Source: an uncultured Faecalicatena sp. (lineage in GTDB: Bacteria; Bacillota; Clostridia; Lachnospirales; Lachnospiraceae). From it: DNA of 64,000 bases. The translations under genes were made by a program, and so were the position numbers. The notes beneath the pieces were generated by a model that worked only from the letters and a program-made list of their open reading frames with translations, searched no databases and was not told where the DNA came from. The DNA lies in contig CAOKHZ010000005.1 in NCBI GenBank assembly GCA_948468385.1, forward strand, positions 1-64,000, written 5' to 3'. Below are positions 1 to 64,000 of the stretch, piece by piece. Numbering within the stretch: the first letter of the stretch is position 1; each line of letters starts with the position of its first letter.

Positions 1-53
1 CGTATGTCCGGTGCTGTGAGAGGACGGCGGCTAGTCACCGCCTCCTACTCGAT
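1..53 (+). mobile_element. 3' end of a group II intron (partial)
   Basis: The first 53 bases read like the last part of a bacterial group II intron ribozyme. TCCGGT with the following GTGAGAGG fits the 3' strand of domain V and the linker. GGCGG-CTAGTCA-CCGCC is a domain VI hairpin, and the terminal CCTACTCGAT carries an unpaired A seven to eight bases before the 3' end, as expected for the branch point. The intron body and its reverse transcriptase would lie left of the window. The downstream exon begins with a T run, which would fit insertion behind a terminator stem. The call rests on remembered family sequence and is not a covariance search. Confidence 0.65.
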
Positions 54-87
54 TTTTGCACCGTCTTAGAAAAAATTAAAAAAAGGG

Positions 88-116
88 TTGAAATTATGTG
101 CTCGGTGGGGTACAAT
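88..116 (+). promoter_or_regulatory. sigma-A promoter of mraZ
   Basis: TTGAAA at 88-93 and TACAAT at 111-116 are separated by 17 bases, a near-consensus vegetative promoter. The mraZ start follows about 150 bases later, so there is a long leader. The -10 element runs directly into the first of the TGG repeats at 116-170. Confidence 0.75.
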
Positions 117-170
117 GGTGACATGTGGTAGGAAAGTGGTGATTTGTGGAAGAAAGTGGTGAGATAGGGG
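116..170 (+). promoter_or_regulatory. MraZ operator, phased GTGG boxes
   Basis: TGG occurs at 116, 126, 137, 147 and 157, with GGGG at 167-170, a spacing of 10 to 11 bases or one helical turn. MraZ proteins are known to bind direct repeats of about this type and period (TGGGN or AAAGTG boxes) upstream of their own gene. The boxes begin at the -10 element and cover the likely transcription start, so autorepression of the dcw cluster is the natural inference. Confidence 0.65.
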
Positions 171-273
171 AGACCACGAACGCGTCGCTTGCCAAGTGGA
201 AGCGGAAGGGTACGTCATGCGGCGTATGGCTTCGGGGCATGGCGGGGCGCGTCGGCAAAAGAAGGAGTTCTAA

Positions 274-699
274 ATGTTACTTGGGGAGTTTAATCACAGC
301 ATAGATGAAAAAGGCCGATTGATTATTCCAGCCAAGCTGCGTGACGATTTAGGGGAGAATTTCGTCATCTGCAATGGCCTGGAGGGCTGTCTGTTTGTCT
401 ATTCCCAGGAAGAGTGGAACAAATTCGTCACCGAACTGGAAGCACTGCCACGGATGAGTAAGGATGCCAGAATTTACAAACGATATTTTTTCGGAAGTGC
501 TTCGGAGGGAACCTTTGACAAACAGGGGAGAGTCTTGGTTCCTCCACCGCTGCGAAAGTCCGCGAATCTTGAAAAGGACGTCGTCCTTGTGGGAGTTCAA
601 GATCATGTGGAGATATGGGACAAGGCACGTTGGGAGGACGAGAGCATCGTCAGCGAAGGGGAGCTGGACGCGATTGCGGAACGAATCCTGGGTGCGTAA
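274..699 (+). CDS. mraZ: transcriptional regulator MraZ
   Basis: A 141-residue protein of normal MraZ length with two AbrB-like SpoVT domains. The first starts at the N terminus (GEFNHSIDEKGRLIIPAKLR) and the second lies at about residues 70-120 (GTFDKQGRVLVPPPLR). MraZ forms a ring-shaped oligomer that binds tandem repeats upstream of its own gene and controls division and cell-wall (dcw) genes. AAGGAG lies a few bases before the ATG. It is the first gene of the dcw cluster, 27 bases before the chosen rsmH start, and the phased GTGG repeats at 116-170 are its probable target. Confidence 0.95.
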   Translation: MLLGEFNHSIDEKGRLIIPAKLRDDLGENFVICNGLEGCLFVYSQEEWNKFVTELEALPRMSKDARIYKRYFFGSASEGTFDKQGRVLVPPPLRKSANLEKDVVLVGVQDHVEIWDKARWEDESIVSEGELDAIAERILGA

Positions 700-726
700 G
701 GAGTCTTGGCAAGATGGGAGAATGAC

Positions 727-1665
727 ATGGCATTTCGACACACATCAGTTTTACTTAACGAGACGGTAGATGGCCTGAAGGTAAAGCCGGACGGCATTTA
801 CGTGGATGCGACGCTGGGCGGGGGAGGACATGCATTTGAAATCTTGAAGCGGCTCGGCGATAAGGGGAAACTTGTAGGAATAGATCAGGACGGGGCCGCC
901 ATCGAGGCGGCGAGTGAAAGACTGCGCGAGTTCAAAGAGAAAGTCACGGTGATTCGTAGCAATTATTGTGACGCGAGGGAACGGCTACAGTCGATTGGTA
1001 TTGAAAAGGTCGATGGGATCGTGCTTGATTTGGGCGTATCATCTTACCAACTGGATACGGCGGATCGGGGATTCTCCTATCGCATGGATGCACCCTTGGA
1101 CATGAGGATGGATTTGCGGCAGCAGATGACGGCGAGGGACATCGTCAATACCTATGGTGAGATGGAACTGTTTCGCGTCATAAGGGATTATGGCGAGGAT
1201 CGGTTCGCGAAAAACATCGCCCGGCACATCGTCAAGGAGCGGGAAAAAGGGTCGATTGAGACGACGGGACAACTGAGTGAAATCATCGGCCACGCGATTC
1301 CGATGAAGATTCAAAAAACGTCGGGGCATCCGGCCAAGCGGACGTTTCAAGCACTTCGGATTGAACTGAATCATGAGTTGGACGTGCTTAAAAGTTCGCT
1401 TGACGGGATGATCGAGATGCTCGCGCCCGGCGGCAGGATGTGCATTATCACGTTTCATTCGTTGGAGGACCGGATCGTGAAAGGCGCGTTTCGCAAGAAT
1501 GAGAATCCTTGCGTGTGCCCGAGCCATTTTCCGGTCTGCGTTTGTGGAAATGTCTCAAAGGGGCGGGTGATTACGAAAAAGCCGATTCTTCCGGGAGAGG
1601 ACGAGTTGGCACACAATAGGCGCGCGGGGAGCGCGAAGCTGCGGATATTCGAGCGCGGGACGTAA
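727..1665 (+). CDS. rsmH: 16S rRNA (cytosine1402-N4)-methyltransferase RsmH (MraW)
   Basis: A 312-residue SAM-dependent methyltransferase that modifies C1402 of 16S rRNA in the ribosomal P site. The N terminus [14 protein letters not shown] is the conserved family start, followed by the SAM motif [14 protein letters not shown] and by [15 protein letters not shown]. An in-frame TTG lies upstream at 706, but its ribosome site would be only two bases away. The ATG at 727 has GGGAG at good distance and gives the usual N terminus. It is co-transcribed after mraZ, as is usual in Gram-positive bacteria. Confidence 0.95.
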
Positions 1666-1699
1666 AACGAAGTGGTTTGTAGGAAAGGGGACGTTTTAG

Positions 1700-2221
1700 A
1701 TGGCGGCAACAAGGCATACGGCCAGGAGAAGACGATATGATACAGACAGACAAGGGAATATGTATGTTTATGGGAACGCCGTCCCGAAACAAGAGGTAGG
1801 GCCCAAAAGGGCACCGAAGAGGAAACCGGGGGCGAAGACCGCGGCCAGGCAAAGGGCGCTCCAAAAGAAAAACGCGGCGGCGGGCATCAACCCGGTATAC
1901 ATGGTGTTTTTGTCTGCGGCGGCAGCGGTGGCGGTGGTCATCTGCGTGGGGTACTTGTGCCTGCAGGCGGACATCGTCAATAGGTCGGAGCGCGTCGCGA
2001 GTCTCCAGGAAGAACTGGCGGATTTGAACGAGCAAAACACGACGGCTTATAACGCGGCGGAATCTTCCGTCAATCTGGAGACGGTGTGGGAACGTGCGAC
2101 CGGGGAGATGGGGATGGTGTACGTTGCCGAGGGAAACGTGGTGGAATACGCAAGGCCGGAGGAAGACAGCGTGGTGCAGTATGGCGATATTCCGGCAGAC
2201 GGGATACTTGTGCAAAAATAG
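1700..2221 (+). CDS. ftsL: FtsL-like septum formation protein
   Basis: A 173-residue bitopic membrane protein with a basic cytoplasmic N terminus (about residues 1-60, rich in Arg and Lys), one membrane helix at about 65-88, and a short coiled-coil segment after it (SERVASLQEELADLNEQNTT). This is the layout of FtsL/DivIC proteins, which form a complex with FtsQ/DivIB and activate the septal synthase pair FtsW-FtsI. The position between rsmH and the first PBP gene supports the call, because sequence conservation in this family is low. A GGAAAGGGG stretch before the ATG serves as ribosome site. Confidence 0.8.
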   Translation: MAATRHTARRRRYDTDRQGNMYVYGNAVPKQEVGPKRAPKRKPGAKTAARQRALQKKNAAAGINPVYMVFLSAAAAVAVVICVGYLCLQADIVNRSERVASLQEELADLNEQNTTAYNAAESSVNLETVWERATGEMGMVYVAEGNVVEYARPEEDSVVQYGDIPADGILVQK

Positions 2222-2355
2222 GTTATAGCAAACGCATTATACTGTGCGTCAGATAAATCGGCCGTGAGTATAATTGATTCGTTTCCCATATGATTTGCGG
2301 CCTACGGCCGCATGGCGGGGCAATGGCTCCGTGAATAGTAAAAGCAAGGGGCATT

Positions 2356-4383
2356 ATGGCAGGAAAGAGAAAGAAAAAAAATAGGTTTGAGTTTCTAAAG
2401 AAAAAATTTCCAAAAAGGATGCAAGGAAAGCTGGTAATGGTGTTCGTGGTAATCATACTGGCTTTTGTTGTTCTCATAGGAAGAATCACGTACATAAACG
2501 CGACAAAGGGAAGCGGATATACGAAAATCGTGTTGGACCAGCAGGAATACAGCAGTCGGGTCATCCCTTATAGGCGGGGCGACATCGTTGATCGCAATGG
2601 TACGAAGATTGCCGTCAGCGAGCGGGTGTACAACGTCATTTTGGACGTTTACGTGATGTCGGACAAGGAAGAGTACTTAGAGCCGACGGTGGACGTGCTG
2701 GTGGACTGCTTTCATTTGGAGAAAGACGCGGTTATGCAGGAGATTGCGGAAAATAAGGACAGTCGCTATGTCGTGATGGCCAAGGGGATTGATTATAAGA
2801 CGGCGAAAAGGTTCCAGGAAATCGACGAGGACGAGGAAAATTACCCTGACGTGAGGGGAATCTGGTTGGAGGAAGACTACAAGCGGACGTATCCGTATGG
2901 GTCGCTCGCGTGCGACGTGATAGGGTTCTCGGTATCCGGCAATCTCGGCGCGATTGGTATCGAGAGTGCCTATAATGACGTGCTAAATGGCACCGACGGG
3001 CGGGAATATGGCTATTTTGCCGACAAATCCTCCGTGGAAAAGACCGTGAAGGAGGCCAAGGACGGAAATACCGTGGTTTCCACGATTGACATTACGTTGC
3101 AGGGCATCGTGGAAAAGCATATTCGCGAGTTCAACGAGGAGCACAAGGGAGAGGAGGATTCAGATCGTCTTGGTAGCAAGAACACGGCGGTCATCATCAT
3201 GGATCCGAACAATGGGGAAATACTGGCGATGGCCTCTTATCCCGATTTTGACTTGAATGATCCGCGGGACTTGTCCTTGTTTTATTCTGAGGAAGAGTGG
3301 GACGCGCTGTCGGAGGAGGACCAGGTGAACGCGATGAACGAGTTATGGCGCAATTTCTGCGTCAGCGACGCATATGAGCCGGGGTCGGTCATGAAGCCGT
3401 TCAGCGTGGCGGCGGCGTTGGAGACGGGTTCCATCAAGGGGGACGAGCGTTACGAGTGTACCGGTTACCTTCATGTGGGCGACAATGACATCGCGTGCCA
3501 CAACACCTCCGGGCATGGCTGGCAGGACGTTCAGGATTCCGTGGCCAATTCTTGTAACGTGGCCTTGATGAAGATGGCGGAAAGCATCGGTGTGGAAAAT
3601 TTCGTGCGCTACCAGCACGTGTTCGGTTTTGGGGAGTATACCGGCATCGACCTTCCGGGGGAAGCGTACACGGAAGGGCTTTTGTACACGGAGGAAACCA
3701 TGAAGCCGGTCGATTTGGCGACGAATTCTTTTGGGCAATGCTTTAACGTAAGCATGATTCAGATGGCGGCAGGCTTTTGTTCCTTAATTAATGGTGGTTA
3801 TTATTATGAGCCCCATATCGTGAGGCAGATTCAGGATGAGAATGGAAAGGTCATCGAGACCAGACAGCCGGTGTTGCTTAGAAAGACGATTTCGGAGGAA
3901 ACCTCGCGGCAGTTGAAGCCGTATTTGCGGGCCGTGATGGAATATGGAACGGGCAAGAAAATCAAGGTGGAAGGATATGAAGTCGGGGGGAAGACCGGGA
4001 CGGCGGAAAAACTTCCCCGTGCAGACGGAAAGCATCTCCTTTCTTTCATTGGATTTGCTCCGATAGAAAATCCGGAAGTGCTCGTCTATGTCGTGATTGA
4101 CGAGGCCAACGTGGCTGACCAGGCCAACGGCCGTCTCGTGCAGGCGTTGGCACAAAACATCATGACGGACGCATTCCCTTATCTGGGCATCACGATGGCC
4201 GGGGAGTCGGCCGGGGAAGGCGGTGAACTGGAGGGAAACGCAGGCCAGGCGGAGCCGGACACGTATACGGATCATGACGTCAATTATGCGGACACTTATC
4301 AGAACGAAGACGGCAATTACGCCAATGAGGACTACGCGCCCGACCATACGGACTGGGTTTCGGGCGACAGCCGGGAGGAGTAA
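2356..4383 (+). CDS. ftsI: class B penicillin-binding protein (FtsI/PbpB-like)
   Basis: A 675-residue septal transpeptidase. After a Lys-rich cytoplasmic tail there is one membrane helix at about 27-47, the PBP dimer domain (RRGDIVDRNGTKIAVSE), and the transpeptidase domain. S344 is the nucleophile in SVMK, SCN follows, and KTGT starts at residue 546, so all three catalytic motifs are intact. No PASTA domain is present. About 60 residues after the enzyme domain are acidic and rich in Asp, Asn and Tyr, probably disordered. Its place directly after ftsL suggests the vegetative division PBP. The paralogue next door could instead hold that role. Confidence 0.9.
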   Translation: MAGKRKKKNRFEFLKKKFPKRMQGKLVMVFVVIILAFVVLIGRITYINATKGSGYTKIVLDQQEYSSRVIPYRRGDIVDRNGTKIAVSERVYNVILDVYVMSDKEEYLEPTVDVLVDCFHLEKDAVMQEIAENKDSRYVVMAKGIDYKTAKRFQEIDEDEENYPDVRGIWLEEDYKRTYPYGSLACDVIGFSVSGNLGAIGIESAYNDVLNGTDGREYGYFADKSSVEKTVKEAKDGNTVVSTIDITLQGIVEKHIREFNEEHKGEEDSDRLGSKNTAVIIMDPNNGEILAMASYPDFDLNDPRDLSLFYSEEEWDALSEEDQVNAMNELWRNFCVSDAYEPGSVMKPFSVAAALETGSIKGDERYECTGYLHVGDNDIACHNTSGHGWQDVQDSVANSCNVALMKMAESIGVENFVRYQHVFGFGEYTGIDLPGEAYTEGLLYTEETMKPVDLATNSFGQCFNVSMIQMAAGFCSLINGGYYYEPHIVRQIQDENGKVIETRQPVLLRKTISEETSRQLKPYLRAVMEYGTGKKIKVEGYEVGGKTGTAEKLPRADGKHLLSFIGFAPIENPEVLVYVVIDEANVADQANGRLVQALAQNIMTDAFPYLGITMAGESAGEGGELEGNAGQAEPDTYTDHDVNYADTYQNEDGNYANEDYAPDHTDWVSGDSREE

Positions 4384-4456
4384 CGTTGGAACATGGTTGG
4401 GGCACATGGCGGTGACGGATGGCGCGTAGGGCGATGGATGCCATTTGTGTGATAAA

Positions 4457-4520
4457 AAAGAATAACCTTGCAAAAGATATAATATGTTAAAGAATAACCT
4501 TGCAAAAGATATAATATGTT
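4457..4520 (+). repeat. 32-bp tandem direct repeat, two copies
   Basis: Positions 4457-4488 and 4489-4520 are identical 32-base units, each containing CCTTGCAAAAGATATAATATG. The second copy supplies the left arm of the hairpin at 4496-4543. The first copy could supply the same arm, so two mutually exclusive stems are possible. The unit also contains TATAAT, but I see no -35 box at proper distance. Confidence 0.9.
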
Positions 4521-4551
4521 ATAGTAATATCTTTTGCAAGGTTTTGTTTTT
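4496..4551 (+). terminator. strong intrinsic terminator or attenuator before the spoVD-like gene
   Basis: A perfect 17-base stem (4496-4512 with 4527-4543) with a 14-base loop is followed by TTGTTTTT. The stem ends only 11 bases before the ATG at 4555, so it ends the upstream PBP transcript. It also lies in the leader of the next gene, where it would occlude ribosome access if read through. Confidence 0.8.
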
Positions 4552-4554
4552 ATT

Positions 4555-6318
4555 ATGAAGAATAAGACATATAATAAGAAGAAGGTGCTGGTTGTCTTTC
4601 TGGTGGCCGTGGCTCTCGTGCTGACGCTGATTGGGCGGCTTGTCTACCTTATGGTTTTTGACGCGAAGTATTATCAGGAGTTGGCGGAGGCGTTGCATGA
4701 GAGGGAGCGGGAAATCAAGGCGGCAAGGGGAGAAATCGTGGATCGCAACGGAATCGTGTTGGCAACGAATAAGACGGTTTGTACCATTTCGGTCGTCCAC
4801 AGCCAGATTGAGGAGCCGGAGGAAGTCATCGCCATCTTGTCAAAGGAACTGGAACTGGACGAGGACACCGTGAGGAAACGCGTGGAAAAGGTTTCCTCGA
4901 TGGAGAAAATCAAGACGAACGTGGAGAAGGAGGTGGGAGACCGCATCCGTAATTATAACCTGGCGGGGGTGAAGGTGGATGAGGATTATAAAAGGTATTA
5001 CCCGTATGACGAGGTGGCGTCCAAGGTGCTGGGGTTCACGGGCGGTGATAATCAGGGCATCATCGGCTTGGAGGTCAAGTATGAGAGTTATTTAAAGGGA
5101 ATCAACGGGACGATCCTGACGGTCACGGATGCGCGGGGAATCGAGTTGGAGGGCGTGGCGGAGGATCGAATCGAGCCGGTGCCGGGCAACACGCTTAAGA
5201 TTAGCATAGATTACAACATTCAGGCATATTGCCAGCAGGCGGCAGAAAAGGTGATGGAGGAAAAGCAGGCGGATGGTGTGTCGGTGATATTGATGAACCC
5301 GCAAAACGGGGAGATTTACGCGATGGTGAACGTCCCGGAATTCAATTTGAACGACCCGTTTACGCTTACCTCGCTGGAAGGCGCGGAAGAGGTTGACAGC
5401 AAGAAAAAGCAGGAGCTGTTGAACCAGATGTGGCGCAATGGCTGCATCAATGATACATACGAGCCGGGGTCGACCTTCAAGACCATCACTTCCTCGGCCT
5501 GCCTGGAAGAGGGAGTGGTGAAATTGACTGATACCTTCTCTTGTCCCGGCTATTGCGTGGTGGAAGATCGGAAAATCCGCTGCCACAAAGTGGGCGGGCA
5601 TGGAGCGGAGACGTTTGTGCAGGGCCTGCAAAATTCCTGCAATCCGGTCTTTATCAACATTGGAATGCGGCTGGGGGCGGATCGGTTCTGTGATTATTTT
5701 GAGCAGTTCGGGCTGCTTGAGAAGACGAATATTGACTTGCCGGGGGAAGCCTCGACCATCATGCACAAGCGCGAGGACATCAAGGCGGTCGAACTTGCCA
5801 CCATGACGTTTGGGCAGTCCTTCCAAGTCACGCCAATCCAGATGCTTACGACGGTCAGTTCCCTGATTAACGGGGGGAGACGCATTACCCCGCACTTCGG
5901 CGTTTCCGTGGAGACGAAGGACGGTGAGACGATAGAGACGTTTGAATATAAAGAAAAAAAGGGAATCGTGTCCGAAGAGACATCGGCCACGATGCGAACG
6001 CTTTTGGAAAGCGTGGTGTCGGAGGGCGGTGGGAAAAACGCCTATATCGAGGGCTACCGTATTGGCGGGAAAACCGCGACCTCGCAGACGCTGCCCAGAA
6101 GCGCGCACAAGTATATTGCGTCCTTCATCGGGTTCGCCCCGGCCGACGACCCGCAGATTATCGGCATGGTCATCATCCACAACCCGCAGGGCGTGTACTA
6201 TGGAGGAACGATAGCGGCGCCGGTACTGCGCGACATTTATGACAACGTCCTTCCATACATGGGGATTCAAAAGGAAGCCGTCGTGGAAAATTCCGGGGAG
6301 GATGCAAGCGGGGATTGA
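4555..6318 (+). CDS. spoVD: class B penicillin-binding protein, SpoVD-like
   Basis: A 587-residue membrane-anchored transpeptidase, paralogous to the PBP before it. It has one membrane helix at about 8-28, a dimerisation domain (ARGEIVDRNGIVLATN) and the transpeptidase domain. The nucleophile S306 lies in STFK and SCN follows. The third motif, normally KTG, reads K506-T-A (GGKTATSQTLPR). There is no PASTA domain. The open frame extends back to a TTG at 4534, but that lies inside the terminator stem, so the ATG at 4555 is preferred. No good ribosome site is visible. In Bacillus the second PBP of this cluster is SpoVD, which makes spore cortex peptidoglycan. That role is inferred from position. 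Confidence 0.82.
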   Translation: MKNKTYNKKKVLVVFLVAVALVLTLIGRLVYLMVFDAKYYQELAEALHEREREIKAARGEIVDRNGIVLATNKTVCTISVVHSQIEEPEEVIAILSKELELDEDTVRKRVEKVSSMEKIKTNVEKEVGDRIRNYNLAGVKVDEDYKRYYPYDEVASKVLGFTGGDNQGIIGLEVKYESYLKGINGTILTVTDARGIELEGVAEDRIEPVPGNTLKISIDYNIQAYCQQAAEKVMEEKQADGVSVILMNPQNGEIYAMVNVPEFNLNDPFTLTSLEGAEEVDSKKKQELLNQMWRNGCINDTYEPGSTFKTITSSACLEEGVVKLTDTFSCPGYCVVEDRKIRCHKVGGHGAETFVQGLQNSCNPVFINIGMRLGADRFCDYFEQFGLLEKTNIDLPGEASTIMHKREDIKAVELATMTFGQSFQVTPIQMLTTVSSLINGGRRITPHFGVSVETKDGETIETFEYKEKKGIVSEETSATMRTLLESVVSEGGGKNAYIEGYRIGGKTATSQTLPRSAHKYIASFIGFAPADDPQIIGMVIIHNPQGVYYGGTIAAPVLRDIYDNVLPYMGIQKEAVVENSGEDASGD

Positions 6319-6383
6319 AAAAAGGTGGAAGATATTGTATACTAGTGTACTAGGTGCGACAAAAGAGATAAAGAGGTGTATGT

Positions 6384-7340
6384 ATGACAAATCAAGTAAT
6401 ATTTCCGGTATTGATTTCATTTGCGTTAAGCGTCCTTTTGGGGCCGATCGTCATCCCGATTCTTCGGAAGCTGAAGATGGGGCAGACCGAGCGGGTGGAG
6501 GGCGTTTCGTCCCATTTGAAAAAGGCGGGAACCCCGACGATGGGAGGGGTGATTATATTGGCCAGCGTCGTGATTACGTCGCTGATTTACGTGAAGGATT
6601 GTCCGAAGATTATCCCGGTCTTGTTTTTGACGGTCGGTTTTGGGTTGATCGGGTTTCTTGACGATTACCTGAAAGTGGTGATGAAGCGTTCCGACGGGCT
6701 TTATCCATGGCAGAAGATGGCCTTGCAGTTCGTGGTGACGGCCATATTTGCCGTCTATTTGACAAAGGTGGCGGACATACCGCTGACCTTGTTGATACCG
6801 TTTAGCGGGGGAAAGTACCTTGACATTGGCTGGTTTGCCGTCGTGGTTTTGTTCGTGGCGGTGCTTGGCACGGTCAATGGGACGAATTTTACGGACGGAT
6901 TGGATGGACTCGCCTCCAGCGTGACCGTTTTGGTTGCGGTATTTTTCACGGTCGTTGCCATCGGCACGAACAGCGGGATCGAGCCGATTACCTGCGCGGT
7001 GGTGGGAGCCTTGATGGGGTTTCTTTTGTTCAACGTGTATCCGGCCAGCGTGTTCATGGGGGATACGGGCTCGTTGGCGTTAGGCGGCTTCGTCGCGGGG
7101 ACGGCGTACATGATGCAGATGCCGTTGTTTATCGTCATTGTGGGCTTGATTTACGTGGTGGAAGTGCTTTCCGTCATGATTCAGGTAACGTATTTTAAGA
7201 AGACCGGCGGCAAGCGTTTTTTCAAGATGGCGCCAATCCACCATCATTTTGAACTTTGCGGATGGTCCGAGACGCGGGTGGTGGCGGTTTTTTCCATTGC
7301 CACGGCGGTGCTTTGCATGATCGCGTTTCTGGGATTGTGA
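6384..7340 (+). CDS. mraY: phospho-N-acetylmuramoyl-pentapeptide transferase MraY
   Basis: A 318-residue polytopic membrane enzyme of normal length that transfers phospho-MurNAc-pentapeptide from UDP to undecaprenyl phosphate, giving lipid I. Diagnostic stretches are KKAGTPTMGG near the N terminus, FLDDYLKV (Asp-rich metal and substrate site), NGTNFTDGLDGLA, and the C-terminal MAPIHHHFEL. About ten membrane helices are apparent. The ribosome site is AAAGAGGTG. It lies 65 bases after the spoVD-like gene and 15 before murD. Confidence 0.97.
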   Translation: MTNQVIFPVLISFALSVLLGPIVIPILRKLKMGQTERVEGVSSHLKKAGTPTMGGVIILASVVITSLIYVKDCPKIIPVLFLTVGFGLIGFLDDYLKVVMKRSDGLYPWQKMALQFVVTAIFAVYLTKVADIPLTLLIPFSGGKYLDIGWFAVVVLFVAVLGTVNGTNFTDGLDGLASSVTVLVAVFFTVVAIGTNSGIEPITCAVVGALMGFLLFNVYPASVFMGDTGSLALGGFVAGTAYMMQMPLFIVIVGLIYVVEVLSVMIQVTYFKKTGGKRFFKMAPIHHHFELCGWSETRVVAVFSIATAVLCMIAFLGL

Positions 7341-7355
7341 GGAGAGGAAGAAAAA

Positions 7356-7415
7356 ATGGAATTCAGAGAAATGGAATTGAGAGAAATGGAATTCAAAGAA
7401 ACTAAATTCAAAGAG
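7356..7415 (+). repeat. 15-bp tandem repeat within the murD start
   Basis: Four units of 15 bases encode MEFRE, MELRE, MEFKE and TKFKE. The first three each begin with ATG. The unit length is a multiple of three, so expansion or contraction leaves the murD frame intact. Confidence 0.9.
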
Positions 7416-8819
7416 AAAAACGTGTTGGTGTTTGGATCGGGAATCAGCGGAGTGGCGGCCAGCCGCTTGTTATTAAAGAAGGGCGCGCGCGTCGTCCTTT
7501 ATGATGGAAACGCGTCGCTTGACGCGGGGGAACTTGCAAAACGGGTGCTTGGCGCAGGGGAGGCTTTGGGCAGTTCGTTGGGAGATGCCGCCGGTGGCCA
7601 GTCGGGCGATGACGGTCGGCTTGCGGTGCTTCTGGGAGACTTGCCGGAGCAGGTTAGAAGTTCGCTTTCGCTGGTCGTGATGAGTCCCGGCGTGCCGACG
7701 GATTTGCCCGTCGTGTTGCAGATGAAAGAGGAGGGCATCCCGATTTGGGGCGAAGTGGAGTTGGCGTATGCATGTTCCGAGGGTGAAGTTTTGGCGATTA
7801 CCGGCACGAACGGAAAGACGACGACCACGACGCTTCTTGGGGAAATCATGAAACATGCGCAAAGGGACACTTACGTGGTGGGGAATATTGGAAATCCTTA
7901 TACGGAAATCGCATTAGAGATGACGGAGGAGTCCGTCGCTGTTGCCGAGATGAGCAGCTTCCAGTTGGAGACGATACATGATTTTCATCCGAGAGTCAGC
8001 GCGGTGCTAAATATTACGCCGGATCACTTAAACCGCCATCATACGATGGAAAACTATATTGCCGCCAAGAAGAATATTTTTAAAAATCAGACGGAAAAAG
8101 ACGTCCTCGTGTTGAACTATGAGGATGAGGTGACGAGGGAATTTGCCAAGGATACGAAAGCAAGAGTTCTCTTTTTTAGCAGCAAGCGTAAATTGCCGGG
8201 CGGTATTTATTTGCAGGACGGCAGGATTGTCTGCGACGCGTTTTATCAGGGAACTTCGGAGGAAGTCTGTCATGTGGACGAATTGCAGATTCTTGGGCAA
8301 CATAATTATGAAAACGTGATGGCGGCAACGGGCATGGCCGTGGCATTCGGGGTGCCTTGTCAAGTGATTCGGGAAACGCTTTTGGCATTTCGGGGCGTGG
8401 AGCATCGAATCGAGTTTGTGGCGGAGAAGGACGGAGTGGCTTATTATAATGATTCCAAGGGTACGAATCCGGATGCGGCCATCAAAGGAATTCAGGCGAT
8501 GAACCGTCCTACGCTTTTGATTGGCGGTGGTTATGACAAGGATTCTTCCTATGAGGAGTGGATCAAGGCGTTTGACGGCAAGGTGAAAAAGCTGGTGTTG
8601 ATTGGCGCGACCCGGGAGAAAATTGCCAAGGCGGCCAACCGGCTTGGATTTACGGACACGATATTGGCAGACGGTTTCGAGGAGGCGTTTGACATTTGCG
8701 TGAAACACGCGCGGGCGGGGGACGCGGTACTTTTGTCTCCGGCGTGTGCAAGCTGGGGAATGTTTAAAAATTATGAAGAACGTGGAGATAAATTCAAAGA
8801 ACTAGTAAACCATTTATAA
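7356..8819 (+). CDS. murD: UDP-N-acetylmuramoyl-L-alanine:D-glutamate ligase MurD
   Basis: A 487-residue cytosolic Mur ligase that adds D-Glu to UDP-MurNAc-L-Ala. An N-terminal Rossmann-like domain (NVLVFGSGISGVAASRLL) is followed by the ATP-binding motif ITGTNGKTTTT and the central-domain signature MSSFQLE, with YNDSKGTNPDA nearer the C terminus. It is longer than usual because of about 20 extra N-terminal residues encoded by a 15-bp tandem repeat, and an insertion rich in Gly and Ala at about residues 60-90. GGAGAGGAAG precedes the first ATG. The repeat supplies three possible in-frame ATG starts (7356, 7371, 7386), so the exact start is open. Confidence 0.95.
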   Translation: MEFREMELREMEFKETKFKEKNVLVFGSGISGVAASRLLLKKGARVVLYDGNASLDAGELAKRVLGAGEALGSSLGDAAGGQSGDDGRLAVLLGDLPEQVRSSLSLVVMSPGVPTDLPVVLQMKEEGIPIWGEVELAYACSEGEVLAITGTNGKTTTTTLLGEIMKHAQRDTYVVGNIGNPYTEIALEMTEESVAVAEMSSFQLETIHDFHPRVSAVLNITPDHLNRHHTMENYIAAKKNIFKNQTEKDVLVLNYEDEVTREFAKDTKARVLFFSSKRKLPGGIYLQDGRIVCDAFYQGTSEEVCHVDELQILGQHNYENVMAATGMAVAFGVPCQVIRETLLAFRGVEHRIEFVAEKDGVAYYNDSKGTNPDAAIKGIQAMNRPTLLIGGGYDKDSSYEEWIKAFDGKVKKLVLIGATREKIAKAANRLGFTDTILADGFEEAFDICVKHARAGDAVLLSPACASWGMFKNYEERGDKFKELVNHL

Positions 8820-8830
8820 GGAGTGGTCTT

Positions 8831-9916
8831 TTGTTGAAGCGTTCAAAGGGAAAGTGGAAATTTGACGAGACACTGGTAATCGTGGTGCTTTTACTCGTGG
8901 TGATAGGCCTGGTGCTTCTTTATAGCACGAGTGCGTATAACGGACGGGTAAAGTTTCACGATTCCTTTTATTATTTAAAAAAGCAAGGATTTGCCACGGC
9001 AATCGGATTGTGCGGCATGTTCGTGGTGGCCAGGATTGATTATCACAAGTGGGTGCCGCTTGCCGGCCTTGGCTATTTGACGGCGATTTTGTTGTCCCTG
9101 GCCGTCTTGTTCGTGGGAGACGAATATAATGGTTCCAAACGCTGGCTGTCCCTGGGGCCGATTTCTTTCCAGCCTTCGGAGTTTGCCAAGGTGGCGGTCA
9201 TATTGTTTTTGGCCTGCCTGGTTACCAGGAACGTGAAGACGATGGGGAAATTCACGACGCTTTTGAAGGTGTTCGTACCGGTATTGCCCATCGTGGGGCT
9301 GGTGGGGTCGAATAATTTGAGCACGGCCATCATCATTTTGGGAATCGCCGTCGTGCTGATATTTGTCGCCAGCCCGAAATACGCGCAGTTCATTGGGATG
9401 GGGGCGGCCGCGGTAGGATTTTTAGGAATCTTTCTGGCCTTGGAAAGCTATCGCCTGGAACGGTTGGCCATCTGGCGTAATCCTGAAAAATATGAGAAAG
9501 GTTACCAGACGCTGCAAGGTTTGTATGCTATCGGGTCGGGCGGGCTGTTTGGGCAAGGCTTGGGAAACAGCATCCAGAAACTGGGATTTTTGCCGGAAGC
9601 GCAAAATGACATGATATTTTCCATCATATGTGAGGAATTGGGGCTGTTCGGGGCGGGAATCATCGTGTTTTTGTTTTTGATACTTATTTGGCGGTTTTTC
9701 GTGATAGCCACCCACGCGAAAGACTTGTTGGGATGCCTCATCGCCTCCGGGGCGATGGCGCACATGATGATACAAGTGATATTGAACATCGCGGTGGTGA
9801 CAAACAGCATTCCAAACACTGGCATCACCTTGCCCTTCATCAGTTACGGCGGCACCTCCGTCCTATTCCTCTTATTGGAAATGGGGCTTGTGCTTAGCGT
9901 GTCCGATGTGGTATGA
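8831..9916 (+). CDS. ftsW: lipid II polymerase FtsW (SEDS family)
   Basis: A 361-residue SEDS-family membrane glycosyltransferase with about ten helices. Family markers include GSKRWLSLGPISFQPSEFAK in the middle and NTGITLPFISYGGTS near the C terminus. It polymerises lipid II with its cognate class B PBP. In Bacillus the equivalent position carries spoVE, so this copy may serve division, sporulation or both. The start is TTG at 8831 with AAGGAG seven bases before it. The gene follows murD by 11 bases. No murG follows, unlike many clusters. Confidence 0.92.
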   Translation: MLKRSKGKWKFDETLVIVVLLLVVIGLVLLYSTSAYNGRVKFHDSFYYLKKQGFATAIGLCGMFVVARIDYHKWVPLAGLGYLTAILLSLAVLFVGDEYNGSKRWLSLGPISFQPSEFAKVAVILFLACLVTRNVKTMGKFTTLLKVFVPVLPIVGLVGSNNLSTAIIILGIAVVLIFVASPKYAQFIGMGAAAVGFLGIFLALESYRLERLAIWRNPEKYEKGYQTLQGLYAIGSGGLFGQGLGNSIQKLGFLPEAQNDMIFSIICEELGLFGAGIIVFLFLILIWRFFVIATHAKDLLGCLIASGAMAHMMIQVILNIAVVTNSIPNTGITLPFISYGGTSVLFLLLEMGLVLSVSDVV

Positions 9917-9934
9917 TAATGCAAGCGTTAAAAG

Positions 9935-9969
9935 GTCATGCGTTTCATGCTGGCATGAAAAAGCATGAC
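9935..9969 (+). terminator. hairpin after ftsW
   Basis: GTCATGCGTTTCATGC pairs with GCATGAAAAAGCATGAC across a two-base loop, with one bulge. Only a short T run follows, so termination is likely but not certain. A second nested palindrome (AAAACACC...GGTGTTTT, 9983-10038) follows directly. Confidence 0.5.
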
Positions 9970-10095
9970 TTTGGAATGCGTAAAACACCGAAAAGAAGCC
10001 ATTTTTCGCAGAAAAATGAGCGGATTTGAGGTGTTTTAGAATTGCGGGAGTGCGTTAGCACGGAGCAATTCGTGCATTATGCGTATAGGGCAGAG

Positions 10096-10156
10096 CCAAG
10101 TGGATAAAAACACAGATGCCGAGCTCGCTCGAGTATCTGTGTTTTTATCCATTTGG
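10096..10156. repeat. 22-bp inverted repeat in the ftsW-ftsQ gap
   Basis: Arms at 10096-10117 and 10135-10156 pair over 22 bases with a single G-T wobble position, around a 17-base loop that itself contains GAGCTC. The arms include AAAAACACAGAT and its complement. The 407-base gap between ftsW and ftsQ holds no gene that I can support. It is filled by the hairpin at 9935, a second palindrome, this repeat and the tandem array after it. Confidence 0.85.
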
Positions 10157-10188
10157 CGAGCGAAGCGACCGAGAAAACCGAAGGTTTT

Positions 10189-10298
10189 CGAGGTGCTCTG
10201 CCCGGCCGAAAGGGGAAGAGCGAGGTGCTCTGCCCGGCCGGAGGGAAGAGCGAGGTGCTCTGCCCGGCCGAAGGGGGAAGAGCGAGGTGCTCTGCCCG
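10189..10298 (+). repeat. 30-32 bp GC-rich tandem repeat, 3.5 copies
   Basis: Units start at 10189, 10221, 10251 and 10283 (the last is partial) with the shared core CGAGGTGCTCTGCCCGGCCG. Unit lengths of 32, 30 and 32 bases break any reading frame, so the open frames here are not coding. The array ends about 10 bases before the ftsQ ribosome site. Confidence 0.9.
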
Positions 10299-10323
10299 TT
10301 GGTAGGAGAGGAGGGGAGTGTCA

Positions 10324-11331
10324 ATGGTTCAGACGAGGCGCGGAAGGGCGTATGAACAAACGGACGGACGTGCTGCCAGCCGCACACGGCCGACAAGGCG
10401 GCCGGGCGACAGTGCCTCTGCAAAGAGAAGGCAGGGCGAGCGGACGGCAAGCCGAAAGCCGCGACCGGCCGGGGAGCGGCAAGGGCGCGTGCGAAACGGC
10501 GGGACGCGTTCTCCCGAAAGACGGCCAGGGCGCGCGCGTATCCCGGATGAACGGCAAAGGAACGTGCAAACCGCGAGACAGAAAAAGCAAAGGAAGAAGT
10601 GGGGGATTGGCAAAGTCATTCTCACCGCATTGGCGGTTTTTGCCATGCTTGGAGGTATAGGCTATCTTTCGGTCGTGGTCTTTCGGTTACAGCAGATAGA
10701 GGTGACGCATAACCTATATACCTCGTCCGAGGCGGTTATCGAGTGGAACGGACGTGACCCCCTTTCCGACAACACGCTTTATGTCTGGTGGAAATACAAT
10801 CATGGTGACTTCTCAGAGCTTCCGGCAGTTGAGAGCGTCCATGCAAAGATAAAGTCACCGCGGGAAGTGGTGGTCGAGGTCAAAGAAAAAACCTTTGTCG
10901 GGCGCGTGGAGGTGAACGGAGAATTCTTGTACTTTGATAAAGAAGGAATCGTCTCTTACAAAAGTGGCGAGGTGATTGACGGCATCGCGCTAATCGAGGG
11001 GGTGGAAACGGACGCAAAAAAGGTGCAAATGGGAAAGGTGCTGCCGGTTTCTGACACGGCCGTGTTTGAAAAAATCAAAGAGATTTCGGGATTGTTAGGA
11101 CAAAACGAACTGAAACCGGACAAGCTGGAAATCGCCGGGACGGATTTGTCCTTGTGGTTTGGCGGGGTAAAAATTTTGCTTGGGGATGGCAGGTATGCGT
11201 CGCGGATGGAGCAAATTCCGCCGATACTGGGCAAATTGAACGAACTATATCCGGGACAGAACGGCGTGCTGCATTTGGAGAATTATGAACAAGGTACGGA
11301 ATTCATTCGTTTCGAGCCGGATCATGATTAA
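10324..11331 (+). CDS. ftsQ: cell division protein FtsQ/DivIB
   Basis: A 335-residue bitopic protein. About 95 N-terminal residues are extremely rich in Arg, Gly and Pro, followed by one membrane helix at about 97-122 (ILTALAVFAMLGGIGYLSVV) and a POTRA domain beginning LQQIEVTHNLYTSSEAVIEW. FtsQ/DivIB joins FtsL and DivIC in the divisome outside the membrane. The ATG at 10324 has GAGGAGGGG at proper distance, and the in-frame GTG at 10318 is too close to it. The basic tail is unusually long and lies next to the GC-rich repeat, which suggests local expansion of the coding end. Confidence 0.88.
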   Translation: MVQTRRGRAYEQTDGRAASRTRPTRRPGDSASAKRRQGERTASRKPRPAGERQGRVRNGGTRSPERRPGRARIPDERQRNVQTARQKKQRKKWGIGKVILTALAVFAMLGGIGYLSVVVFRLQQIEVTHNLYTSSEAVIEWNGRDPLSDNTLYVWWKYNHGDFSELPAVESVHAKIKSPREVVVEVKEKTFVGRVEVNGEFLYFDKEGIVSYKSGEVIDGIALIEGVETDAKKVQMGKVLPVSDTAVFEKIKEISGLLGQNELKPDKLEIAGTDLSLWFGGVKILLGDGRYASRMEQIPPILGKLNELYPGQNGVLHLENYEQGTEFIRFEPDHD

Positions 11332-11399
11332 TGCGTTGGCGCAAATGGACGTGATTTTCGTAATAGGGAGTTTGGATTATCTCACGGGTGGTGATGAGA

Positions 11400-11843
11400 A
11401 TGGACGTGCTTACGAAGGAGCAGCGTCATAAGGCCATGAGCCATATAAGGAGCAAAGATACAAAAATCGAGGTGGCCCTGCGCAGGGAATTGTGGGCGCG
11501 CGGCTACCGTTATCGAAAAAATTATAAGGAATTGCCGGGTTCGCCCGACATCGTCCTGACCAAGCATAAAATCGTCATTTTCTGTGACGGCGAGTTGTTT
11601 CACGGGAAGGATTGGGAAATTTTGCGGCCTCGGTTGCTACGGGGGAACAATCCGGACTTCTGGGTCAAAAAGATCGAGAGGAACATGGAGCGTGACCGGA
11701 AGAATGATAAAAAGTTATTGTTTCTAGGCTGGACCGTCATTCGATTTTGGGGAGGGGACATCCTGAAACATCCAGAGGAGTGTGTAAAAGTCGTCGAGGA
11801 AGCGATTTTTGACAACATGATGGACGATTTTGCGGAGCCATAG
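11400..11843 (+). CDS. vsr: very short patch repair (Vsr)-type DNA mismatch endonuclease
   Basis: A 147-residue protein with the Vsr signature: KAMSHIRSKDTKIEVALRRELWARGYRYR, then GSPDIVLTKHKIVIFCDGELFHGKDW, then NPDFWVKKIERNMERDRKNDKKLLFLGWTVIRFW. PDIV with the acidic residues before FHGKDW is the nuclease core. The zinc-binding cysteines of E. coli Vsr are missing, as in many Firmicute homologues. Vsr nicks 5' of T-G mismatches formed by deamination of 5-methylcytosine. No cytosine methyltransferase is adjacent. Three in-frame starts (11388, 11394, 11400) exist. I prefer 11400, with GGGTGG upstream. It sits between ftsQ and ftsZ. Confidence 0.85.
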   Translation: MDVLTKEQRHKAMSHIRSKDTKIEVALRRELWARGYRYRKNYKELPGSPDIVLTKHKIVIFCDGELFHGKDWEILRPRLLRGNNPDFWVKKIERNMERDRKNDKKLLFLGWTVIRFWGGDILKHPEECVKVVEEAIFDNMMDDFAEP

Positions 11844-11874
11844 GGACGATTGGGGCGGGATTGCGAAAAGTTCT

Positions 11875-11918
11875 GTTGCTTTTCATGGTAAAAAGGCCGC
11901 GAAAAGTAACAAGTTTTT
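11875..11918 (+). terminator. probable terminator after vsr
   Basis: GTTGCTTTTC at 11875-11884 pairs with GAAAAGTAAC at 11901-11910 (one wobble), followed by AAGTTTTT. It separates vsr from the ftsZ promoter. Confidence 0.5.
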
Positions 11919-11948
11919 GAAAAAGTTTGAAAAATACGCAAAAATCTA

Positions 11949-11977
11949 TTGATTATTTGCGCAAAAAACTATATTAT
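11949..11977 (+). promoter_or_regulatory. sigma-A promoter of ftsZ
   Basis: TTGATT at 11949-11954 and TATTAT at 11972-11977 with a 17-base spacer, in an A/T-rich stretch 71 bases before the ftsZ start. ftsZ can therefore be transcribed independently of the wall genes upstream. Confidence 0.6.
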
Positions 11978-12048
11978 ATACATATTGAGGTCTTTCGTTC
12001 CATAAAGGGGCGTGTCTATAGTATAAGACAACAAAGGAGGAAATACTC

Positions 12049-13224
12049 TTGTTAGAAATTAAAACCAACGAATCAGAAGCGGCCGCAAGAATAATCGTAA
12101 TTGGCGTGGGCGGCGGCGGCAACAATGCCGTGAACCGCATGATTGATGAACAGATTGCGGGTGTAGAGTTTATTGCGATTAATACAGACAAGCAGGCGTT
12201 GCAGTTGTGCAAGGCTCCGACATTGATGCAGATAGGGGAGAAGCTGACGAAGGGGCTTGGCGCGGGAGCGCAGCCGGAAGTTGGCGAGAAGGCGGCGGAG
12301 GAGAGTTCGGAAGAGATTTCGGCGGCCCTCAAGGGAGCCGACATGGTATTCGTCACTTGCGGCATGGGCGGCGGAACCGGAACGGGAGCCACCCCAGTGG
12401 TCGCGCGAATCGCGAAGGATCTTGGCGCGCTGACGGTCGGAGTCGTCACGAAGCCGTTCCGTTTCGAGTCCAGGACGCGCATGCAGAACGCGATGTCCGG
12501 CATCGATAAATTAAAAGAAAACGTGGACACCCTGATTGTCATTCCGAATGACAAGCTGTTGGAGGTGGTTGACAGAAGGACGACCATGCCGGAGGCCTTG
12601 AAGAAAGCCGACGAGGTGTTGCAGCAGGGTATTCAGGGCATCACCGATTTGATTAACGTGCCGTCCCTTATCAATCTGGACTTCGCGGACGTTCAGACCG
12701 TGATGAAGGACAAGGGTATCGCCCATATCGGCATCGGAGAGGGACGCGGCGACGACAAGGCCTTGGAGGCCGTGAAGCAGGCCGTTGCGAGTCCGTTGTT
12801 GGAAACGACCATTCAGGGCGCGTCACACGTCATCATCAACGTGTCCGGCGACATTACTTTGATGGACGCGTCGGATGCGGCGGAGTACGTACAAGAATTG
12901 GCTGGCGAGAACGCCAACATCATTTTTGGTGCCACGTATGATGACTCGAAAAATGACGAGGCCACCATTACCGTGATCGCGACCGGCTTACATAACGTAG
13001 GCGGAAGCGCGTCAAAGCTGAAGGCGAGATTGGAAGGGCAGCAAAAGTCAAGCGGCATGTTACAAAGCGGTGACATGCTTGGCAGGAAGCCTATGGACGG
13101 CGTTGCCAGGGGCGGGGCGGCCAGGCCTACGACGGGCACCGCGATGCCGACATTGCAGCCGCGGCCGAGCACGGGCGGCGTGAAAGAACAGCAGATTAAG
13201 ATTCCGGACTTCTTCAGGAAGTAA
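12049..13224 (+). CDS. ftsZ: cell division GTPase FtsZ
   Basis: A 391-residue tubulin homologue that forms the Z ring. It contains [14 protein letters not shown] at the N terminus, the GTP-binding tubulin signature [13 protein letters not shown] at about residue 105, and the synergy-loop segment NLDFADV. A variable linker (about 330-375) leads to the C-terminal peptide IKIPDFFRK, which docks FtsA or SepF type partners. The start codon is TTG with AAAGGAGG before it, and translation begins LLEIKTNES after the initiator. No ftsA lies upstream, as is common in Clostridia. Confidence 0.98.
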
Positions 13225-13258
13225 GGAACTATGAAGTAAATAGGTGTTGCATTTGGAA

Positions 13259-13304
13259 GTGTTGCATATGGAATCGACAAATTCCGGATGCAGCACTTTT
13301 TTTG
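13259..13304 (+). terminator. intrinsic terminator after ftsZ
   Basis: GTGTTGCAT (13259-13267) pairs with ATGCAGCAC (13288-13296) with inner pairing ATGGAAT/ATTCCGG, followed by seven T. Its T run overlaps the first forward Spo0A-type box of the spoIIG promoter. Confidence 0.85.
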
Positions 13305-13368
13305 TCGAAACATATCTGGAAATATTCGTCAGAATTTGACAAATTCTCAGAATCTTTTTTTATATAAT
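13272..13368 (+). promoter_or_regulatory. spoIIG promoter with Spo0A boxes and long spacer
   Basis: TTGACA at 13336-13341 and TATAAT at 13363-13368 are 21 bases apart, too far for ordinary sigma-A. The Bacillus subtilis spoIIG promoter is known for a 22-base spacer that needs Spo0A~P. TTTGTCGAAA at 13301-13310 is a perfect 0A box (TGNCGAA). TTTGACAAAT around the -35 is a reverse near-match, and AATCGACAAA at 13272-13281 is another. The start of spoIIGA is 57 bases downstream of the -10. Regulation by Spo0A is inferred from these sites. Confidence 0.7.
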
Positions 13369-13424
13369 GGGTTTTGTCCGATGGAAAAACCTTTCGGGCA
13401 GGCAAAATGTAAAGAGGGGAAGCC

Positions 13425-14231
13425 ATGCACTATGAGTTGTACATAGATGTGTTCTTTTTCACAAATTTCATGATGGATTCTTTGTTGCTTTTTGCCGTGA
13501 GGGCCATGTTGAGGATCCCGGCAAAGGCATGGCGGGTGTTTGTTGGCGGGGCGCTGGCATCGCTGGCGGCTTGTGTGACCGTCGCCATGCCGTTGCAAGC
13601 GGGATTCAAATATGTGTTGTTTTACGCGCTGATTCCGGCAGTGATGATATGGACGGGACTGGGCGTCCGGCCGGGGAGGGATTTCGCGAAAGCGGTCGCG
13701 TTATTGTATGTCGCGGCGTTTTTGTGGGGCGGAATCCAGACGGCACTGAGGCCGTACATACGTACGGCGGGGCTGTTTTTCGCGGTGTCGGTGGCATCCT
13801 ACTACTTGTTTACTTGTTGCTGGAAACTTGTCCTGGGCGTGCAAAAACGAGGGCAAAAAATTTGCGAGGTGCGCTTGTTTACCGGGGAGGGCGAGTATTT
13901 GCTGAAAGCCCTGCTAGACACCGGAAACGTGCTTAATGACCCCGTTTCCGGGGACATGGTCAGCGTGATTGGCAAGGACACGGCGATGCAAATTTTCCAG
14001 GGGATGACGACGGAGAAAATGGCAGGACTGGGATTGCGTTACATCCCTTACCGCTCGGTGGGAAACGAGGGCGTGCTGCCAATCGTGCGTGTGGAAAAAA
14101 TGTGCGTGCAGGTAGAAGGGGAACGGTGGATCATGCGGCCCGTCATCGGCATCAGTGGACAGAACATAGAAGAGCGGCAGGAATATCAAATGATTTTAAA
14201 TCCAGACATCGTAGGAGGAGCAAAAAAATGA
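13425..14231 (+). CDS. spoIIGA: sigma-E processing peptidase SpoIIGA
   Basis: A 268-residue membrane aspartic protease. Five hydrophobic helices occupy about residues 1-135, and the soluble C-terminal domain carries the catalytic D165 in [11 protein letters not shown]. In Bacillus, SpoIIGA removes the pro-sequence of sigma-E in the mother cell after a forespore signal (SpoIIR). The gene starts [18 protein letters not shown], typical of the family. Its TGA overlaps the ATG of sigE by two bases in an ATGA arrangement, so translation is coupled. Confidence 0.93.
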
Positions 14232-14968
14232 TTGTAAAAGTAGCGGTACCACAGCAGTTTCAGTTGAAAATCGTGCCAGATTTTAAGAACCTCTTTTTTT
14301 CCAACCAGAGGGAAGTGCATTACATCGGTGGTTCGGAGGTGCTGCCTGCGCCTTTGGATGCCAAGAAGGAAGGGGAGGTCATCCAGAGGTTGGCGACGGA
14401 TGGGTACGAGGAGGCCAGACGGCTTTTGATTGAGCATAACCTGCGTCTGGTCGTGTACATAGCAAAGAAATTTGACAATACGGGCGTGGGCGTGGAGGAT
14501 TTGATATCCATTGGCACCATTGGCCTGATCAAGGCGATTAACACGTTTCAGCCGACGAAGAAAATAAAGCTGGCAACCTATGCGTCCCGTTGTATTGAAA
14601 ATGAAATTTTGATGTATTTACGGCGTAATAATAAGACGAAGCTGGAGGTGTCGATTGACGAGCCGCTCAACGTGGACTGGGATGGGAACGAACTTTTGCT
14701 GTCTGACATTTTAGGGACGGACGAGGATACGATATACAAGGATTTGGAATCCGAGGCGGAACGGAAGGTTTTGATGAAGGCCGTGGGCAAACTGTCAAAG
14801 CGGGAAAGGCTGATCATCCAGATGCGATTTGGCCTGGACAGTCCGTCGGGCGAGGAAAAGACGCAGAAGGAAGTAGCGGATTTTCTGGGAATTTCCCAGT
14901 CATACATATCCAGGTTAGAGAAAAAAATTATGCAGCGGTTGAAACGGGAAATCATCAGATACGAATAG
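14228..14968 (+). CDS. sigE: mother-cell sporulation sigma factor E (pro-sigma-E)
   Basis: A 246-residue sigma-70 family factor. Region 2 ([20 protein letters not shown], then [16 protein letters not shown]) and region 4 ([20 protein letters not shown]) are intact. The first 30 or so residues before [13 protein letters not shown] form the pro-sequence cut by SpoIIGA, as in Bacillus. The reading frame is open back to 14102 inside spoIIGA. GTAGGAGGAG directly before the ATG at 14228 fixes the start. It lies in one operon with spoIIGA under the 0A-box promoter. Confidence 0.95.
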
Positions 14969-15104
14969 CGTACACCGACGCGGTCGTTGTCAAGGGCTAA
15001 AAGTTTTTTTATTTTCCTTTAGAATGGAATAAGCAAATGAGATAATGAGAAGAATTTCTACTGGCAGGTAAAACTTAGAAAGCTGGTAGGAGGATGAAAA
15101 GACG

Positions 15105-15890
15105 ATGGCTCTGAATAAAGTGGAAATATGTGGTGTAAATACGGCGAAGCTTCCGCTCCTGAGTGAACAGGAGAAGGAGGCTTTGTTTGTGCGGATTAAA
15201 AACGGGGACGAGGAGGCGAGGGAACACTACATCAAAGGAAATTTACGATTGGTTTTGAGCGTGATCAAGCGTTTTGGCGGGAGCAGCGAGAATGCCGACG
15301 ACCTTTTCCAGATTGGCTGCGTGGGACTGATGAAGGCAGTGGACAATTTCGACCCTGACCGGGAGGTGAAGTTCTCCACCTACGCGGTTCCGATGATTAT
15401 CGGGGAAATTCGACGTTATTTGCGTGACAACAGCAGTCCTATCAGGGTCAGCCGGTCCTTGCGGGATACCGCGTACAAGGCGATTTACGCAAAGGAAAGC
15501 TATATGAAGAAACACATGAAGGAGCCGACCGTTCAGGAAATTGCCCAGGAAATCGGCATTTCAAAGGAGGACGTCGTGTTCGCGCTGGATGCCATTCAAA
15601 GCCCGATGAGCCTTTATGAGCCGGTATATAGTGACGGGGGGGACACCCTTTACGTGATGGACCAGGTCAGTGACAAGAAAAGCCGGGAAGAAAACTGGGT
15701 CGAGGAGTTGTCTTTGGAGGCGGCGATGGAACGCTTGAACGAGCGGGAACGTTACATCATCCGCCTGCGTTTTTTTGAGGGCAAGACGCAGATGGAGGTG
15801 GCGGACGAAATACAGATTTCGCAGGCGCAGGTCAGCCGCCTGGAAAAGAACGCGCTGAAGGTGATGAAACAATATCTTTTAGGAAAATGA
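15105..15890 (+). CDS. sigG: forespore sporulation sigma factor G
   Basis: A 261-residue sigma factor starting MALNKVEICGVNTAKLPLL, a hallmark of sigma-G. Region 2 reads DDLFQIGCVGLMKAVDNFDP, and region 4 reads KTQMEVADEIQISQAQVSRLE. It directs late forespore transcription. A 136-base gap with a weak hairpin separates it from sigE. In Bacillus it has its own forespore promoter, but I could not find a convincing sigma-F/G motif in the gap. GTAGGAGGATG lies before the start. Confidence 0.95.
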   Translation: MALNKVEICGVNTAKLPLLSEQEKEALFVRIKNGDEEAREHYIKGNLRLVLSVIKRFGGSSENADDLFQIGCVGLMKAVDNFDPDREVKFSTYAVPMIIGEIRRYLRDNSSPIRVSRSLRDTAYKAIYAKESYMKKHMKEPTVQEIAQEIGISKEDVVFALDAIQSPMSLYEPVYSDGGDTLYVMDQVSDKKSREENWVEELSLEAAMERLNERERYIIRLRFFEGKTQMEVADEIQISQAQVSRLEKNALKVMKQYLLGK

Positions 15891-15909
15891 AAAAAATAGC
15901 AATTATATA

Positions 15910-15938
15910 TTGAAATTTTTCGCTCTTCATACTATGAT
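15910..15938 (+). promoter_or_regulatory. sigma-A promoter of the HAD gene
   Basis: TTGAAA at 15910-15915 and TATGAT at 15933-15938 with a 17-base spacer, 44 bases before the phosphatase start. Confidence 0.65.
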
Positions 15939-15982
15939 AATCATGTGGCTGATATATATGATGCAGAAGGGATGGAATACGT

Positions 15983-16639
15983 ATGACAAAAGCGTTCATT
16001 TTTGACCTGGACGGGACGTTGGCGGACACGTTGGATTCTTTGCACGTTTCCGTAAACAAAACTTTGGAGGAACTTGGGCTTTCCCCGATTACCCGGGAGC
16101 AGTGCAGGCAGTTCGTGGGAGACGGGGCCCGCGTGCTGATGGAAAGGTCCATTTCGGCAGTTGGCGGGGATGGTGAAGGACTATTGGACGAGGCCATGCG
16201 GATTTATGGACGTATATTTGAAGCCAACTGCACATATCATGTAGTACCCTACGAAGGAATCACGAAGCTTTTATCGTTGCTTAGGCAAAATGGGATGAAG
16301 CTGGCGGTGCTGTCCAATAAGCCGCACAGACAGACGGTACGTGTCGTGGAGGAGATTTTTGGAAAGCAGACGTTTACGTGGATTTTTGGGCAGCAGGAGG
16401 GAATTGCCAAAAAGCCCGACCCACAAGCCGCGCTTTTGATTGCCGGGAAGTTGGGCGTTACGCCTTGTGAATGCGTCTATGTCGGAGACTCCGAGGTGGA
16501 CGTCGCGACGGGGAAGGCTGCGCGTATGAAGACGATAGGGGTCGCATGGGGATTTCGCACGCGCGGGGTTCTTTTGGAGGCCGGGGCGGAGGCGATTGCA
16601 GGCTCGCCGGAAGAAATCATGGAATTGATAAAGGAATAA
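15983..16639 (+). CDS. HAD-superfamily phosphatase, Gph/PGP-like
   Basis: A 218-residue haloacid dehalogenase-fold hydrolase. Motif I is FDLDGTLADT near the N terminus, motif II is LAVLSNKPH, the motif III lysine lies in KKPDPQAAL, and motif IV is VYVGDSEVDVATGKAARM. The cap is of the helical C1 type, as in phosphoglycolate phosphatase and pyrophosphatase PpaX, so it probably acts on a small phosphate ester. The exact substrate cannot be read from the sequence. It is followed after 14 bases by a small gene in the same transcript. Confidence 0.85.
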   Translation: MTKAFIFDLDGTLADTLDSLHVSVNKTLEELGLSPITREQCRQFVGDGARVLMERSISAVGGDGEGLLDEAMRIYGRIFEANCTYHVVPYEGITKLLSLLRQNGMKLAVLSNKPHRQTVRVVEEIFGKQTFTWIFGQQEGIAKKPDPQAALLIAGKLGVTPCECVYVGDSEVDVATGKAARMKTIGVAWGFRTRGVLLEAGAEAIAGSPEEIMELIKE

Positions 16640-16653
16640 GGAGGCTTGATGTA

Positions 16654-16917
16654 ATGAACGAGTACAGTGAAGAATGTCTGTTGACTTTCCTGAAGAAACA
16701 ATCCCAGTTATTTGACGAACCGGTTGCGGGGAGCATCGAGGAGGCGGAGTCGTTTCTGGAGGACTGCATGGCGGTCGTGGTGGATTCCTTGGAGGAAGTG
16801 AAGGCGTATTTCGAGGAGAACGGTGCCGACGTAAGCGGGTTGAGTTATGACGAATTGGAAGAGCAGAGGGAGGTGTTCTCACTGCCGGATGGCCAGTACT
16901 TGATCGTGGAGGGATGA
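16654..16917 (+). CDS. small acidic protein of unknown function
   Basis: An 87-residue acidic, soluble, mostly helical protein (starts MNEYSEECLLTFLKK, ends QYLIVEG). I do not recognise a family. AATAAGGAGG before the ATG and the 14-base distance to the HAD gene indicate a two-gene operon closed by the terminator at 16944. No signal peptide, membrane helix or metal motif is seen. Confidence 0.65.
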   Translation: MNEYSEECLLTFLKKQSQLFDEPVAGSIEEAESFLEDCMAVVVDSLEEVKAYFEENGADVSGLSYDELEEQREVFSLPDGQYLIVEG

Positions 16918-16943
16918 CGTGAAAGGCGAAAATCGCAACAAGA

Positions 16944-16974
16944 AGCCGCAGCTTTAAGAGACTGCGGCTTTTTC
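16944..16974. terminator. bidirectional terminator
   Basis: AGCCGCAG at 16944-16951 and CTGCGGCT at 16962-16969 form an 8-base stem with TTTTCT after it. It ends the HAD operon. The stop codon of the convergent minus-strand gene (16954-16956) lies in the loop. Confidence 0.8.
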
Positions 16975-17391
16975 TACTGCTTGTGATATGGCATCTAAAA
17001 TGACTTGCGAGGTGTATGGCGTGTCTTCGGAAAGCGCGATGTTTTCCAATGACTGGGTGTCGTAAATCTGTTCCGCGATGTCCTCGATGGCGGGCTGTAC
17101 CAGTGGCAGCATGGCGGCCACGGACTCGTCAAGGTTGGAAAAACGGATGGAATTGATACGGGACTCGTCGACGGTGACCTCCACTTCCAGGTTGGCGTCG
17201 TTTAGGGAAAGGGTGGAGGTATAGATTCCGGGAGTATACTTTTTCCCGTCGTCGCCGGAATCCGCTTGTTTTTTGTCGGGCCGGAACATGACGGTCAGCA
17301 GGATGATGAGGACGACGGCCAATCCAAGAAAAATAGCGGTATATATAATTTCTTTCATGTGAAGCACGACGATTTTTGTGTTGGAACTCAT
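16954..17391 (-). CDS. membrane-anchored FMN_bind-like protein
   Basis: A 145-residue protein with one N-terminal membrane helix at about 13-35 (IIYTAIFLGLAVVLIILLTV) and an extracellular domain. The order YTPGIYTSTLSLNDANLEVEV, then RINSIRF, then a C-terminal YTSQVILDAISQAVEKA resembles the FMN_bind fold of RnfG/NqrC type proteins. The flavinylated SGAT-type threonine motif is replaced by SEDTPYTS, so flavin binding is doubtful. The ATG at 17391 has CAGGAG six bases upstream on the minus strand. Confidence 0.6.
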   Translation of the reverse strand: MSSNTKIVVLHMKEIIYTAIFLGLAVVLIILLTVMFRPDKKQADSGDDGKKYTPGIYTSTLSLNDANLEVEVTVDESRINSIRFSNLDESVAAMLPLVQPAIEDIAEQIYDTQSLENIALSEDTPYTSQVILDAISQAVEKAAVS

Positions 17392-17531
17392 AGGATTCTC
17401 CTGAATTTGTTTTTATCATTTTATGTGAGTGGGGCGGGAAATATTACGCGACTTTTTGATGACATTTCTGTGATGTCGTGTTATACTGTGGGGCGGGAAA
17501 AAGAACGCCGTGGAAGAAAGAAGGGAAAAGG

Positions 17532-18110
17532 ATGTTTATCATAGTCGGACTTGGGAATCCGGAAAAGAAATATGAAGGAACCAGGCATAACGTGGGATTT
17601 GCGGTCATAGACGCAATTGCGGAAAAATACAATATAGAAGTAACGACGAGAAAGCACAAAGCCTTGGTCGGGACGGGGATGATTGGCGCGCGGAAAGCCA
17701 TTTTGGCGAAGCCGCAGACTTATATGAATCTAAGCGGCGAGAGCGTGCGCAGCCTTTTGGATTTTTACAAGGTGGACGAAACGAAGGAACTGCTGGTCAT
17801 TTATGATGACGTGAGCCTTTCTCCGGGGCAGCTTCGGATACGGGCGAAGGGAAGCGCCGGAGGGCATAACGGGATGAAGAACATCATCGCCCACGTGGGA
17901 GGGCAGGCATTCCCTCGTATCAAGGTGGGGGTCGGGGAAAAGCCGGAGAAGATGGATTTGGTCGATTACGTGCTGGGACATTTTTCGGCGGGCGAGCGCG
18001 TTTTAATGGAAGAAGCGTTTTCTGCCGCCGCAAGCGCGGCAGAATTGATCGTTGCCGGGGAAATGGAGACGGCGATGAACGAGTATAATCGGAAAAAGAA
18101 GGATGAGTAG
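17532..18110 (+). CDS. pth: peptidyl-tRNA hydrolase
   Basis: A 192-residue enzyme that releases tRNA from peptidyl-tRNA dropped by ribosomes. MFIIVGLGNPEKKYEGTRHN holds the conserved Asn and the catalytic His of TRHNVGF. KPQTYMNLSGESV, VIYDDVSLSPGQLRIRAKGS and GGHNGMKNII are all family motifs. The frame is open upstream to 17478, but the usual N terminus begins at the ATG at 17532. Its end overlaps the mfd start by eight bases, a pth-mfd pairing well known in Firmicutes. Confidence 0.96.
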   Translation: MFIIVGLGNPEKKYEGTRHNVGFAVIDAIAEKYNIEVTTRKHKALVGTGMIGARKAILAKPQTYMNLSGESVRSLLDFYKVDETKELLVIYDDVSLSPGQLRIRAKGSAGGHNGMKNIIAHVGGQAFPRIKVGVGEKPEKMDLVDYVLGHFSAGERVLMEEAFSAAASAAELIVAGEMETAMNEYNRKKKDE

Positions 18111-21100
18111 GCAAGTGAAGGCATTATTGGCACCATTGCAGGAATTGGCGGATTTTAAGGAGATTGTCAGGGAGCAGAAGAAAAGCCCGGGACTTTTGCA
18201 GGTCGCGGGCTGCGTTGGTTCCCAGAAGGCCCATTTGATTTGCGCGTTGGGAGAAGGAGGGAAGCGGCGGCTTGTCGTTTATGCAAGGGAGGAACAAGCG
18301 AAGCAGGCGTGGGAGGAAATCCGTTTTCTGGAGGAAAACGCGTTTTATTACCCGGCCAGGGACTTGCTCTTTTATCATGCGGACATTAAGGGGAATTACC
18401 TGAAAAGCCAGAGGATGGAAGCGGTGAGGGCGTTGCTTGAGCTTCCAGAGACTGTCATCGTTACGACGGTGGACGCATTTTTGGACGGGTTGAAGCCCTT
18501 GCAGGAAATTGTCAGGGAGCGGATTGTTTTGGAATCGGGAAAGCCCGTGGACTTCACGTTGTTGCAAAAGAACCTTGCCGACCTGGGATACGTGCGGGAG
18601 GAGCAGGTGGAAGGCCCGGGACAGTTCGCCGTGCGCGGCGGCCTTCTGGACGTGTTTCCGTTGACCGGGGAGGTTCCCGTGCGAATCGAGCTGTGGGGGG
18701 ACGAGATTGACTCCGTCCGCTCATTCGAGGTGGAGAGCCAGCGTTCGATAGAAAATCTGGAATCGATCGTCATTTATCCGGCAGAGGAGACTCTGGGAGA
18801 GGAAGGGGAATGCGTTTCCTTTCTGGACTATTTTCCAGAGACGGAGTGCGCGGTGTATCTCGACGAGCCGGTGCGCCTCATGGAACGTCTTGCCGAGGTG
18901 GAGGACGAATATTTATCAGGCTTGTCGGGGCGCGAGGAGGCGGGGGTTAAAGAGAAGCAAAGGCTGGCCGTGTTTTCGGCGGCGGACGTTTTGACGAAGC
19001 TGAATCAGTATCATGCGGTTGGCTTCACGACTCTGGAAAACAAGTGCAAGGGGTTTGACCTTAAAAGGACGTTTTCCATTCATGCCCAGAGCGTGAATCC
19101 GTATAATAATAGTTTCGAGACGTTGACGAGGGATTTGAAGCGTCTCAAGCGAAACGGATACCGCGTCGTGTTGCTTTCCGGTTCCCGCACGAGGGCAAAG
19201 CGTCTGGCGGAGGATTTGCGCGATTATGATTTGAGTAGCTTTTATAGCGAGGACATGGAACGCGAGGTGCAGGCGGGGGAAATCCTCGTGGCATACGGCC
19301 ATGTGGCGGAGGGCTACGAGTATCCGATGCTGAAGTTCATGGTGATTTCCGAGACCGACATTTTTGGGCGCAGAAAGAAAAAGAGGCGGCACAAGAGAAC
19401 CTACGAGGGACAGAAGATACAAGATTTCGCGGAACTGAAGGTAGGGGACTACGTGGTTCATGAAAACCATGGTTTGGGAGTTTACGAAGGCATCGAACAA
19501 ATTAAGGTGGACAAGGTGACCAAGGACTATATGAAAATCCGCTATGCGGACAGCGGCATCTTGTATATATTGGCCACGCAGATGGATTTGATTCAGAAAT
19601 ATGCGGGAGCCGACGCGAAAAAGCCAAAGCTGAACAAACTGGGCACGAGCCAGTGGATGAAGACGAAAAGCCAGGTGAAGCGGGCGGTGCGGATAGTGGC
19701 AAAGGACTTGGTGAGCCTTTACGCGGCCAGGCAAAACATGGAGGGACACGTGTACGAGCCGGACACGGTGTGGCAGAAGGAATTTGAGGAAATGTTTCCG
19801 TTCGAGGAGACGGAAGATCAAATTCAGGCCATCGAGGACACGAAGCGGGACATGGAGAGTAAGAAAATCATGGATCGCCTCATCTGTGGGGACGTGGGAT
19901 ACGGAAAGACCGAGATTGCCATCCGGGCGGCCTTTAAGGCGGTGCAGGAAGGCAAACAGGTAGTTTACCTCGTGCCGACCACGATTCTCGCGCAGCAGCA
20001 TTATAACACGTTCATCCAGAGGATGAAGGACTTTCCGGTGCGCGTGGACTTGCTCTGTCGGTTCCGCACATCTGCCCAGCAGAAAAAGACGGTGGAAGAT
20101 TTGAAGAAAGGGCTGGTCGACATCGTGATCGGGACGCACCGGGTCTTGTCGAAAGACGTGGGCTATAAGGATCTGGGGATGCTCATTATCGACGAGGAAC
20201 AGCGGTTCGGGGTCACGCATAAGGAAAAAATCAAGCAATTGCGCAAGAACGTGGACGTGCTGACGTTGACCGCCACGCCGATTCCGCGCACGCTTCACAT
20301 GAGCCTGATTGGCATCCGTGACATGAGCGTGCTCGAGGAAGCCCCGATGGACCGGATGCCGATTCAGACCTACGTGATGGAATATAATGACGAGATGGTG
20401 CGGGAGGCGATTGAGCGGGAACTGTCAAGGGACGGGCAGGTCTATTACGTGTACAACCGGGTGCAGGACATCGCGGACGTGACGGGACGCGTGCAAAGAT
20501 TGGTGCCGGAGGCGAACGTGGCGTTCGCGCACGGACAGATGAACGAGCGGCAGTTGGAAAATATCATGTATGATTTCATCAACGGGGACATTGACGTTTT
20601 GGTGTCCACCACGATTATCGAAACGGGGCTGGACATTTCCAACGCCAACACGATGATCATCCACGACGCGGACCAGATGGGCTTGTCGCAGCTTTACCAG
20701 CTGCGCGGGCGCGTGGGGCGTTCGAACCGCATGGCGTATGCGTTTTTGCTGTATCGACGTGACAAGCTGTTGAAGGAAATCGCGGAGAAGCGTTTGGCGG
20801 CCATCCGCGAATTTACCGACCTTGGTTCCGGGTTCAAGATTGCCATGCGTGATCTGGAGATTCGCGGCGCGGGAAACCTTTTGGGGGCGGAGCAGCACGG
20901 ACACATGGAGGCGGTTGGTTATGACCTATATTGCAAGATGCTAAACGAGGCGGTCAAGCAGGAGAAGGGCGAGCTTCCCGAGGAAGTATACGCCACTTCC
21001 ATTGACTTGAACCTGGATGCCTACATTCCGCGCTCTTACATTCCGAACGAGTATCAGAAGCTGGACATTTACAAGCGCATTGCGTCCATTGAGAATGAGG

Positions 21101-21453
21101 AGGAGATGGACGACATGGTGGAGGAGCTGATTGACCGTTTTGGCGACATTCCGAGGAAAGTGCAGCAACTCTTGCGCGTCGCGGTGCTCAAGGGGATGGC
21201 GCACGAGGCGGGGCTTACGAGCGTCGAGCAGAAGGAAGGTGAACTGAAGCTTACCATGTTCGAGCGGGCGAACGTGCAGGTGGCCAAGATTTCGCCGCTG
21301 GTGGAAAAGTATCGCGGGGAACTTGTTTTCAAGGCGGAAAAGCCACCGTATTTCTTGTATCGCAAGAAAGGAAGAAGCGGCAAGGGGAAGGAAGAGGACG
21401 TGCTCGAAGTTGTGAAAATGCTGTTAATTGAAATAAAAGGCTTGTTAGATTAG
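18103..21453 (+). CDS. mfd: transcription-repair coupling factor Mfd
   Basis: An 1116-residue DNA translocase that removes RNA polymerase stalled at lesions and recruits UvrA. The UvrB-like N-terminal module is followed by the CarD-like RNA polymerase-interaction domain ([19 protein letters not shown] at about 450). The RecG-like helicase core comes next, with Walker [16 protein letters not shown] box [18 protein letters not shown] and the translocation motif near [12 protein letters not shown]. The C-terminal TRCF domain closes the protein. Length is normal for the family. The ATG overlaps the pth end. Confidence 0.97.
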
Positions 21454-21470
21454 GAAAAAGAGTTTATACT
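21442..21470 (+). promoter_or_regulatory. sigma-A promoter of the foldase gene
   Basis: TTGTTA at 21442-21447 and TATACT at 21465-21470 with a 17-base spacer. It overlaps the last codons of mfd. Confidence 0.65.
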
Positions 21471-21506
21471 AAATAAGTTAGAAAATACGCAGGAGGCTAT
21501 TTTAGG

Positions 21507-22550
21507 ATGAAACAGTGGAGAAGAAGAGGAATCGTGTTGATTGCGGCGTTTTCGCTTGCCGCGGCATCACTTATGGGCTGTGGGGCCGCGGATCCGGAGG
21601 AGACGGTTTTGACGGTGGGAGATACGCAGGTGCCTTTCGGCGTCGTGAACTATTTTGCGAGGATGCAGCAGGCCCGCTACGAGACCTACTATGCTGGCAT
21701 GATGGGGATGACCGGGGAGGCATTCTGGAAGCAGAACAGTTCTGACGAAGAGACGTATGAAGAGATGGTGAAAAAGGGCGTGATGGATGACATGCAACAG
21801 TTATACTTGATTCGCCAGCATGCCGAAGAGTATGGAGTCGAGCTCTCCGAGGAAGAAGAGGCCGCCATCGAGGAGGCCGCGAAGCAGTTTGTCGCCGACA
21901 ACGCGCAGGAGGCACGCGACGTCGTGTCCGGCGAGGAGAAGTACGTCAAGGAGTATTTGACCTTGATGGCGATTGAGAGCAAAGTGGCACCGCTCATGAT
22001 GGAGGGCGTTGACGAGGACGTGTCTGACGAAGAAGCCGCCCAGAAGGCGATGGAGTATATCTATCTTTCTTATAGCACGACGGATGCGGATGGAAATAGC
22101 GTGGACATGAGTGACGAGGAGAAGGAAAGCTTGAAAGCCGACGTGCAGGAGAAGTTAGACGAGGTAAAGGCCGGGGACGTTACGTTTGACGAGATGGCCG
22201 AGGACTTGGGCGTGTCGGTGCAGACGGCGACGTTTGACAAGGACAGCTACGCGCCGAACGCGGACTTGGTAGAGGCGGCAGATGCCCTGGAGAAGGAGGA
22301 TGACTATACGGACCTGGTGGAGATTGACCGAGGGATTTATGTGGGACATTTGACCAGTTTGCTTGACCGGGACGCGACCGACGCGAAAAAGGAGAGCATC
22401 GTCGAGCAGCGCAAGAACGAGCAGTTCTCGGATTTGGTGGAAAAGTGGAAGGAAGAGACCACGATTACGGTGAACGAGGGACTTTGGAAGAAAGTGAGCT
22501 TTAAAAAGCAGGGCGTGACCATAAAGGACACGACGACGGCGACGGAGTAG
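21507..22550 (+). CDS. PrsA/SurA-like lipoprotein foldase
   Basis: A 347-residue lipoprotein. The signal peptide ends in the lipobox LMGC at about residue 25. The body is very acidic and helical, with a SurA-N like segment (VLTVGDTQVPFGVVNYFARM, then repeated Glu-rich helices) and a degenerate parvulin-like part at about 170-300 (AMEYIYLSYSTTDADGN to GHLTSLLDRDA). This fits secretion chaperones of the PrsA group at the outer face of the membrane, though rotamase activity is uncertain. It has its own promoter and a strong terminator, so it is monocistronic. Confidence 0.75.
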   Translation: MKQWRRRGIVLIAAFSLAAASLMGCGAADPEETVLTVGDTQVPFGVVNYFARMQQARYETYYAGMMGMTGEAFWKQNSSDEETYEEMVKKGVMDDMQQLYLIRQHAEEYGVELSEEEEAAIEEAAKQFVADNAQEARDVVSGEEKYVKEYLTLMAIESKVAPLMMEGVDEDVSDEEAAQKAMEYIYLSYSTTDADGNSVDMSDEEKESLKADVQEKLDEVKAGDVTFDEMAEDLGVSVQTATFDKDSYAPNADLVEAADALEKEDDYTDLVEIDRGIYVGHLTSLLDRDATDAKKESIVEQRKNEQFSDLVEKWKEETTITVNEGLWKKVSFKKQGVTIKDTTTATE

Positions 22551-22613
22551 GGCGAGTGGATGATAAAAGAAAATGAGTTATCTTGCGTGGCTGCAGGCCG
22601 TGAAAAATAAAGA

Positions 22614-22657
22614 AGACGGACAAGATACAGAAATCACGAATCTTGTCCGTCTTTTTT
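22614..22657 (+). terminator. intrinsic terminator
   Basis: AGACGGACAAGA (22614-22625) pairs perfectly with TCTTGTCCGTCT (22641-22652), followed by six T. It closes the foldase gene and also faces the end of the convergent kinase-like gene. Confidence 0.9.
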
Positions 22658-22673
22658 GACGCTTTCATTACCT

Positions 22674-23159
22674 TTATATGTATTCCGCCTTTTCGAAATA
22701 ATGCATCAAAATGTCCGCGCAGTTCTCGACGCCCAGTTCGCTGGTGTCAAGTATCATGTGGTAATCATTGACATCGCCCCAGGCCTTGCCGGTGTGTTCG
22801 TGGTAATACTCGGCGCGCTCCGCGTCGGTGTGCTCCACGAGGGCTTTCGCGTCCTCGTAAGAGAGGTGGTCGGATTCCTCGATGCGGTGGATGCGGAACT
22901 CCTTGTCGGCGCAGATGAAGATGTTGAAGACGTTCAACTTGCTTTTTAGGATGTCGGAAGCGCAACGTCCGAGGATGATGCAGGGGCTTTTGGCCAGTTC
23001 CTGTATGGCCTCGACTTCCGACTCGTAAGCCTTCTCGCCTAATTTCTGTTCGATGTATGCCTTGTCATATATAGGAATGTCCAGCCTCTCTGAAAGTTCC
23101 TGAGCAATCACATGGGTACCGGTACCAAATCTCCTGCTCATGGTAATCACTAGTTTCAT
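22674..23159 (-). CDS. cytidylate kinase-like family protein
   Basis: A 161-residue P-loop kinase-like protein. The start MKLVITMSRRFGTGTHVIAQ resembles the Cytidylate_kin_2 family, in which GxxxGTGT takes the P-loop place; here it is degenerate (SRRFGTGTH). CIILGRCASDIL and ADKEFRIHRI follow the usual order. It is shorter than the roughly 200 residues of most members. The natural substrate of the family is not established. A minus-strand extended -10 (TGGTATAAT) lies at 23274-23282, and GGAGGGAG precedes the start. Confidence 0.75.
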   Translation of the reverse strand: MKLVITMSRRFGTGTHVIAQELSERLDIPIYDKAYIEQKLGEKAYESEVEAIQELAKSPCIILGRCASDILKSKLNVFNIFICADKEFRIHRIEESDHLSYEDAKALVEHTDAERAEYYHEHTGKAWGDVNDYHMILDTSELGVENCADILMHYFEKAEYI

Positions 23160-23273
23160 TGGTGAAATCTCCCTCCTTCGTAGGTGGCAGGCGTTTTCAC
23201 CGCCGCGAGGCGGAAATGCTTGCCGTATATGAATAGAACTGCTTGGTCAGGAAGAACCTTGCCAAGTGCTCCT

Positions 23274-23282
23274 ATTATACCA
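23274..23282 (-). promoter_or_regulatory. extended -10 promoter of the kinase-like gene
   Basis: On the minus strand the bases read TGGTATAAT, a perfect extended -10, with a T-rich but poor -35 region. The 293-base gap 23160-23452 contains this, a short CTTGG/CCAAG palindrome, and nothing else I can identify. Confidence 0.5.
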
Positions 23283-23452
23283 CTAAACTGGGAAAAGGAA
23301 AAGTGAAAGTTTTGAGAACAGAGTTACTTCGGAATGTAGCAAAAAATGATGGAAATGCGGACGTGGTTGTGATATGATAGCTATACAAAAGCAGAGAGGG
23401 AATGGTTGATGAGTATAGATAAAATGATAGAAAGTGAGGAAGTTGAATAATT

Positions 23453-24358
23453 ATGTCATTTACGGGGATTATGTTCCGGCTGCTGGCCGGATACGGGGAC
23501 AAGAAGAGGGACAAGAAGTTGAAGGCACCAGAGGACGTCACGGCGTTAAAAGACATTGCCTATGCGGGCGGGGGGAAATACAACCTGCTTGACGTGTATT
23601 ATCCGAAGGGCGCGTCCGGGAAGTTGCCGGTCATCGTCAGCATTCATGGCGGGGGCTATGTTTATGGCACAAAGGAAGTATATTACCATTATGGAATGTA
23701 TCTGGCGAGTCAGGGATACACGGTCGTGAACTTCAATTATCATCTGGCACCGAAGGCAAAGTTCCCGACGCAGCTTGGGGAAATCAACCAGGTTTTTGTC
23801 TGGATGGCGGCCAATGCGGACAAGTTCCACATGGACCTGGAAAACGTGTTCGTGGTCGGCGACTCGGCGGGGGCGCAGCTTAACAGCCATTACGCGGCAA
23901 TTTATTCAAATCCGGAGTTCGCGGCGAAATTTGATTTCGCGGTACCAAGCAAAATTAAGATTCGGGCGATTGCCCTCAATTGTGGAATGTACGTGATTGG
24001 CGAAAACGAGATGAATGAGAAAAATACTTCGGGCATCAATAGTGACGATTTGATGAAAGATTATTTGGGGAAGGAACGGCCCGAGAAGCTTTTGGAGCAG
24101 ATTGACGTGCTGGGCAATGTTACTTCGTCATTTCCCCCGTCGTTCATTATGACGGCGGAGTATGATTTCCTGAAGGAAAAGGCGGAGCCGATGTATGAGT
24201 TTTTAAAGGAGAAGGGCGTTCCCTGCGAGTGGAAGAAGTACGGCGAGGAGGGACAAAAGCATATGGCTCACGTGTTCCACGTCAACATGAACTTGGAAGA
24301 GGCAAGGCAGTGCAATCAGGACGAAATCGCGTTTTTTAAAAAATATGAGGTAAAATAG
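23453..24358 (+). CDS. alpha/beta hydrolase, HSL-type esterase
   Basis: A 301-residue alpha/beta hydrolase. The oxyanion-hole motif is HGGGYVYG, the nucleophile elbow is GDSAGAQ, the acid is the Asp of TAEYDFL, and the His is in the C-terminal MAHVFH. These mark the hormone-sensitive-lipase/carboxylesterase group, acting on short acyl or acetyl esters. The glycan-degrading genes elsewhere in the window suggest carbohydrate acetyl esters as one possibility. No signal peptide is seen, so it is likely cytosolic. The first residues before the core (MSFTGIMFRLLAGYG) are mildly hydrophobic. Confidence 0.85.
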   Translation: MSFTGIMFRLLAGYGDKKRDKKLKAPEDVTALKDIAYAGGGKYNLLDVYYPKGASGKLPVIVSIHGGGYVYGTKEVYYHYGMYLASQGYTVVNFNYHLAPKAKFPTQLGEINQVFVWMAANADKFHMDLENVFVVGDSAGAQLNSHYAAIYSNPEFAAKFDFAVPSKIKIRAIALNCGMYVIGENEMNEKNTSGINSDDLMKDYLGKERPEKLLEQIDVLGNVTSSFPPSFIMTAEYDFLKEKAEPMYEFLKEKGVPCEWKKYGEEGQKHMAHVFHVNMNLEEARQCNQDEIAFFKKYEVK

Positions 24359-24377
24359 TTACTGGAATAAAGAAATG

Positions 24378-24517
24378 CGAGATGGGATGAACTGCCGGAA
24401 TTATTAGAAATACGAGGCAGGATGAATTGCCAGAATTATTAGAAATACGAGGCAGGATGAATTGCCGGAATCATTAAAAATACGAGGTGAGATAAATTGC
24501 CGGAGTTACCAGAAGTG
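24378..24517 (+). repeat. 35-bp tandem repeat covering the mutM start
   Basis: Four 35-base units begin at 24378, 24413, 24448 and 24483. Each has a purine-rich stretch, then (A/T)TGCC(G/A)GAA-like bases. The fourth unit is the true ribosome site and first codons of mutM (TTGCCGGAGTTACCAGAA). The upstream units are diverged copies of that initiation region. Confidence 0.9.
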
Positions 24518-25369
24518 GAGATGGTAAGGCGGGTACTGGATCCGCAGCTTGTCGGGAAGTCCATTCGCGCGGTACGGCTGATAACCCCGGGGGTAATCGC
24601 CCATCCGGGGGCGGAGGAGTTCGTTGCGGGAGTTGTCGGCAGGCGTGTTGCGGGGATGGAGAGACGGGGGAAGTTTTTACAGATATTACTGTACGACGGC
24701 GGACGCATCGTCGTACATTTTCGCATGACGGGATGCCTTCTGCTTGTGGATACGGATTGCCCGCCAGAAAAGCATACACATGTGGTATTTTCGCTGGATG
24801 ACGGGCGGGAATTACGTTACAGTGACCAGCGTAGGTTCGGGCGGTTGTGGTTTGTTCCGGCTATGGCGAACGTGTCAGGGGAAGACAGAGTTCGCCCGGC
24901 GGACGAGGGTGCGACGGGACTTTCAATCACCGGGATGGATAAGTTGGGTTTGGAGCCGTTTGACAAACGCGTGACGTGGAAATATTTGCAGGAAAAACTG
25001 GGGAATAGGCGAATTAGCATCAAGGAAGGTTTGCTTGACCAAGGTGTCGTCGCCGGAATCGGCAACATTTATTCAGACGAGATTTTATTCGCGAGCAGAA
25101 TTTATCCAGGGCAAGAAGCGCGCACGCTTACCGTGGCGCAGTGGAAACGTTTAGCGGTGCAGATTCCGCTTACGATGGAGTACTACATAGAAACGAATGA
25201 GATTTCTTTTGAGGATTATGTGAAAGGGAGGGGCAAGGATTACCGCAATACGCCGTATCTCAAGGTATATGGACAGAAAGGCGAGCCGTGTCCCAAATGT
25301 GGGACGCCTTTGGAGAGTGCGAGGATTGGCGGTCGCTCTAGTGTATATTGCGTGAAATGTCAAAAGTAA
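24497..25369 (+). CDS. mutM: formamidopyrimidine-DNA glycosylase MutM (Fpg)
   Basis: A 290-residue base-excision repair enzyme that removes 8-oxoguanine and formamidopyrimidines. Translation starts at TTG, giving MPELPEVEMV with the catalytic N-terminal Pro and Glu. The beta-F zinc finger at the C terminus has four Cys (CPKCGTPL...YCVKCQK), and the helix-two-turns-helix part contains DQGVVAGIGNIYSDEILF. An insertion of about 15 residues after the RFGRLWF segment is not seen in the E. coli enzyme. The upstream repeat carries three decoy copies of the start region. Confidence 0.95.
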   Translation: MPELPEVEMVRRVLDPQLVGKSIRAVRLITPGVIAHPGAEEFVAGVVGRRVAGMERRGKFLQILLYDGGRIVVHFRMTGCLLLVDTDCPPEKHTHVVFSLDDGRELRYSDQRRFGRLWFVPAMANVSGEDRVRPADEGATGLSITGMDKLGLEPFDKRVTWKYLQEKLGNRRISIKEGLLDQGVVAGIGNIYSDEILFASRIYPGQEARTLTVAQWKRLAVQIPLTMEYYIETNEISFEDYVKGRGKDYRNTPYLKVYGQKGEPCPKCGTPLESARIGGRSSVYCVKCQK

Positions 25370-25384
25370 GAGGAGGAATATAAA

Positions 25385-25645
25385 ATGCCGCATATCATAC
25401 CGATTAACGAGTTGAAAAACATTTCGGGAATTTCTGATATGTGCCATAAGGTGGATGAACCAATTTATATTACCAAAAATGGATATGGCGACATGGTAAT
25501 TATGAGTATGGAAATATATGAGAGCACTATGCGACAGCTTTCTATGTATCGAGATATTGAAATATCCGAGAAACAGATAGAAAACGGTCAGATAAAAGAT
25601 GCCAGAATATCTTTGAAAGAAAAGAGGGCAAAATATGGCTTATAA
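25385..25645 (+). CDS. Phd/YefM-type antitoxin
   Basis: An 86-residue protein with the N-terminal Phd/YefM fold (PIYITKNGYGDMVIMSMEIYE) that dimerises and binds DNA, and a C-terminal helical part that would wrap a RelE/ParE toxin. AGAGGAGG lies before the ATG. It follows mutM by 15 bases, so it may be read from the mutM transcript. Its end overlaps the toxin start by 11 bases. The antitoxin is intact while the toxin frame is broken. Confidence 0.85.
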   Translation: MPHIIPINELKNISGISDMCHKVDEPIYITKNGYGDMVIMSMEIYESTMRQLSMYRDIEISEKQIENGQIKDARISLKEKRAKYGL

Positions 25646-25946
25646 ACGGATTGTCACAGAGCGTGCGGATGAATTGTTGGACAATCTTATATATCATTTG
25701 CTATATCGGCTGAAAAGTGAGCAGGCTGCCCGGCATTTGCTGGATGGAATTGAAAATGTGTATAAACGTTTGGAGGAAAATCCCTTGTAATTTCCACTTA
25801 GTAGAGATGTTTATTTGGCAAGTAAAAATTATCACGAGGCAATTGTACCACAGATGGACTATATTATTATTTTCAGTGTGGAAACAACTAATGTTAATGT
25901 GGTTGGTATATTCCATTAGTTAGAGAATTATCAAAGAAAGATATAA
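25635..25946 (+). pseudogene. RelE/ParE-type toxin, broken by two in-frame stops
   Basis: Translation from 25635 gives a RelE/ParE-like sequence (MAYKRIVTERADELLDNLIY, then LEEN) that stops at TAA 25788-25790, residue 52. The same frame goes on with FPLSRDVYLASKNYHEAIV and FSVETTNVNVVGIFH. It meets TAG at 25917-25919 and ends LENYQRKI at 25944. Both stops are one substitution from likely codons (CAA or similar, and GAG, giving the usual FHELENY). No frame change is needed, so two nonsense mutations inactivated an otherwise full toxin. Confidence 0.8.
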
Positions 25947-25978
25947 AAAGTGGACGAGAGAAGAAGCTTTAGGAAGTA

Positions 25979-26018
25979 TTCCCCGGCCAATCACTTGTTG
26001 GTTGACCGGGGAAATTTT
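25979..26018. terminator. bidirectional terminator
   Basis: TTCCCCGGCCAA pairs with TTGACCGGGGAA (arms at about 25979-25990 and 26002-26013, one mismatch), with T runs on the plus side and A on the other. It lies between the broken toxin and the end of the convergent DUF4097 gene. Confidence 0.8.
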
Positions 26019-26994
26019 AATTTGTCTTTTCTTTTATGGTGACGTCTCCGTCATTGGCTTGGATTTGAATTTGGTTTGCCTTGCCGGAAGCGTTTTGGTA
26101 ATGAGTGTGGCTGCCATCGTCGGCATCTGGCGGCAGTTCGTCGCCGAGCAACACAAGCGTCCCGTAATCCACGCCGACCTCATAGTCATACATGTCGGCC
26201 GCGCCGGGCAGCGTAAGGGTAATGTCCCCATATTCGGCGGTGCAATCAAGCGTGCCCAGTGATTTCGCGTCCAGGTTCAGCGTGCTATTGTTCAAGGCGA
26301 ACTTGGTGTCTTTGCAAGAAAGGTTTGTGAAATTGCAGGTTCCATAGCTGTCAGATACGGAAAGGCCGTCTGCTTTCAGATTCGCGGCCGTAATTTTGCC
26401 CTCGTCCATTTCTAGCATGAGCGTGTCACTTTCAAGCTTGTCGATTTCGATTTTTCCCTCTGAATTTTCCAAAAGCATGTTCCCGGCGGTCAGGGAAAGC
26501 CCTAAAATCGAAAGTTCTCCCGAATGCCGGATGGAAATGTCATCAAAGTCGGCATCCTGCGGAACGTATAGTGTGATTTTATTTTTCTCGCGCGGATGTA
26601 TAAAAAAACTAAGGTTCACCACCATGATGGAATTCAAAGGTTTTCGCGAGAGCGTCAGGGTCTGGCCTTCCACCTTATACTCAAGTTCGTCTAAGTCCGC
26701 GTCCAGTGCGTATTCCAGATAAAAATGTTCGTCCCCGGAGGGCTTTATCACGAAGTCGGCAGAAGCGGCGATGGAATCCAGTTGGACGTCCAGTCTCGTG
26801 ACGGTTTCCAACTTTGTCTTGGGGAGAATGTTTTGCTCGGCGACGGCGGTCGAAGAGATGCCGTCCTTCGTGATTTTTACGCCGGGAAAACCGCCGAACA
26901 AGATGCCGGTCATCATCAGGACGAGGCCGGCGACGATGAGCATCGAGCTGACAATCAATAATTGTTTCGTATTTTTCTTTTTGTCTTTTTTCAT
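26017..26994 (-). CDS. DUF4097-type membrane-anchored beta-helical protein
   Basis: A 325-residue protein. A Lys-rich start leads to one membrane helix at about 12-34. The rest is made of short beta repeats with recurring hydrophobic-Asp/Asn patterns (SEGKIEIDKLESDTLMLEMDEGKI and similar), as in the DUF4097 putative adhesin fold. The exterior location is inferred. It is the last gene of the padR-DUF1700-DUF4097 operon, with an ATGA overlap to the previous gene. This trio is widespread in Firmicutes, and its function is poorly known, probably envelope related. Confidence 0.8.
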   Translation of the reverse strand: MKKDKKKNTKQLLIVSSMLIVAGLVLMMTGILFGGFPGVKITKDGISSTAVAEQNILPKTKLETVTRLDVQLDSIAASADFVIKPSGDEHFYLEYALDADLDELEYKVEGQTLTLSRKPLNSIMVVNLSFFIHPREKNKITLYVPQDADFDDISIRHSGELSILGLSLTAGNMLLENSEGKIEIDKLESDTLMLEMDEGKITAANLKADGLSVSDSYGTCNFTNLSCKDTKFALNNSTLNLDAKSLGTLDCTAEYGDITLTLPGAADMYDYEVGVDYGTLVLLGDELPPDADDGSHTHYQNASGKANQIQIQANDGDVTIKEKTN

Positions 26995-27617
26995 GATGCG
27001 TTCCTCCCTGATTCCTTTAGTTCGTCATGGTCGTTTGTCGGTTTCTTTTTCGTCACGATGCGGCCGAGCAGTTGTGAAAAGCGGGCGATCAGCCAACCGG
27101 CGAAGCAATAAAAGGCATGGGAGGCAATCAGCCCGACTCCGATGAAAATCAGTCCGATGCCAAACGTGGCCAGTCCGTTGGCAAAGTTTGAGAAAATCAA
27201 GGCGACTCCTCCGCCCGTCGCGATGATGCCGCTTGCCAACAAGGAAACCGCGAACAAGAAAGCGCACAAGACGCACATGAAAATGACAAGGACGAGCATC
27301 AGTACCAAAAGGAGCAGCACCGCAATCAAGGGCAGGGCGATCGGGGCGGCACAGATGCCCAAAATGCCGACCCATACGGCGGAGATCCCCCGCTTGACCG
27401 TGTTTGGCGGGTCGGTCACGTTTTTAGCCGCCAAAGACGTAATCAGTTCCTTGGCCGCCTCCTTGGGAGAGCCGAGGTCTTGGATTGCTTGTTTTTCATT
27501 TTCCGGGCCGGCTTCGGCGAAATATTCTTCAAAATACTCTAGTGCGCGGTCGAAATCTTCTTTCGGCAGTCGGCGCAGGCTGTGGGAAAGTGTTTTCATA
27601 TATTCATTTTTAGTCAT
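26991..27617 (-). CDS. DUF1700 family membrane protein
   Basis: A 208-residue protein. The cytosolic N-terminal segment MTKNEYMKTLSHSLRRLPKEDFDRALEYFEEYF with LGSPKEAAKELI is the DUF1700 signature. Four or so hydrophobic helices occupy about residues 78-185, and the C terminus is charged. The frame is open for 27 more codons upstream, but the chosen ATG has AAGGAGG and overlaps the padR end by eight bases. Family members commonly pair with a PadR regulator and a DUF4097 protein. Confidence 0.85.
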   Translation of the reverse strand: MTKNEYMKTLSHSLRRLPKEDFDRALEYFEEYFAEAGPENEKQAIQDLGSPKEAAKELITSLAAKNVTDPPNTVKRGISAVWVGILGICAAPIALPLIAVLLLLVLMLVLVIFMCVLCAFLFAVSLLASGIIATGGGVALIFSNFANGLATFGIGLIFIGVGLIASHAFYCFAGWLIARFSQLLGRIVTKKKPTNDHDELKESGRNAS

Positions 27618-27984
27618 CAGTAATCCCTCCTTCACTATGCATGGTTGGCGAGGCGGTTTCGAGTTTGGTATCGGCATGACCGCCTTGTATAATTCCATCG
27701 ATTTGTGTCGCGTAGCGCTCCCATTCTCCCAGTAGCTCGCCTAGATAAGCGCGGCCACCCTCCGTGACAACGTAATACCTGCGGTTTCGTCCTTGGTACT
27801 GTTGGTCGTAGGTTTTCAGGTGTCCTCCTTCTTGTAACCGTTTTAAAATCGGGTAGAGAGAGGAGTCCTTCATGGGGGCGACCTGCTTGATGCGTTGGCT
27901 AATCTGGTAGCCGTACGCGTCGCTTTCGGCGATGATGGAGAGTACCAGCATGTCGAGCATCGGCGCGGTCAAAGGAAATGTCAT
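27610..27984 (-). CDS. PadR family transcriptional regulator
   Basis: A 124-residue winged-helix regulator. MTFPLTAPMLDMLVLSIIAE with YGYQISQRI, DSSLYPILKRLQEGG and NRRYYVVTEGGRAYL is the PadR DNA-binding domain, followed by one dimerisation helix (PadR-s2 size class). It probably represses its own operon. The consensus promoter at 28028-28056 lies in an A/T-rich stretch of overlapping palindromes that could hold its operator. Start chosen at 27984 with AAAGGA upstream. Confidence 0.88.
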   Translation of the reverse strand: MTFPLTAPMLDMLVLSIIAESDAYGYQISQRIKQVAPMKDSSLYPILKRLQEGGHLKTYDQQYQGRNRRYYVVTEGGRAYLGELLGEWERYATQIDGIIQGGHADTKLETASPTMHSEGGITDD

Positions 27985-28027
27985 GTCATCAGTCCTTTCT
28001 TTTGAAGTATATGCCTTACAAATATAT

Positions 28028-28056
28028 ATTATATAGAATATAATATAAAATGTCAA
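28028..28056 (-). promoter_or_regulatory. consensus sigma-A promoter of the padR operon
   Basis: On the minus strand TTGACA (28056-28051) and TATAAT (28033-28028) lie 17 bases apart, a perfect consensus promoter. The region is almost pure A/T with repeated TATATA, so a PadR operator probably overlaps it. Confidence 0.85.
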
Positions 28057-28144
28057 TATATATATAGAAATTTCGCATAAATAATTTTAAAGAGGGAGGA
28101 AGAAGTGGCATGTTCGGTTCCCATGACGTTTGATCTTTATAATG

Positions 28145-28188
28145 CAAAAAGAAATCGACGGAGCGTTCAAGCTTTGCCGATTTCTTTT
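28145..28188 (-). terminator. terminator of the GH3 gene
   Basis: AAAAAGAAATCG (28145-28156) and CGATTTCTTTTT (28177-28188) form a 12-base stem whose arms supply T runs on both strands. It lies about 70 bases after the end of the minus-strand GH3 gene and could also act on plus-strand transcripts. Confidence 0.65.
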
Positions 28189-28255
28189 TGTGAATCATTG
28201 TAAGACACGTAATTATAAATGCTTCGTCACTGTCGCGGTAGGTCGCGAAGAGGAA

Positions 28256-31225
28256 TCATGATTCTGTTTTCGCCTTATTGTTTTCTGCCGTCATTCGTCT
28301 TTTGTATTTAAGAATCGTGACAATTTCCAGTATGATTATGAGGATTGCCAGAGCCGCGTCGAGTCCGCAAGCCAGTTTTACCCACGTCGGTGTCGTTCCC
28401 ACGCCGCCGTTTTCGTAGGCACGGCTGTTTACCACCGTGTACATGATATTTTTGGCGGCGGTGCGCATTGCTTGTACGCCCGTCGCGTCCTGCACCCTTA
28501 CATGCGCCTCTTCGACATCGTATGCGACCAGGCAGCCGTCATTTCCATTACGGATTTGTTGGTCGGCATTCTGGTAGCCGTACATTCCGAAGTAGTCGGT
28601 GATGACCATGCCGCGAAATCCCCATTCATCGCGTAGGACGGTGTTAAGAAGCGCGTCGGTCGAACCTGCTGCCACCGGCCCGATATAGTTGAGTGCCGTC
28701 ATGACCGCGAACGCGCCGCCTTCCTTGACCGCGATTTCAAATGGTTTCAGGTAAATTTCCCGGATGGCCTGTTCATTTGTCCAAGTGCAGAGCATGCTCA
28801 GGCGGTTGCTTTCCTGGTCGTTGAGGGCGAAATGCTTGATGAACGCATATATGCCTTGATCTTTCGCTCCGGCGACGGCCTTTGCGGCAAGTTTGCCGGA
28901 CAACAGTCCGTCTTCTGAATAATATTCGAAATTGCGGCCGCCAAAAGCCGAGCGGTGCATGTTCATGGCTGGTGCGTACCAGCCGTCCACATTAAGCTCT
29001 GCCGCCATGGTGCCCATCTGGTTCCCATATTCATAGGCCAGATCTTCGTTCCAGGTATTGGCGAGGATGACCGCTGGTGGGAATCCAATGGTTGCCTCCC
29101 CGGTAAAGCTGTTATTGATGGCGACCGGACCGTCACATTCCGTCGTGGCAATTTTTCCGACCGAGTCAATGGCTTGTGTCTGATATCCGGCAAGACTGAT
29201 CAAGGTATCCATTTCTTTGACGCTCAATTGGTCTAACAAATCTTCCCATAAGGGGTCATCGTATTCTTTGCCGCGCAAATCTGCTAGTTTCACACCGTTT
29301 TTAGCACCGGTGATCGGCACGACGGCATTTGTGTCCGCTTCGTCTGTCGCGTCATAGTTTACATTACTTATAAATTGCTCTTTCAGGTCGGGAGCCATTG
29401 TCAGTGAATCAGGAGCCTGCGTTGCCGCATCGTAATTGGCAAAGCCGTCAGCGCGGGAGAGGAAGACCTCCACACCGTCATCCGCGTTGGAAAATTGGTT
29501 AACGGCCGCTACGTCATCACCGGTGCGGGCGTTTCTTTCGTCATAAACAATCGTGCTTTCCACGGTATAGACTTGTGAGTCTATGATGTCGTGGGAGTTT
29601 TCATTAATGCTAATAACATATTCCCCTTCTTCAAGTACATAGCATCCATGTTCGTATTCGTCATAGGACACCATGTCCTCTACGCAAAAGGAAATTGTCA
29701 ACGTTTGCGAATCCCCGGGTTCGAGCAGATCTGTTTTGTCAAAGGCAATCAGATTGGCACTGGCCTTTTCAATGCCGCCGTTGGTATAAGGCGGATTGTA
29801 ATAAACCTCTACCACGTCCTTGCCTGCCACGTCGCCAGTGTTGGTGACGGTGACGTCGAACGACAAAGTGTCATCTGCCTCATGTATTTCGCCCATTTCC
29901 TGCGAGAATGTCGTATAGGACAAGCCATAACCGAAAGGATATTGTACGGTCGCGTCATAATCAATGAAGCCTTCTGCGGCGGCTGTCTCATAATAGCGGT
30001 AGCCGACGTAAATGCCTTCGACGTAATTGACGAAGGATGCCCGGGTGGCATTGACAAAGGTTCCATAATAATAGTAGGCATTGTTGTGTTCAGACATATT
30101 GTCATAAACAAACGAACCAAAATTATTGTAAGAAGGAGCCGCCTTCAAATCGTAAACAAAGGTATCCGTCGTCTTGGCGGACGGGTTGACGGTTCCGTTT
30201 AATATATTTCCCAAGGCATCGAAGCCGCATTGTCCGGCTCCCGGGCACCAGAGAACTCCTTTGATTTGTGGATGTTCATCGACCCAGCCCAGTTCCAGCG
30301 TGTTAGAGCCATTGTAAATGACTATGACGGTTTCAAATTGGTCGCAGACCATGTCGACCATTTTTTCCTCGGTCTGGCTTAGTTGCAAATAGTGTTCTCC
30401 CGGATTGAAATCGTTATATTCCATGGAATTGTTGAGATAATAGCCGGGAATGTCACAAGTGCCGGCCATCATGTTTTCCTGCGTGCGGCTGCCGTCGAAA
30501 AAGCTGGTCATGTCGTAGGGCAGATCCACGCCCTCGCCGCCGTCACGGGATAAGACGATCAATGCGGTATCGGAAAATGCTTTGGCATTGTCAAGCATCT
30601 CCTCGTCATAGCTGTCCGTTGTCGGTTCTGGCAGGGACCAGTCCGGACACACCGCATTGACGCTTGGACGCGCGTCGCGGAATGCCGTATAAAAATCACT
30701 TAACTCGGTATTGAGTTCAAATCCGGCATTTGTAAGGCCGTCTAACAAGGTGACTTTTGGATATACGTCACTTAAGGCACCACTGCCGATACCGGCATAG
30801 ATGGGGTTGGTGGAAGACCAGCCAAAGACGTTTAATTTCTTCGTATTGGTAAGCGGCAAAGTATTTTCTTCATTTTTTAGAAGGACGATGCCTTCCTCTT
30901 CTATGCGTTCGCATAAGTCTTTGGCGTTTGACACGGTTTCTTCGGCAAGTACATGCCCCTCGTTTTCGCCGGAAGCATTTTTGGTCGTGGCCAGTGTCAG
31001 CATGGTTGACATCGGGCCGAAGCATATTAGGTTGACGACGACTACCACGGCAAGCAACATCGCGATAAGGCTCTGGGCACGAACCAATTTGCGCCGTGGC
31101 ACGGCCAACCGCCTCACGGCAATGATGACGAGGATTGCGGCGATGAGAAGAACCGCCAGGGCAATCAAATACGGTTTGCAATTGTTGATGACATTCATGA
31201 CATCAGACATGTTAATTTGAATCAT
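28256..31225 (-). CDS. membrane-anchored, circularly permuted GH3 beta-glycosidase
   Basis: A 989-residue glycoside hydrolase of family 3 with permuted domain order. An N-terminal membrane region (two helices, about residues 15-75) is followed by the GH3 C-terminal domain (EGIVLLKNEENTLPL, YPFGYGLSYTTF), a fibronectin III-like domain (DVTVTNTGDVAGKDVVEVYY), and only then the GH3 N-terminal barrel (NMHRSAFGGRNFEYYSEDGLL, KHFALNDQE). The likely nucleophile is the Asp of MVITDYFG. A third helix lies at about 950-973, so both ends are in the membrane. Permuted GH3 enzymes are known from Ruminococcus. The substrate is unknown. AAAGGAGG precedes the start. Confidence 0.88.
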   Translation of the reverse strand: MIQINMSDVMNVINNCKPYLIALAVLLIAAILVIIAVRRLAVPRRKLVRAQSLIAMLLAVVVVVNLICFGPMSTMLTLATTKNASGENEGHVLAEETVSNAKDLCERIEEEGIVLLKNEENTLPLTNTKKLNVFGWSSTNPIYAGIGSGALSDVYPKVTLLDGLTNAGFELNTELSDFYTAFRDARPSVNAVCPDWSLPEPTTDSYDEEMLDNAKAFSDTALIVLSRDGGEGVDLPYDMTSFFDGSRTQENMMAGTCDIPGYYLNNSMEYNDFNPGEHYLQLSQTEEKMVDMVCDQFETVIVIYNGSNTLELGWVDEHPQIKGVLWCPGAGQCGFDALGNILNGTVNPSAKTTDTFVYDLKAAPSYNNFGSFVYDNMSEHNNAYYYYGTFVNATRASFVNYVEGIYVGYRYYETAAAEGFIDYDATVQYPFGYGLSYTTFSQEMGEIHEADDTLSFDVTVTNTGDVAGKDVVEVYYNPPYTNGGIEKASANLIAFDKTDLLEPGDSQTLTISFCVEDMVSYDEYEHGCYVLEEGEYVISINENSHDIIDSQVYTVESTIVYDERNARTGDDVAAVNQFSNADDGVEVFLSRADGFANYDAATQAPDSLTMAPDLKEQFISNVNYDATDEADTNAVVPITGAKNGVKLADLRGKEYDDPLWEDLLDQLSVKEMDTLISLAGYQTQAIDSVGKIATTECDGPVAINNSFTGEATIGFPPAVILANTWNEDLAYEYGNQMGTMAAELNVDGWYAPAMNMHRSAFGGRNFEYYSEDGLLSGKLAAKAVAGAKDQGIYAFIKHFALNDQESNRLSMLCTWTNEQAIREIYLKPFEIAVKEGGAFAVMTALNYIGPVAAGSTDALLNTVLRDEWGFRGMVITDYFGMYGYQNADQQIRNGNDGCLVAYDVEEAHVRVQDATGVQAMRTAAKNIMYTVVNSRAYENGGVGTTPTWVKLACGLDAALAILIIILEIVTILKYKRRMTAENNKAKTES

Positions 31226-31245
31226 AACGTTTCATCCTCCTTTAT

Positions 31246-31260
31246 AAGCACTTTGTGCTT
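31246..31260. promoter_or_regulatory. palindrome upstream of the GH3 gene
   Basis: AAGCACTTTGTGCTT is a perfect 15-base palindrome 21 bases before the GH3 start, next to its ribosome site. It may be an operator, or simply an RNA hairpin in the leader. Confidence 0.4.
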
Positions 31261-31333
31261 GTGTTTTATGCACTTACTTTAGCAGAAAGAGGATGAAATT
31301 ACGGAATTTGTCCTAAACGGTAGTTGTCATGTC

Positions 31334-32713
31334 CTAAACCGGTGGCAGAGGCAGCATGATGTTGACGTTGAAAATTTCATCATCCGCATCCACGGCCAGG
31401 GTGCCGCCATAGCGTGTTGCCAAAAGTTGTAGGCTTTTCATGCCAAAACCATGGTAGTGGGTATCTTTTTTGGTCGTGACGGGAAGTCCGTTTTCCATTG
31501 TTACTGGATGATGGTAATAATTTTCCGTATGGATGATGAGCATGTTTCCTGCCATGGATATGGTCAACCCGATGCTTCTTTTTTCTGGCTCGTCCAGTTC
31601 TAACACGCTTTCGATTGCATTATCAAGAAGGTTTCCGAGCATCGCATACAAATCCGTGTCACTGATAAAGGAGAGCCGCGTGCCGTCTGCCATGTAGGTC
31701 AGTTGGATTTGGTGATTTTCGCAATAGAGACTCTTCTCTGTTAGAATGGTGTCGAGCACGGGATTTCCGGTTTTAGCCACCGCATCGTAAATGAGTACGG
31801 CCGATTCGATTTCCTTTAGGGCGGATTGAGAATTCGGGTCATGGATATTGCGTCTGAGGGCGGCCACCTGGTGCTTTAAATCGTGACATTTCAAATTGAT
31901 TGTATTGATGGTTTCTTCGGAAATGCGTCGGTGCTTTTCCTGATTATGGATCAATTGCCGAGTGATTTCCAGAGATTGGGCAAGCCGTGACTGCTGATGG
32001 AGCCCGGTCTGGATAAAAAGGGAAAATATGCAGCCAATGATTGCATAGAACGAAAATAGCACGTGTGCCAAAATATTATTTTCCATCGGTACGAAATAGG
32101 CTACGCAATAATTGAGTACCACCACCAAAATCATCATGATTACGATAAAGAACACGAGAAAACGGTTATCCACGCCATAAAGTCCTTCTTTTTTCATGTG
32201 TTTCCCAAAGAGCAGGTGTATCAGGAGGTAGACTCCGATATAAGCAGCGAGATAGACTGGAAGATGGCAAGTGCTTGTAAAAAGAGCGGCATGTGAATCT
32301 GTTCCGCCGCCAAGAGGGAAATCATTAAGTGAATGGTTGGAAAAAAAGAGAAACCATAGGCCGGGCAGGTAAAACATGATTAGAGAGGCGATGCTGTTTG
32401 CAATATGCTGCGTGGCATATGCCGCCGCTCCGCGGTAGAGGGCCTCTTGCGGGGAACATTTGAACACGAAAGAAATTCCGGCAACGGAAAGGGAAAATAA
32501 GAGGAAATATTTTATCATTTCCGTTAGTCCGCCTGAAGTTGGCGACCAGAAATAAGCCACGAAAAATAAAAGCGCGAATGTCAAAGACAAACGTGAGGTC
32601 CAGTGGCTTTTCTTTGGCAACCAGTAAACGAAAATCCATTCCGCCGCCAAAATTTCCCAGAGAAACTTTGCCTGGGAATATAAGAACGCGTCAGATTGTA
32701 TCCATTCCAACAT
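31334..32713 (-). CDS. GHKL-type sensor histidine kinase
   Basis: A 459-residue membrane kinase of the AgrC/CitA-like GHKL group. Six or so helices span about residues 1-250, then a short dimerisation helix holds the phosphoacceptor His in KCHDLKHQV. The ATPase domain shows N box LLDNAIESV and a G box HYHGFGMKSL. It pairs with the LytTR regulator encoded just upstream. Proteins of this type often sense peptides or cell-envelope state. No signal peptide gene (agrD-like) was seen nearby. Confidence 0.88.
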   Translation of the reverse strand: MLEWIQSDAFLYSQAKFLWEILAAEWIFVYWLPKKSHWTSRLSLTFALLFFVAYFWSPTSGGLTEMIKYFLLFSLSVAGISFVFKCSPQEALYRGAAAYATQHIANSIASLIMFYLPGLWFLFFSNHSLNDFPLGGGTDSHAALFTSTCHLPVYLAAYIGVYLLIHLLFGKHMKKEGLYGVDNRFLVFFIVIMMILVVVLNYCVAYFVPMENNILAHVLFSFYAIIGCIFSLFIQTGLHQQSRLAQSLEITRQLIHNQEKHRRISEETINTINLKCHDLKHQVAALRRNIHDPNSQSALKEIESAVLIYDAVAKTGNPVLDTILTEKSLYCENHQIQLTYMADGTRLSFISDTDLYAMLGNLLDNAIESVLELDEPEKRSIGLTISMAGNMLIIHTENYYHHPVTMENGLPVTTKKDTHYHGFGMKSLQLLATRYGGTLAVDADDEIFNVNIMLPLPPV

Positions 32714-32769
32714 AAAAATCCCCTCTTGTTATGAGTACTTAGAGTCCATGTTTTGGACGCTTATGAGTA

Positions 32770-33468
32770 CTATGCCAGAAAATTGGTTAGTTCCCGCATA
32801 AATCCCGCTCGTCTGGCACGGCTGATTTGCAGAGGCGTATCACCAATCACGACCGTGTAATCTTGTACGGAAGTGACATGCCTTGGATTGATGAGATAAC
32901 AGTTATTGCAGCGCATGAAATGATAAGGTGCAAGCTGTTTTTCTACGGTGTTCATCGTGGCCCGCGTGACATAGGCACCCTCTTCGGTATGCCATGTCAT
33001 CTGGTGTCCGTGTACTTCGATGTAGCGTATTTTGGAGACGGCCACCCGTACAAGTCCGTCTCCAATCTTCAGTGTTAGCATCGTGTCACAAAAACGTTGG
33101 ACGTGGCGGAGTGCTTTTTTGAGCTTCATGGCAAAAGGGTAGTAGCTGAGTGGTTTTAAAATATAATCCAATGCTCCCACATTATAACCGTTGAGGGCAT
33201 ATTGTGCCATGTTGGTCACGAAAATCAAGGGCACGTCCGCGTCCAGATTTCGTAAGTCTGCCGCCGTCTCCATGCCGTTCATCCCCGGCATCTCGATGTC
33301 CATGAATACGAGGTCGAAACCGTCCGAGTAATGTTCTAGAAAATCATACGGTCTGGCATAGAATGAAATTTGAAATTGTTCCTTATTTTCGGAAGCATAG
33401 CGGTTTAACAAGTTCTCCAATAAAGTCTGGTCTTCCGCGTTATCTTCCACAATTGCGACTCGTAACAT
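32770..33468 (-). CDS. LytTR family response regulator
   Basis: A 232-residue regulator with an N-terminal receiver (MLRVAIVEDN, phosphoacceptor D57 in VFMDIEMPGMNG, Lys in YILKPL) and a C-terminal LytTR DNA-binding domain (IRYIEVHGHQMTWHTEEG, then FMRCNNCYLINPRHV). The frame is open to 33711 inside the HipA-like gene, but the receiver begins at the ATG at 33468. Only four bases separate it from the HipA-like stop, and its GGAG ribosome site lies within that gene, so translation is coupled. The cognate kinase follows. Confidence 0.92.
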   Translation of the reverse strand: MLRVAIVEDNAEDQTLLENLLNRYASENKEQFQISFYARPYDFLEHYSDGFDLVFMDIEMPGMNGMETAADLRNLDADVPLIFVTNMAQYALNGYNVGALDYILKPLSYYPFAMKLKKALRHVQRFCDTMLTLKIGDGLVRVAVSKIRYIEVHGHQMTWHTEEGAYVTRATMNTVEKQLAPYHFMRCNNCYLINPRHVTSVQDYTVVIGDTPLQISRARRAGFMRELTNFLA

Positions 33469-33472
33469 GTTG

Positions 33473-34555
33473 TTACTCCAATCTTCGTGCCCGCTCCTTG
33501 ACCTGCTTCCATTGCGTGTCTGAGAGCATTGCAGGGCGTTCCATCTGTAGGAGCGGCTGTAAATCCATTTTAAATTCCGCTTGTGCCTTTCCAGCGGCGT
33601 CAAATAGAGACATTGGCTCCTCGCTTGTCTGCGACATGACGTTTTCGTAACTTGAAAATGCGTGGTCATGGTCAAACAGCGGACAAAATCCGGTAATCCT
33701 GCCGGAAGCATGCTCCATCAAAAAGCCCCAGTTTTGTTCGTGACGGTCATTGTTGTTTAATAGGTAGTCGGCTATCTGCATTTGAAGATAAAATTTATGG
33801 TCAAGTTTTATCGCCTCTTCATAAGGATTAAGCCCATAATGGCTACAAAATAGGGTGAATTCTTCGAACGTGACCAGCGCGGTTTCCTCGGAGGTAAATA
33901 GTTTGGAATTTACGATGCATTCCCCGACACCTTGCAGCCATTCTTTCCGTTCCGGGCTTAGATAGGCATCCGTTTCTTCCTCCGTGGAAATGAAATACGC
34001 AATATGGGGAATTCGCAGTGCATCTAATATTTGCGAGGCAGGAATTTCGTATTTTCCAACTTTGTGGAGATAAAGGTTGTCATTTTTTCGAATCCAGCCT
34101 TTGGCACTTGCCCCCATCGTTGTAAGCTCCGGGGTACGTATTTTTTCATGCCAATTCGCATCATGAACATTCGTTTCTTGACGGAAATGAATGTTTTGAC
34201 CGGACAAGGAAAGCTCTGCAACAAAGAAAGACAAGGGATTGTGGAACAAATTCACGTTGTCCCAGCGCGCTTTATCTTGTTCTTGCTTAATCCAATAACC
34301 GTCCTCCAAACTTAACCCTCGACAAGCCTTGCATACCTCGTAGCGGTTCGTTTGGGAAAGCCGCAGCGAATTTAAAATTTCCTTGGCATAACTGCGCCCG
34401 ATGGATAGGGTGCGGTTTGATGCCCATTCAATAAAATCAACGAAGGTCAAGCGTTCCTTGCGGAGTCCGAAAGGGAGCCGGTCAAAATCAAGTATCTGAC
34501 AAGTCCCGGTATCTTGTATTTGTAAAATTGGTTCGTCTTTTAAAAGAAGTAACAT
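33473..34555 (-). CDS. HipA-like Ser/Thr kinase-fold protein
   Basis: A 360-residue protein of the HipA-like group common in Clostridia. ELTTMGASAKGWI is followed by a nucleotide-contact segment (LYLHKVGK), the catalytic loop NNDRHEQNWGFLM at 269-280 and the metal-binding LFDHDHAF at 293-300 with Asp 295 and 297. Both catalytic Asp sites are present, so it may be an active kinase. There is no HipB-like antitoxin next to it. Instead it is translationally coupled to a LytTR regulator and its sensor kinase. A function in that signalling pathway is inferred. A classic toxin role is not supported. Confidence 0.75.
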   Translation of the reverse strand: MLLLLKDEPILQIQDTGTCQILDFDRLPFGLRKERLTFVDFIEWASNRTLSIGRSYAKEILNSLRLSQTNRYEVCKACRGLSLEDGYWIKQEQDKARWDNVNLFHNPLSFFVAELSLSGQNIHFRQETNVHDANWHEKIRTPELTTMGASAKGWIRKNDNLYLHKVGKYEIPASQILDALRIPHIAYFISTEEETDAYLSPERKEWLQGVGECIVNSKLFTSEETALVTFEEFTLFCSHYGLNPYEEAIKLDHKFYLQMQIADYLLNNNDRHEQNWGFLMEHASGRITGFCPLFDHDHAFSSYENVMSQTSEEPMSLFDAAGKAQAEFKMDLQPLLQMERPAMLSDTQWKQVKERARRLE

Positions 34556-34597
34556 GGGCGGCCTCCGCTTGGTGATTTACAGTTGGATTTATATGAT

Positions 34598-36604
34598 TTA
34601 CTTTTCAGGTAATTTGATATTGCTCCAATCAGATACGTTACATTTGCCATATTCGTTGTTACCTATGGCAATGATTGTGCCGTCGTCTTTTAATCCGATA
34701 GTATAAAAACTGCCAGCAGAAATAGCAACGATATCATTCCATTCGGATACATTGCATTCACCATATTTATTGTCGCCCGTGGCAATAACAGTACCGTCTT
34801 TTTTTAAGCCGATAGTATGGGAAAATCCGGCAGAAACGGCAACGATATCGTTCCATTCAGTCACATCACATTCACCATAGCGATTGTTACCCGTGGCAAC
34901 GATGGTACCATCCTTTTTCAACCCGACAGTATAAAAGCCTCCGGCAGAAATAGCAATAATATCATTCCATTCGGATACATTACATTGACCATAGTCATTG
35001 CTACCGATAGCAATGACCGTACCGTCATCTTTTAATCCGACAGTATGCTCGCCACCAGCAGAGATGGCAACAATATCATTCCATTCGGACACATTACATT
35101 GACCGTAGCTATCGCCACCAGTGGCAACAACCGTACCGTCTTTTTTTAGTCCGATAGTGAAAAAGTTTTTAGCGGAAATAGCAACAATATTATTCCAATC
35201 AGACACAGCACATTGTTTGTCGTTATTATTGCCGACAGCAATGACTGTACCATCTTTTTTTAATCCGACAGAATGTCCAATGCCGGCAGAAACGGCAACG
35301 ATATCATTCCATTCGGATACATTACATTGACCACGATCATCGTTGCCCATAGCAATGACTGTGCCATCCGTTTTTAGACCGAGTGTATGCCATGAACCTG
35401 CATAAATTATTTCTCTATTTGCAATTTTTTCCCATAAGTTTGTAATTTGTGTTTTTGCATCGCCATAATCCTCCAAATCACGAAAAGTAGCCAAGGCTTT
35501 TAGATAATCACCATTCTTTGCAAGCTCCAAGGCCTCCGCATATTGCATTTCACGTTTGGCATTCCGGGCTTTTTCGGCACGGTCGCTGGCATCCTTGTAT
35601 TCCCCAAGAAGTGTAAAAGCGTCTATCGCGTCATCATACTGACCATTTTCAAATAGAGCCTCGGCATTTTGGTAGGCATCGCGATTTTGTATTTCCGGAA
35701 TAATTACCTGGGTTGCCAAAAGTGCGATAACTATCACCAATGCCGCCGCTGTCCCTATAAAAATGCCAAGTATTTTGTATCGCTTTTTCTTTTGGGCAGT
35801 TTCTTTTTCAAAAGCTTTTTCTTGCACGATGCGATTCTGACATGCGACAATTCTTTCGGTACTGTCTCGAAAGTATCCAAGTTCTGTAAAAAGGGCTATC
35901 GCCTTTTCAAGGGCGTTTTCCGTGCCTTTATTTTGCAGGGCGAGAGCTTGCTGATATTTCTCTTCTTGCAGGCGCAGGTTTTTCTTTTGGGTCAATATTT
36001 CCACATTTAACGCTTTGGCAAGAGGGGAATATTCTCTCTTACAGTTGTAACAAGCTCCGTTTTCCACTAAATTGATTGCCCCGCAAGTGCAATAGAAGAA
36101 TGGTTCAATGATTTCTGGAACATAGGTACAGTTGCCGCCCACTTCGATGGAATACTGCTTTTGTAATTCTTCGTCTGGGAAAACCGTTTTTAATTCCTTT
36201 CGCTTCTCTATTGGTAAAGGTTCCCACTCTTGTTCATTTTTATTTTCCCAGATTACGCCGTTGGCAAATACCGCTTGCGTGACTGAAACCAGGATTTTCC
36301 TAGTGGTCTTATCTTCCAGTGGGATAGCAGTCTGCGTGCCAAAATCTTTTCCGGTCTCCATGTTTAAATCAAGATAGGAAAAATCAGCTATACCCTTTAG
36401 TTCCGCTCCGCTAGGGTCAAAGGCTTTAATGGAAACCTTGCAGGCAATGAGAGTGTCTTTTTTTAAATTGCGAAGCTTTAATTGAACTAATACGCTATCG
36501 TTTTGATTGTCTTTTAGCAAAGCACCGGCGGCAATCAAAATCGGGGAACCACTCTGATAAAGATACGTAGGTAAAAAATAAAGATGTGTAAATCTTTCGT
36601 TCAT
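34598..36604 (-). CDS. zinc-ribbon, membrane and RCC1-repeat protein
   Basis: A 668-residue modular protein not known to me as a characterised gene. An N-terminal beta domain (about 1-165) is followed by a CxC..CxxC zinc ribbon (CTCGAINLVENGACYNC, about 170-190), a helical stretch, one membrane helix at about 280-303, and TPR-like helices (YQNAEALFENGQYDDAIDAF, then YAEALELAKNGDYLKALATF). Seven RCC1-type repeats of 41 residues form the C-terminal part (HTVGLKDDGTVIAIGSNDYG and variants). RCC1 repeats form a beta propeller, here probably outside the cell. An operon with the HipA-like gene, 42 bases downstream, is likely. Confidence 0.8.
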   Translation of the reverse strand: MNERFTHLYFLPTYLYQSGSPILIAAGALLKDNQNDSVLVQLKLRNLKKDTLIACKVSIKAFDPSGAELKGIADFSYLDLNMETGKDFGTQTAIPLEDKTTRKILVSVTQAVFANGVIWENKNEQEWEPLPIEKRKELKTVFPDEELQKQYSIEVGGNCTYVPEIIEPFFYCTCGAINLVENGACYNCKREYSPLAKALNVEILTQKKNLRLQEEKYQQALALQNKGTENALEKAIALFTELGYFRDSTERIVACQNRIVQEKAFEKETAQKKKRYKILGIFIGTAAALVIVIALLATQVIIPEIQNRDAYQNAEALFENGQYDDAIDAFTLLGEYKDASDRAEKARNAKREMQYAEALELAKNGDYLKALATFRDLEDYGDAKTQITNLWEKIANREIIYAGSWHTLGLKTDGTVIAMGNDDRGQCNVSEWNDIVAVSAGIGHSVGLKKDGTVIAVGNNNDKQCAVSDWNNIVAISAKNFFTIGLKKDGTVVATGGDSYGQCNVSEWNDIVAISAGGEHTVGLKDDGTVIAIGSNDYGQCNVSEWNDIIAISAGGFYTVGLKKDGTIVATGNNRYGECDVTEWNDIVAVSAGFSHTIGLKKDGTVIATGDNKYGECNVSEWNDIVAISAGSFYTIGLKDDGTIIAIGNNEYGKCNVSDWSNIKLPEK
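34604..35404 (-). repeat. 123-bp tandem coding repeats (RCC1 units)
   Basis: The RCC1 part of the gene consists of tandem units of 41 codons with high DNA similarity, for instance the recurring GATATCATTCCATTCGGA. Such near-identical units can recombine and change the number of blades. Confidence 0.8.
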
Positions 36605-36619
36605 AATAGTTTTACCCCC

Positions 36620-36907
36620 TTACAAATTTGGCAATGTACCGTTCACATCGGAAGAACTTGCGTTGGAAGCATTTCCATTGGAAACGGAGTTCTTTGTTAG
36701 CTGTTCAGCCAGTTCTTTTAATTGTGTTTCATTCAGGCCTTTCTCACCTCGGTCTGGCAAAGCGATGACCATCATCCAACCAACGATTCCTAAAAAGAAG
36801 CACCACCAGAAATAACCGGTATAACCTTTTTCCACGGCGATGGAAGCAAATTTTGGAGCGACGATTACATTAAAGACAAGCATGATGAAGAAAAATAAAA
36901 TAGCCAT
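36620..36907 (-). CDS. small membrane protein
   Basis: A 95-residue protein with two membrane helices at about 2-24 and 30-52 (GYFWWCFFLGIVGWMMVIAL followed by PDR) and an Asn/Ser-rich soluble tail. The WWCFFLGIVGWMMVIALPDR pattern recurs in small clostridial membrane proteins, often fused to zinc ribbons. No function is known to me. AAGGAGG precedes the start. It lies 15 bases before the RCC1 protein gene and is the first gene of that minus-strand group. Confidence 0.7.
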   Translation of the reverse strand: MAILFFFIMLVFNVIVAPKFASIAVEKGYTGYFWWCFFLGIVGWMMVIALPDRGEKGLNETQLKELAEQLTKNSVSNGNASNASSSDVNGTLPNL

Positions 36908-36930
36908 AATAACCTCCTTCTTTTGTAAAA

Positions 36931-36992
36931 AATATAGTGTTTGATAGTTGTCTATGTCAAAAATTTTACCATAGGCAATCTTTCCTTGTCAA
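36931..36992 (-). promoter_or_regulatory. two tandem sigma-A promoters on the minus strand
   Basis: Proximal: TTGACA (36960-36955), 18 bases, TATATT (36936-36931). Distal: TTGACA (36992-36987), 18 bases, TAAAAT (36968-36963). Both point at the small membrane protein and the RCC1/HipA-like/LytTR/GHKL group. Confidence 0.75.
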
Positions 36993-37023
36993 TGTTTACG
37001 GTTCGAATTTGCTTCGTGTGGGA

Positions 37024-37052
37024 TTGTAATTTTAAAAGGAATTCGTTATACT
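37024..37052 (+). promoter_or_regulatory. sigma-A promoter of the BceRS-like genes
   Basis: TTGTAA at 37024-37029 and TATACT at 37047-37052 with a 17-base spacer, about 90 bases before the response regulator start. It is divergent from the minus-strand promoters at 36931-36992. Confidence 0.7.
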
Positions 37053-37144
37053 AAGGTCATGAAACATGAATTTGTGATTTGTCAAGAGGGCGTTATGGAA
37101 AAAATGATAACGATTGTGACATATGGCAGAAGAGGGAGAACGTA

Positions 37145-37816
37145 ATGTATAAGATTTTATTGGTGGAGGATGACCCGGTGATTGCGACGCAGGTGCAAAG
37201 GCATTTGCAGCAGTGGGATTACGAGGTTGCTTGTGTGGAGAATTTTAAGTGCGTGCTGGAAACATTTACAACGTATCGGCCGCACCTGGTGATTCTGGAC
37301 ATCCTCCTTCCCTATTATAATGGATTTTACTGGTGCACGCAGATTCGAAAGGAGCACGACGTGCCGATTCTGTTTTTATCCTCCGCTTGTGACAACATGA
37401 ACATCGTGATGGCGGTGAACATGGGTGGGGATGATTTTGTGGAGAAACCGTTTGATTTGAACGTTTTGACGGCAAAGATACAGGCACTTTTGCGCAGGAG
37501 CTATGAATTTTCGGGAGGCAGAAATAGCCAGGCGTGTCGGGGCGTGATCTTGCATTTGGATGATGCTACCGTGGAGCATGAGGGGAAAAGGATCGACCTG
37601 ACGAAAAATGAGTTTAAAATCCTGCAGATGTTGATGGAGCAAGAGGGCAGAATCGTGAAGCGGGAACAGATTATGGAACGGCTGTGGGAAAGCGACGAGT
37701 TCGTGGATGATAACACGTTGACGGTAAATATGACTCGCCTGCGCCGGAAACTGGAGGAAATCGGCGCGTGCGACCGAATCAAAACAAAGAAGGGAATCGG
37801 GTATTTGCTGTCATGA
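37145..37816 (+). CDS. BceR-like OmpR-family response regulator
   Basis: A 223-residue regulator with receiver domain (MYKILLVEDDPVIATQVQRH, phosphoacceptor D52 in VILDILLPYYNG, Lys in FVEKPF) and a winged-helix DNA-binding domain (LTKNEFKILQMLMEQEGRIV, TLTVNMTRLRRKLE). Receiver output of this type with YYNG matches BceR-like regulators of antimicrobial peptide resistance. The in-frame upstream start at 37079 is rejected because the fold begins at MYKIL. TGA overlaps the ATG of the kinase gene. Confidence 0.9.
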   Translation: MYKILLVEDDPVIATQVQRHLQQWDYEVACVENFKCVLETFTTYRPHLVILDILLPYYNGFYWCTQIRKEHDVPILFLSSACDNMNIVMAVNMGGDDFVEKPFDLNVLTAKIQALLRRSYEFSGGRNSQACRGVILHLDDATVEHEGKRIDLTKNEFKILQMLMEQEGRIVKREQIMERLWESDEFVDDNTLTVNMTRLRRKLEEIGACDRIKTKKGIGYLLS

Positions 37817-38973
37817 GTGAGGAACTTTTGAATAAAAAAAAGCAAACGCCATATTTGAAAACGATTCAGATGAGACATGCGATTTGGCTGAAGGGAGCCG
37901 TCTGGCATCTTGCATTATATGGTTGCATTGTCGGCATTTTTACATTGGTTCTTTATTTGTATGGCGTGCTGGAGGATGCAATTTTGTATGCCGCGGGTTT
38001 GTCGGGGTGTTTCATGTTGCTTGTGTTTGCCATTTGCTTTTTCAGACATGCCGGGCACGTACAAAAGGCGAGGCAGGCCTTGGAGGCATTGCCGAATGAA
38101 TTCAAAGAATTTCCAACCGCGTCGACCGATTTGGAGCGAATGTACGAGGAAAAATTAAAACAGCTTTCCGTTCTGATCGGGCAGATGGAAAATGAAACAC
38201 GCATCAGTCGGCAGGAGATGATGGATTACTACGGTCTCTGGGTGCATCAAATCAAAACGCCGATTGCGGCGATGCACGTATTGACGCAGTCATTGGAAGA
38301 GACGATATTGCTTGTGGGAAACGGGGAATTGGAGAAAGAGGCTTTTGTCAGAGAGCAAGTGGCGGAAGAATCGGAAAAGCTTTTTCGCGAGATGAAAATG
38401 GAGTTATTTAAGACGGAGCGGTATGTGGAGATGGTGCTTTCCTATTTGCGGGCCGAAGGGATGGGGCATGACTTGCTTTTGAAGGAATATTCGCTGGATT
38501 CTATCATAAAGCAGGCGGTAAAAAAGTACTCCTCGCTGTTTATTTCGAAACAGATTCATCTGGATTACCGGGAATGTCGAAGCCAGGTACTGACGGACGA
38601 AAAGTGGCTGCTCTTCGTGTTGGAACAAGTATTGTCAAACGCATTGAAATACACACCCAGGGGCGGGAAGATTGTGATTTACCAGGAGGGCGAGGGAGAA
38701 AGGCGTCTGGTTATTCAGGATAATGGGATTGGAATTTCGGCAGAAGACTTGCCACGCATCTTTGAAAAAGGATTTACGGGCTTTAATGGCCGGCAGGATA
38801 AAAAGTCGACGGGAATCGGCCTTTATCTTTGCAAGAAGGTCTGTGATAAGCTGGGACATGTCCTTGTCGTGGAATCAAAAGAAGGGACGGGAACCTGCGT
38901 ATATTTTTGTGAGCGAGCCGTGAAAAGTCCAGAAGAACAGACTTTACAAGGCAGGAGGCTTCTATTACAATAG
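37813..38973 (+). CDS. BceS-like intramembrane-sensing histidine kinase
   Basis: A 386-residue kinase with only two membrane helices close together (about 28-70) and almost no outside loop, as in BceS. H145 in HQIKTPIAAMH is the phosphoacceptor. The ATPase domain has N box EQVLSNALKYTP, DNGIGISAEDLPRIFEKGFTG and GIGLYLCKKV. Such kinases have no own ligand site and read the state of a BceAB-type transporter. Those genes follow at 39756. Confidence 0.92.
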   Translation: MSEELLNKKKQTPYLKTIQMRHAIWLKGAVWHLALYGCIVGIFTLVLYLYGVLEDAILYAAGLSGCFMLLVFAICFFRHAGHVQKARQALEALPNEFKEFPTASTDLERMYEEKLKQLSVLIGQMENETRISRQEMMDYYGLWVHQIKTPIAAMHVLTQSLEETILLVGNGELEKEAFVREQVAEESEKLFREMKMELFKTERYVEMVLSYLRAEGMGHDLLLKEYSLDSIIKQAVKKYSSLFISKQIHLDYRECRSQVLTDEKWLLFVLEQVLSNALKYTPRGGKIVIYQEGEGERRLVIQDNGIGISAEDLPRIFEKGFTGFNGRQDKKSTGIGLYLCKKVCDKLGHVLVVESKEGTGTCVYFCERAVKSPEEQTLQGRRLLLQ

Positions 38974-39037
38974 TATGTAGAAACCGATAATTTGCTGCAG
39001 TTGATAGGTCTTGGAGCCATGAAAGGGGAGGATTTGC

Positions 39038-39409
39038 ATGTTGGAGAAAAATGATTTTATTGTGCTGAAGGACATGGTGGCATCCGTTGTGGATGAGCGC
39101 ATGGAACGTCTGGAAGCCAAGATGGATGAGCGCGTGGAACGTCTGGAAGCCAAGATGGATGAGCGTTTGGAATGTCTGGAAAACAAGATGAATAATCGTT
39201 TGGAGCAGTCGGAAAACTTCGTCTTAGAGGAGATTGACCGTACGAGGGACATTTTGGAAAGACGGATAGGAAGAGTTGAAAAGAGCGTGGATGAGATAAA
39301 ACAATATTATCAAGCGGTGAAACTGGAAAATGAAAATCTTGCCATGGTTCAAAAGCAAGTGAATGACTTGACAAAACGAGTGGAAAAGCTGGAAGAAAAA
39401 TCGGCATAG
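39038..39409 (+). CDS. coiled-coil protein with short internal repeats
   Basis: A 123-residue, highly charged, all-helical protein. Three 11-residue units of the type MDER(M/V/L)E(R/C)LEAK lie at about 22-52, and heptad patterns continue to the end (KQVNDLTKRVEKLEEK). There is no signal peptide or membrane helix. It sits between the BceRS-like pair and a terminator. A scaffold or tether for the sensing complex can be guessed but not shown. It has no name known to me. Confidence 0.7.
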   Translation: MLEKNDFIVLKDMVASVVDERMERLEAKMDERVERLEAKMDERLECLENKMNNRLEQSENFVLEEIDRTRDILERRIGRVEKSVDEIKQYYQAVKLENENLAMVQKQVNDLTKRVEKLEEKSA

Positions 39410-39420
39410 GTAGAGAAAGC

Positions 39421-39449
39421 GAGCGAGGAGAAAATCCTCGCTCTTTTTT
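39421..39449 (+). terminator. intrinsic terminator of the BceRS-like operon
   Basis: GAGCGAGGA (39421-39429) pairs with TCCTCGCTC (39435-39443) over a five-base loop, followed by seven T. The dispersed hairpin element starts at the next base. Confidence 0.9.
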
Positions 39450-39571
39450 GTTTTATAGGAAACTTCGTTTCCTATAAAACAAAACCCTCCGAGGGATGCG
39501 CACTTCGCGCTTAAGGAAAATGGCTGCTGACGCAGCCGCGCTCCAGCGCGAGAGTCCGGCAAGCCGGACTC
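39450..39571. repeat. dispersed modular hairpin element, copy 1
   Basis: Hairpin A has 14-base arms (39450-39463 and 39467-39480) around TTC. Then come a conserved core starting AAAACCCTCCGAGGGATGCG, TTAAGGAAAATGGC, the GGCTGC-TGAC-GCAGCC stem (39522-39537), GCGCGA, and hairpin B (GAGTCCGGC-AA-GCCGGACTC, 39552-39571). Copies 2 and 3 are at 48218 and 62020. No open frame is present. Confidence 0.85.
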
Positions 39572-39578
39572 TTTGTTC

Positions 39579-39643
39579 TTACATTTTTGTAAGGATTCTG
39601 TAAGCCAAGTCGATGGAAATATGCTTGTTTGTGGTATTATAAT
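39579..39643 (+). promoter_or_regulatory. BceR-type box and promoter of the transporter genes
   Basis: TTACATTTTTGTAA at 39579-39592 fits the TnACA-N4-TGTAA site known for BceR-like regulators. TATAAT at 39638-39643 is a good -10, with the weak TGGAAA near the -35 position, as expected for an activated promoter. Control by the regulator at 37145 is inferred. Confidence 0.65.
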
Positions 39644-39755
39644 GAAGACACGAACGATGGAAAATGAAAACACATTGTCCTCCTATGCGGCGGCAGGTCG
39701 CGCGGAGGATGGGGGGAATCGTTCGAAGTCATCAAAAGAAAGGCGGCAAGGAAAT

Positions 39756-40517
39756 ATGACGGTATTGGAAGTACAGAATGTGAAAAAGATTTATACGACC
39801 AGAAATGGCGGCAATCAGGTAGAGGCACTGAAAGATGTGAATTTTTCGGTGGAGACGGGGGAGTTCGTGGCCATCATGGGGGAGTCCGGTTCGGGCAAGA
39901 CGACCTTGCTCAATATCTTGGCGGCGTTGGATAAGCCGACCGGAGGCAGGGTGCGCCTTAACGGGCAGGACTTGTCCCAGGTGAAGGACAAGGAGATGGC
40001 GGCGTTTCGCCGGGAAAATCTGGGGTTTGTCTTTCAGGATTTCAATCTATTGGATACATTTTCTTTGGAGGATAATATTTATCTGCCGCTTGTGCTGGCG
40101 GGGCAGAAGCACGTTGTGATGGCCAAGCGGCTCTGGCCGATTGCGCAAGAACTTGGCATTACTTCACTTTTGAAAAAGTATCCGTACGAGGTGTCTGGAG
40201 GACAGAAGCAGCGGGCGGCGGTGGCGAGGGCATTGATTACGAAGCCGCAAATCATCCTCGCCGACGAGCCGACCGGGGCACTTGATTCCAAGGCATCCGA
40301 TGAACTCATGCGCATTTTCGGCCAAATCAACCAGGAGGGACAGACGATTTTGATGGTGACACACAGTGTCAAGGCGGCCAGTCATGCCGGGCGCGTGTTG
40401 TTTATCAAGGACGGAGAGGTCTTTCACCAGATTTATCGGGGAAATCAAAGTGACGAGGAAATGTATCAGAAGATTTCTGCGTCACTGACCGTTTTGATGA
40501 CGGGAGGTGAGCAGTAG
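39756..40517 (+). CDS. BceA-like ABC transporter ATP-binding protein
   Basis: A 253-residue ATPase of the MacB/BceA class. Walker A is GESGSGKTT, the Q loop lies in VFQDFNLLD, the signature VSGGQKQRAAVARAL, Walker B IILADEPTGALD and the H switch VTHSVKAA. The frame is open upstream to 39573, but TVLEVQNVKKIY is the usual N terminus, with AAGGA before the ATG at 39756. It works with the permease encoded immediately after it in antimicrobial peptide sensing and resistance. Confidence 0.93.
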   Translation: MTVLEVQNVKKIYTTRNGGNQVEALKDVNFSVETGEFVAIMGESGSGKTTLLNILAALDKPTGGRVRLNGQDLSQVKDKEMAAFRRENLGFVFQDFNLLDTFSLEDNIYLPLVLAGQKHVVMAKRLWPIAQELGITSLLKKYPYEVSGGQKQRAAVARALITKPQIILADEPTGALDSKASDELMRIFGQINQEGQTILMVTHSVKAASHAGRVLFIKDGEVFHQIYRGNQSDEEMYQKISASLTVLMTGGEQ

Positions 40518-42569
40518 ATGAGGATGGAATTTGAGGAGAATATAGATGCAAAAAGCGGCCGGCCGGGCGAGGAATATAATATGCACGCACATCGTTTCAA
40601 CCTAGGCTTTTATATGAAATTGGCTGCCACGAACCTATACAAAAATGGCAAGGCATATATTCCGTATTTGCTCACCTGCATTTTCACGATTTTGATGTAT
40701 TACGTGATGGGCGCGATTGCAAGGAATGAAGGCTTACAAGAAATGCGGGGGGCCGAAACGATGCGCTCCGTCATGCAAGTTGCCATGATCATAACGGGAA
40801 TTTTTGCGACTATTTTTCTGTTGTATACAAATAGCATCCTGATCAAGCAACGAAAAAAAGAATTGGGACTGTACCATGTGCTGGGGCTCGACAAAGGAAA
40901 TTTGGCACGCATGCTGGCGTGGGAAAGCGTATATACGGCCGTGGTGAGCCTGGTCGCCGGGATACTGGGAGGCATCGTGCTGGGAAAACTGATGTTTCTG
41001 GTTCTTTTAAAAATGATTCAAATCCCGGTGCCGCTTGCATTTTCGATTGAAATGAGTGCCGTCGTGGAGAGCGTGGAGTTGTTTGTCGGTATTTTCTTCC
41101 TATCTTTTTTGTGGAACGTATGGCAGGTGGGGCGGACGAATCCCATTGAGCTGCTGCACGGGAGCCAGGAAGGGGAGCGGGAGCCAAAAACCAAGCTATT
41201 GGCGACGGCAATCGGCATATTGACGTTGGGATTTGGTTATTATATCGCGCAAGTTACGGACAATCCGCTGTCAGCCGTATCAAACGTATTTTTTGCGGTC
41301 ATATTGGTGATTATCGGCACTTATGCCATTTTCATGGCGGGCAGCATCGCCTTGTTGAAATGTTTGAAAAAATGGAAGAATTACTATTACCAGACCAAAC
41401 ACTTTACGAACGTGGCGGGAATGTTGTATCGTATGAAGCAAAATGCTGTGGGACTGGCCAATATCTGTATCATGAGCTGCGCCGTGCTGTCGCTGATTTC
41501 TGTCACATTGTCTTTATATTTGGGCGCGGAGGACATTTTGCAGACGAGATATCCGAGAGACTATACGGGATATGTCTATCAGGCGGAGGAGGAGCGGGTG
41601 GAGCTAGAACAACAGATTGTCAAAGAGGAGGCAGAACGAGCGGGAGTCGAGATTGCAAATCGCGTATCTTGTCATATTGGAAGCATCACGACGTTGCGTG
41701 ATGAAAATCATTTATTAGGCGAATTGGATGATTCGCAGCCCAATTTGGATAGCATATATGGCGTTTACGTGATTCCGATAGAGGATTATAATAAGGCGGA
41801 GGGAAAAAGTGAGTCTTTGGAAACGGACGAGGTGTTGCTATATTTGCCAGAGGGGTCTTTTTCGCAGGAAACACTTTGGATTGGAGAGACAGAATGGAAG
41901 GTAAAGGAAAAGCTTGAGACGTTTTCATTGGAAAAGATGAGCGAGGGAATGGGTCTGAAAATGATTTGGCTGGTCATGGACAGCAAGGACACGATTGCAA
42001 GTCTCGCTGCGCAATACGGCAGATTGTGGAGTGACAGTTTCTTTTACAAGGACACGTTTGACCTTGTAGGGGATGCGAAAGCCCGTGAAAGTGCATGGCA
42101 GTCCATTAGCCAAAGGCTTTCCGGGGAATTGGGAAACGTAAGTTCCTATTGGCAGGAAGAGCGCAGGGAAAGCTACTATATCAGTAATGGCGGATATTTG
42201 TTTGTGGGAGTGTTCGTGGGAACTTTATTTCTGGTGGGAATGGTTTTGATTATTTATTACAAGCAGATTTCGGAAGGGTATGATGACAAGGCGCGTTACC
42301 AGATTATGAAGAAGGTGGGAATGAACCGCCGGGAAATCAAAAGTACGATTCACAGCCAGGTGCTGACACTATTCTTTTTGCCGCTCGGCATGGCGATTTT
42401 GCATATCGCGTTCGCCTTTCGGATGTTTGGCCAGGTGCTTAAGGCGTTCTCGCTATCTAACACGATGCTGGAATTTTACTGCACGGCCGGGACGGCAGCC
42501 GTATTTACCTTGTTCTATATTGGGGTGTTTTTCCTTACCTCAAGAGAATATTATCGGATTGTCCGTTGA
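40518..42569 (+). CDS. BceB-like FtsX-type permease
   Basis: A 683-residue membrane protein with about ten helices: four near the N terminus with an FtsX domain (ILIKQRKKELGLYHVLGLDKG), a large outside domain of about 200 residues between helices seven and eight (about 340-560), and the C-terminal three with KVGMNRREIKSTIHSQVLTLFF. This is the layout of BceB, which removes or shields peptide-bound lipid carriers and signals to BceS. The ATG directly follows the ATPase stop. AGGTGAG at the end of that gene is the ribosome site. Confidence 0.92.
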   Translation: MRMEFEENIDAKSGRPGEEYNMHAHRFNLGFYMKLAATNLYKNGKAYIPYLLTCIFTILMYYVMGAIARNEGLQEMRGAETMRSVMQVAMIITGIFATIFLLYTNSILIKQRKKELGLYHVLGLDKGNLARMLAWESVYTAVVSLVAGILGGIVLGKLMFLVLLKMIQIPVPLAFSIEMSAVVESVELFVGIFFLSFLWNVWQVGRTNPIELLHGSQEGEREPKTKLLATAIGILTLGFGYYIAQVTDNPLSAVSNVFFAVILVIIGTYAIFMAGSIALLKCLKKWKNYYYQTKHFTNVAGMLYRMKQNAVGLANICIMSCAVLSLISVTLSLYLGAEDILQTRYPRDYTGYVYQAEEERVELEQQIVKEEAERAGVEIANRVSCHIGSITTLRDENHLLGELDDSQPNLDSIYGVYVIPIEDYNKAEGKSESLETDEVLLYLPEGSFSQETLWIGETEWKVKEKLETFSLEKMSEGMGLKMIWLVMDSKDTIASLAAQYGRLWSDSFFYKDTFDLVGDAKARESAWQSISQRLSGELGNVSSYWQEERRESYYISNGGYLFVGVFVGTLFLVGMVLIIYYKQISEGYDDKARYQIMKKVGMNRREIKSTIHSQVLTLFFLPLGMAILHIAFAFRMFGQVLKAFSLSNTMLEFYCTAGTAAVFTLFYIGVFFLTSREYYRIVR

Positions 42570-42628
42570 CAAATGGCTGAAATATAGATTGAAAAAAGTT
42601 TGATAAAGTGTCTTTGTGAAATGGATGC

Positions 42629-42657
42629 GCCGCGCGAATATGGTTTCGCGCGGCACT
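42629..42657 (+). terminator. terminator of the transporter operon
   Basis: GCCGCGCGAA (42629-42638) pairs with TTCGCGCGGC (42644-42653), then ACTTT. The T run is short but the stem is very stable. Confidence 0.65.
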
Positions 42658-42770
42658 TTCACGCGTTCTTTTGCAGATGTTTGTAGACATTGTCACCTGA
42701 GAATTGTCGTCCGGGAAAATACATGTATACAATTTCTGCGTAAGATGTCGATATTTTCTTAGTTTCCCCA

Positions 42771-42800
42771 TTGCAAGACGGAGTAGAATAGTGTTATAAT
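42771..42800 (+). promoter_or_regulatory. sigma-A promoter of the DUF5717 cassette
   Basis: TTGCAA at 42771-42776 and TATAAT at 42795-42800 with an 18-base spacer, about 40 bases before the start of the large gene. Confidence 0.75.
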
Positions 42801-42841
42801 CATGTAATCGAGTGTGAATGATTATTAAGTAGGTGACGGAT

Positions 42842-45800
42842 TTGAAGAACAAGATTAAGCGTTTTGCGAATGGAGATTTCCACGCTTCCCAGCCGGACAT
42901 CATTTTTCCGGAGACGCACATCATCATGCGTGTCGGTGAGGGAGAGAAGTATCAGGGGAACTTTTCCTTACAAAATGAATCAGAGGGTACGATTCGGGGG
43001 CTTGTTTATCCCTCTTCTTTTCGTGTGCATTGTGACGAGCAGGGGTTTGACGGCAATCCGGTGAACATTTCTTATACATATGACGGAACCGGGCTGGTTC
43101 CGGGGCATGTCGAGCAGGGGAAGTTCACGATTGTATGTAACGGGGGGGAATATGACGTTTCGTTTACGGCGATCATCGAGAAGCCTTACGTCATGACCCG
43201 TTATGGAAAAGTGCAGAGCCTGGAGGATTTTAAGAAACTGACGTATCGCGACTCGATGGAGGCGGAGAAGTTGTTCCGCTCGCGGGACTTTTATACGATT
43301 TTGAAGTACGAGGACAAGCGGATTCAGGCTCTTTATGACAACATGCGCAAGTGGGAGCTGGACCAGCAGGCGATGGAAGAATTCCTGGTCGGCTGCAAAC
43401 AGAAGGAAAAGATTTTTCTTACACTTGACGAGGAGAGCAGGGCATTTTCTTCCCTTCCGGAGATGCGAAAAGAGATTTTGACAATTAAGAAGAATACGTG
43501 GGGCTACCTTTCCATCGACGTGCGGGTGGAGGGAGATTTCCTGCGCGTGGATCGTTCCCGTCTCATTTCGGACGAGTTCATTGGTAATTCGTGCAGGCTG
43601 GAGTACTTTATCAGCCAGGAGCATTTGCATAAGGGGAATAATTTCGGGCAAATCATCCTTGAGACGCCGTATGAGGTTTTGCGTTATGAGGTCATCGTTG
43701 AGAAAGAGTCGGATTATGACGAGGAGCACCGGGAAGGGACGCTTTTGTTCGCCTCCATTTTGAAATCTTATCTGGAATACGAGGCGGGCAGGGTGGACGT
43801 CAATACGTGGACGGAGGAAACGTTAAAAAAGATTTCCAAGCTGCGTGACCGGGACGAGAAAAATGAACTGTATCTGCTCGTGCACGCTCACATTTGCCTG
43901 ATTGGAAAGCGGATGGAAGAGGCGAAGTGGCTATTGGAGTCTTATAATTACAACCGCTTCGCGATTGGAAAGGACGTGGAACTAAGTTCTTATTATTTGT
44001 ACTTGACGACGCTCCTTAGCAATGATTCCATCGGGCAGCGCAGGGTGGCGGAGGAGTTGTCCCGTTCGTATATGAAGCATCCGGAAAGCTGGATGATTCT
44101 TTGCATGTTGGTAAACGTGGACGCGGAGTACAAGATTTTGAGCGAGCGGCTCCGCGTGCTGGAAAAGTTGTTTTACGAGGAGAGGACGGGCAGCCTCATA
44201 TTCTATATGGAAGCGTTTCGGTGTTTCCGCGAGAAGAGTTCTTCTTTGAAAAAGCTTGGCATGTTCGAGGTGCGGGTGCTGTTGTTCGCTGCCAGGTACA
44301 AGCTGATGACGAAGGAATTGGCGCTTTATACCGCGAACCTTGCCAGCCAGCTCAAGGATTTTGACCGGCATCTTTACCAGGCATTGGTACTTTGTTACAA
44401 GATGTATTCCGAGCCGATGATTTTGACCGCCATCTGCACGTTGCTGATTAAAGGCGGTTGCGTGGACAACCGTTACTTCGTTTGGTTTGAGATGGCCGTG
44501 GAATCGGAGATGAAGATTGCCCAGTTGTATGAGTATTATATCGAGACGTTGAACGAGAAGCGTTTTAAAAAGCCTCTGCCTCGTTCGGTTTATTTGTATT
44601 TCATGCATGGAAACACGCTTAATTATTTGAAAAAGGCATTTTTGTATGCCAATCTGATTACTTACGAGGATGATTCCAGTGAGATTTACGCGCATTACCG
44701 GGACGAGATGGAAGCGTTTGCCTGGAACCAGCTTGACCGTCGCCATATCAACGAACATTTGCGTGTCATTTATAAGCGGTTCGTGGTGGAACGGGCGATG
44801 AATCCTGACCGTATCAAAGCTTTGTATGACGTGTGCCATTCGTACGAGATTACGACGAAGGTACCGGACATGAAGTTCATTCACGTTGTTTCGGAGGATG
44901 GGGAGATTACGCAGAAAGCCGCCTATACGGAGAGTGGGGCGCAGGTATTTTTGTATTCCAAGACGGATCGTCTCGTGTGGGAAGGAAAGGACGGGAGACA
45001 TTACACCGACACGGTGCCATATGAAAGCCGTCGTTTGTTCTATGAGCTGCGTTACATGGATTTGTGCAAGAAGTATATCAACAGCCTGAAATTAAGCCAG
45101 CAGGAGGAGGCCGAGGAGCTTACCCTGGAGGTGGTGAAGAAGGTCGGCATGGAACATTATGTGGACAGCGAAATCATGGCCTTGTGCAGCCGCAACATCC
45201 GGGAAAATAATTTTGAAAACGATGATTTCCTGACTTACGTGTGTTATGAATTGTTCAAGCGGAAGCAGTATGACAGGGCAATTTTGACGTATCTTGCCAC
45301 GTACTACTGTGGGACGACCGTGGACATGAAGCGGCTCTGGCGGGAGGCGCGGGAGTACGAGGTTCACACGCACAAGCTGGCGGAGCGGATTTTGACCCAG
45401 ATGCTGTTTGCGGAGGCGGTGTTCGGCGAGGTTGGAGTGTTCGAGGATTACTATGCCGAAGGAGCATATTTCCGGCTGCAGCAGGCGTATCTTGCCTATA
45501 TGTCGCGATCCTACGTGACGGAGGACAGGAAGATTGCCAAGAGCGTGATTGATATTATTTGCAAGGAGTATGAAAAAGGGGAAGAGACCATTGACATCTG
45601 CAAGATCGCGGTGCTGAAGTATTATGCGGGGCGGGACTATAGCCCGGCCACCCGCAAGACGTTGAAAAAACTTTTGCAAGACTTGTGCGGAAAGCAGATA
45701 TATTTTCCGTTTTTCCTCCAATATGAGAAAGAGTGGCTGATTGAGCAGCAGTTGTGGGACAAGACCCTGATTGAATATAGGGGGCAGAAAGGGAGCCGCA

Positions 45801-46132
45801 TCATGCTCTATTACCAGCTCCAGAAAGGGGACGACGCGGAGAGCGTGGATTATTCCACGGAGGTGCTGACCCCGATGTATGAAAATATCTATGTCAAAAA
45901 GTTTGTGCTTTTTGCCAATGAGACGTTGCGTTATTATTTCAAGGAGACGATAGACGGCAATACCTATCGCAGTGAGAAAGAGATTTGCGTCAAGGACGTG
46001 CGCACGGGAGAGAACGGGCGTTATGGCCGGCTCAATGACATTTTGCTTTCGGACAAGGAGCAAAAGGAGAAGAAGATGCGGGAGTATGCGCAAGAAGACT
46101 TAATCGCGGCGCATATGTTTGAACAGTACTAA
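42842..46132 (+). CDS. DUF5717-like giant helical solenoid protein
   Basis: A protein of about 1096 residues without signal peptide or membrane helices. The N-terminal 300 residues look like two beta sandwiches (MRVGEGEKYQGNFSLQNESE, then VRVEGDFLRVDRSRLISDEF). The remainder, about 310-1000, is an alpha solenoid with repeated helical hairpins of TPR-like character (LYLLVHAHICLIGKRMEEAK, YELFKRKQYDRAILTYLATY), and a beta end domain follows. I associate it with DUF5717 of Lachnospiraceae. Its function is unknown. TTG at 42842 has AGGTGA in place, while GTG at 42833 lacks a site. It heads a three-gene operon. Confidence 0.75.
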   Translation: MKNKIKRFANGDFHASQPDIIFPETHIIMRVGEGEKYQGNFSLQNESEGTIRGLVYPSSFRVHCDEQGFDGNPVNISYTYDGTGLVPGHVEQGKFTIVCNGGEYDVSFTAIIEKPYVMTRYGKVQSLEDFKKLTYRDSMEAEKLFRSRDFYTILKYEDKRIQALYDNMRKWELDQQAMEEFLVGCKQKEKIFLTLDEESRAFSSLPEMRKEILTIKKNTWGYLSIDVRVEGDFLRVDRSRLISDEFIGNSCRLEYFISQEHLHKGNNFGQIILETPYEVLRYEVIVEKESDYDEEHREGTLLFASILKSYLEYEAGRVDVNTWTEETLKKISKLRDRDEKNELYLLVHAHICLIGKRMEEAKWLLESYNYNRFAIGKDVELSSYYLYLTTLLSNDSIGQRRVAEELSRSYMKHPESWMILCMLVNVDAEYKILSERLRVLEKLFYEERTGSLIFYMEAFRCFREKSSSLKKLGMFEVRVLLFAARYKLMTKELALYTANLASQLKDFDRHLYQALVLCYKMYSEPMILTAICTLLIKGGCVDNRYFVWFEMAVESEMKIAQLYEYYIETLNEKRFKKPLPRSVYLYFMHGNTLNYLKKAFLYANLITYEDDSSEIYAHYRDEMEAFAWNQLDRRHINEHLRVIYKRFVVERAMNPDRIKALYDVCHSYEITTKVPDMKFIHVVSEDGEITQKAAYTESGAQVFLYSKTDRLVWEGKDGRHYTDTVPYESRRLFYELRYMDLCKKYINSLKLSQQEEAEELTLEVVKKVGMEHYVDSEIMALCSRNIRENNFENDDFLTYVCYELFKRKQYDRAILTYLATYYCGTTVDMKRLWREAREYEVHTHKLAERILTQMLFAEAVFGEVGVFEDYYAEGAYFRLQQAYLAYMSRSYVTEDRKIAKSVIDIICKEYEKGEETIDICKIAVLKYYAGRDYSPATRKTLKKLLQDLCGKQIYFPFFLQYEKEWLIEQQLWDKTLIEYRGQKGSRIMLYYQLQKGDDAESVDYSTEVLTPMYENIYVKKFVLFANETLRYYFKETIDGNTYRSEKEICVKDVRTGENGRYGRLNDILLSDKEQKEKKMREYAQEDLIAAHMFEQY

Positions 46133-46146
46133 AGGAGGGTTCTGGC

Positions 46147-47430
46147 ATGTCCCAGGGAAATATAATCGGGTACGAGATCAATGAAAAGACTTGTCAGATT
46201 AGTTATTATAACGAGGAGCAGTTGGAGCCGGAAACGTTGGAGGTGGATACGGACAACTACCAGATTCCGCTGATCGTGGGGAAGCTTCGCGACACCTGGG
46301 CATATGGCAAGGAGGCGAAGCGCCTGGTCACCATCAAGGAGGGCTTTACCGTGACACGCCTTTTGGAGCGGAGCCTTGCCGGGGAACGAATTGATTTCGG
46401 CGAGGAGACTTATGACGCGGTATGGCTTTTGTCGAAGTTTGTTCAGATGTCCTTGCAGTCGTTTACGCAGATAGACGGCATCGTGTTCAGCGTGGCCGAG
46501 CTTACGGAGGAAATCGCGCAGCTTTTGCGGGGAATCGCCGTGAGGATGAATATTGACAAGCAGCATATTTTTATTCAGGATTACAAGGAAAGCTTTTGTA
46601 ATTACTTGTTTTACCAGCCAAAGGAGTTGTGGCAGTATGAGTCGGCGCTGTTTTGTTGTGACCGCAATGAAATCAAGGCATACATGTTACGCAGGCTGAG
46701 GCCCGGCCTTGGCGGCGGCAAGACCACGTTCGTGACCGTGGACGAGGTGGCGAGCGCGCACATGAAGGAATTGGCCGCGGTCTATCCGGTTCTGATTGAG
46801 GACAAGGCACGGGACGCGGACGCGCGGTTTTGCAAGTTTATCGAGAGCGTGTTTGACAAACGAATCGTCTCGTCGGTCTTTTTGACTGGAGAGGGATTTG
46901 AAAATAACTGGTTTCCGCGTTCGCTGCGGGTGTTGTGCAATGGCAGAAGGGCGTTTATCGGGAACAATTTGTACAGCAAGGGCGCATGTTATACCATTTA
47001 CCGCAAGATGTTCATGCATATCGAGGATCCGGTCTATTTGTCGGAGAACAAGCTGACGGACCAGATTACCATGAATCTGCGGGTGGATGGACAAGAGATG
47101 TGGTTTCCCATCGTTTCCTGGGGCGCGCAGTGGTACGAGAGCAACAACCAGTGGGAGGTCCTTTTGGAAAAGGTGGAAGATTTGGAACTGCACATCGAGT
47201 CCCTGGTGCAAGGCTCCGTCAAGACCGAGGTGATTTCCATGGAGAAATTTCCCAAAAGGGCGGAATATTCTATGCGCTTAAGTATCGAGACGTTGTTTTT
47301 GGATGAAAAGACCTGCAAGATTACCGTGCGTGACATGGGATTTGGCGAATTCTTCCCGCCCACGGACTTTCACGAGGAGAAGATTATACAATTAGGAGGC
47401 AATGATGGGAAATTTAGTTCTTTGTCATGA
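46147..47430 (+). CDS. DUF5716-like protein with actin/Hsp70-like motifs
   Basis: A 427-residue protein, the constant partner of DUF5717. The N-terminal IIGYEINEKTCQISYYNEE resembles the phosphate-1 loop strand of actin/Hsp70 ATPases, but the acidic Gly-rich core is diverged. VFLTGEGFENNWFPRSLRVL with NLYSKGACY near residue 240-285 resembles the adenosine motif. About 130 residues of beta structure follow. An actin-like fold is my inference, and ATP hydrolysis is doubtful. AAGGAGGG precedes the ATG, 14 bases after the large gene. Its end overlaps the next gene by 26 bases. Confidence 0.7.
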   Translation: MSQGNIIGYEINEKTCQISYYNEEQLEPETLEVDTDNYQIPLIVGKLRDTWAYGKEAKRLVTIKEGFTVTRLLERSLAGERIDFGEETYDAVWLLSKFVQMSLQSFTQIDGIVFSVAELTEEIAQLLRGIAVRMNIDKQHIFIQDYKESFCNYLFYQPKELWQYESALFCCDRNEIKAYMLRRLRPGLGGGKTTFVTVDEVASAHMKELAAVYPVLIEDKARDADARFCKFIESVFDKRIVSSVFLTGEGFENNWFPRSLRVLCNGRRAFIGNNLYSKGACYTIYRKMFMHIEDPVYLSENKLTDQITMNLRVDGQEMWFPIVSWGAQWYESNNQWEVLLEKVEDLELHIESLVQGSVKTEVISMEKFPKRAEYSMRLSIETLFLDEKTCKITVRDMGFGEFFPPTDFHEEKIIQLGGNDGKFSSLS

Positions 47431-48178
47431 GAAGCACGCATCGCACCCGTATGAGATTTCGCGCATACACTGTAAGATTTTTACGATAGAAGAATTGTGT
47501 TATTACCTCTGTAACAATTTATATTTGATTGATTATACCATCATGAACGAGCAGTTGTGCGGCTGGCTGGGGGAGGAACTGAACATGGAAGCCCTTGCCG
47601 GGCAGCTTCGTGACGTCATCCGTACGCACGGTTCGGTGGAAAAGTTCGTGCTGACGATATTGAAGTCGTCGCGCATTTACCGGGAGCCGGAGATGATTCG
47701 CATTCAGAACGTGTTGGAGCGTTTGAAGAGCCAGAAGGACATCGAGCGGCAGAAGTACAAGGGGGACAACTTGTTGGAGAGCGGCGAAATCGAGGAGGCG
47801 GTACTGGTATATCAGGGTATCTTGAACCAGGACAAGGACGAGACCGTGGACGCGAAGTTTTATGGGCGCATTTACGCCGGACTTGGGGCCGCCTATGGGA
47901 AATTGTTCCTATATCAGGAATCGGCCAAGATGTATGACCGCGCCTATCAGATTTGCGAGGACAAGGCGCTCTTAAAGCCTTACCTTTATTCTTCTTCGAA
48001 ATACATGTCGTTGGAGGAATACCATATTTTGTTGACGAAGAACGAGGATTATGTGGAAGTGAACGCGCAGATGCGCGAGGAAGTAAACGCGTTACGGCAA
48101 AGAGCCCAGATTGAGTATAGCGACAGCGACGCGATGATGGATAATTGGAAACGGCAGTATCGGAGAAGCCATATTTAG
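47405..48178 (+). CDS. TPR-like third protein of the DUF5717/DUF5716 cassette
   Basis: A soluble helical protein of 257 residues. The first half (HPYEISRIHCKIFTIEELCY, LCNNLYLIDYTIMNEQLCGW) is of unknown type. The second half is TPR-like (GDNLLESGEIEEAVLVYQGI, YAGLGAAYGKLFLYQESAKM) and the tail is charged. The ATG at 47405 is preferred over that at 47402 because AGGAGG is then five bases away. It overlaps the previous gene by 26 bases, so the two are coupled. No characterised homologue is known to me. Confidence 0.7.
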   Translation: MGNLVLCHEKHASHPYEISRIHCKIFTIEELCYYLCNNLYLIDYTIMNEQLCGWLGEELNMEALAGQLRDVIRTHGSVEKFVLTILKSSRIYREPEMIRIQNVLERLKSQKDIERQKYKGDNLLESGEIEEAVLVYQGILNQDKDETVDAKFYGRIYAGLGAAYGKLFLYQESAKMYDRAYQICEDKALLKPYLYSSSKYMSLEEYHILLTKNEDYVEVNAQMREEVNALRQRAQIEYSDSDAMMDNWKRQYRRSHI

Positions 48179-48189
48179 AATTATACTTT

Positions 48190-48219
48190 GAGGTCGAAGC
48201 GTTTTCGGCCTCATTTTTT
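48190..48219 (+). terminator. terminator of the three-gene cassette
   Basis: GAGGTCGAA pairs with TTTCGGCCTC across GCG, followed by ATTTTTT. The second copy of the dispersed hairpin element begins within its T run. Confidence 0.85.
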
Positions 48220-48348
48220 GTGTCATAGGAAACTTCGTTCCCTATGACACAAAACCCTCCGGGGGATGCGCACTTCGCGCCTAAGGAAAATGGCTGCTAA
48301 CGCAGCCTGTCCCGGCGCGACGAGTAGGGGGAAAATCTCCCCTACTCG
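48218..48348. repeat. dispersed modular hairpin element, copy 2
   Basis: Hairpin A (TTGTGTCATAGG with CCTATGACACAA, 48218-48252) differs from copy 1 in most arm bases but still pairs. The core ACCCTCCGGGGGATGCGCAC, TAAGGAAAATGGC and GGCTGC-TAAC-GCAGCC matches copy 1. Hairpin B (CGAGTAGGGG with CCCCTACTCG, 48321-48348) is again different and paired. The rest of the gap to 48526 shows no clear promoter, although TATAAT occurs at 48430. Confidence 0.85.
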
Positions 48349-48526
48349 ATTGTCTCGTCTATGGCAAAATGTCCGATATTGAATGCCTGAATGTCTGTTT
48401 TTGTACTCGTAATGGAGGATCTTTATTTTTATAATCAATGCATGATGCCAGAGTTAAAAGTTGATTTGCCATCTATCAGGTGCAAGTCAGGTTTGTCAGT
48501 AAGCGATTTAAAAGGAGGAGAAACAA

Positions 48527-49885
48527 TTGAAAACAGAATTTAAAAATACGCATAATCCAATTTTGCCGTTGGAGCATCATGTCCCGGACGGCGAGGCGCA
48601 TGTGATGCCGGATGGAAAGCTCTATATTTATGGAAGCTATGATAATCGGGATGATGTATATTGCAGCGAGGAGTACCACGTAGTGTCTACGCCCGACATG
48701 GAAAATTGGACGGTTCATGAAACCGCGTTGAAAGGGGGGGAAATCCCGTGGTTTAACAATCCCGACGTGCCAAAATATCCTGGGATTGACTGGAGTCATC
48801 CGACCCCGTTCATCTTGAAAATGATGGAAAATGCAAATACCGATTCCATGATGGAGCAATTTGAGCAGCAGGAAGAGAAAAACAAGCCGGCACTTCTGTT
48901 TGCTCCGGACTGCATTTACAAGGACGGTAAATACTATCTGTATTTCTGCATGTCGGATGACAGCGAGGGAGTTGCCGTGTCAGAGTCCCCGGTAGGGCCA
49001 TTTAAAAATCCGCTACAGCTTCCCTGCGGCGGAATTGATCCCGCAATTTTCATTGACGATGACGGACAAGCGTACTATTATTGGGGGCAGTTGTTTGCCC
49101 ATGCCGTAAAGCTAAATTCTGACATGATATCCTTTGAGGAAGAAAATATCGTTCACAATATCATTACGGAGGAGGAACACTGTTTCCATGAAGGGTCGTC
49201 CATGCGAAAAATCGGTGATACCTATTATTATGTCTATGCCAATATCGAGCATGGAAAACCGACCTCCTTGGGATATTCTACAAGCAAGTCGCCCCTGGGG
49301 CCGTTTACCTATCGGGGCGTGATTATTGACAATGCGCCTTGTGACCCCGCGAGTTGGAATAATCACGGTTCCATCGAGTGCGTGGACGGGCAGTGGTATG
49401 TTTTTTACCACCGCTGTAGCAGGGGGCGGGAATTGTATCGCAGACTCTGCATCGAGCCGATTAGCATATTGCCTGACGGGTCGATTCCGGAGGTAAAGAT
49501 GACTTCCCGGGGACCGGGCAAGCCCTTTGGAGACGGAGAGACGATATATGGGTATCAAGCGTGCGAGGTGCACGGAAAGGCATTTATCGGGATTGACGGG
49601 GAGGGAAGCGAGTACCTCTGCAATATAGCGGATGGCGATGAAGCCGTATTTCGCTACGTGAAAAGTGAGAAAGGATTTTCCAAGGCCGTACTGCGGACGT
49701 TGGGAGAGGCCGAGGTTGAACTTTCTCTTGACGGCGAGGTTTTAGGAAGTGTAAAGATTCAGGAGGACGGGAAACATGAAATGCATTTCTCCAATCGACA
49801 AAAAGGCGGGAAAGAACAGGAGATGGTATTAAAGTTTACGGCGGCGGAAGATTTTAAAGTAATCAGTGTTACTTTGTATGAATAA
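48527..49885 (+). CDS. glycoside hydrolase family 43 protein
   Basis: A 452-residue cytosolic enzyme with a five-bladed propeller typical of GH43 arabinofuranosidases and xylosidases. The three acids lie at D21 (PDGEAHVMPDG), in the Asp of GGIDPAIFIDDDG and the Glu of CFHEGSSMRKI. A small beta domain at about 350-452 may be a CBM6-like carbohydrate module. Start is TTG with AAAGGAGGAG before it. There is no signal peptide, so it acts on imported oligosaccharides. It neighbours an AraC regulator and a GH78-like gene, suggesting degradation of arabinose or rhamnose side chains. Confidence 0.88.
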   Translation: MKTEFKNTHNPILPLEHHVPDGEAHVMPDGKLYIYGSYDNRDDVYCSEEYHVVSTPDMENWTVHETALKGGEIPWFNNPDVPKYPGIDWSHPTPFILKMMENANTDSMMEQFEQQEEKNKPALLFAPDCIYKDGKYYLYFCMSDDSEGVAVSESPVGPFKNPLQLPCGGIDPAIFIDDDGQAYYYWGQLFAHAVKLNSDMISFEEENIVHNIITEEEHCFHEGSSMRKIGDTYYYVYANIEHGKPTSLGYSTSKSPLGPFTYRGVIIDNAPCDPASWNNHGSIECVDGQWYVFYHRCSRGRELYRRLCIEPISILPDGSIPEVKMTSRGPGKPFGDGETIYGYQACEVHGKAFIGIDGEGSEYLCNIADGDEAVFRYVKSEKGFSKAVLRTLGEAEVELSLDGEVLGSVKIQEDGKHEMHFSNRQKGGKEQEMVLKFTAAEDFKVISVTLYE

Positions 49886-49890
49886 ACCAA

Positions 49891-49937
49891 AAATACTCCG
49901 GGATGGCTCTGTCAATTAGGAACATCCCGGAGTATTT
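49891..49937. terminator. bidirectional terminator between GH43 and AraC genes
   Basis: AAATACTCCGGGATG (49891-49905) and CATCCCGGAGTATTT (49923-49937) form a perfect 15-base stem with A and T runs on either side, serving both convergent genes. Confidence 0.9.
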
Positions 49938-51001
49938 CACTTGTTTGAATTTCTGAATTCGGAAGGGCCTACACCATAGCATTTTTTAAAAATCTGCCGA
50001 AAATGTGTCGTGTTTGTGTACCCGGATTCGACGGCAACTTCCGAGATGGGGAGGGGCGTACTGCGAAGCAGGCGTGCGGCATGTTCCATACGAAGCTTCT
50101 GAATATTTTCAGAAAAGCTCATGCCGGTGTAATCATGGAGAATTCGGCTCATCTGGCGTTCGCTGTAGCTGAAAAAGGAAGACAATTCCCCCAGGGTAAG
50201 CGTCAGATAGTTGGCTTGCAGGTAGTGCAGGATGTAGATGAAGTTTCCCTCCGACTTTGTGTTTCTTGGGTTGGAGATAAATACATCCTGCTCATGATTC
50301 CGAATCAGCAAAAGAAACAGCATGGCAATGTGCAGATTTGTGAATTTCTGCTTATGGCGGCGGAACTCATGGTATTCGCAGAGAAGTTGGTAAATCGTTT
50401 CCAACATTTCTTTATCATTTCCGGTGTGGAATAACAGATAAAAGTCGTTGTAATTTCCATATAAAGTTTTCATGAAAAAATCAGAAATAATTTCCATGTC
50501 AGAAAAAATGTTCATGAAAGTAGAGTCAAAAGTACTGGTGCGGATTAAAAAATTCAGGATGATGCAGTCGTCGTCAAAAGCGGCAATACTGTGTTCTGTG
50601 CCCGGGGCGATGATGCATACGTCCCCCGGCTGCATAAAAAATTTGCGGTTTCCGATGTGATTCATGCATTTTCCGTCAATGATATACACCATTTCAAAAA
50701 ATTCATGTGTGTGAAGCAGCGCGGGAAGATAGCGGATATGCCGGAATATGGCAATGTCCATGCCATCCATGATGGTGGTACTTTCCTCCAGCTGTTTATG
50801 GGAGAAACCCTGAAATGTGGGAAATCTGTGGGTCATATAGTGAAACAAGGGGTCGTCTGCCCGGTAGTGTTGCGGGGTGGAGAGGCGCAGGTTTGGATTC
50901 TTACGGTGATATTCCTGAAGAATATGTTCCAACTGCATTTTTTCTGATTCATATTTGGTAAAGGGCTGATAAAAAGTATTTGAAATAGGCAGCATTTTCA
51001 T
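49937..51001 (-). CDS. AraC family transcriptional regulator
   Basis: A 354-residue regulator. An N-terminal cupin-like sensor domain (about 80-180: LLHTHEFFEMVYIIDGKC, MQPGDVCIIAPGTEHSI) is followed by a linker and two helix-turn-helix motifs at the C terminus (LTLGELSSFFSYSERQMSRI and PISEVAVESGYTNTTHFRQIF). GGAGGT stands eight bases before the ATG at 51001. Upstream in-frame starts lack a site. It is divergent from the GH78-like gene, and a palindrome lies between them. It probably activates that locus in response to a sugar. Confidence 0.9.
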   Translation of the reverse strand: MKMLPISNTFYQPFTKYESEKMQLEHILQEYHRKNPNLRLSTPQHYRADDPLFHYMTHRFPTFQGFSHKQLEESTTIMDGMDIAIFRHIRYLPALLHTHEFFEMVYIIDGKCMNHIGNRKFFMQPGDVCIIAPGTEHSIAAFDDDCIILNFLIRTSTFDSTFMNIFSDMEIISDFFMKTLYGNYNDFYLLFHTGNDKEMLETIYQLLCEYHEFRRHKQKFTNLHIAMLFLLLIRNHEQDVFISNPRNTKSEGNFIYILHYLQANYLTLTLGELSSFFSYSERQMSRILHDYTGMSFSENIQKLRMEHAARLLRSTPLPISEVAVESGYTNTTHFRQIFKKCYGVGPSEFRNSNK

Positions 51002-51117
51002 TTGTGACGACCTCCGCATCCGATTGTATATCAGGTATTTTAGCATGAATTTTGCGAAATGTATAGAAAAAAAGGAAGAACAATCCGTCCCATGTCGGCA
51101 TGAGTGGAGTTATCACC

Positions 51118-51154
51118 GTTACAATTTGCGGCCGGTTAGGCCATAAATTGTAAC
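51118..51154. promoter_or_regulatory. palindrome between araC-type and GH78 genes
   Basis: GTTACAATTT (51118-51127) and AAATTGTAAC (51145-51154) are perfect arms around GCGGCC and AGGCC, which pair further. The 250-base gap holds this and no clear -35/-10 pair. It could be an operator for the AraC regulator or a member of the dispersed palindromes. Confidence 0.5.
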
Positions 51155-51251
51155 AATGTCGGAAAAGCCACCGTGGCATGTCCGATTTTGTTCTGGGACG
51201 GGCGGAAAGATTTTATTATAATAATTGAAAGAGCAACAAGGAGGGAAAGAA

Positions 51252-53567
51252 ATGGGCACAATATTTGAAAAATGGATTACGAATGGAACCACGGCTCCGT
51301 TTTACGCGCGGAAACAGTTTTTCATCTCAAAGGAGATAAAAAAGGCAGAGGCGAACATCTGCGGATTGGGACAGTTCATTTTCAGCATGAACGGGAAGAA
51401 AGTGGGAGACCATGAACTGGATCCGGGGTGGACAAATTACGACAAGCTTATCCAGTATGTGACGTTTGATGTGACGGATTACCTGGAAAAAGGAGAGAAC
51501 GTGCTCGGAGCAGAAGTTGGAAACGGATGGTTTATCAAGACGGATGAACATTATACATTTGCATTTCCAGCACCGATACCGCCGAATCCGAACCCGTATA
51601 AACCGTATGGAAAAAGTTTGGTGCTGGCGTTGGAGTTGACCGTTGTTTATACCGATGGCACGGAGGAGAGAATCGGGGCGGATGAGACGTTTGCCGTGAA
51701 AGAGCACCCGACTGTAATGAGCAATGTATATGGCTCCGAAACGACGGACGCGCGTCTGGAGCAGGAGGGTTGGTGTACGGCAGGGTTTGACGCGTCGGGA
51801 TGGAAAGCGGCGGCAGTCGTGCCGGAGGCGGATGCCCCGCAGGGAGAACTGATTGGGCAGTTCCAGCCGGCAATCAAGGTGATTCGAAGCTATGACGGAA
51901 AACACATGGGACGTGTGGGAAATCGGGACATCTATGATTTTGGGCAGAACATGTCCGGCATTTTGGAGCTTGAAGCTTGTGGAAAGGCGGGCGATGCGTT
52001 CAAGCTGTACCCAGCGGAAAAGCTTGGAGCGGACGGCGACGTGGATCAGCTTGCAAAGGGCTGGGTGGAAGTAGACTCTTGTATTACCTGCATCCTTGGA
52101 AGGGATGGTGAGTGGGAACACTTCCGCATGAAATTTTCTTATTTCGCGGGGCGCTATGTCGGCGTGGAGAGGATTTCGGTGGACGGTGAAGACGCATCCA
52201 GAATGCAGATTCGCGGATTTTGCGCACATGCAATCAGCAGCGCATGGAAGACGGACGGTTCCTTTATCAGTGACGATGAGCGATACAACAAAATTTACGA
52301 CATGATTGAGAAGACCGTGGAGGCAAATATGGTGAGCGTCCACACGGACTGTCCGACAATCGAGCGATTTGCCTGGCAGGAGCCGAATCATCTGATGGCG
52401 CCGTCCATTTTCTATATGAAGGACGGAAAGAAGCTGTGGGAGAAATTCCTATTGGATATGCGGGCGCAACAGCATACGGCGGAAGATTATTTTTATGATT
52501 TTGCGGGGAATAAGTTCTATCCGGGCGACGGCCTGATGCCGGCCCAGTGCCCGTGTTATATCCCCAACGTCCTGCCGATGCCGGGGATGGGAAGCTTTTA
52601 TGACATTATTCCGTGGGGAAGCACGTGTATACTGGGGGCGTATTGGCATTATCAGTTCTATGGTGACAAGCAAATCATAGAGGAGAATTATGAGGCGGGC
52701 ATGCGCTACCTGAATCATCTGAAATCAAAAGTGACGGAAGACGGATTCATAAATCACGGTCTGGGTGACTGGGGGAATCCGAGAAATGAACTGGCGCAGG
52801 AGAACGTGGAGACTGTTTTCCTATATGCGGATACCGTGACGCTGGCGAAATTTGCGGAAATACTTGGAAAAGCGGAAGAAAAAGCAGAACTGGAAACATA
52901 TGCGCGGGAGATTAAGAACAATTACAATGAAAAACTCCTTGTGCGGCATCCGGAAAACGGGTACTGGTGCTACCAGGCGTGGGATCATTCGGACGAGGTT
53001 CATTTGACGCAGGCATGCGAGGCATTGCCGCTGTTCTGGGGACTTGTGCCAGAGGACAAGGAAGCGGACATTGTAAAGGCTTTCCGCCATACGTTGGAGC
53101 GTGAGGGCGCGTTCGTCAGCGGAGAGGTGGGGCTTCCTTATATCATTCAGACCGCGCGGAAGCACGGGATGAACGATTTAATTGCACGGTTTGTCACTCG
53201 CACCGAACATCCGAGTTACTATGCATTTATCCTGAAAGGACTGACGACCCTCGGCGAATACTGGGAGGAGAACCCGCGCAGCCACTGCCATGATATGATG
53301 GGGCATATTATTGAATGGTATTACAATGGAATCGCAGGAATTCAAGCGCGGGAGCCAGGATTTGGAAAAGTGGCGATTACACCGTACCTGCCGGATGGAA
53401 TGACAGAATTCACCTGCTCCTACCGGTCGGTGCGGGGTGAGATTAAGGTGCACGTGAAGGAAGGGGAGGAAGAAATCCTGCTTGAAACCGAGGTGCCGGA
53501 TGACGTGGAGAAAACCGTGGACACTTCCGGCTTGGAGATGCGCGGCAAGCGGGTAAACGTGTGGTGA
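51252..53567 (+). CDS. GH78-like alpha-L-rhamnosidase
   Basis: A 771-residue cytosolic enzyme. The N-terminal beta domains (ANICGLGQFIFSMNGKKVGD, then YDFGQNMSGILELEA) match the bacterial alpha-L-rhamnosidase layout. The (alpha/alpha)6 barrel has TDCPTIERFAWQEPNHLM and GLGDWGNPRNE in the positions of the GH78 acid motifs (usually DCPQRxER and GxGDW). The C-terminal beta domain ends FTCSYRSVRGEIKV. The DCP motif variant means specificity may differ. AAGGAGGG is six bases from the ATG at 51252. The GPH transporter gene follows. Confidence 0.85.
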   Translation: MGTIFEKWITNGTTAPFYARKQFFISKEIKKAEANICGLGQFIFSMNGKKVGDHELDPGWTNYDKLIQYVTFDVTDYLEKGENVLGAEVGNGWFIKTDEHYTFAFPAPIPPNPNPYKPYGKSLVLALELTVVYTDGTEERIGADETFAVKEHPTVMSNVYGSETTDARLEQEGWCTAGFDASGWKAAAVVPEADAPQGELIGQFQPAIKVIRSYDGKHMGRVGNRDIYDFGQNMSGILELEACGKAGDAFKLYPAEKLGADGDVDQLAKGWVEVDSCITCILGRDGEWEHFRMKFSYFAGRYVGVERISVDGEDASRMQIRGFCAHAISSAWKTDGSFISDDERYNKIYDMIEKTVEANMVSVHTDCPTIERFAWQEPNHLMAPSIFYMKDGKKLWEKFLLDMRAQQHTAEDYFYDFAGNKFYPGDGLMPAQCPCYIPNVLPMPGMGSFYDIIPWGSTCILGAYWHYQFYGDKQIIEENYEAGMRYLNHLKSKVTEDGFINHGLGDWGNPRNELAQENVETVFLYADTVTLAKFAEILGKAEEKAELETYAREIKNNYNEKLLVRHPENGYWCYQAWDHSDEVHLTQACEALPLFWGLVPEDKEADIVKAFRHTLEREGAFVSGEVGLPYIIQTARKHGMNDLIARFVTRTEHPSYYAFILKGLTTLGEYWEENPRSHCHDMMGHIIEWYYNGIAGIQAREPGFGKVAITPYLPDGMTEFTCSYRSVRGEIKVHVKEGEEEILLETEVPDDVEKTVDTSGLEMRGKRVNVW

Positions 53568-53723
53568 AAGGGGTAAGAAGCAACCAGTTGTGCCTGGTGG
53601 GCTCTCCATTATGTCCACTGCCCGTGGAAGTGATGGATTTGATTGATGTAGAACTGGAAAAAGCGGATATATAAAAAGGACAAGAAAAAGATAGAAATGT
53701 AAAAAGAAAAGAGGAGATAAAAC

Positions 53724-55070
53724 ATGAAAAAAGAGATTACTTTTAGTCAAAAACTATGGTACGCATTGGGAAATTCATCCGGCCGACAATTTATCACGGC
53801 ATTAGTATCTACCTATGTATTGGTCTTCCTGACTGACGTTTATGGGGTGCCCGTAGCCGCCGCAGGTGCCATTATGACTTGCGCGACCATATGGGATGCA
53901 ATCAACGATCCGATTTTGGGTTCTCTGGCAGACCGCACTCGTACGCGTTGGGGAAAATACAGACCTTATCTGTTATTTGTCCCCATACCACTTTCTATTG
54001 TGGCCGTTCTTTTGTTTGCGGCACCGGAACTTTCAACACCGGGAAAGATTGCATATGCGGCTTTCCTTTATATCTGCTATGGTATGCTGGTTACCGCTAT
54101 TGAGATTCCGTTTAATGCAGTGCTTCCCACGATGTCCAAGAACGAAATGGAGAAAAATGATACCATTACGGCAAGCACTTTTGTAGCCTCCCTTATAATC
54201 ATGGTTTCCACATCCCTTACCAGTCCTCTGGTGAATATGTTAGGCGGTGGCGATCTTTCTAAGGGATATATGATATTGACCGGTATCGGTGCAGTTCTTA
54301 TGTGTATCACCACATGGGGTGCATTTATCAAATGTAAAGAAAAATATGTTGTTGAAAAAGAAAGCGAACCAATTATAACGAGCCTGAATAAGTTGATTCA
54401 GGTGAAAGAAATGTATCCAATGATTGCATTCTGGTGTGTAGGATGTATTTTGTTCCAGATCATTATGACATCCTCGGTATACTATTGTACTTATTATTTG
54501 ATGAATCCGGCAGTAATTCCGATTTATATGGTCATTATTTCTATCGGCGGCCTGGTAGGAATTGTTGGAATTATGCCGATTCTCCTCCGTGTGTTAAAAG
54601 GCAGCATGAGAAAGGCCGTTACTTATACACAGTCTGTTGCAGCGGTATGTTACCTCATTTTGTTTTTTGTGGGCGGTAAATCCATGGTTGTGTTATATGT
54701 ACTCACCTTTATAGCATGTTTGTTCTCCTCCATGACAAATGCTTTCAGAATGATGACCGCCGTGGGTATGACAGATTATGTATTCTTGTCAGCCGGGGAG
54801 CAGTTAAACGGAACCATTTCCGCTATCAACGGTTTTGCTTATAAGTGTGGTACCGCGATTTCCAATGCGCTCCTTGCCGGGGTTCTGGCAGTTACCGGAT
54901 ACGTTGCAAATGCAATCGGAGAGGAACCGGAGGCGGTGTTGATTGGTATTAATTCCGTGCGTTTCTTAGTCCCGCTGGTAGCAACCATCCTTTATATTAT
55001 TTTCATTCAGTTCTATCCGGAAAAGAAGATGGCAGAGTTGAGAGCGGAAACAACCGATATCAATGATTGA
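53724..55070 (+). CDS. GPH-family sugar:cation symporter
   Basis: A 448-residue transporter with twelve membrane helices. IWDAINDPILGSLADRTRTRWGKYRPYLL is the hallmark of the glycoside-pentoside-hexuronide family (MelB, XynB-like), with the Asp residues used for cation binding. It probably imports a rhamnoside or similar glycoside for the GH78-like and GH43 enzymes. AGAGGAG precedes the ATG. A 156-base gap separates it from the GH78 gene, and no terminator is visible there, so one operon is likely. Confidence 0.92.
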   Translation: MKKEITFSQKLWYALGNSSGRQFITALVSTYVLVFLTDVYGVPVAAAGAIMTCATIWDAINDPILGSLADRTRTRWGKYRPYLLFVPIPLSIVAVLLFAAPELSTPGKIAYAAFLYICYGMLVTAIEIPFNAVLPTMSKNEMEKNDTITASTFVASLIIMVSTSLTSPLVNMLGGGDLSKGYMILTGIGAVLMCITTWGAFIKCKEKYVVEKESEPIITSLNKLIQVKEMYPMIAFWCVGCILFQIIMTSSVYYCTYYLMNPAVIPIYMVIISIGGLVGIVGIMPILLRVLKGSMRKAVTYTQSVAAVCYLILFFVGGKSMVVLYVLTFIACLFSSMTNAFRMMTAVGMTDYVFLSAGEQLNGTISAINGFAYKCGTAISNALLAGVLAVTGYVANAIGEEPEAVLIGINSVRFLVPLVATILYIIFIQFYPEKKMAELRAETTDIND

Positions 55071-55122
55071 GGCTTAAACTGAACGTAACGAATCCTTTTT
55101 TGTGTCTTGGTGAATTTACCGT

Positions 55123-55151
55123 TTGACAGAGTCCTCGAAGTATGTTACTAT
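55123..55151 (+). promoter_or_regulatory. sigma-A promoter of the amino acid ABC genes
   Basis: TTGACA at 55123-55128 and TACTAT at 55146-55151 with a 17-base spacer, about 125 bases before the lipoprotein start. The leader shows no recognisable riboswitch or T-box. Confidence 0.75.
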
Positions 55152-55276
55152 ACCTAGGTGGTTTAACATGGTAAAGTGGTCAATTGCTAATTGGATGATG
55201 CGAAAAAGCTTGCGTAAGCGTGAAAGGCGGCATGGGAAAGAGGGCGATTGGCATAAAAAAGGAGGACAAGAACAGT

Positions 55277-56140
55277 ATGAAAAAGAAATTGGCAGTATTA
55301 TTGGCGGTTTCCATGGTAGCCGTTCTGGCCATGACCGGCTGCGGCGGAAACGGGGATGCAAGCAAGGATAACGACGTAAAGCAGGAAGACAACGCCGGCG
55401 ATGACGCAGGCAAGGCCGATGATCAGGACGAGAAAAAGACGTTCACGGTAGGATTCGACGCAGAGTATCCGCCGTATGGGTATATGGATGACAACGGCGA
55501 GTATACCGGTTTTGACCTGGAACTGGCCGAGGCAGTGTGCGAGCTGGAAGGCTGGGAGCTGGTAAAGAAGCCGATTAACTGGGATTCCAAGGATCACGAG
55601 CTCAACTCGGGTTCCATTGATTGTATTTGGAATGGTTTCACGATGAACGGACGTGAGGACGACTATACATTTTCTGTTCCGTACGTGGACAACACGCAGG
55701 TAATCGTCGTTGCGGAGAACTCTGGCATCAAGACGCTTGCCGATTTGAATGGAAAGACGGTCGGCGTGCAGGCGGCAAGTGCGGCGCTGGAGCTTTTGGA
55801 GGATGAAGAGGGGCAGAAGGAGTTGGCAGACACGTTTGCGGCACTCAACCAGTTTGCCGATTATAACACGGCGTTCGTGGAGCTTCAGGCGGGAGCGTTG
55901 GACGCGTTGGCCATCGACATCGGCGTTGCCAAGTACCAGATTGATTCCCGAGGAGAGGGATACATCATCCTGGAAGAGGATTTGAGCAAGGAACAGTATG
56001 CCATCGGTTTTAAAAAGGGAAATACCGAGCTGTGCGACATTGTGAATGCGGATTTGCAGAAGCTGGCAAATGACGGTACCGTGGCAAAGCTGGCAGAGAA
56101 ATATGAGATTGCCGACATGGTCACGCTGACGGCGGAGTAA
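55277..56140 (+). CDS. amino acid ABC transporter substrate-binding lipoprotein
   Basis: A 287-residue SBP family 3 protein. The signal peptide ends at the lipobox AMTGC (about residue 22). A charged linker leads to FTVGFDAEYPPYGYMDDNGEYTGFDLELA, the usual start of polar amino acid binding proteins, and GSIDCIWNGFTMNGREDDYTFSVPY contains the ligand pocket. It delivers an amino acid (possibly cystine or a polar type) to the permease encoded downstream. AAAGGAGGA precedes the ATG at 55277. Confidence 0.92.
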   Translation: MKKKLAVLLAVSMVAVLAMTGCGGNGDASKDNDVKQEDNAGDDAGKADDQDEKKTFTVGFDAEYPPYGYMDDNGEYTGFDLELAEAVCELEGWELVKKPINWDSKDHELNSGSIDCIWNGFTMNGREDDYTFSVPYVDNTQVIVVAENSGIKTLADLNGKTVGVQAASAALELLEDEEGQKELADTFAALNQFADYNTAFVELQAGALDALAIDIGVAKYQIDSRGEGYIILEEDLSKEQYAIGFKKGNTELCDIVNADLQKLANDGTVAKLAEKYEIADMVTLTAE

Positions 56141-56188
56141 AACGCTTGGATTAAGAAGAATGTATACATAGTGGGACTTAGAAAAAAG

Positions 56189-56217
56189 GCTCCCCGGAAA
56201 TTTTCCGAGGGGCTTTT
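56189..56217 (+). terminator. partial terminator within the ABC operon
   Basis: GCTCCCCGGAAA pairs with TTTTCCGAGGGGC with one mismatch, followed by TTTTA. Placed after the binding-protein gene, it would let part of the transcripts end there and give more binding protein than transporter, a common arrangement. Confidence 0.75.
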
Positions 56218-56218
56218 A

Positions 56219-56321
56219 CTCATAACGAGCCGTCTGGTAAGCTCGGGGAAAACCTCGCTAACGGCGACGGCATGTATCGCACGTAAGTGCCTAAAACACA
56301 GGCACTAAATGCTCATAACGA
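56219..56321 (+). repeat. 93-bp segment flanked by direct repeats
   Basis: CTCATAACGA occurs at 56219-56228 and 56312-56321. Between them lie GCCGTC...GACGGC and GTGCCT...AGGCAC (56287-56305) hairpins. The second repeat is next to the permease ribosome site. The sequence has no open frame. Confidence 0.65.
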
Positions 56322-56333
56322 AGGGAGAGTCCG

Positions 56334-56984
56334 ATGAGTTTTGATGTGATTTTGAGGGAGCTGGCACTTGGATTTGGCCAGACGATGATGATTTTTGCTC
56401 TGACGCTGGTATTTTCGCTTCCGCTTGGCATGATTGTATATTTTGGGCGGGCGAGCCGGTTTAAGCCGTTGAGCGTCTTTGTCAAGTTCTATATTTCCAT
56501 CATGCGCGGAACGCCGCTCATGCTCCAGCTTTTGATTTGGTATTTCGGGCCGTTTTATTTGTGGAAGATGAATATTGGCGGAGGGTACAAATTGGTGGCC
56601 ATCATTTTGGGATTCTCCTTCAATTATGCCGCTTATTTTGCGGAAATTTACCGTTCCGGCATTGAGTCGATTCCGGTCGGGCAGTACGAGGCGGCCAGGC
56701 TTTTAGGGTATTCAGGGCATCAGACGTTTTTGAAAATCATTTTGCCCCAGGTGGTGAAAATCGTGCTGCCGTCCGTGACGAATGAGATTATCACCCTCGT
56801 CAAGGACACGTCGTTGGTGTACTCGATTTCCTTCATCGAAATGTTTGCCAAGGCAAAACAGATTGCGGCGGCGCAGACCACGGTGGTTCCGTTTTTCGTG
56901 GCAGGGGCGTTTTATTATGTGGCCTGCCTTGTCGTGGCATGGGTGATGGAGCGGATTGAGAAAAAATTGGATTACTATCGTTAG
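56334..56984 (+). CDS. amino acid ABC transporter permease
   Basis: A 216-residue HisM/GlnP-type permease with five membrane helices. The EAA loop reads EAARLLGYSGHQTFLKIILPQ, and the earlier FYISIMRGTPLMLQLLIWYF is typical of this family. AAGGGAGAG precedes the ATG. It follows the binding-protein gene after a partial terminator and lies 40 bases before the ATPase gene. Confidence 0.93.
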   Translation: MSFDVILRELALGFGQTMMIFALTLVFSLPLGMIVYFGRASRFKPLSVFVKFYISIMRGTPLMLQLLIWYFGPFYLWKMNIGGGYKLVAIILGFSFNYAAYFAEIYRSGIESIPVGQYEAARLLGYSGHQTFLKIILPQVVKIVLPSVTNEIITLVKDTSLVYSISFIEMFAKAKQIAAAQTTVVPFFVAGAFYYVACLVVAWVMERIEKKLDYYR

Positions 56985-57024
56985 GAACCGTGAAGAAAGA
57001 TAGGCTGCTTGGGAGGCGGAAAGA

Positions 57025-57786
57025 ATGAATTTGCTGGAAATGAAACATATCAAAAAGGCGTTTGACGATACGGAAGTACTGCATGATATTTCCCTTTCCG
57101 TGAAGGAGGGGGAAATCGTGGCTATCATCGGCCCGTCCGGGTCGGGAAAGTCCACGCTCCTGCGTTGCGCGACGATGTTGGAGACAATTGACGGCGGGGA
57201 AATTTTCTACCTTGGAAAACGAGCCGGCTGGGTGGAGGACGGCAAGGCGGCGTTCCCGAAGAGGGAGGAGCGCAAGGAAATCCAGTCGTATTTTGGATTG
57301 GTGTTTCAAAATTTCAATTTATTTCCGCATTATTCCGTGATGAAAAATATCACGGACGCGCCGATTCACGTCCAAAAAAGGAAAAAGGAAGAGGTTTACG
57401 AGGAGGCGAGGGGACTGCTTGCCAAGATGGGATTGTCGGACAAAGAAGATGCCTATCCTTGTCAGCTTTCCGGCGGACAGTGTCAACGCGTGGCCATCGC
57501 CAGGGCATTGGCACTCAATCCGAAAATCCTCTTTTTTGACGAGCCGACCAGCGCGCTCGACCCGGAACTTACGGGCGAGGTTTTGAAGGTTATCAAGGAC
57601 TTGGCGGCAGAGCACATGACGATGGTGATTGTCACGCACGAGATGAATTTTGCCAGAAACGTGGCTGACAAAATCATTTTCATGGACAAGGGCGTGATTG
57701 CCGTGGAAGGGACGCCGGATGACGTGTTCGCCTCGGATAGCCCGAGAATGCAGGAATTCTTGGGGAAACTGTCACGGGAGGGTTGA
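57025..57786 (+). CDS. amino acid ABC transporter ATP-binding protein
   Basis: A 253-residue GlnQ-like ATPase. Walker A is GPSGSGKST, signature LSGGQCQRVAIARAL, Walker B ILFFDEPTSALDPEL and the H loop VTHEMNFARNVA. A roughly 15-residue insertion after the first beta sheet (FYLGKRAGWVEDGKAAF) occurs in related clostridial proteins. It completes the importer. The last 15 bases overlap the end of the convergent HipA-like gene, so no room is left for a terminator. Confidence 0.94.
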   Translation: MNLLEMKHIKKAFDDTEVLHDISLSVKEGEIVAIIGPSGSGKSTLLRCATMLETIDGGEIFYLGKRAGWVEDGKAAFPKREERKEIQSYFGLVFQNFNLFPHYSVMKNITDAPIHVQKRKKEEVYEEARGLLAKMGLSDKEDAYPCQLSGGQCQRVAIARALALNPKILFFDEPTSALDPELTGEVLKVIKDLAAEHMTMVIVTHEMNFARNVADKIIFMDKGVIAVEGTPDDVFASDSPRMQEFLGKLSREG

Positions 57787-59313
57787 GGAACCATTGGCGC
57801 AGAAAGTCAGTGTCATCGCGCGGACGTATTCGTAAAGGCGAATAAACCGTGTGATGGCACTGCTTTTTTCAGACGCTTTCACGCCGATTCCAGGTAATCT
57901 TGCGCCAGTTTCAGACGTTGTCGCATCAGCTTCCGCTGGTGTCGTGCCAATTTCATCTACGTGCATTTCGATGCCGTTTTTCTCGCAGGTAATCCCCATG
58001 TCGTCCATGTGGATGATGATGTCAAAAAAATCTTCGTTTTCATGGATGGTCGCGAGGACGGATATATGGTCGTCCTCCTCGATTTGCTCCATGATGGAGG
58101 AAAATTCGTTCAGCGCGTTTAATTTGTCCATGAAGGCAACAGCCCTTTTATGTTCCTTGGCATTGTCAAAACGTTGCGTTTCCGATATGATTATTTGTGG
58201 AACAAATACGTCCTTCGTGTGGAGCGTTTCGTTTTTGAGAATCGCCGTTATCTGACGATTTACCAATTCTTCCATGGTATTGACCCGCCACGGTTCGAAT
58301 TCCTTGTTGCCGCGAAACGAAAATTGAAAATCTTGTAACTGAATTAATTCTTTTCGAATCTCGGACGTGAGCATTTTCTGTCCGATTCGTGTGAAGTCGT
58401 TTCCCATCTGTGGCCCATAGTCCAGCAATTTCGTGCCAATGTCTTTGAATTCTTCTCTGGTCACGTAGGGAAGCAATGTCAAGTTGAAATAAAAATTGGG
58501 AGCCATGCCCAGGATCTTTTGCGTGTCATTGCATACGAGAACACCCATGTTGCCAAGGTGTCTGTCCACGTTAAACGTAACCGCGTCCAGGACGAGCATG
58601 CGCCGAAATGATTCTTGGCATCCAAGTCCGTCAAAAAAATGAAGCAGTTTTTCCGGCGTGACATTACGGCTCATTAGTTTGCGCATGGGTACGAAACCAA
58701 CCTCTTCGTCCGTGAAAGATTGGCAACGTGATGCCGTTTCCTTGTGCAGTTTGACGATGGAGTAGTGGACGCATTCGGGATCTGCTTTTTGAATGAGTTC
58801 GGAGGCCAATACTTCACAATATGGCTCCAGACCCGCATTGGAAGCCCCGGATTTGCCCCTTTTGTATAGGTGGATTTTTTCATCTTCCTTCCGCCAGCAT
58901 TTGCGAAATGAGCCGTCCGTGGTAAATTCTGGTGACGTGCTGCTCATTTGGCTTCCATATAAGCCCAGTCCTTCAAATGCCAGCTTGGAAATGGTGTCGT
59001 CAAATGCATTCCGATAGAAGGATATGTCGTTCCATGACACGTCCTCATCGCACTTCTTGACCCAATAGGAGTCATTGATGGAGGCCGCGTGCGTGATACG
59101 GATGAACCCTTCCGTCGTGCCGCATCCGCAATCCGTCATGAGCCGACGCAGGTGATGGTTGTGTTTGAAGGCCTTTCGGTCTTCCAGCCAGTCGCCAATG
59201 GAAAAACTACCGCCTGAAAGAGGAAGCACTCCGTCACTTCGTGACAGTTTCCATGTGTCGTTTTCCTTTACGATGGATGCGACGATGACATCCTTGTTCA
59301 TGAGCTGATACAT
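57772..59313 (-). CDS. HipA-like protein lacking a key metal-binding Asp
   Basis: A 513-residue relative of the HipA-like protein at 33473. The catalytic loop NVDRHLGNMGVLV is at 248-260. The following metal-binding motif, normally APxFD, reads APNFYF with Y275 in place of Asp. Shared N-terminal marks are SYWVKKCDEDVSWNDISFYRN and LYKRGKSGASNAGLEPY. About 150 extra C-terminal residues include an acidic, Thr/Ala-rich part. The protein may have lost kinase activity. No antitoxin-like partner is adjacent, and the end overlaps the ABC ATPase gene by 15 bases. Confidence 0.75.
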   Translation of the reverse strand: MYQLMNKDVIVASIVKENDTWKLSRSDGVLPLSGGSFSIGDWLEDRKAFKHNHHLRRLMTDCGCGTTEGFIRITHAASINDSYWVKKCDEDVSWNDISFYRNAFDDTISKLAFEGLGLYGSQMSSTSPEFTTDGSFRKCWRKEDEKIHLYKRGKSGASNAGLEPYCEVLASELIQKADPECVHYSIVKLHKETASRCQSFTDEEVGFVPMRKLMSRNVTPEKLLHFFDGLGCQESFRRMLVLDAVTFNVDRHLGNMGVLVCNDTQKILGMAPNFYFNLTLLPYVTREEFKDIGTKLLDYGPQMGNDFTRIGQKMLTSEIRKELIQLQDFQFSFRGNKEFEPWRVNTMEELVNRQITAILKNETLHTKDVFVPQIIISETQRFDNAKEHKRAVAFMDKLNALNEFSSIMEQIEEDDHISVLATIHENEDFFDIIIHMDDMGITCEKNGIEMHVDEIGTTPAEADATTSETGARLPGIGVKASEKSSAITRFIRLYEYVRAMTLTFCANGSSTLP

Positions 59314-59359
59314 GTTCGAGGCCTCCTATTTTGAACGTTCCGATGCTAATGGCATTTTA

Positions 59360-59986
59360 TCATAATTCGTGGGAACAATCTAGACTTTGTTGCAATTTAT
59401 GCGCCAGTTTGCCGATATGGATTCCGTCCACAAAAGAATGGTGAACCTGGACGGAAAATGGTAACATCGTTTTTCCGTCCTTTTCATAATATTTTCCCCA
59501 ATCAAATAACGGGGTGGCGTTATCCTTGTTGCCGGAGTCCGTATGAGAGATATGGGTGTAAGTCACCCATGGGAAGGCGGAAAACTGGAACACGTCGTTC
59601 CCCAACGGGCCGGTAAAATATTCTTTTTGAGCCCGTACCTTTTCGGTTGCCAGGGCGACGTATTCTTCCAGCGTGTCTGTCATTTCCACATTGACGACCT
59701 TGAATAATTCCGTGTCCTTGTCCAGGTAAGTAAACGCCGTATTGATTCTGTCAAATATTACCGGCTCTCCTTCCACGAAACGATAGCGGAATTCCTCGAT
59801 TTGATTGGCGCATTCGGAGACTGCGAACACGAGTGAAAATGTAAAGGAGTAGTTTTGTCTCCGTGTCATTTCCAAGAAATGCGTGACATCCAATTCGAAC
59901 GTGACGCAATATTGCGGTTGGACGCAGTTCCTGAAAATTTGATAGTGTAATGTCCGATTCCAGCTTGTTAAATCAATCTTTTGCAT
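59360..59986 (-). CDS. chloramphenicol acetyltransferase-like protein
   Basis: A 208-residue CAT-fold acetyltransferase. The catalytic motif is VQVHHSFVDGIHIG near residue 185 (HHxxxDG), and the start LTSWNRTLHYQIFRNC matches the family start. Many clostridial proteins of this group are annotated as CAT but are not proven to act on chloramphenicol. Resistance is possible but not shown. GGAGGAAATG precedes the ATG. It lies between the second HipA-like gene and a methyltransferase gene, all on the minus strand. Confidence 0.85.
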   Translation of the reverse strand: MQKIDLTSWNRTLHYQIFRNCVQPQYCVTFELDVTHFLEMTRRQNYSFTFSLVFAVSECANQIEEFRYRFVEGEPVIFDRINTAFTYLDKDTELFKVVNVEMTDTLEEYVALATEKVRAQKEYFTGPLGNDVFQFSAFPWVTYTHISHTDSGNKDNATPLFDWGKYYEKDGKTMLPFSVQVHHSFVDGIHIGKLAHKLQQSLDCSHEL

Positions 59987-60001
59987 GTCATTTCCTCCAG
60001 A

Positions 60002-60781
60002 TTATTTTTGCGCGTGTACCCGAATTCTGCGAAATGTTTCAAAATGAGTGCCATTCGGTTGCCGTGTCTTTTGTAGCATTTCTTCGATTACTTCCTGACG
60101 AAATGATTCTTTAAGTTCTTCTGGAATTTGCTTTATAAATGGTACGATGCTAGGTTGGTCTATCCATTTAATCATTTCGGAAGCATCGGAAAAATATCGG
60201 TCTCTGTTTATTTCCGCGATTTCGTAGGAAGAGAAACCAATCGTAGAAATCAATTCCACATACTGCGATTTTGAGGGCATGAACCAGGGCCATGCAAAGT
60301 TCTGAAAGTATTTTGCATACTTGGTCTCGGATATTTTTCCATGCATGACTTCGAGGAAGTTGGCACAATTACCGGCACCTCCAAAATCCCATAGGATTTC
60401 CCCATGGATTTTTAACGCTTTGTGGGCATTTGTCAAAAGACGCTTATGATTTTTCACCCAATGTAAGGCCGCATTGGAAAAAATAAGGTCAAATGCATGT
60501 TCAAAATTCATTTCATTCATGTCCATTCGTGCAAATTCAAGATTGTTTCCGCAAAGTGTTTTTGCGGTTTTCACCATATTGGCGGAAGCGTCAATTCCCA
60601 ACACGTTCCCATGCGGTACAAGCAGTGATAAGCGTTTTGTCAAGATCCCGTCGCCGCATCCCAAGTCCAGTATGGCTTCATTTCCGCTAAGCGATAATTG
60701 TGAAATTAAATCGTTCCCCCATTCTTTTTGATGCCTGGATGCTGACTTGTACTTTTTGCCGTCAAATTCAAATGTATTCAT
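60002..60781 (-). CDS. SAM-dependent class I methyltransferase
   Basis: A 259-residue methyltransferase. Motif I is AILDLGCGDGILTKRL, followed by VLGIDASANMV and FDLIFSNAALHWV. The order and the NAALHW box resemble trans-aconitate methyltransferase (Tam) and related small-molecule methyltransferases. The substrate is not known. The frame is open to 60895, but MNTFEFDGKKYKSASRHQKEWG fits the family start, with GGAGGG before the ATG at 60781. The CAT-like gene follows after 15 bases, so they form an operon. Confidence 0.85.
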   Translation of the reverse strand: MNTFEFDGKKYKSASRHQKEWGNDLISQLSLSGNEAILDLGCGDGILTKRLSLLVPHGNVLGIDASANMVKTAKTLCGNNLEFARMDMNEMNFEHAFDLIFSNAALHWVKNHKRLLTNAHKALKIHGEILWDFGGAGNCANFLEVMHGKISETKYAKYFQNFAWPWFMPSKSQYVELISTIGFSSYEIAEINRDRYFSDASEMIKWIDQPSIVPFIKQIPEELKESFRQEVIEEMLQKTRQPNGTHFETFRRIRVHAQK

Positions 60782-60902
60782 AATAACCCTCCATGAGCAC
60801 TTGTTTTTTAGGTACTTACGTGTGAATGTAGTTGAAGTATACGCCTCGCAATGATATAATTCAAATACATGATTTTTATGAAACACATAAATCAAAGTTA
60901 TG

Positions 60903-61048
60903 GTTACTATTTACGGGGCTGTGCGCCTTGCCGCACGGCCTCCGTCCGATAACGTGATGGTACCGATTGGGCATTTCGGCCATCGCCGTAGGCGATTTTA
61001 AATGGCCGAATGCCGTTACTATCGCGGCCGCAGGCCGTGAATAGTAAC
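60903..61048. repeat. 146-bp palindromic element between divergent genes
   Basis: GTTACTATTTACGG (60903-60916) and CCGTGAATAGTAAC (61035-61048) are inverted ends with one wobble. Inside are GTGCG/CGCAC, GGCATTTCGGCCAT with ATGGCCGAATGCC, and CGCCGTAGGCG. The element has no coding capacity. It ends 21 bases before the LysR start. It may be a small mobile element, a palindromic repeat, or part of the control region. Confidence 0.75.
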
Positions 61049-61069
61049 AAATTATGGAGAGGAGAATGC

Positions 61070-61993
61070 ATGGATACGTTTGATAATCTTGCAAGGTATA
61101 AAATTTTTCTTTCTGTCGCGGAAAATAAGAGCATATCCAAGGCAGCCGCGTCGCTTTACATTTCCCAACCGGCGGTGAGCATGGCGATAAGGAAGCTGGA
61201 GGAGAACTTAAGTACCACGCTCTTTATCAGAAAATCGAAGGGTGTGGAGTTGACGGAGAAAGGGAAATTTTTGTATGACAGTGCGAAAAAAGCATTTCTT
61301 ATGCTTTCGAATGCCGAAAAAAGCCTTCGATTCCCGGCAAAAACCGGATATTTGCGCATGGCGTCTAGCAACGTTTTGTGCAAACATTTTCTCATGCCTT
61401 ATCTGAAAGAATTTTCACGTTTATATCCGCATACGGATTTGTCCATTACGTGCACGTCCTCGGTGGAGGCCTATGCGATGCTGGAGGAAGGTACGATTGA
61501 CCTGGCATTGGTCGTAAAGCCCCAAAACCTTGGAACATCGGTTTATCGTTCTTTGGGAAAAATTGAATACATTTTTGTTTGCACGCCCGCCTACCGGGAA
61601 AAATTGCATTGCGGGAATGATGAAATCTTTGATTATGCGAACATCATGCTTCTTGATAAGGACAACGTGTCCCGCAAACACGTTAATGCGTATTATGCAA
61701 AAAATAATATCATTCCACTGCGCATTCTCGAAGTAAACGAGATGGACATGCTGATTGAATTTGCCAAAATGGGCATAGGCGTGTCCTGCGTTGTGAAACA
61801 ATTCGTGGAGCGGGAGCTGGAAGCGGGCGACCTTGTCGAAGTGGTTTTATCAAATCCCGTCCCGCCGCGTGAAATCGGATTTTTATATCAGGAAATCCGG
61901 CCGCTTAACGAGAATATATTGAGGTTTTTAGACGTTTTGTGTATAATGAATGAAAAGACGGAAGAAAGTACGGAGGAAAATTGGGAGCGATAG
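61070..61993 (+). CDS. LysR family transcriptional regulator
   Basis: A 307-residue LysR-type regulator. The helix-turn-helix is at about 15-50 (SVAENKSISKAAASLYISQPAVSMAI, in two halves), followed by the linker helix and a periplasmic-binding-like effector domain (YLRMASSNVLCKHFLMPYLK, GIGVSCVVKQFVERELEAGD). GGAGAGGAG precedes the ATG at 61070. It is divergent from the methyltransferase/CAT operon, which it might control. The usual LysR operator T-N11-A is hard to single out in the palindromic gap. Confidence 0.92.
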   Translation: MDTFDNLARYKIFLSVAENKSISKAAASLYISQPAVSMAIRKLEENLSTTLFIRKSKGVELTEKGKFLYDSAKKAFLMLSNAEKSLRFPAKTGYLRMASSNVLCKHFLMPYLKEFSRLYPHTDLSITCTSSVEAYAMLEEGTIDLALVVKPQNLGTSVYRSLGKIEYIFVCTPAYREKLHCGNDEIFDYANIMLLDKDNVSRKHVNAYYAKNNIIPLRILEVNEMDMLIEFAKMGIGVSCVVKQFVERELEAGDLVEVVLSNPVPPREIGFLYQEIRPLNENILRFLDVLCIMNEKTEESTEENWER

Positions 61994-62019
61994 GTGAGCA
62001 GATAGAATGAAATGTAATA

Positions 62020-62144
62020 TACTGCGTGGCAAAAATATTTGTCACGCAGTACACAAGGATGCGCACAGCCGCATAAGGAAATATGCCGCTTTGCGGCTGC
62101 GTCTGGCGCGATACTCACGGCAGATTTCATCGGCCGTGAGTATA
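62020..62144. repeat. dispersed modular hairpin element, copy 3 (diverged)
   Basis: Hairpin A has arms TACTGCGTG (62020-62028) and CACGCAGTA (62043-62051). The core keeps AAGGATGCGCAC, TAAGGAAATATGC, the GCCGC-TTT-GCGGC stem (62085-62097) and GGCGCGA. Hairpin B has TACTCACGGC (62112-62121) with GCCGTGAGTA (62133-62142). The order of parts equals copies 1 and 2, while both outer hairpins are new sequences. Confidence 0.75.
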
Positions 62145-62172
62145 AGAAATAACAGAATGCGAGGTATGGGAC

Positions 62173-63861
62173 ATGGCGAGAACGGTAGGAATCGGCCATC
62201 AGGATTTTGAAAAGGTGATAACGGAAGACATTTTCTACGTGGACAAGACGAAATTTATTCAAGAGTGGTGGGAAAACAAGGATGAGGTGACCTTGATTAC
62301 CCGTCCCAGGCGGTTTGGGAAGACGTTGAATCTTAGCATGGTGGAAAAGTTTTTTTCCGTCAAGTACGCGGGCAGGGGCGATTTGTTTGAAAATTTATAT
62401 ATTTGGAATCAAGAAGAATATCGTGAACTGCAAGGGACGTACCCGGTGATTTTCTTGAGCTTCGCAAAGGTGAAGGAAACGTCATTTCAAAACATGCGGA
62501 AAAAAATTTGCCTGCTCATTATGGATTTGTATAACCAATATGACTTCTTGCTTGACGGAGAAGTGTTGAACGAGAAAGAAAAGGCTGCTTATCAGGAAAT
62601 ATCCCCGGACATGACGGATTCTTTGGCGGCGGATTCATTAAACCGATTGTCGGATTATCTGATGCGTCATTATGGGAAAAGAGTCATTATTCTGCTTGAC
62701 GAGTATGACACGCCGATGCAGGAGGCTTACGTGGGCGGATATTGGGACGAGGCGGTCGCTTTTACGAGGAATTTGTTTAACTCCACGTTTAAGACGAATC
62801 CTTATCTGGAAAGGGCTCTGATGATGGGGATTACGAGGACAAGCAGGGAATCCATCTTTTCGGATTTTAACAATGCAACGGTGGTGACTACGACTTCCAA
62901 ACGTTATGAGGATGCTTTTGGTTTCACGCAGGAGGAAGTTTGGGAGTCACTGAAGGAGTATGGCTTATATGAGGAGAGGGAGAATGTAAGGACGTGGTAT
63001 GATGGATTTACTTTTGGCAGTAAACGCGACATTTACAACCCATGGTCCATCATTAATTACTTGAAGGAACGAAAGTTTGCCGCATACTGGGCGAACACGA
63101 GCGGCAACAGCTTGGTGGGAAAGTTGGTTCGTGAGGGAAGCGCGGAATTGAAAGTCACCATGGAGGATTTGCTGGCGGGTGGAACGCTTCACGCGCGGAT
63201 TGACGAACAAATCGTGTACAACCAATTGAACGGAAATGAAAACGCAATTTGGAGCTTGTTGCTGGCAAGTGGTTACTTACGCGTGGAAATGTGTGAGTCG
63301 GATGAAAGAGGGCATCGGGAGTATGAATTAAAGCTTACGAACAAGGAAGTTTCCGTTATGTTTGAAAAGATGATAGGTAGTTGGTTTGACGATTCCATAT
63401 CAGCATACAACGCGTTTATCAGGGCGTTGCTTCTGGGGGACGTGGAGGCCATGAATGCGTATATGAACAAGATTGTCTTTACGACATTTAGTTACTTTGA
63501 TACGGGAAACGGTTCTTCGGAGGAGCCGGAACCAGAACGCTTTTACCATGGCTTCGTGCTCGGGCTGATAGTGAATCTGGCGGGGCGGTATAAAATCACC
63601 TCCAACCGCGAGAGCGGCTTCGGCAGGTATGACGTGATGCTCGAACCGCTAAAGGAGAGGGACGATGCCATCATCATTGAGTTCAAGGTCCGCAGAAGCG
63701 CGAAGAAACAGACGCTTGAGGAGGCTGTCAAGGAAGCATTGGAGCAGATAGAGGAGAAGAATTACGCGGCGAGCTTTATTGCGGCAAAGATTGCACCGGA
63801 ACGGATAAAAAAATACGGGTTCGCGTTCGAGGGAAAAAAGGTGCTGATAGGAGGAAAATGA
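62173..63861 (+). CDS. AAA-ATPase-like protein with PD-(D/E)XK nuclease domain
   Basis: A 562-residue protein of the widespread AAA-ATPase-like/PDDEXK_9 group. VDKTKFIQEWW with LITRPRRFGKTLNLSM is the family Walker A region, IILLDEYDTPM is Walker B, and GITRTSRESIFSDFNN follows. The C-terminal nuclease-like domain has FYHGFVLGLI, SGFGRYDVMLEP and IIIEFKVRR, with D and ExK acids in place. Members occur in many variable copies in gut Clostridia and Bacteroides. A role in defence or mobile elements has been suggested but is unproven. The start has GCGAGGTATGGG upstream. Confidence 0.88.
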   Translation: MARTVGIGHQDFEKVITEDIFYVDKTKFIQEWWENKDEVTLITRPRRFGKTLNLSMVEKFFSVKYAGRGDLFENLYIWNQEEYRELQGTYPVIFLSFAKVKETSFQNMRKKICLLIMDLYNQYDFLLDGEVLNEKEKAAYQEISPDMTDSLAADSLNRLSDYLMRHYGKRVIILLDEYDTPMQEAYVGGYWDEAVAFTRNLFNSTFKTNPYLERALMMGITRTSRESIFSDFNNATVVTTTSKRYEDAFGFTQEEVWESLKEYGLYEERENVRTWYDGFTFGSKRDIYNPWSIINYLKERKFAAYWANTSGNSLVGKLVREGSAELKVTMEDLLAGGTLHARIDEQIVYNQLNGNENAIWSLLLASGYLRVEMCESDERGHREYELKLTNKEVSVMFEKMIGSWFDDSISAYNAFIRALLLGDVEAMNAYMNKIVFTTFSYFDTGNGSSEEPEPERFYHGFVLGLIVNLAGRYKITSNRESGFGRYDVMLEPLKERDDAIIIEFKVRRSAKKQTLEEAVKEALEQIEEKNYAASFIAAKIAPERIKKYGFAFEGKKVLIGGK

Positions 63862-64000
63862 TAGCAACGGGAACTACGAATATTGGATTTGAAGAGAAAA
63901 TGTGTCCGGCAATTTGGAACTTACGAATTCTAAAACGGGAAAAACCGCAATGGCTGTAATTGTGAACTTGCAAGTTCCAAAAAGTCCGGGAATTGTCAGA
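63862..64000. other. terminal intergenic stretch with inverted repeats
   Basis: No gene is seen. TTTGGAACTT (about 63921) and AAGTTCCAAA (about 63972) are inverted, GTCCGG occurs on both sides, and GAACTTGCAAGTTC (63964-63977) is a perfect palindrome. It could be one end of a repeat or insertion element continuing beyond the window. Confidence 0.35.

What the first reader, a model, noticed from the sequence alone, without database searches (positions are those of the whole stretch)
39450..62144. Dispersed intergenic element with swapped but self-pairing outer hairpins (39450-39571, 48218-48348, 62020-62144)
Seen: three copies share the same order: hairpin A, a conserved core (GGATGCGCAC, TAAGGAAA, a GGCTGC/GCAGCC or GCCGC/GCGGC stem, GCGCGA), then hairpin B. 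The core stem changes on both sides together (GGCTGC/GCAGCC to GCCGC/GCGGC). Hairpins A and B have unrelated arm sequences in each copy yet always pair. Copies 1 and 2 start at the last T of an intrinsic terminator. Inference: either a non-autonomous element whose outer hairpins come from its target (for example duplication of a terminator or palindrome), or a structured RNA/DNA module with free choice of arm sequence. I know of no named family with this design.
Basis: seen in the sequence. Interest (0 to 1): 0.7.

Follow-up and report, generated by a model that had tools for sequence, protein, structure and literature searches.

The report
Mobile hairpin elements with conserved core
The three sequences are copies of a small jumping DNA element, found in many gut bacteria of one family, whose central fold is kept while the hairpins around it keep changing sequence and still pair; the enzyme that moves it is unknown.

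Summary
All three window copies fold far better than shuffles and belong to a dispersed family: 54 matches (E<=0.1) in the window's genome, and a match in 98 of 299 same-family genomes, the own one included. No Rfam family matches the copies at the gathering score. The conserved centre is GGATGCGCAC - arm P2 - AAGGAAA - hairpin P3 - arm P2' - GGCGC. P2, P3 and both outer hairpins change on both sides together.

The family is mobile. Window copy 3 is absent from the same place in two sister species and lies between two TAs; another copy shows an exact TA duplication (L122). Copies of the copy 1/2 type sit just behind intrinsic terminators: 57 of 80 sites, against 30 of 444 random positions. Empty sites lack the arms, so arms are not taken from the target. 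Copy 2 is a chimera with an older resident element.

Best reading: a non-autonomous element recognised by fold and moved in trans by an unidentified enzyme. The window's genome (94% complete) has no match to the Y1_Tnp, DDE_3 or RVT_1 families. Whether the active form is RNA or single-stranded DNA is open.

The parts
39421..39449 (+). intrinsic terminator of the upstream gene; copy 1 starts in its T-run
   Evidence: read directly; terminator association tested
39446..39484 (+). copy 1 hairpin A, TTTTGTTTTATAGGAAA..TTTCCTATAAAACAAAA; the outer T side is terminator
39485..39495 (+). copy 1 mini-stem P0 CCCTCCGAGGG (CGC-TCC-GCG and CAC-TCC-GTG in other genomes)
39494..39549 (+). copy 1 core: GGATGCGCAC (39494-39503), AAGGAAA (39513-39519), P3 (39522-39537), P2' (39538-39541), GCGC closing (39546-39549)
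   Evidence: model R1 match G000:C5:39484-39551
39550..39577 (+). copy 1 hairpin B GAGAGTCCGGCAAGCCGGACTCTTTGTT
48190..48219 (+). intrinsic terminator before copy 2; conserved at the same place in G309
48216..48254 (+). copy 2 hairpin A TTTTGTGTCATAGGAAA..TTCCCTATGACACAAAA
48264..48318 (+). copy 2 core; chimera: 48264-48307 main type, 48308-48318 (TGTCCCGGCGC) like the older resident element, so P2 is unpaired
48321..48348 (+). copy 2 hairpin B, the resident element's (CGAGTAGGGGG..CCCCTACTCG)
62018..62019 (.). left TA beside copy 3, read as one half of the target duplication
   Evidence: empty site GTAATTAAGAAAT in L358 and L359
62020..62051 (+). copy 3 hairpin A TACTGCGTGGCAAAAATATTTGTCACGCAGTA
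62057..62109 (+). copy 3 core: GGATGCGCAC, P2 62067-62073, AAGGAAA 62075-62081, P3 62085-62097, P2' 62098-62104, GGCGC 62105-62109
62112..62142 (+). copy 3 hairpin B TACTCACGGC..GCCGTGAGTA
62143..62144 (.). right TA beside copy 3, read as the other half of the target duplication

Best explanation
It is a family of small (about 125-135 bp) non-autonomous mobile elements. Each copy is three hairpins in a row: outer hairpin A, a conserved core hairpin (P1 TGCGC/GCGCA, P2, bulge AAGGAAA, P3) and outer hairpin B. SHOWN: the copies are dispersed; sites differ between sister species; two target modes share the core (a TA, for the copy 3 type, once with an exact TA duplication; the T-run just behind an intrinsic terminator, for the copy 1/2 type); helices are kept while their letters change. 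INFERRED: an enzyme supplied in trans recognises the folded single strand (ssDNA or RNA) by the core's fixed letters and the presence of hairpins at both ends, not by end sequences; the foot of hairpin A pairs with the target (AAAA with the T-run, TA with TA), which would help place the insertion; arms drift, are made complementary again by template switching during replication or transposition, and copies that lose the fold stop spreading.
For: Dispersal: 25 exact core matches against 0 for the reversed pattern and 54 model matches in the window's genome; 11 of 12 same-genus genomes and 98 of 299 same-family genomes, the own one counted in both. Mobility: copy 3 absent in G304 and G309; L122 empty GGTTG-TA-AATTG against GGTTG-TA-[element]-TA-AATTG, L027 and L120 empty in G309 (read by eye). 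Helices: type B whole element (29 rows) 15 pairs and 54 cells changed on both sides, shuffled means 7.9 and 16.4, none of 500 shuffles as high, slid structures 2-7 pairs and 2-11 cells; 19 hand-picked cores: all 6 P3 pairs change on both sides. Hairpin presence against flanking controls. Terminators: 57 of 80 main-type sites against 4 of 38 copy 3-type sites and 30 of 444 random positions.
Against: No partner gene was found. Two target modes from one enzyme is unusual. The copy 3 empty site has one T more than an exact TA duplication would predict (GTAATTAAG, not GTAATAAG). L121/G304 and L123/G304 lack the element but show no neat duplication; L121/G309 and L023/G309 are deletion scars; L018 unclear. 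P1 shows no two-sided change, nor does P3 within type B, nor P2 in the 19 cores, where also the count of further pair types (8) is no higher than shuffled (8.2). 23 of 80 main-type sites did not pass the terminator criterion, which was tested on the element's strand only. A two-sided change in hairpin A occurred at one shared site in G304, so arm renewal is not tied to transposition.
Confidence: 0.68

Rival explanations
1. The core is a functional RNA (stability module, small RNA or 3' end module) that has been caught by different MITE-like ends; mobility is a by-product of the ends.
For: The interior, not the ends, is conserved across genera, the reverse of ordinary MITEs; helices covary; main-type copies lie just behind a terminator-like hairpin on their own strand.
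Against: Presence at a site is not conserved between sister species; position behind a terminator should mean little transcription (inference); no fixed neighbour gene.
Confidence: 0.17
2. ssDNA element of the REP/RAYT or IS200/IS605 kind, moved by a Y1 HUH transposase.
For: Hairpins near both ends, strand-specific T-run target, no visible target duplication for the one clean main-type empty site (L027), foot of hairpin A complementary to the target.
Against: No Y1_Tnp match in the window's genome, which has 54 element matches; one partial match in G309, which has 75 element matches; type B goes to TA; the hairpins are not of fixed sequence.
Confidence: 0.08
3. RNA element inserted by reverse splicing or target-primed reverse transcription, in the manner of group IIC introns, which also go behind intrinsic terminators.
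For: Same kind of target: 57 of 80 main-type sites behind a terminator-like hairpin; the copy-2 chimera could be a partial copy joined to a resident.
Against: No reverse transcriptase (RVT_1) match in the window's genome; no group II intron or other Rfam match over the copies at gathering score, only sub-threshold ones, none an intron; type B goes to TA.
Confidence: 0.05
4. Ordinary MITE of an IS630/mariner transposase (like RUP or Correia), with TA target; the terminator type is an old derivative.
For: TA duplication in L122, TA on both sides of copy 3; ends TACTGAG..CTCAGTA and TACTCAC..GTGAGTA are imperfect inverted repeats of each other.
Against: No DDE_3 match in G000, G304 or G309, the three same-genus genomes richest in copies; each end is its own hairpin and its letters drift; the interior is conserved.
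Confidence: 0.1

Closest known systems
BOX, RUP and SPRITE repeats of Streptococcus pneumoniae (PMC3049150, passages read)
   Same: Small dispersed, folded intergenic repeats; RUP is hypothesised to move in trans; SPRITE resembles a terminator and is enriched near gene 3' ends; BOX is modular.
   Different: There the terminal repeats of BOX and RUP pair with each other; here each end is a separate hairpin with drifting letters around a conserved core. Sequences were not compared.
REP/REPIN with RAYT (TnpA-REP) (PMC6006769, abstract read; PMC3116915, search listing only)
   Same: High-copy extragenic hairpins, movement in trans, ssDNA recognition of a fold.
   Different: No Y1 transposase match in the window's genome; three hairpins in a fixed order; type B goes to TA.
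Group IIC introns (PMC7161350, passages read)
   Same: Insertion just behind intrinsic terminators (passages and the title of a cited paper; the strand relation is recalled).
   Different: About 130 nt, no Rfam intron match, no reverse transcriptase match in the genome.
Bcr1 and other stem-loop repeat families (PMC2267715, passages read)
   Same: Intergenic repeated family (Bcr1 model 167 bp) with a predicted fold.
   Different: The part of its species table that I saw has Clostridium perfringens and C. tetani but no Lachnospiraceae; sequences were not compared here.
Quasipalindrome template-switch mutation (PMC7202029, abstract and introduction read)
   Same: A known mutational route that turns imperfect into perfect inverted repeats; offered here for the arm renewal.
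   Different: It is a mutation mechanism, not an element family.

Membership tests
REP/RAYT or IS200/IS605 | Y1 HUH transposase gene present | tested here: not met
   0 in G000 at E<=0.001 (genome 94% complete); present in 8 of 12 same-genus genomes
REP/RAYT or IS200/IS605 | no target duplication, fixed target word (recalled) | tested here: inconclusive
   main type: none seen at the one clean site L027, T-rich before 76 of 80; type B goes to TA
IS630/mariner MITE (RUP, Correia) | TA target duplication (recalled) | tested here: met
   type B only: exact at L122; copy 3 has TA on both sides but its empty site has one extra T; flanks printed, counted by eye without control: TA on the left in 28 of 28, on the right in 23 of 28
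IS630/mariner MITE (RUP, Correia) | related DDE_3 transposase in the genome | tested here: not met
   0 in G000, G304, G309
IS630/mariner MITE (RUP, Correia) | fixed terminal inverted repeats, variable interior (recalled) | tested here: not met
   ends vary, interior is conserved
group IIC intron | insertion behind intrinsic terminators | tested here: met
   main type 57 of 80; not type B (4 of 38)
group IIC intron | catalytic RNA domains / intron model match | tested here: not met
   no Rfam intron match
group IIC intron | intron-encoded reverse transcriptase in the genome | tested here: not met
   0 RVT_1 in G000 at E<=0.001
BOX/RUP/SPRITE | sequence relation to the pneumococcal repeats | not tested
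   no sequence comparison made
MITE in the broad sense | short, no gene, dispersed, presence polymorphic between relatives | tested here: met

The most novel reading that the evidence does not exclude
A class of mobile element whose ends are defined by shape rather than sequence: a trans-acting, so far unknown enzyme recognises a fixed-core fold flanked by any two hairpins, so that arm letters are free, one lineage can switch target (TA or terminator T-run), and hairpins are rewritten by self-templated copying.
Probability: 0.25. Interest if true: 0.82.

Novelty: new variant of a known kind. Interest (0 to 1): 0.6.

Why it matters
Small non-autonomous elements normally keep their ends and vary in the middle (recalled). 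Here the middle is kept and the ends drift while still pairing, with a match in 98 of 299 sampled genomes, each of another genus, of one large bacterial family. If one enzyme moves all types, it reads shape and not sequence. The family is also a tool: presence/absence sites between close species, a natural covariation data set, and a terminator-seeking insertion mode. It also touches genes: one copy lies in frame in what reads like a glycoside hydrolase gene, and one marks a rearrangement breakpoint.

Tried and rejected
Arms taken from the target: rejected by empty sites. Y1_Tnp, DDE_3 and RVT_1 in the window's genome: no match; other transposase classes were not searched. Autonomous copy with a gene inside the core: not seen in the 52 of 54 own-genome matches read out (C6:36529 and C29:21560 were not read); the odd ones, L016/L132 and L131, look like an internal deletion and a truncation. 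Recurrent neighbour gene: one search clustered frames of 54 fetched own-genome loci, some of them the same place twice; I saw the largest clusters only. The biggest lie over the element; the next non-element one holds the AAA-ATPase gene (6 loci), the others 5 or fewer apart from further frames over the element. Phages and plasmids: copy 1 gives 6 short unannotated faecal 'Bacteriophage sp.' records at 60-80% identity and no plasmid match; copy 3 no phage match, not tried on plasmids; copy 2 not tried. The three viral-contig pattern hits were not confirmed by the model. Arm renewal only at transposition: suggested by one-sided arm changes in the six G000/G309 pairs, contradicted by a two-sided change at a site shared with G304. 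Literature: 10 searches listed no paper that I could recognise as describing this family; subscription papers and preprints are not in that library.

Limits: searches used stricter filters, and one search scored at most 17 candidates a genome. The copy list was selected partly on P2 pairing, so the P2 shuffle is biased and not used as evidence. One search found 33 type B rows by a filter that misses variant ones; A6 holds 29 of them (L127, L394, L399 without hairpin A and L396 without hairpin B dropped; L125 and L357 are one site in two species). A7 is 19 hand-picked cores of like length. The 80 main-type sites include a few that are one site in two species. In one search I gave the model 80 of the 119 stretches that one search reported, plus the three viral loci.
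Full report
1. Observation. The three copies are as described, with the corrections given in the observation check. Folded as single strands they beat 200 shuffles each, z between -7.2 and -8.6. No Rfam family reaches its gathering score over them (the only window hit is a known RNA at 9917-10079). A permissive scan of copy 3's locus and three relatives gave 16 sub-threshold matches, mostly microRNA models on the hairpins.

2. The family. The pattern GGATGCGCACN{2,20}AAGGAAA occurs 25 times in the window's genome, the reversed control 0 times; a like pattern hits 9 of 200 same-family genomes. A covariance model of the core (R1; alignment, model) finds 54 places at E<=0.1, the weakest being truncated or doubtful. 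In the same genus 11 of 12 genomes match at E<=0.01, with 48 in the own genome, 63 in G304, 75 in G309 and 0 in G301. In the same family 98 of 299 genomes match at E<=0.001. In the class 4 of 391 match at E<=1e-5: the own genome, two others of its family and one of another family. Of 80 named genome stretches given to the model, 40 match at E<=1e-5; most of their titles name Lachnospiraceae or genera that I place there from memory, among them Catenibacillus scindens, Cuneatibacter caecimuris, Hungatella, Eisenbergiella, Blautia and Agathobacter. The window's family is therefore inferred to be Lachnospiraceae; three contig lengths of G309 also equal those of a record titled uncultured Lachnospiraceae bacterium.

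3. Anatomy. Reading the copies (one search lists 187 candidates, some of them chance) gives: hairpin A; a 3-bp mini-stem around TCC (CCC-TCC-GGG, CGC-TCC-GCG, CAC-TCC-GTG); GGATGCGCAC; P2 5' arm; AAGGAAA; P3; P2' arm; GGCGC; hairpin B. P2 takes very different letters and still pairs, for example GATTTTTG/CAAAAATC, GCCGCACA/TGTGCGGC, TTCGGCGT/ACGCCGAA, AAGCGCG/CGCGCTT, TGCGGCG/CGCCGCA. Subtypes: main (window copies 1, 2; hairpin A with ATAGGAAA, hairpin B often terminator-like), B (window copy 3; both outer hairpins begin TACT and end AGTA), the L036 type (TATAG..CTATA), and a C type without hairpin A that starts straight behind a terminator (L006 at 484, L311).

4. Structure tests. Type B, whole element, 29 rows: 94.0% of cells pair, 15 pairs and 54 cells change on both sides; shuffled means 7.9 and 16.4, no shuffle of 500 as high; slides of 1-3 columns give 2-7 pairs and 2-11 cells. 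By helix, hairpin A has 28 two-sided Watson-Crick cells (shuffled 6.5), P2 14 (4.0), hairpin B 9 (3.5), P1 and P3 none. In 19 cores from several genomes all six P3 pairs change on both sides (6 pairs and 19 cells; shuffled 2.2 and 5.0), while P1 never varies, P2 has no two-sided change and the number of further pair types is no higher than shuffled. The shuffle counts are not probabilities because the sequences are related. Hairpin scores beside the core: A 140 of 164 and B 129 of 164 over threshold, against 14 of 157 and 13 of 161 for stretches further out.

5. Mobility. Joined flanks of 28 copies (18 main, 10 type B) were searched in the 12 same-genus genomes and nine spanning places compared. 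Clean empty sites: L122/G304 (GGTTG-TA-AATTG; the filled site has TA on both sides; the alignment was re-read by eye), L027/G309 (main type, left flank ..GCTTTCTT, no duplication seen, right flank diverged), L120/G309 (behind a terminator T-run; right TA not intact). L015/G304 has the terminator without the element. L121/G304 and L123/G304 lack the element but show no neat duplication. L121/G309 and L023/G309 are deletion scars with short microhomology. L018/G304 is unclear. Window copy 3 itself: both G304 and G309 read GTAATTAAGAAAT where the window has GTAATA[TACTG...GAGTA]TAAGAAAT. That fits a TA duplication if one T is allowed to differ.

6. Targets. Of 80 main-type sites 76 are T-rich just before hairpin A and 57 have a stable hairpin ending at the T-run; type B 15 and 4 of 38; random positions 76 and 30 of 444 (element's strand only). 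The type B class there was set by core length and may hold a few others. In both types the foot of hairpin A pairs with the target side: AAAA with the T-run, TA with TA (read). This is an observation; its role is inference.

7. Copy 2. In G309 the same terminator is followed by a C-type element with P2 GGGACAG/CTGTCCC and a related hairpin B. Window copy 2 keeps that hairpin B and TGTCCC but has main-type sequence up to GCAGCC, so it is read as a chimera whose P2 no longer pairs. Copy 1 cannot be compared cleanly: in G304 the upstream gene differs and homology resumes right behind hairpin B.

8. Arm renewal. In six G000/G309 pairs the arm changes seen are one-sided (L125/L357 hairpin A, L013/L422 hairpin B, one inserted T in hairpin A of L425 against L015; L017/L420 share only the right side). 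At a site shared by three species, G304 carries a two-sided change in hairpin A (L146 against L082 and L427). In-place correction, as known for quasipalindromes (PMC7202029, abstract and introduction read), therefore cannot be separated from selection on active lineages.

9. Who moves it. The window's genome (94% complete) has no match at E<=0.001 to Y1_Tnp, DDE_3 or RVT_1. In the part of the clustering that I saw, the largest non-element family beside its loci is the one of the AAA-ATPase gene behind copy 3, in 6 loci. The carrier is therefore unknown: a resident of another class, a host enzyme, or one since lost.

10. Place among known things. It works like a MITE or REP-type element; it fails a tested defining feature of REP/RAYT, of IS630 MITEs and of group IIC introns (membership table; some defining features are recalled). 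The ten literature searches named in Tried and rejected listed no description. I call it a new variant of a known kind, with shape-defined ends as the bold reading.

Noticed in passing
window 9917-10079 (+): Known Rfam family RF01699 (Clostridiales-1 RNA), 110.9 bits.
   Followed up: no
L125 (G000:C9:2200-8300, minus strand), element near 2946-3084: A type B copy lies in frame inside an 863-codon open frame that reads like a family 3 glycoside hydrolase (label recalled, not searched), like palindromic elements inserted in proteins; G309 has the copy too.
   Followed up: partly
window about 61985-62000: G304 and G309 carry about 1.5 kb that reads like a DNA methylase gene (label recalled, not searched) between the LysR gene and the AAA-ATPase gene; the window lacks it.
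   Followed up: no
L311 about 205-376 and L312 about 224-392: Another inserted repeat with ends TGTAACAGTTCAGCC/GGCTGAACTGTTACA behind the counterpart of the gene at window 47402-48178 in G309 and G304, absent in the window.
   Followed up: no
L017 against L420 (or L135): Same right flank and core but different hairpin A and left flank: a rearrangement breakpoint at the element.
   Followed up: partly
L051, L097, L139, L180, L006: Tandem or closely spaced copies; in several one element starts in the hairpin B end of the previous one.
   Followed up: no
window 62173-63861 (+): AAA-ATPase_like plus PDDEXK_9 gene directly after copy 3; frames that cluster with it lie in 6 of 54 fetched own-genome loci, possibly only because the family is large.
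   Followed up: partly
phage records MT838019.1, MT839789.1, MT838262.1, MT839494.1, MT836374.1, MT836712.1: Short unannotated faecal 'Bacteriophage sp.' records with a relative of copy 1 at 60-80% identity; phage or stray host DNA not settled.
   Followed up: no
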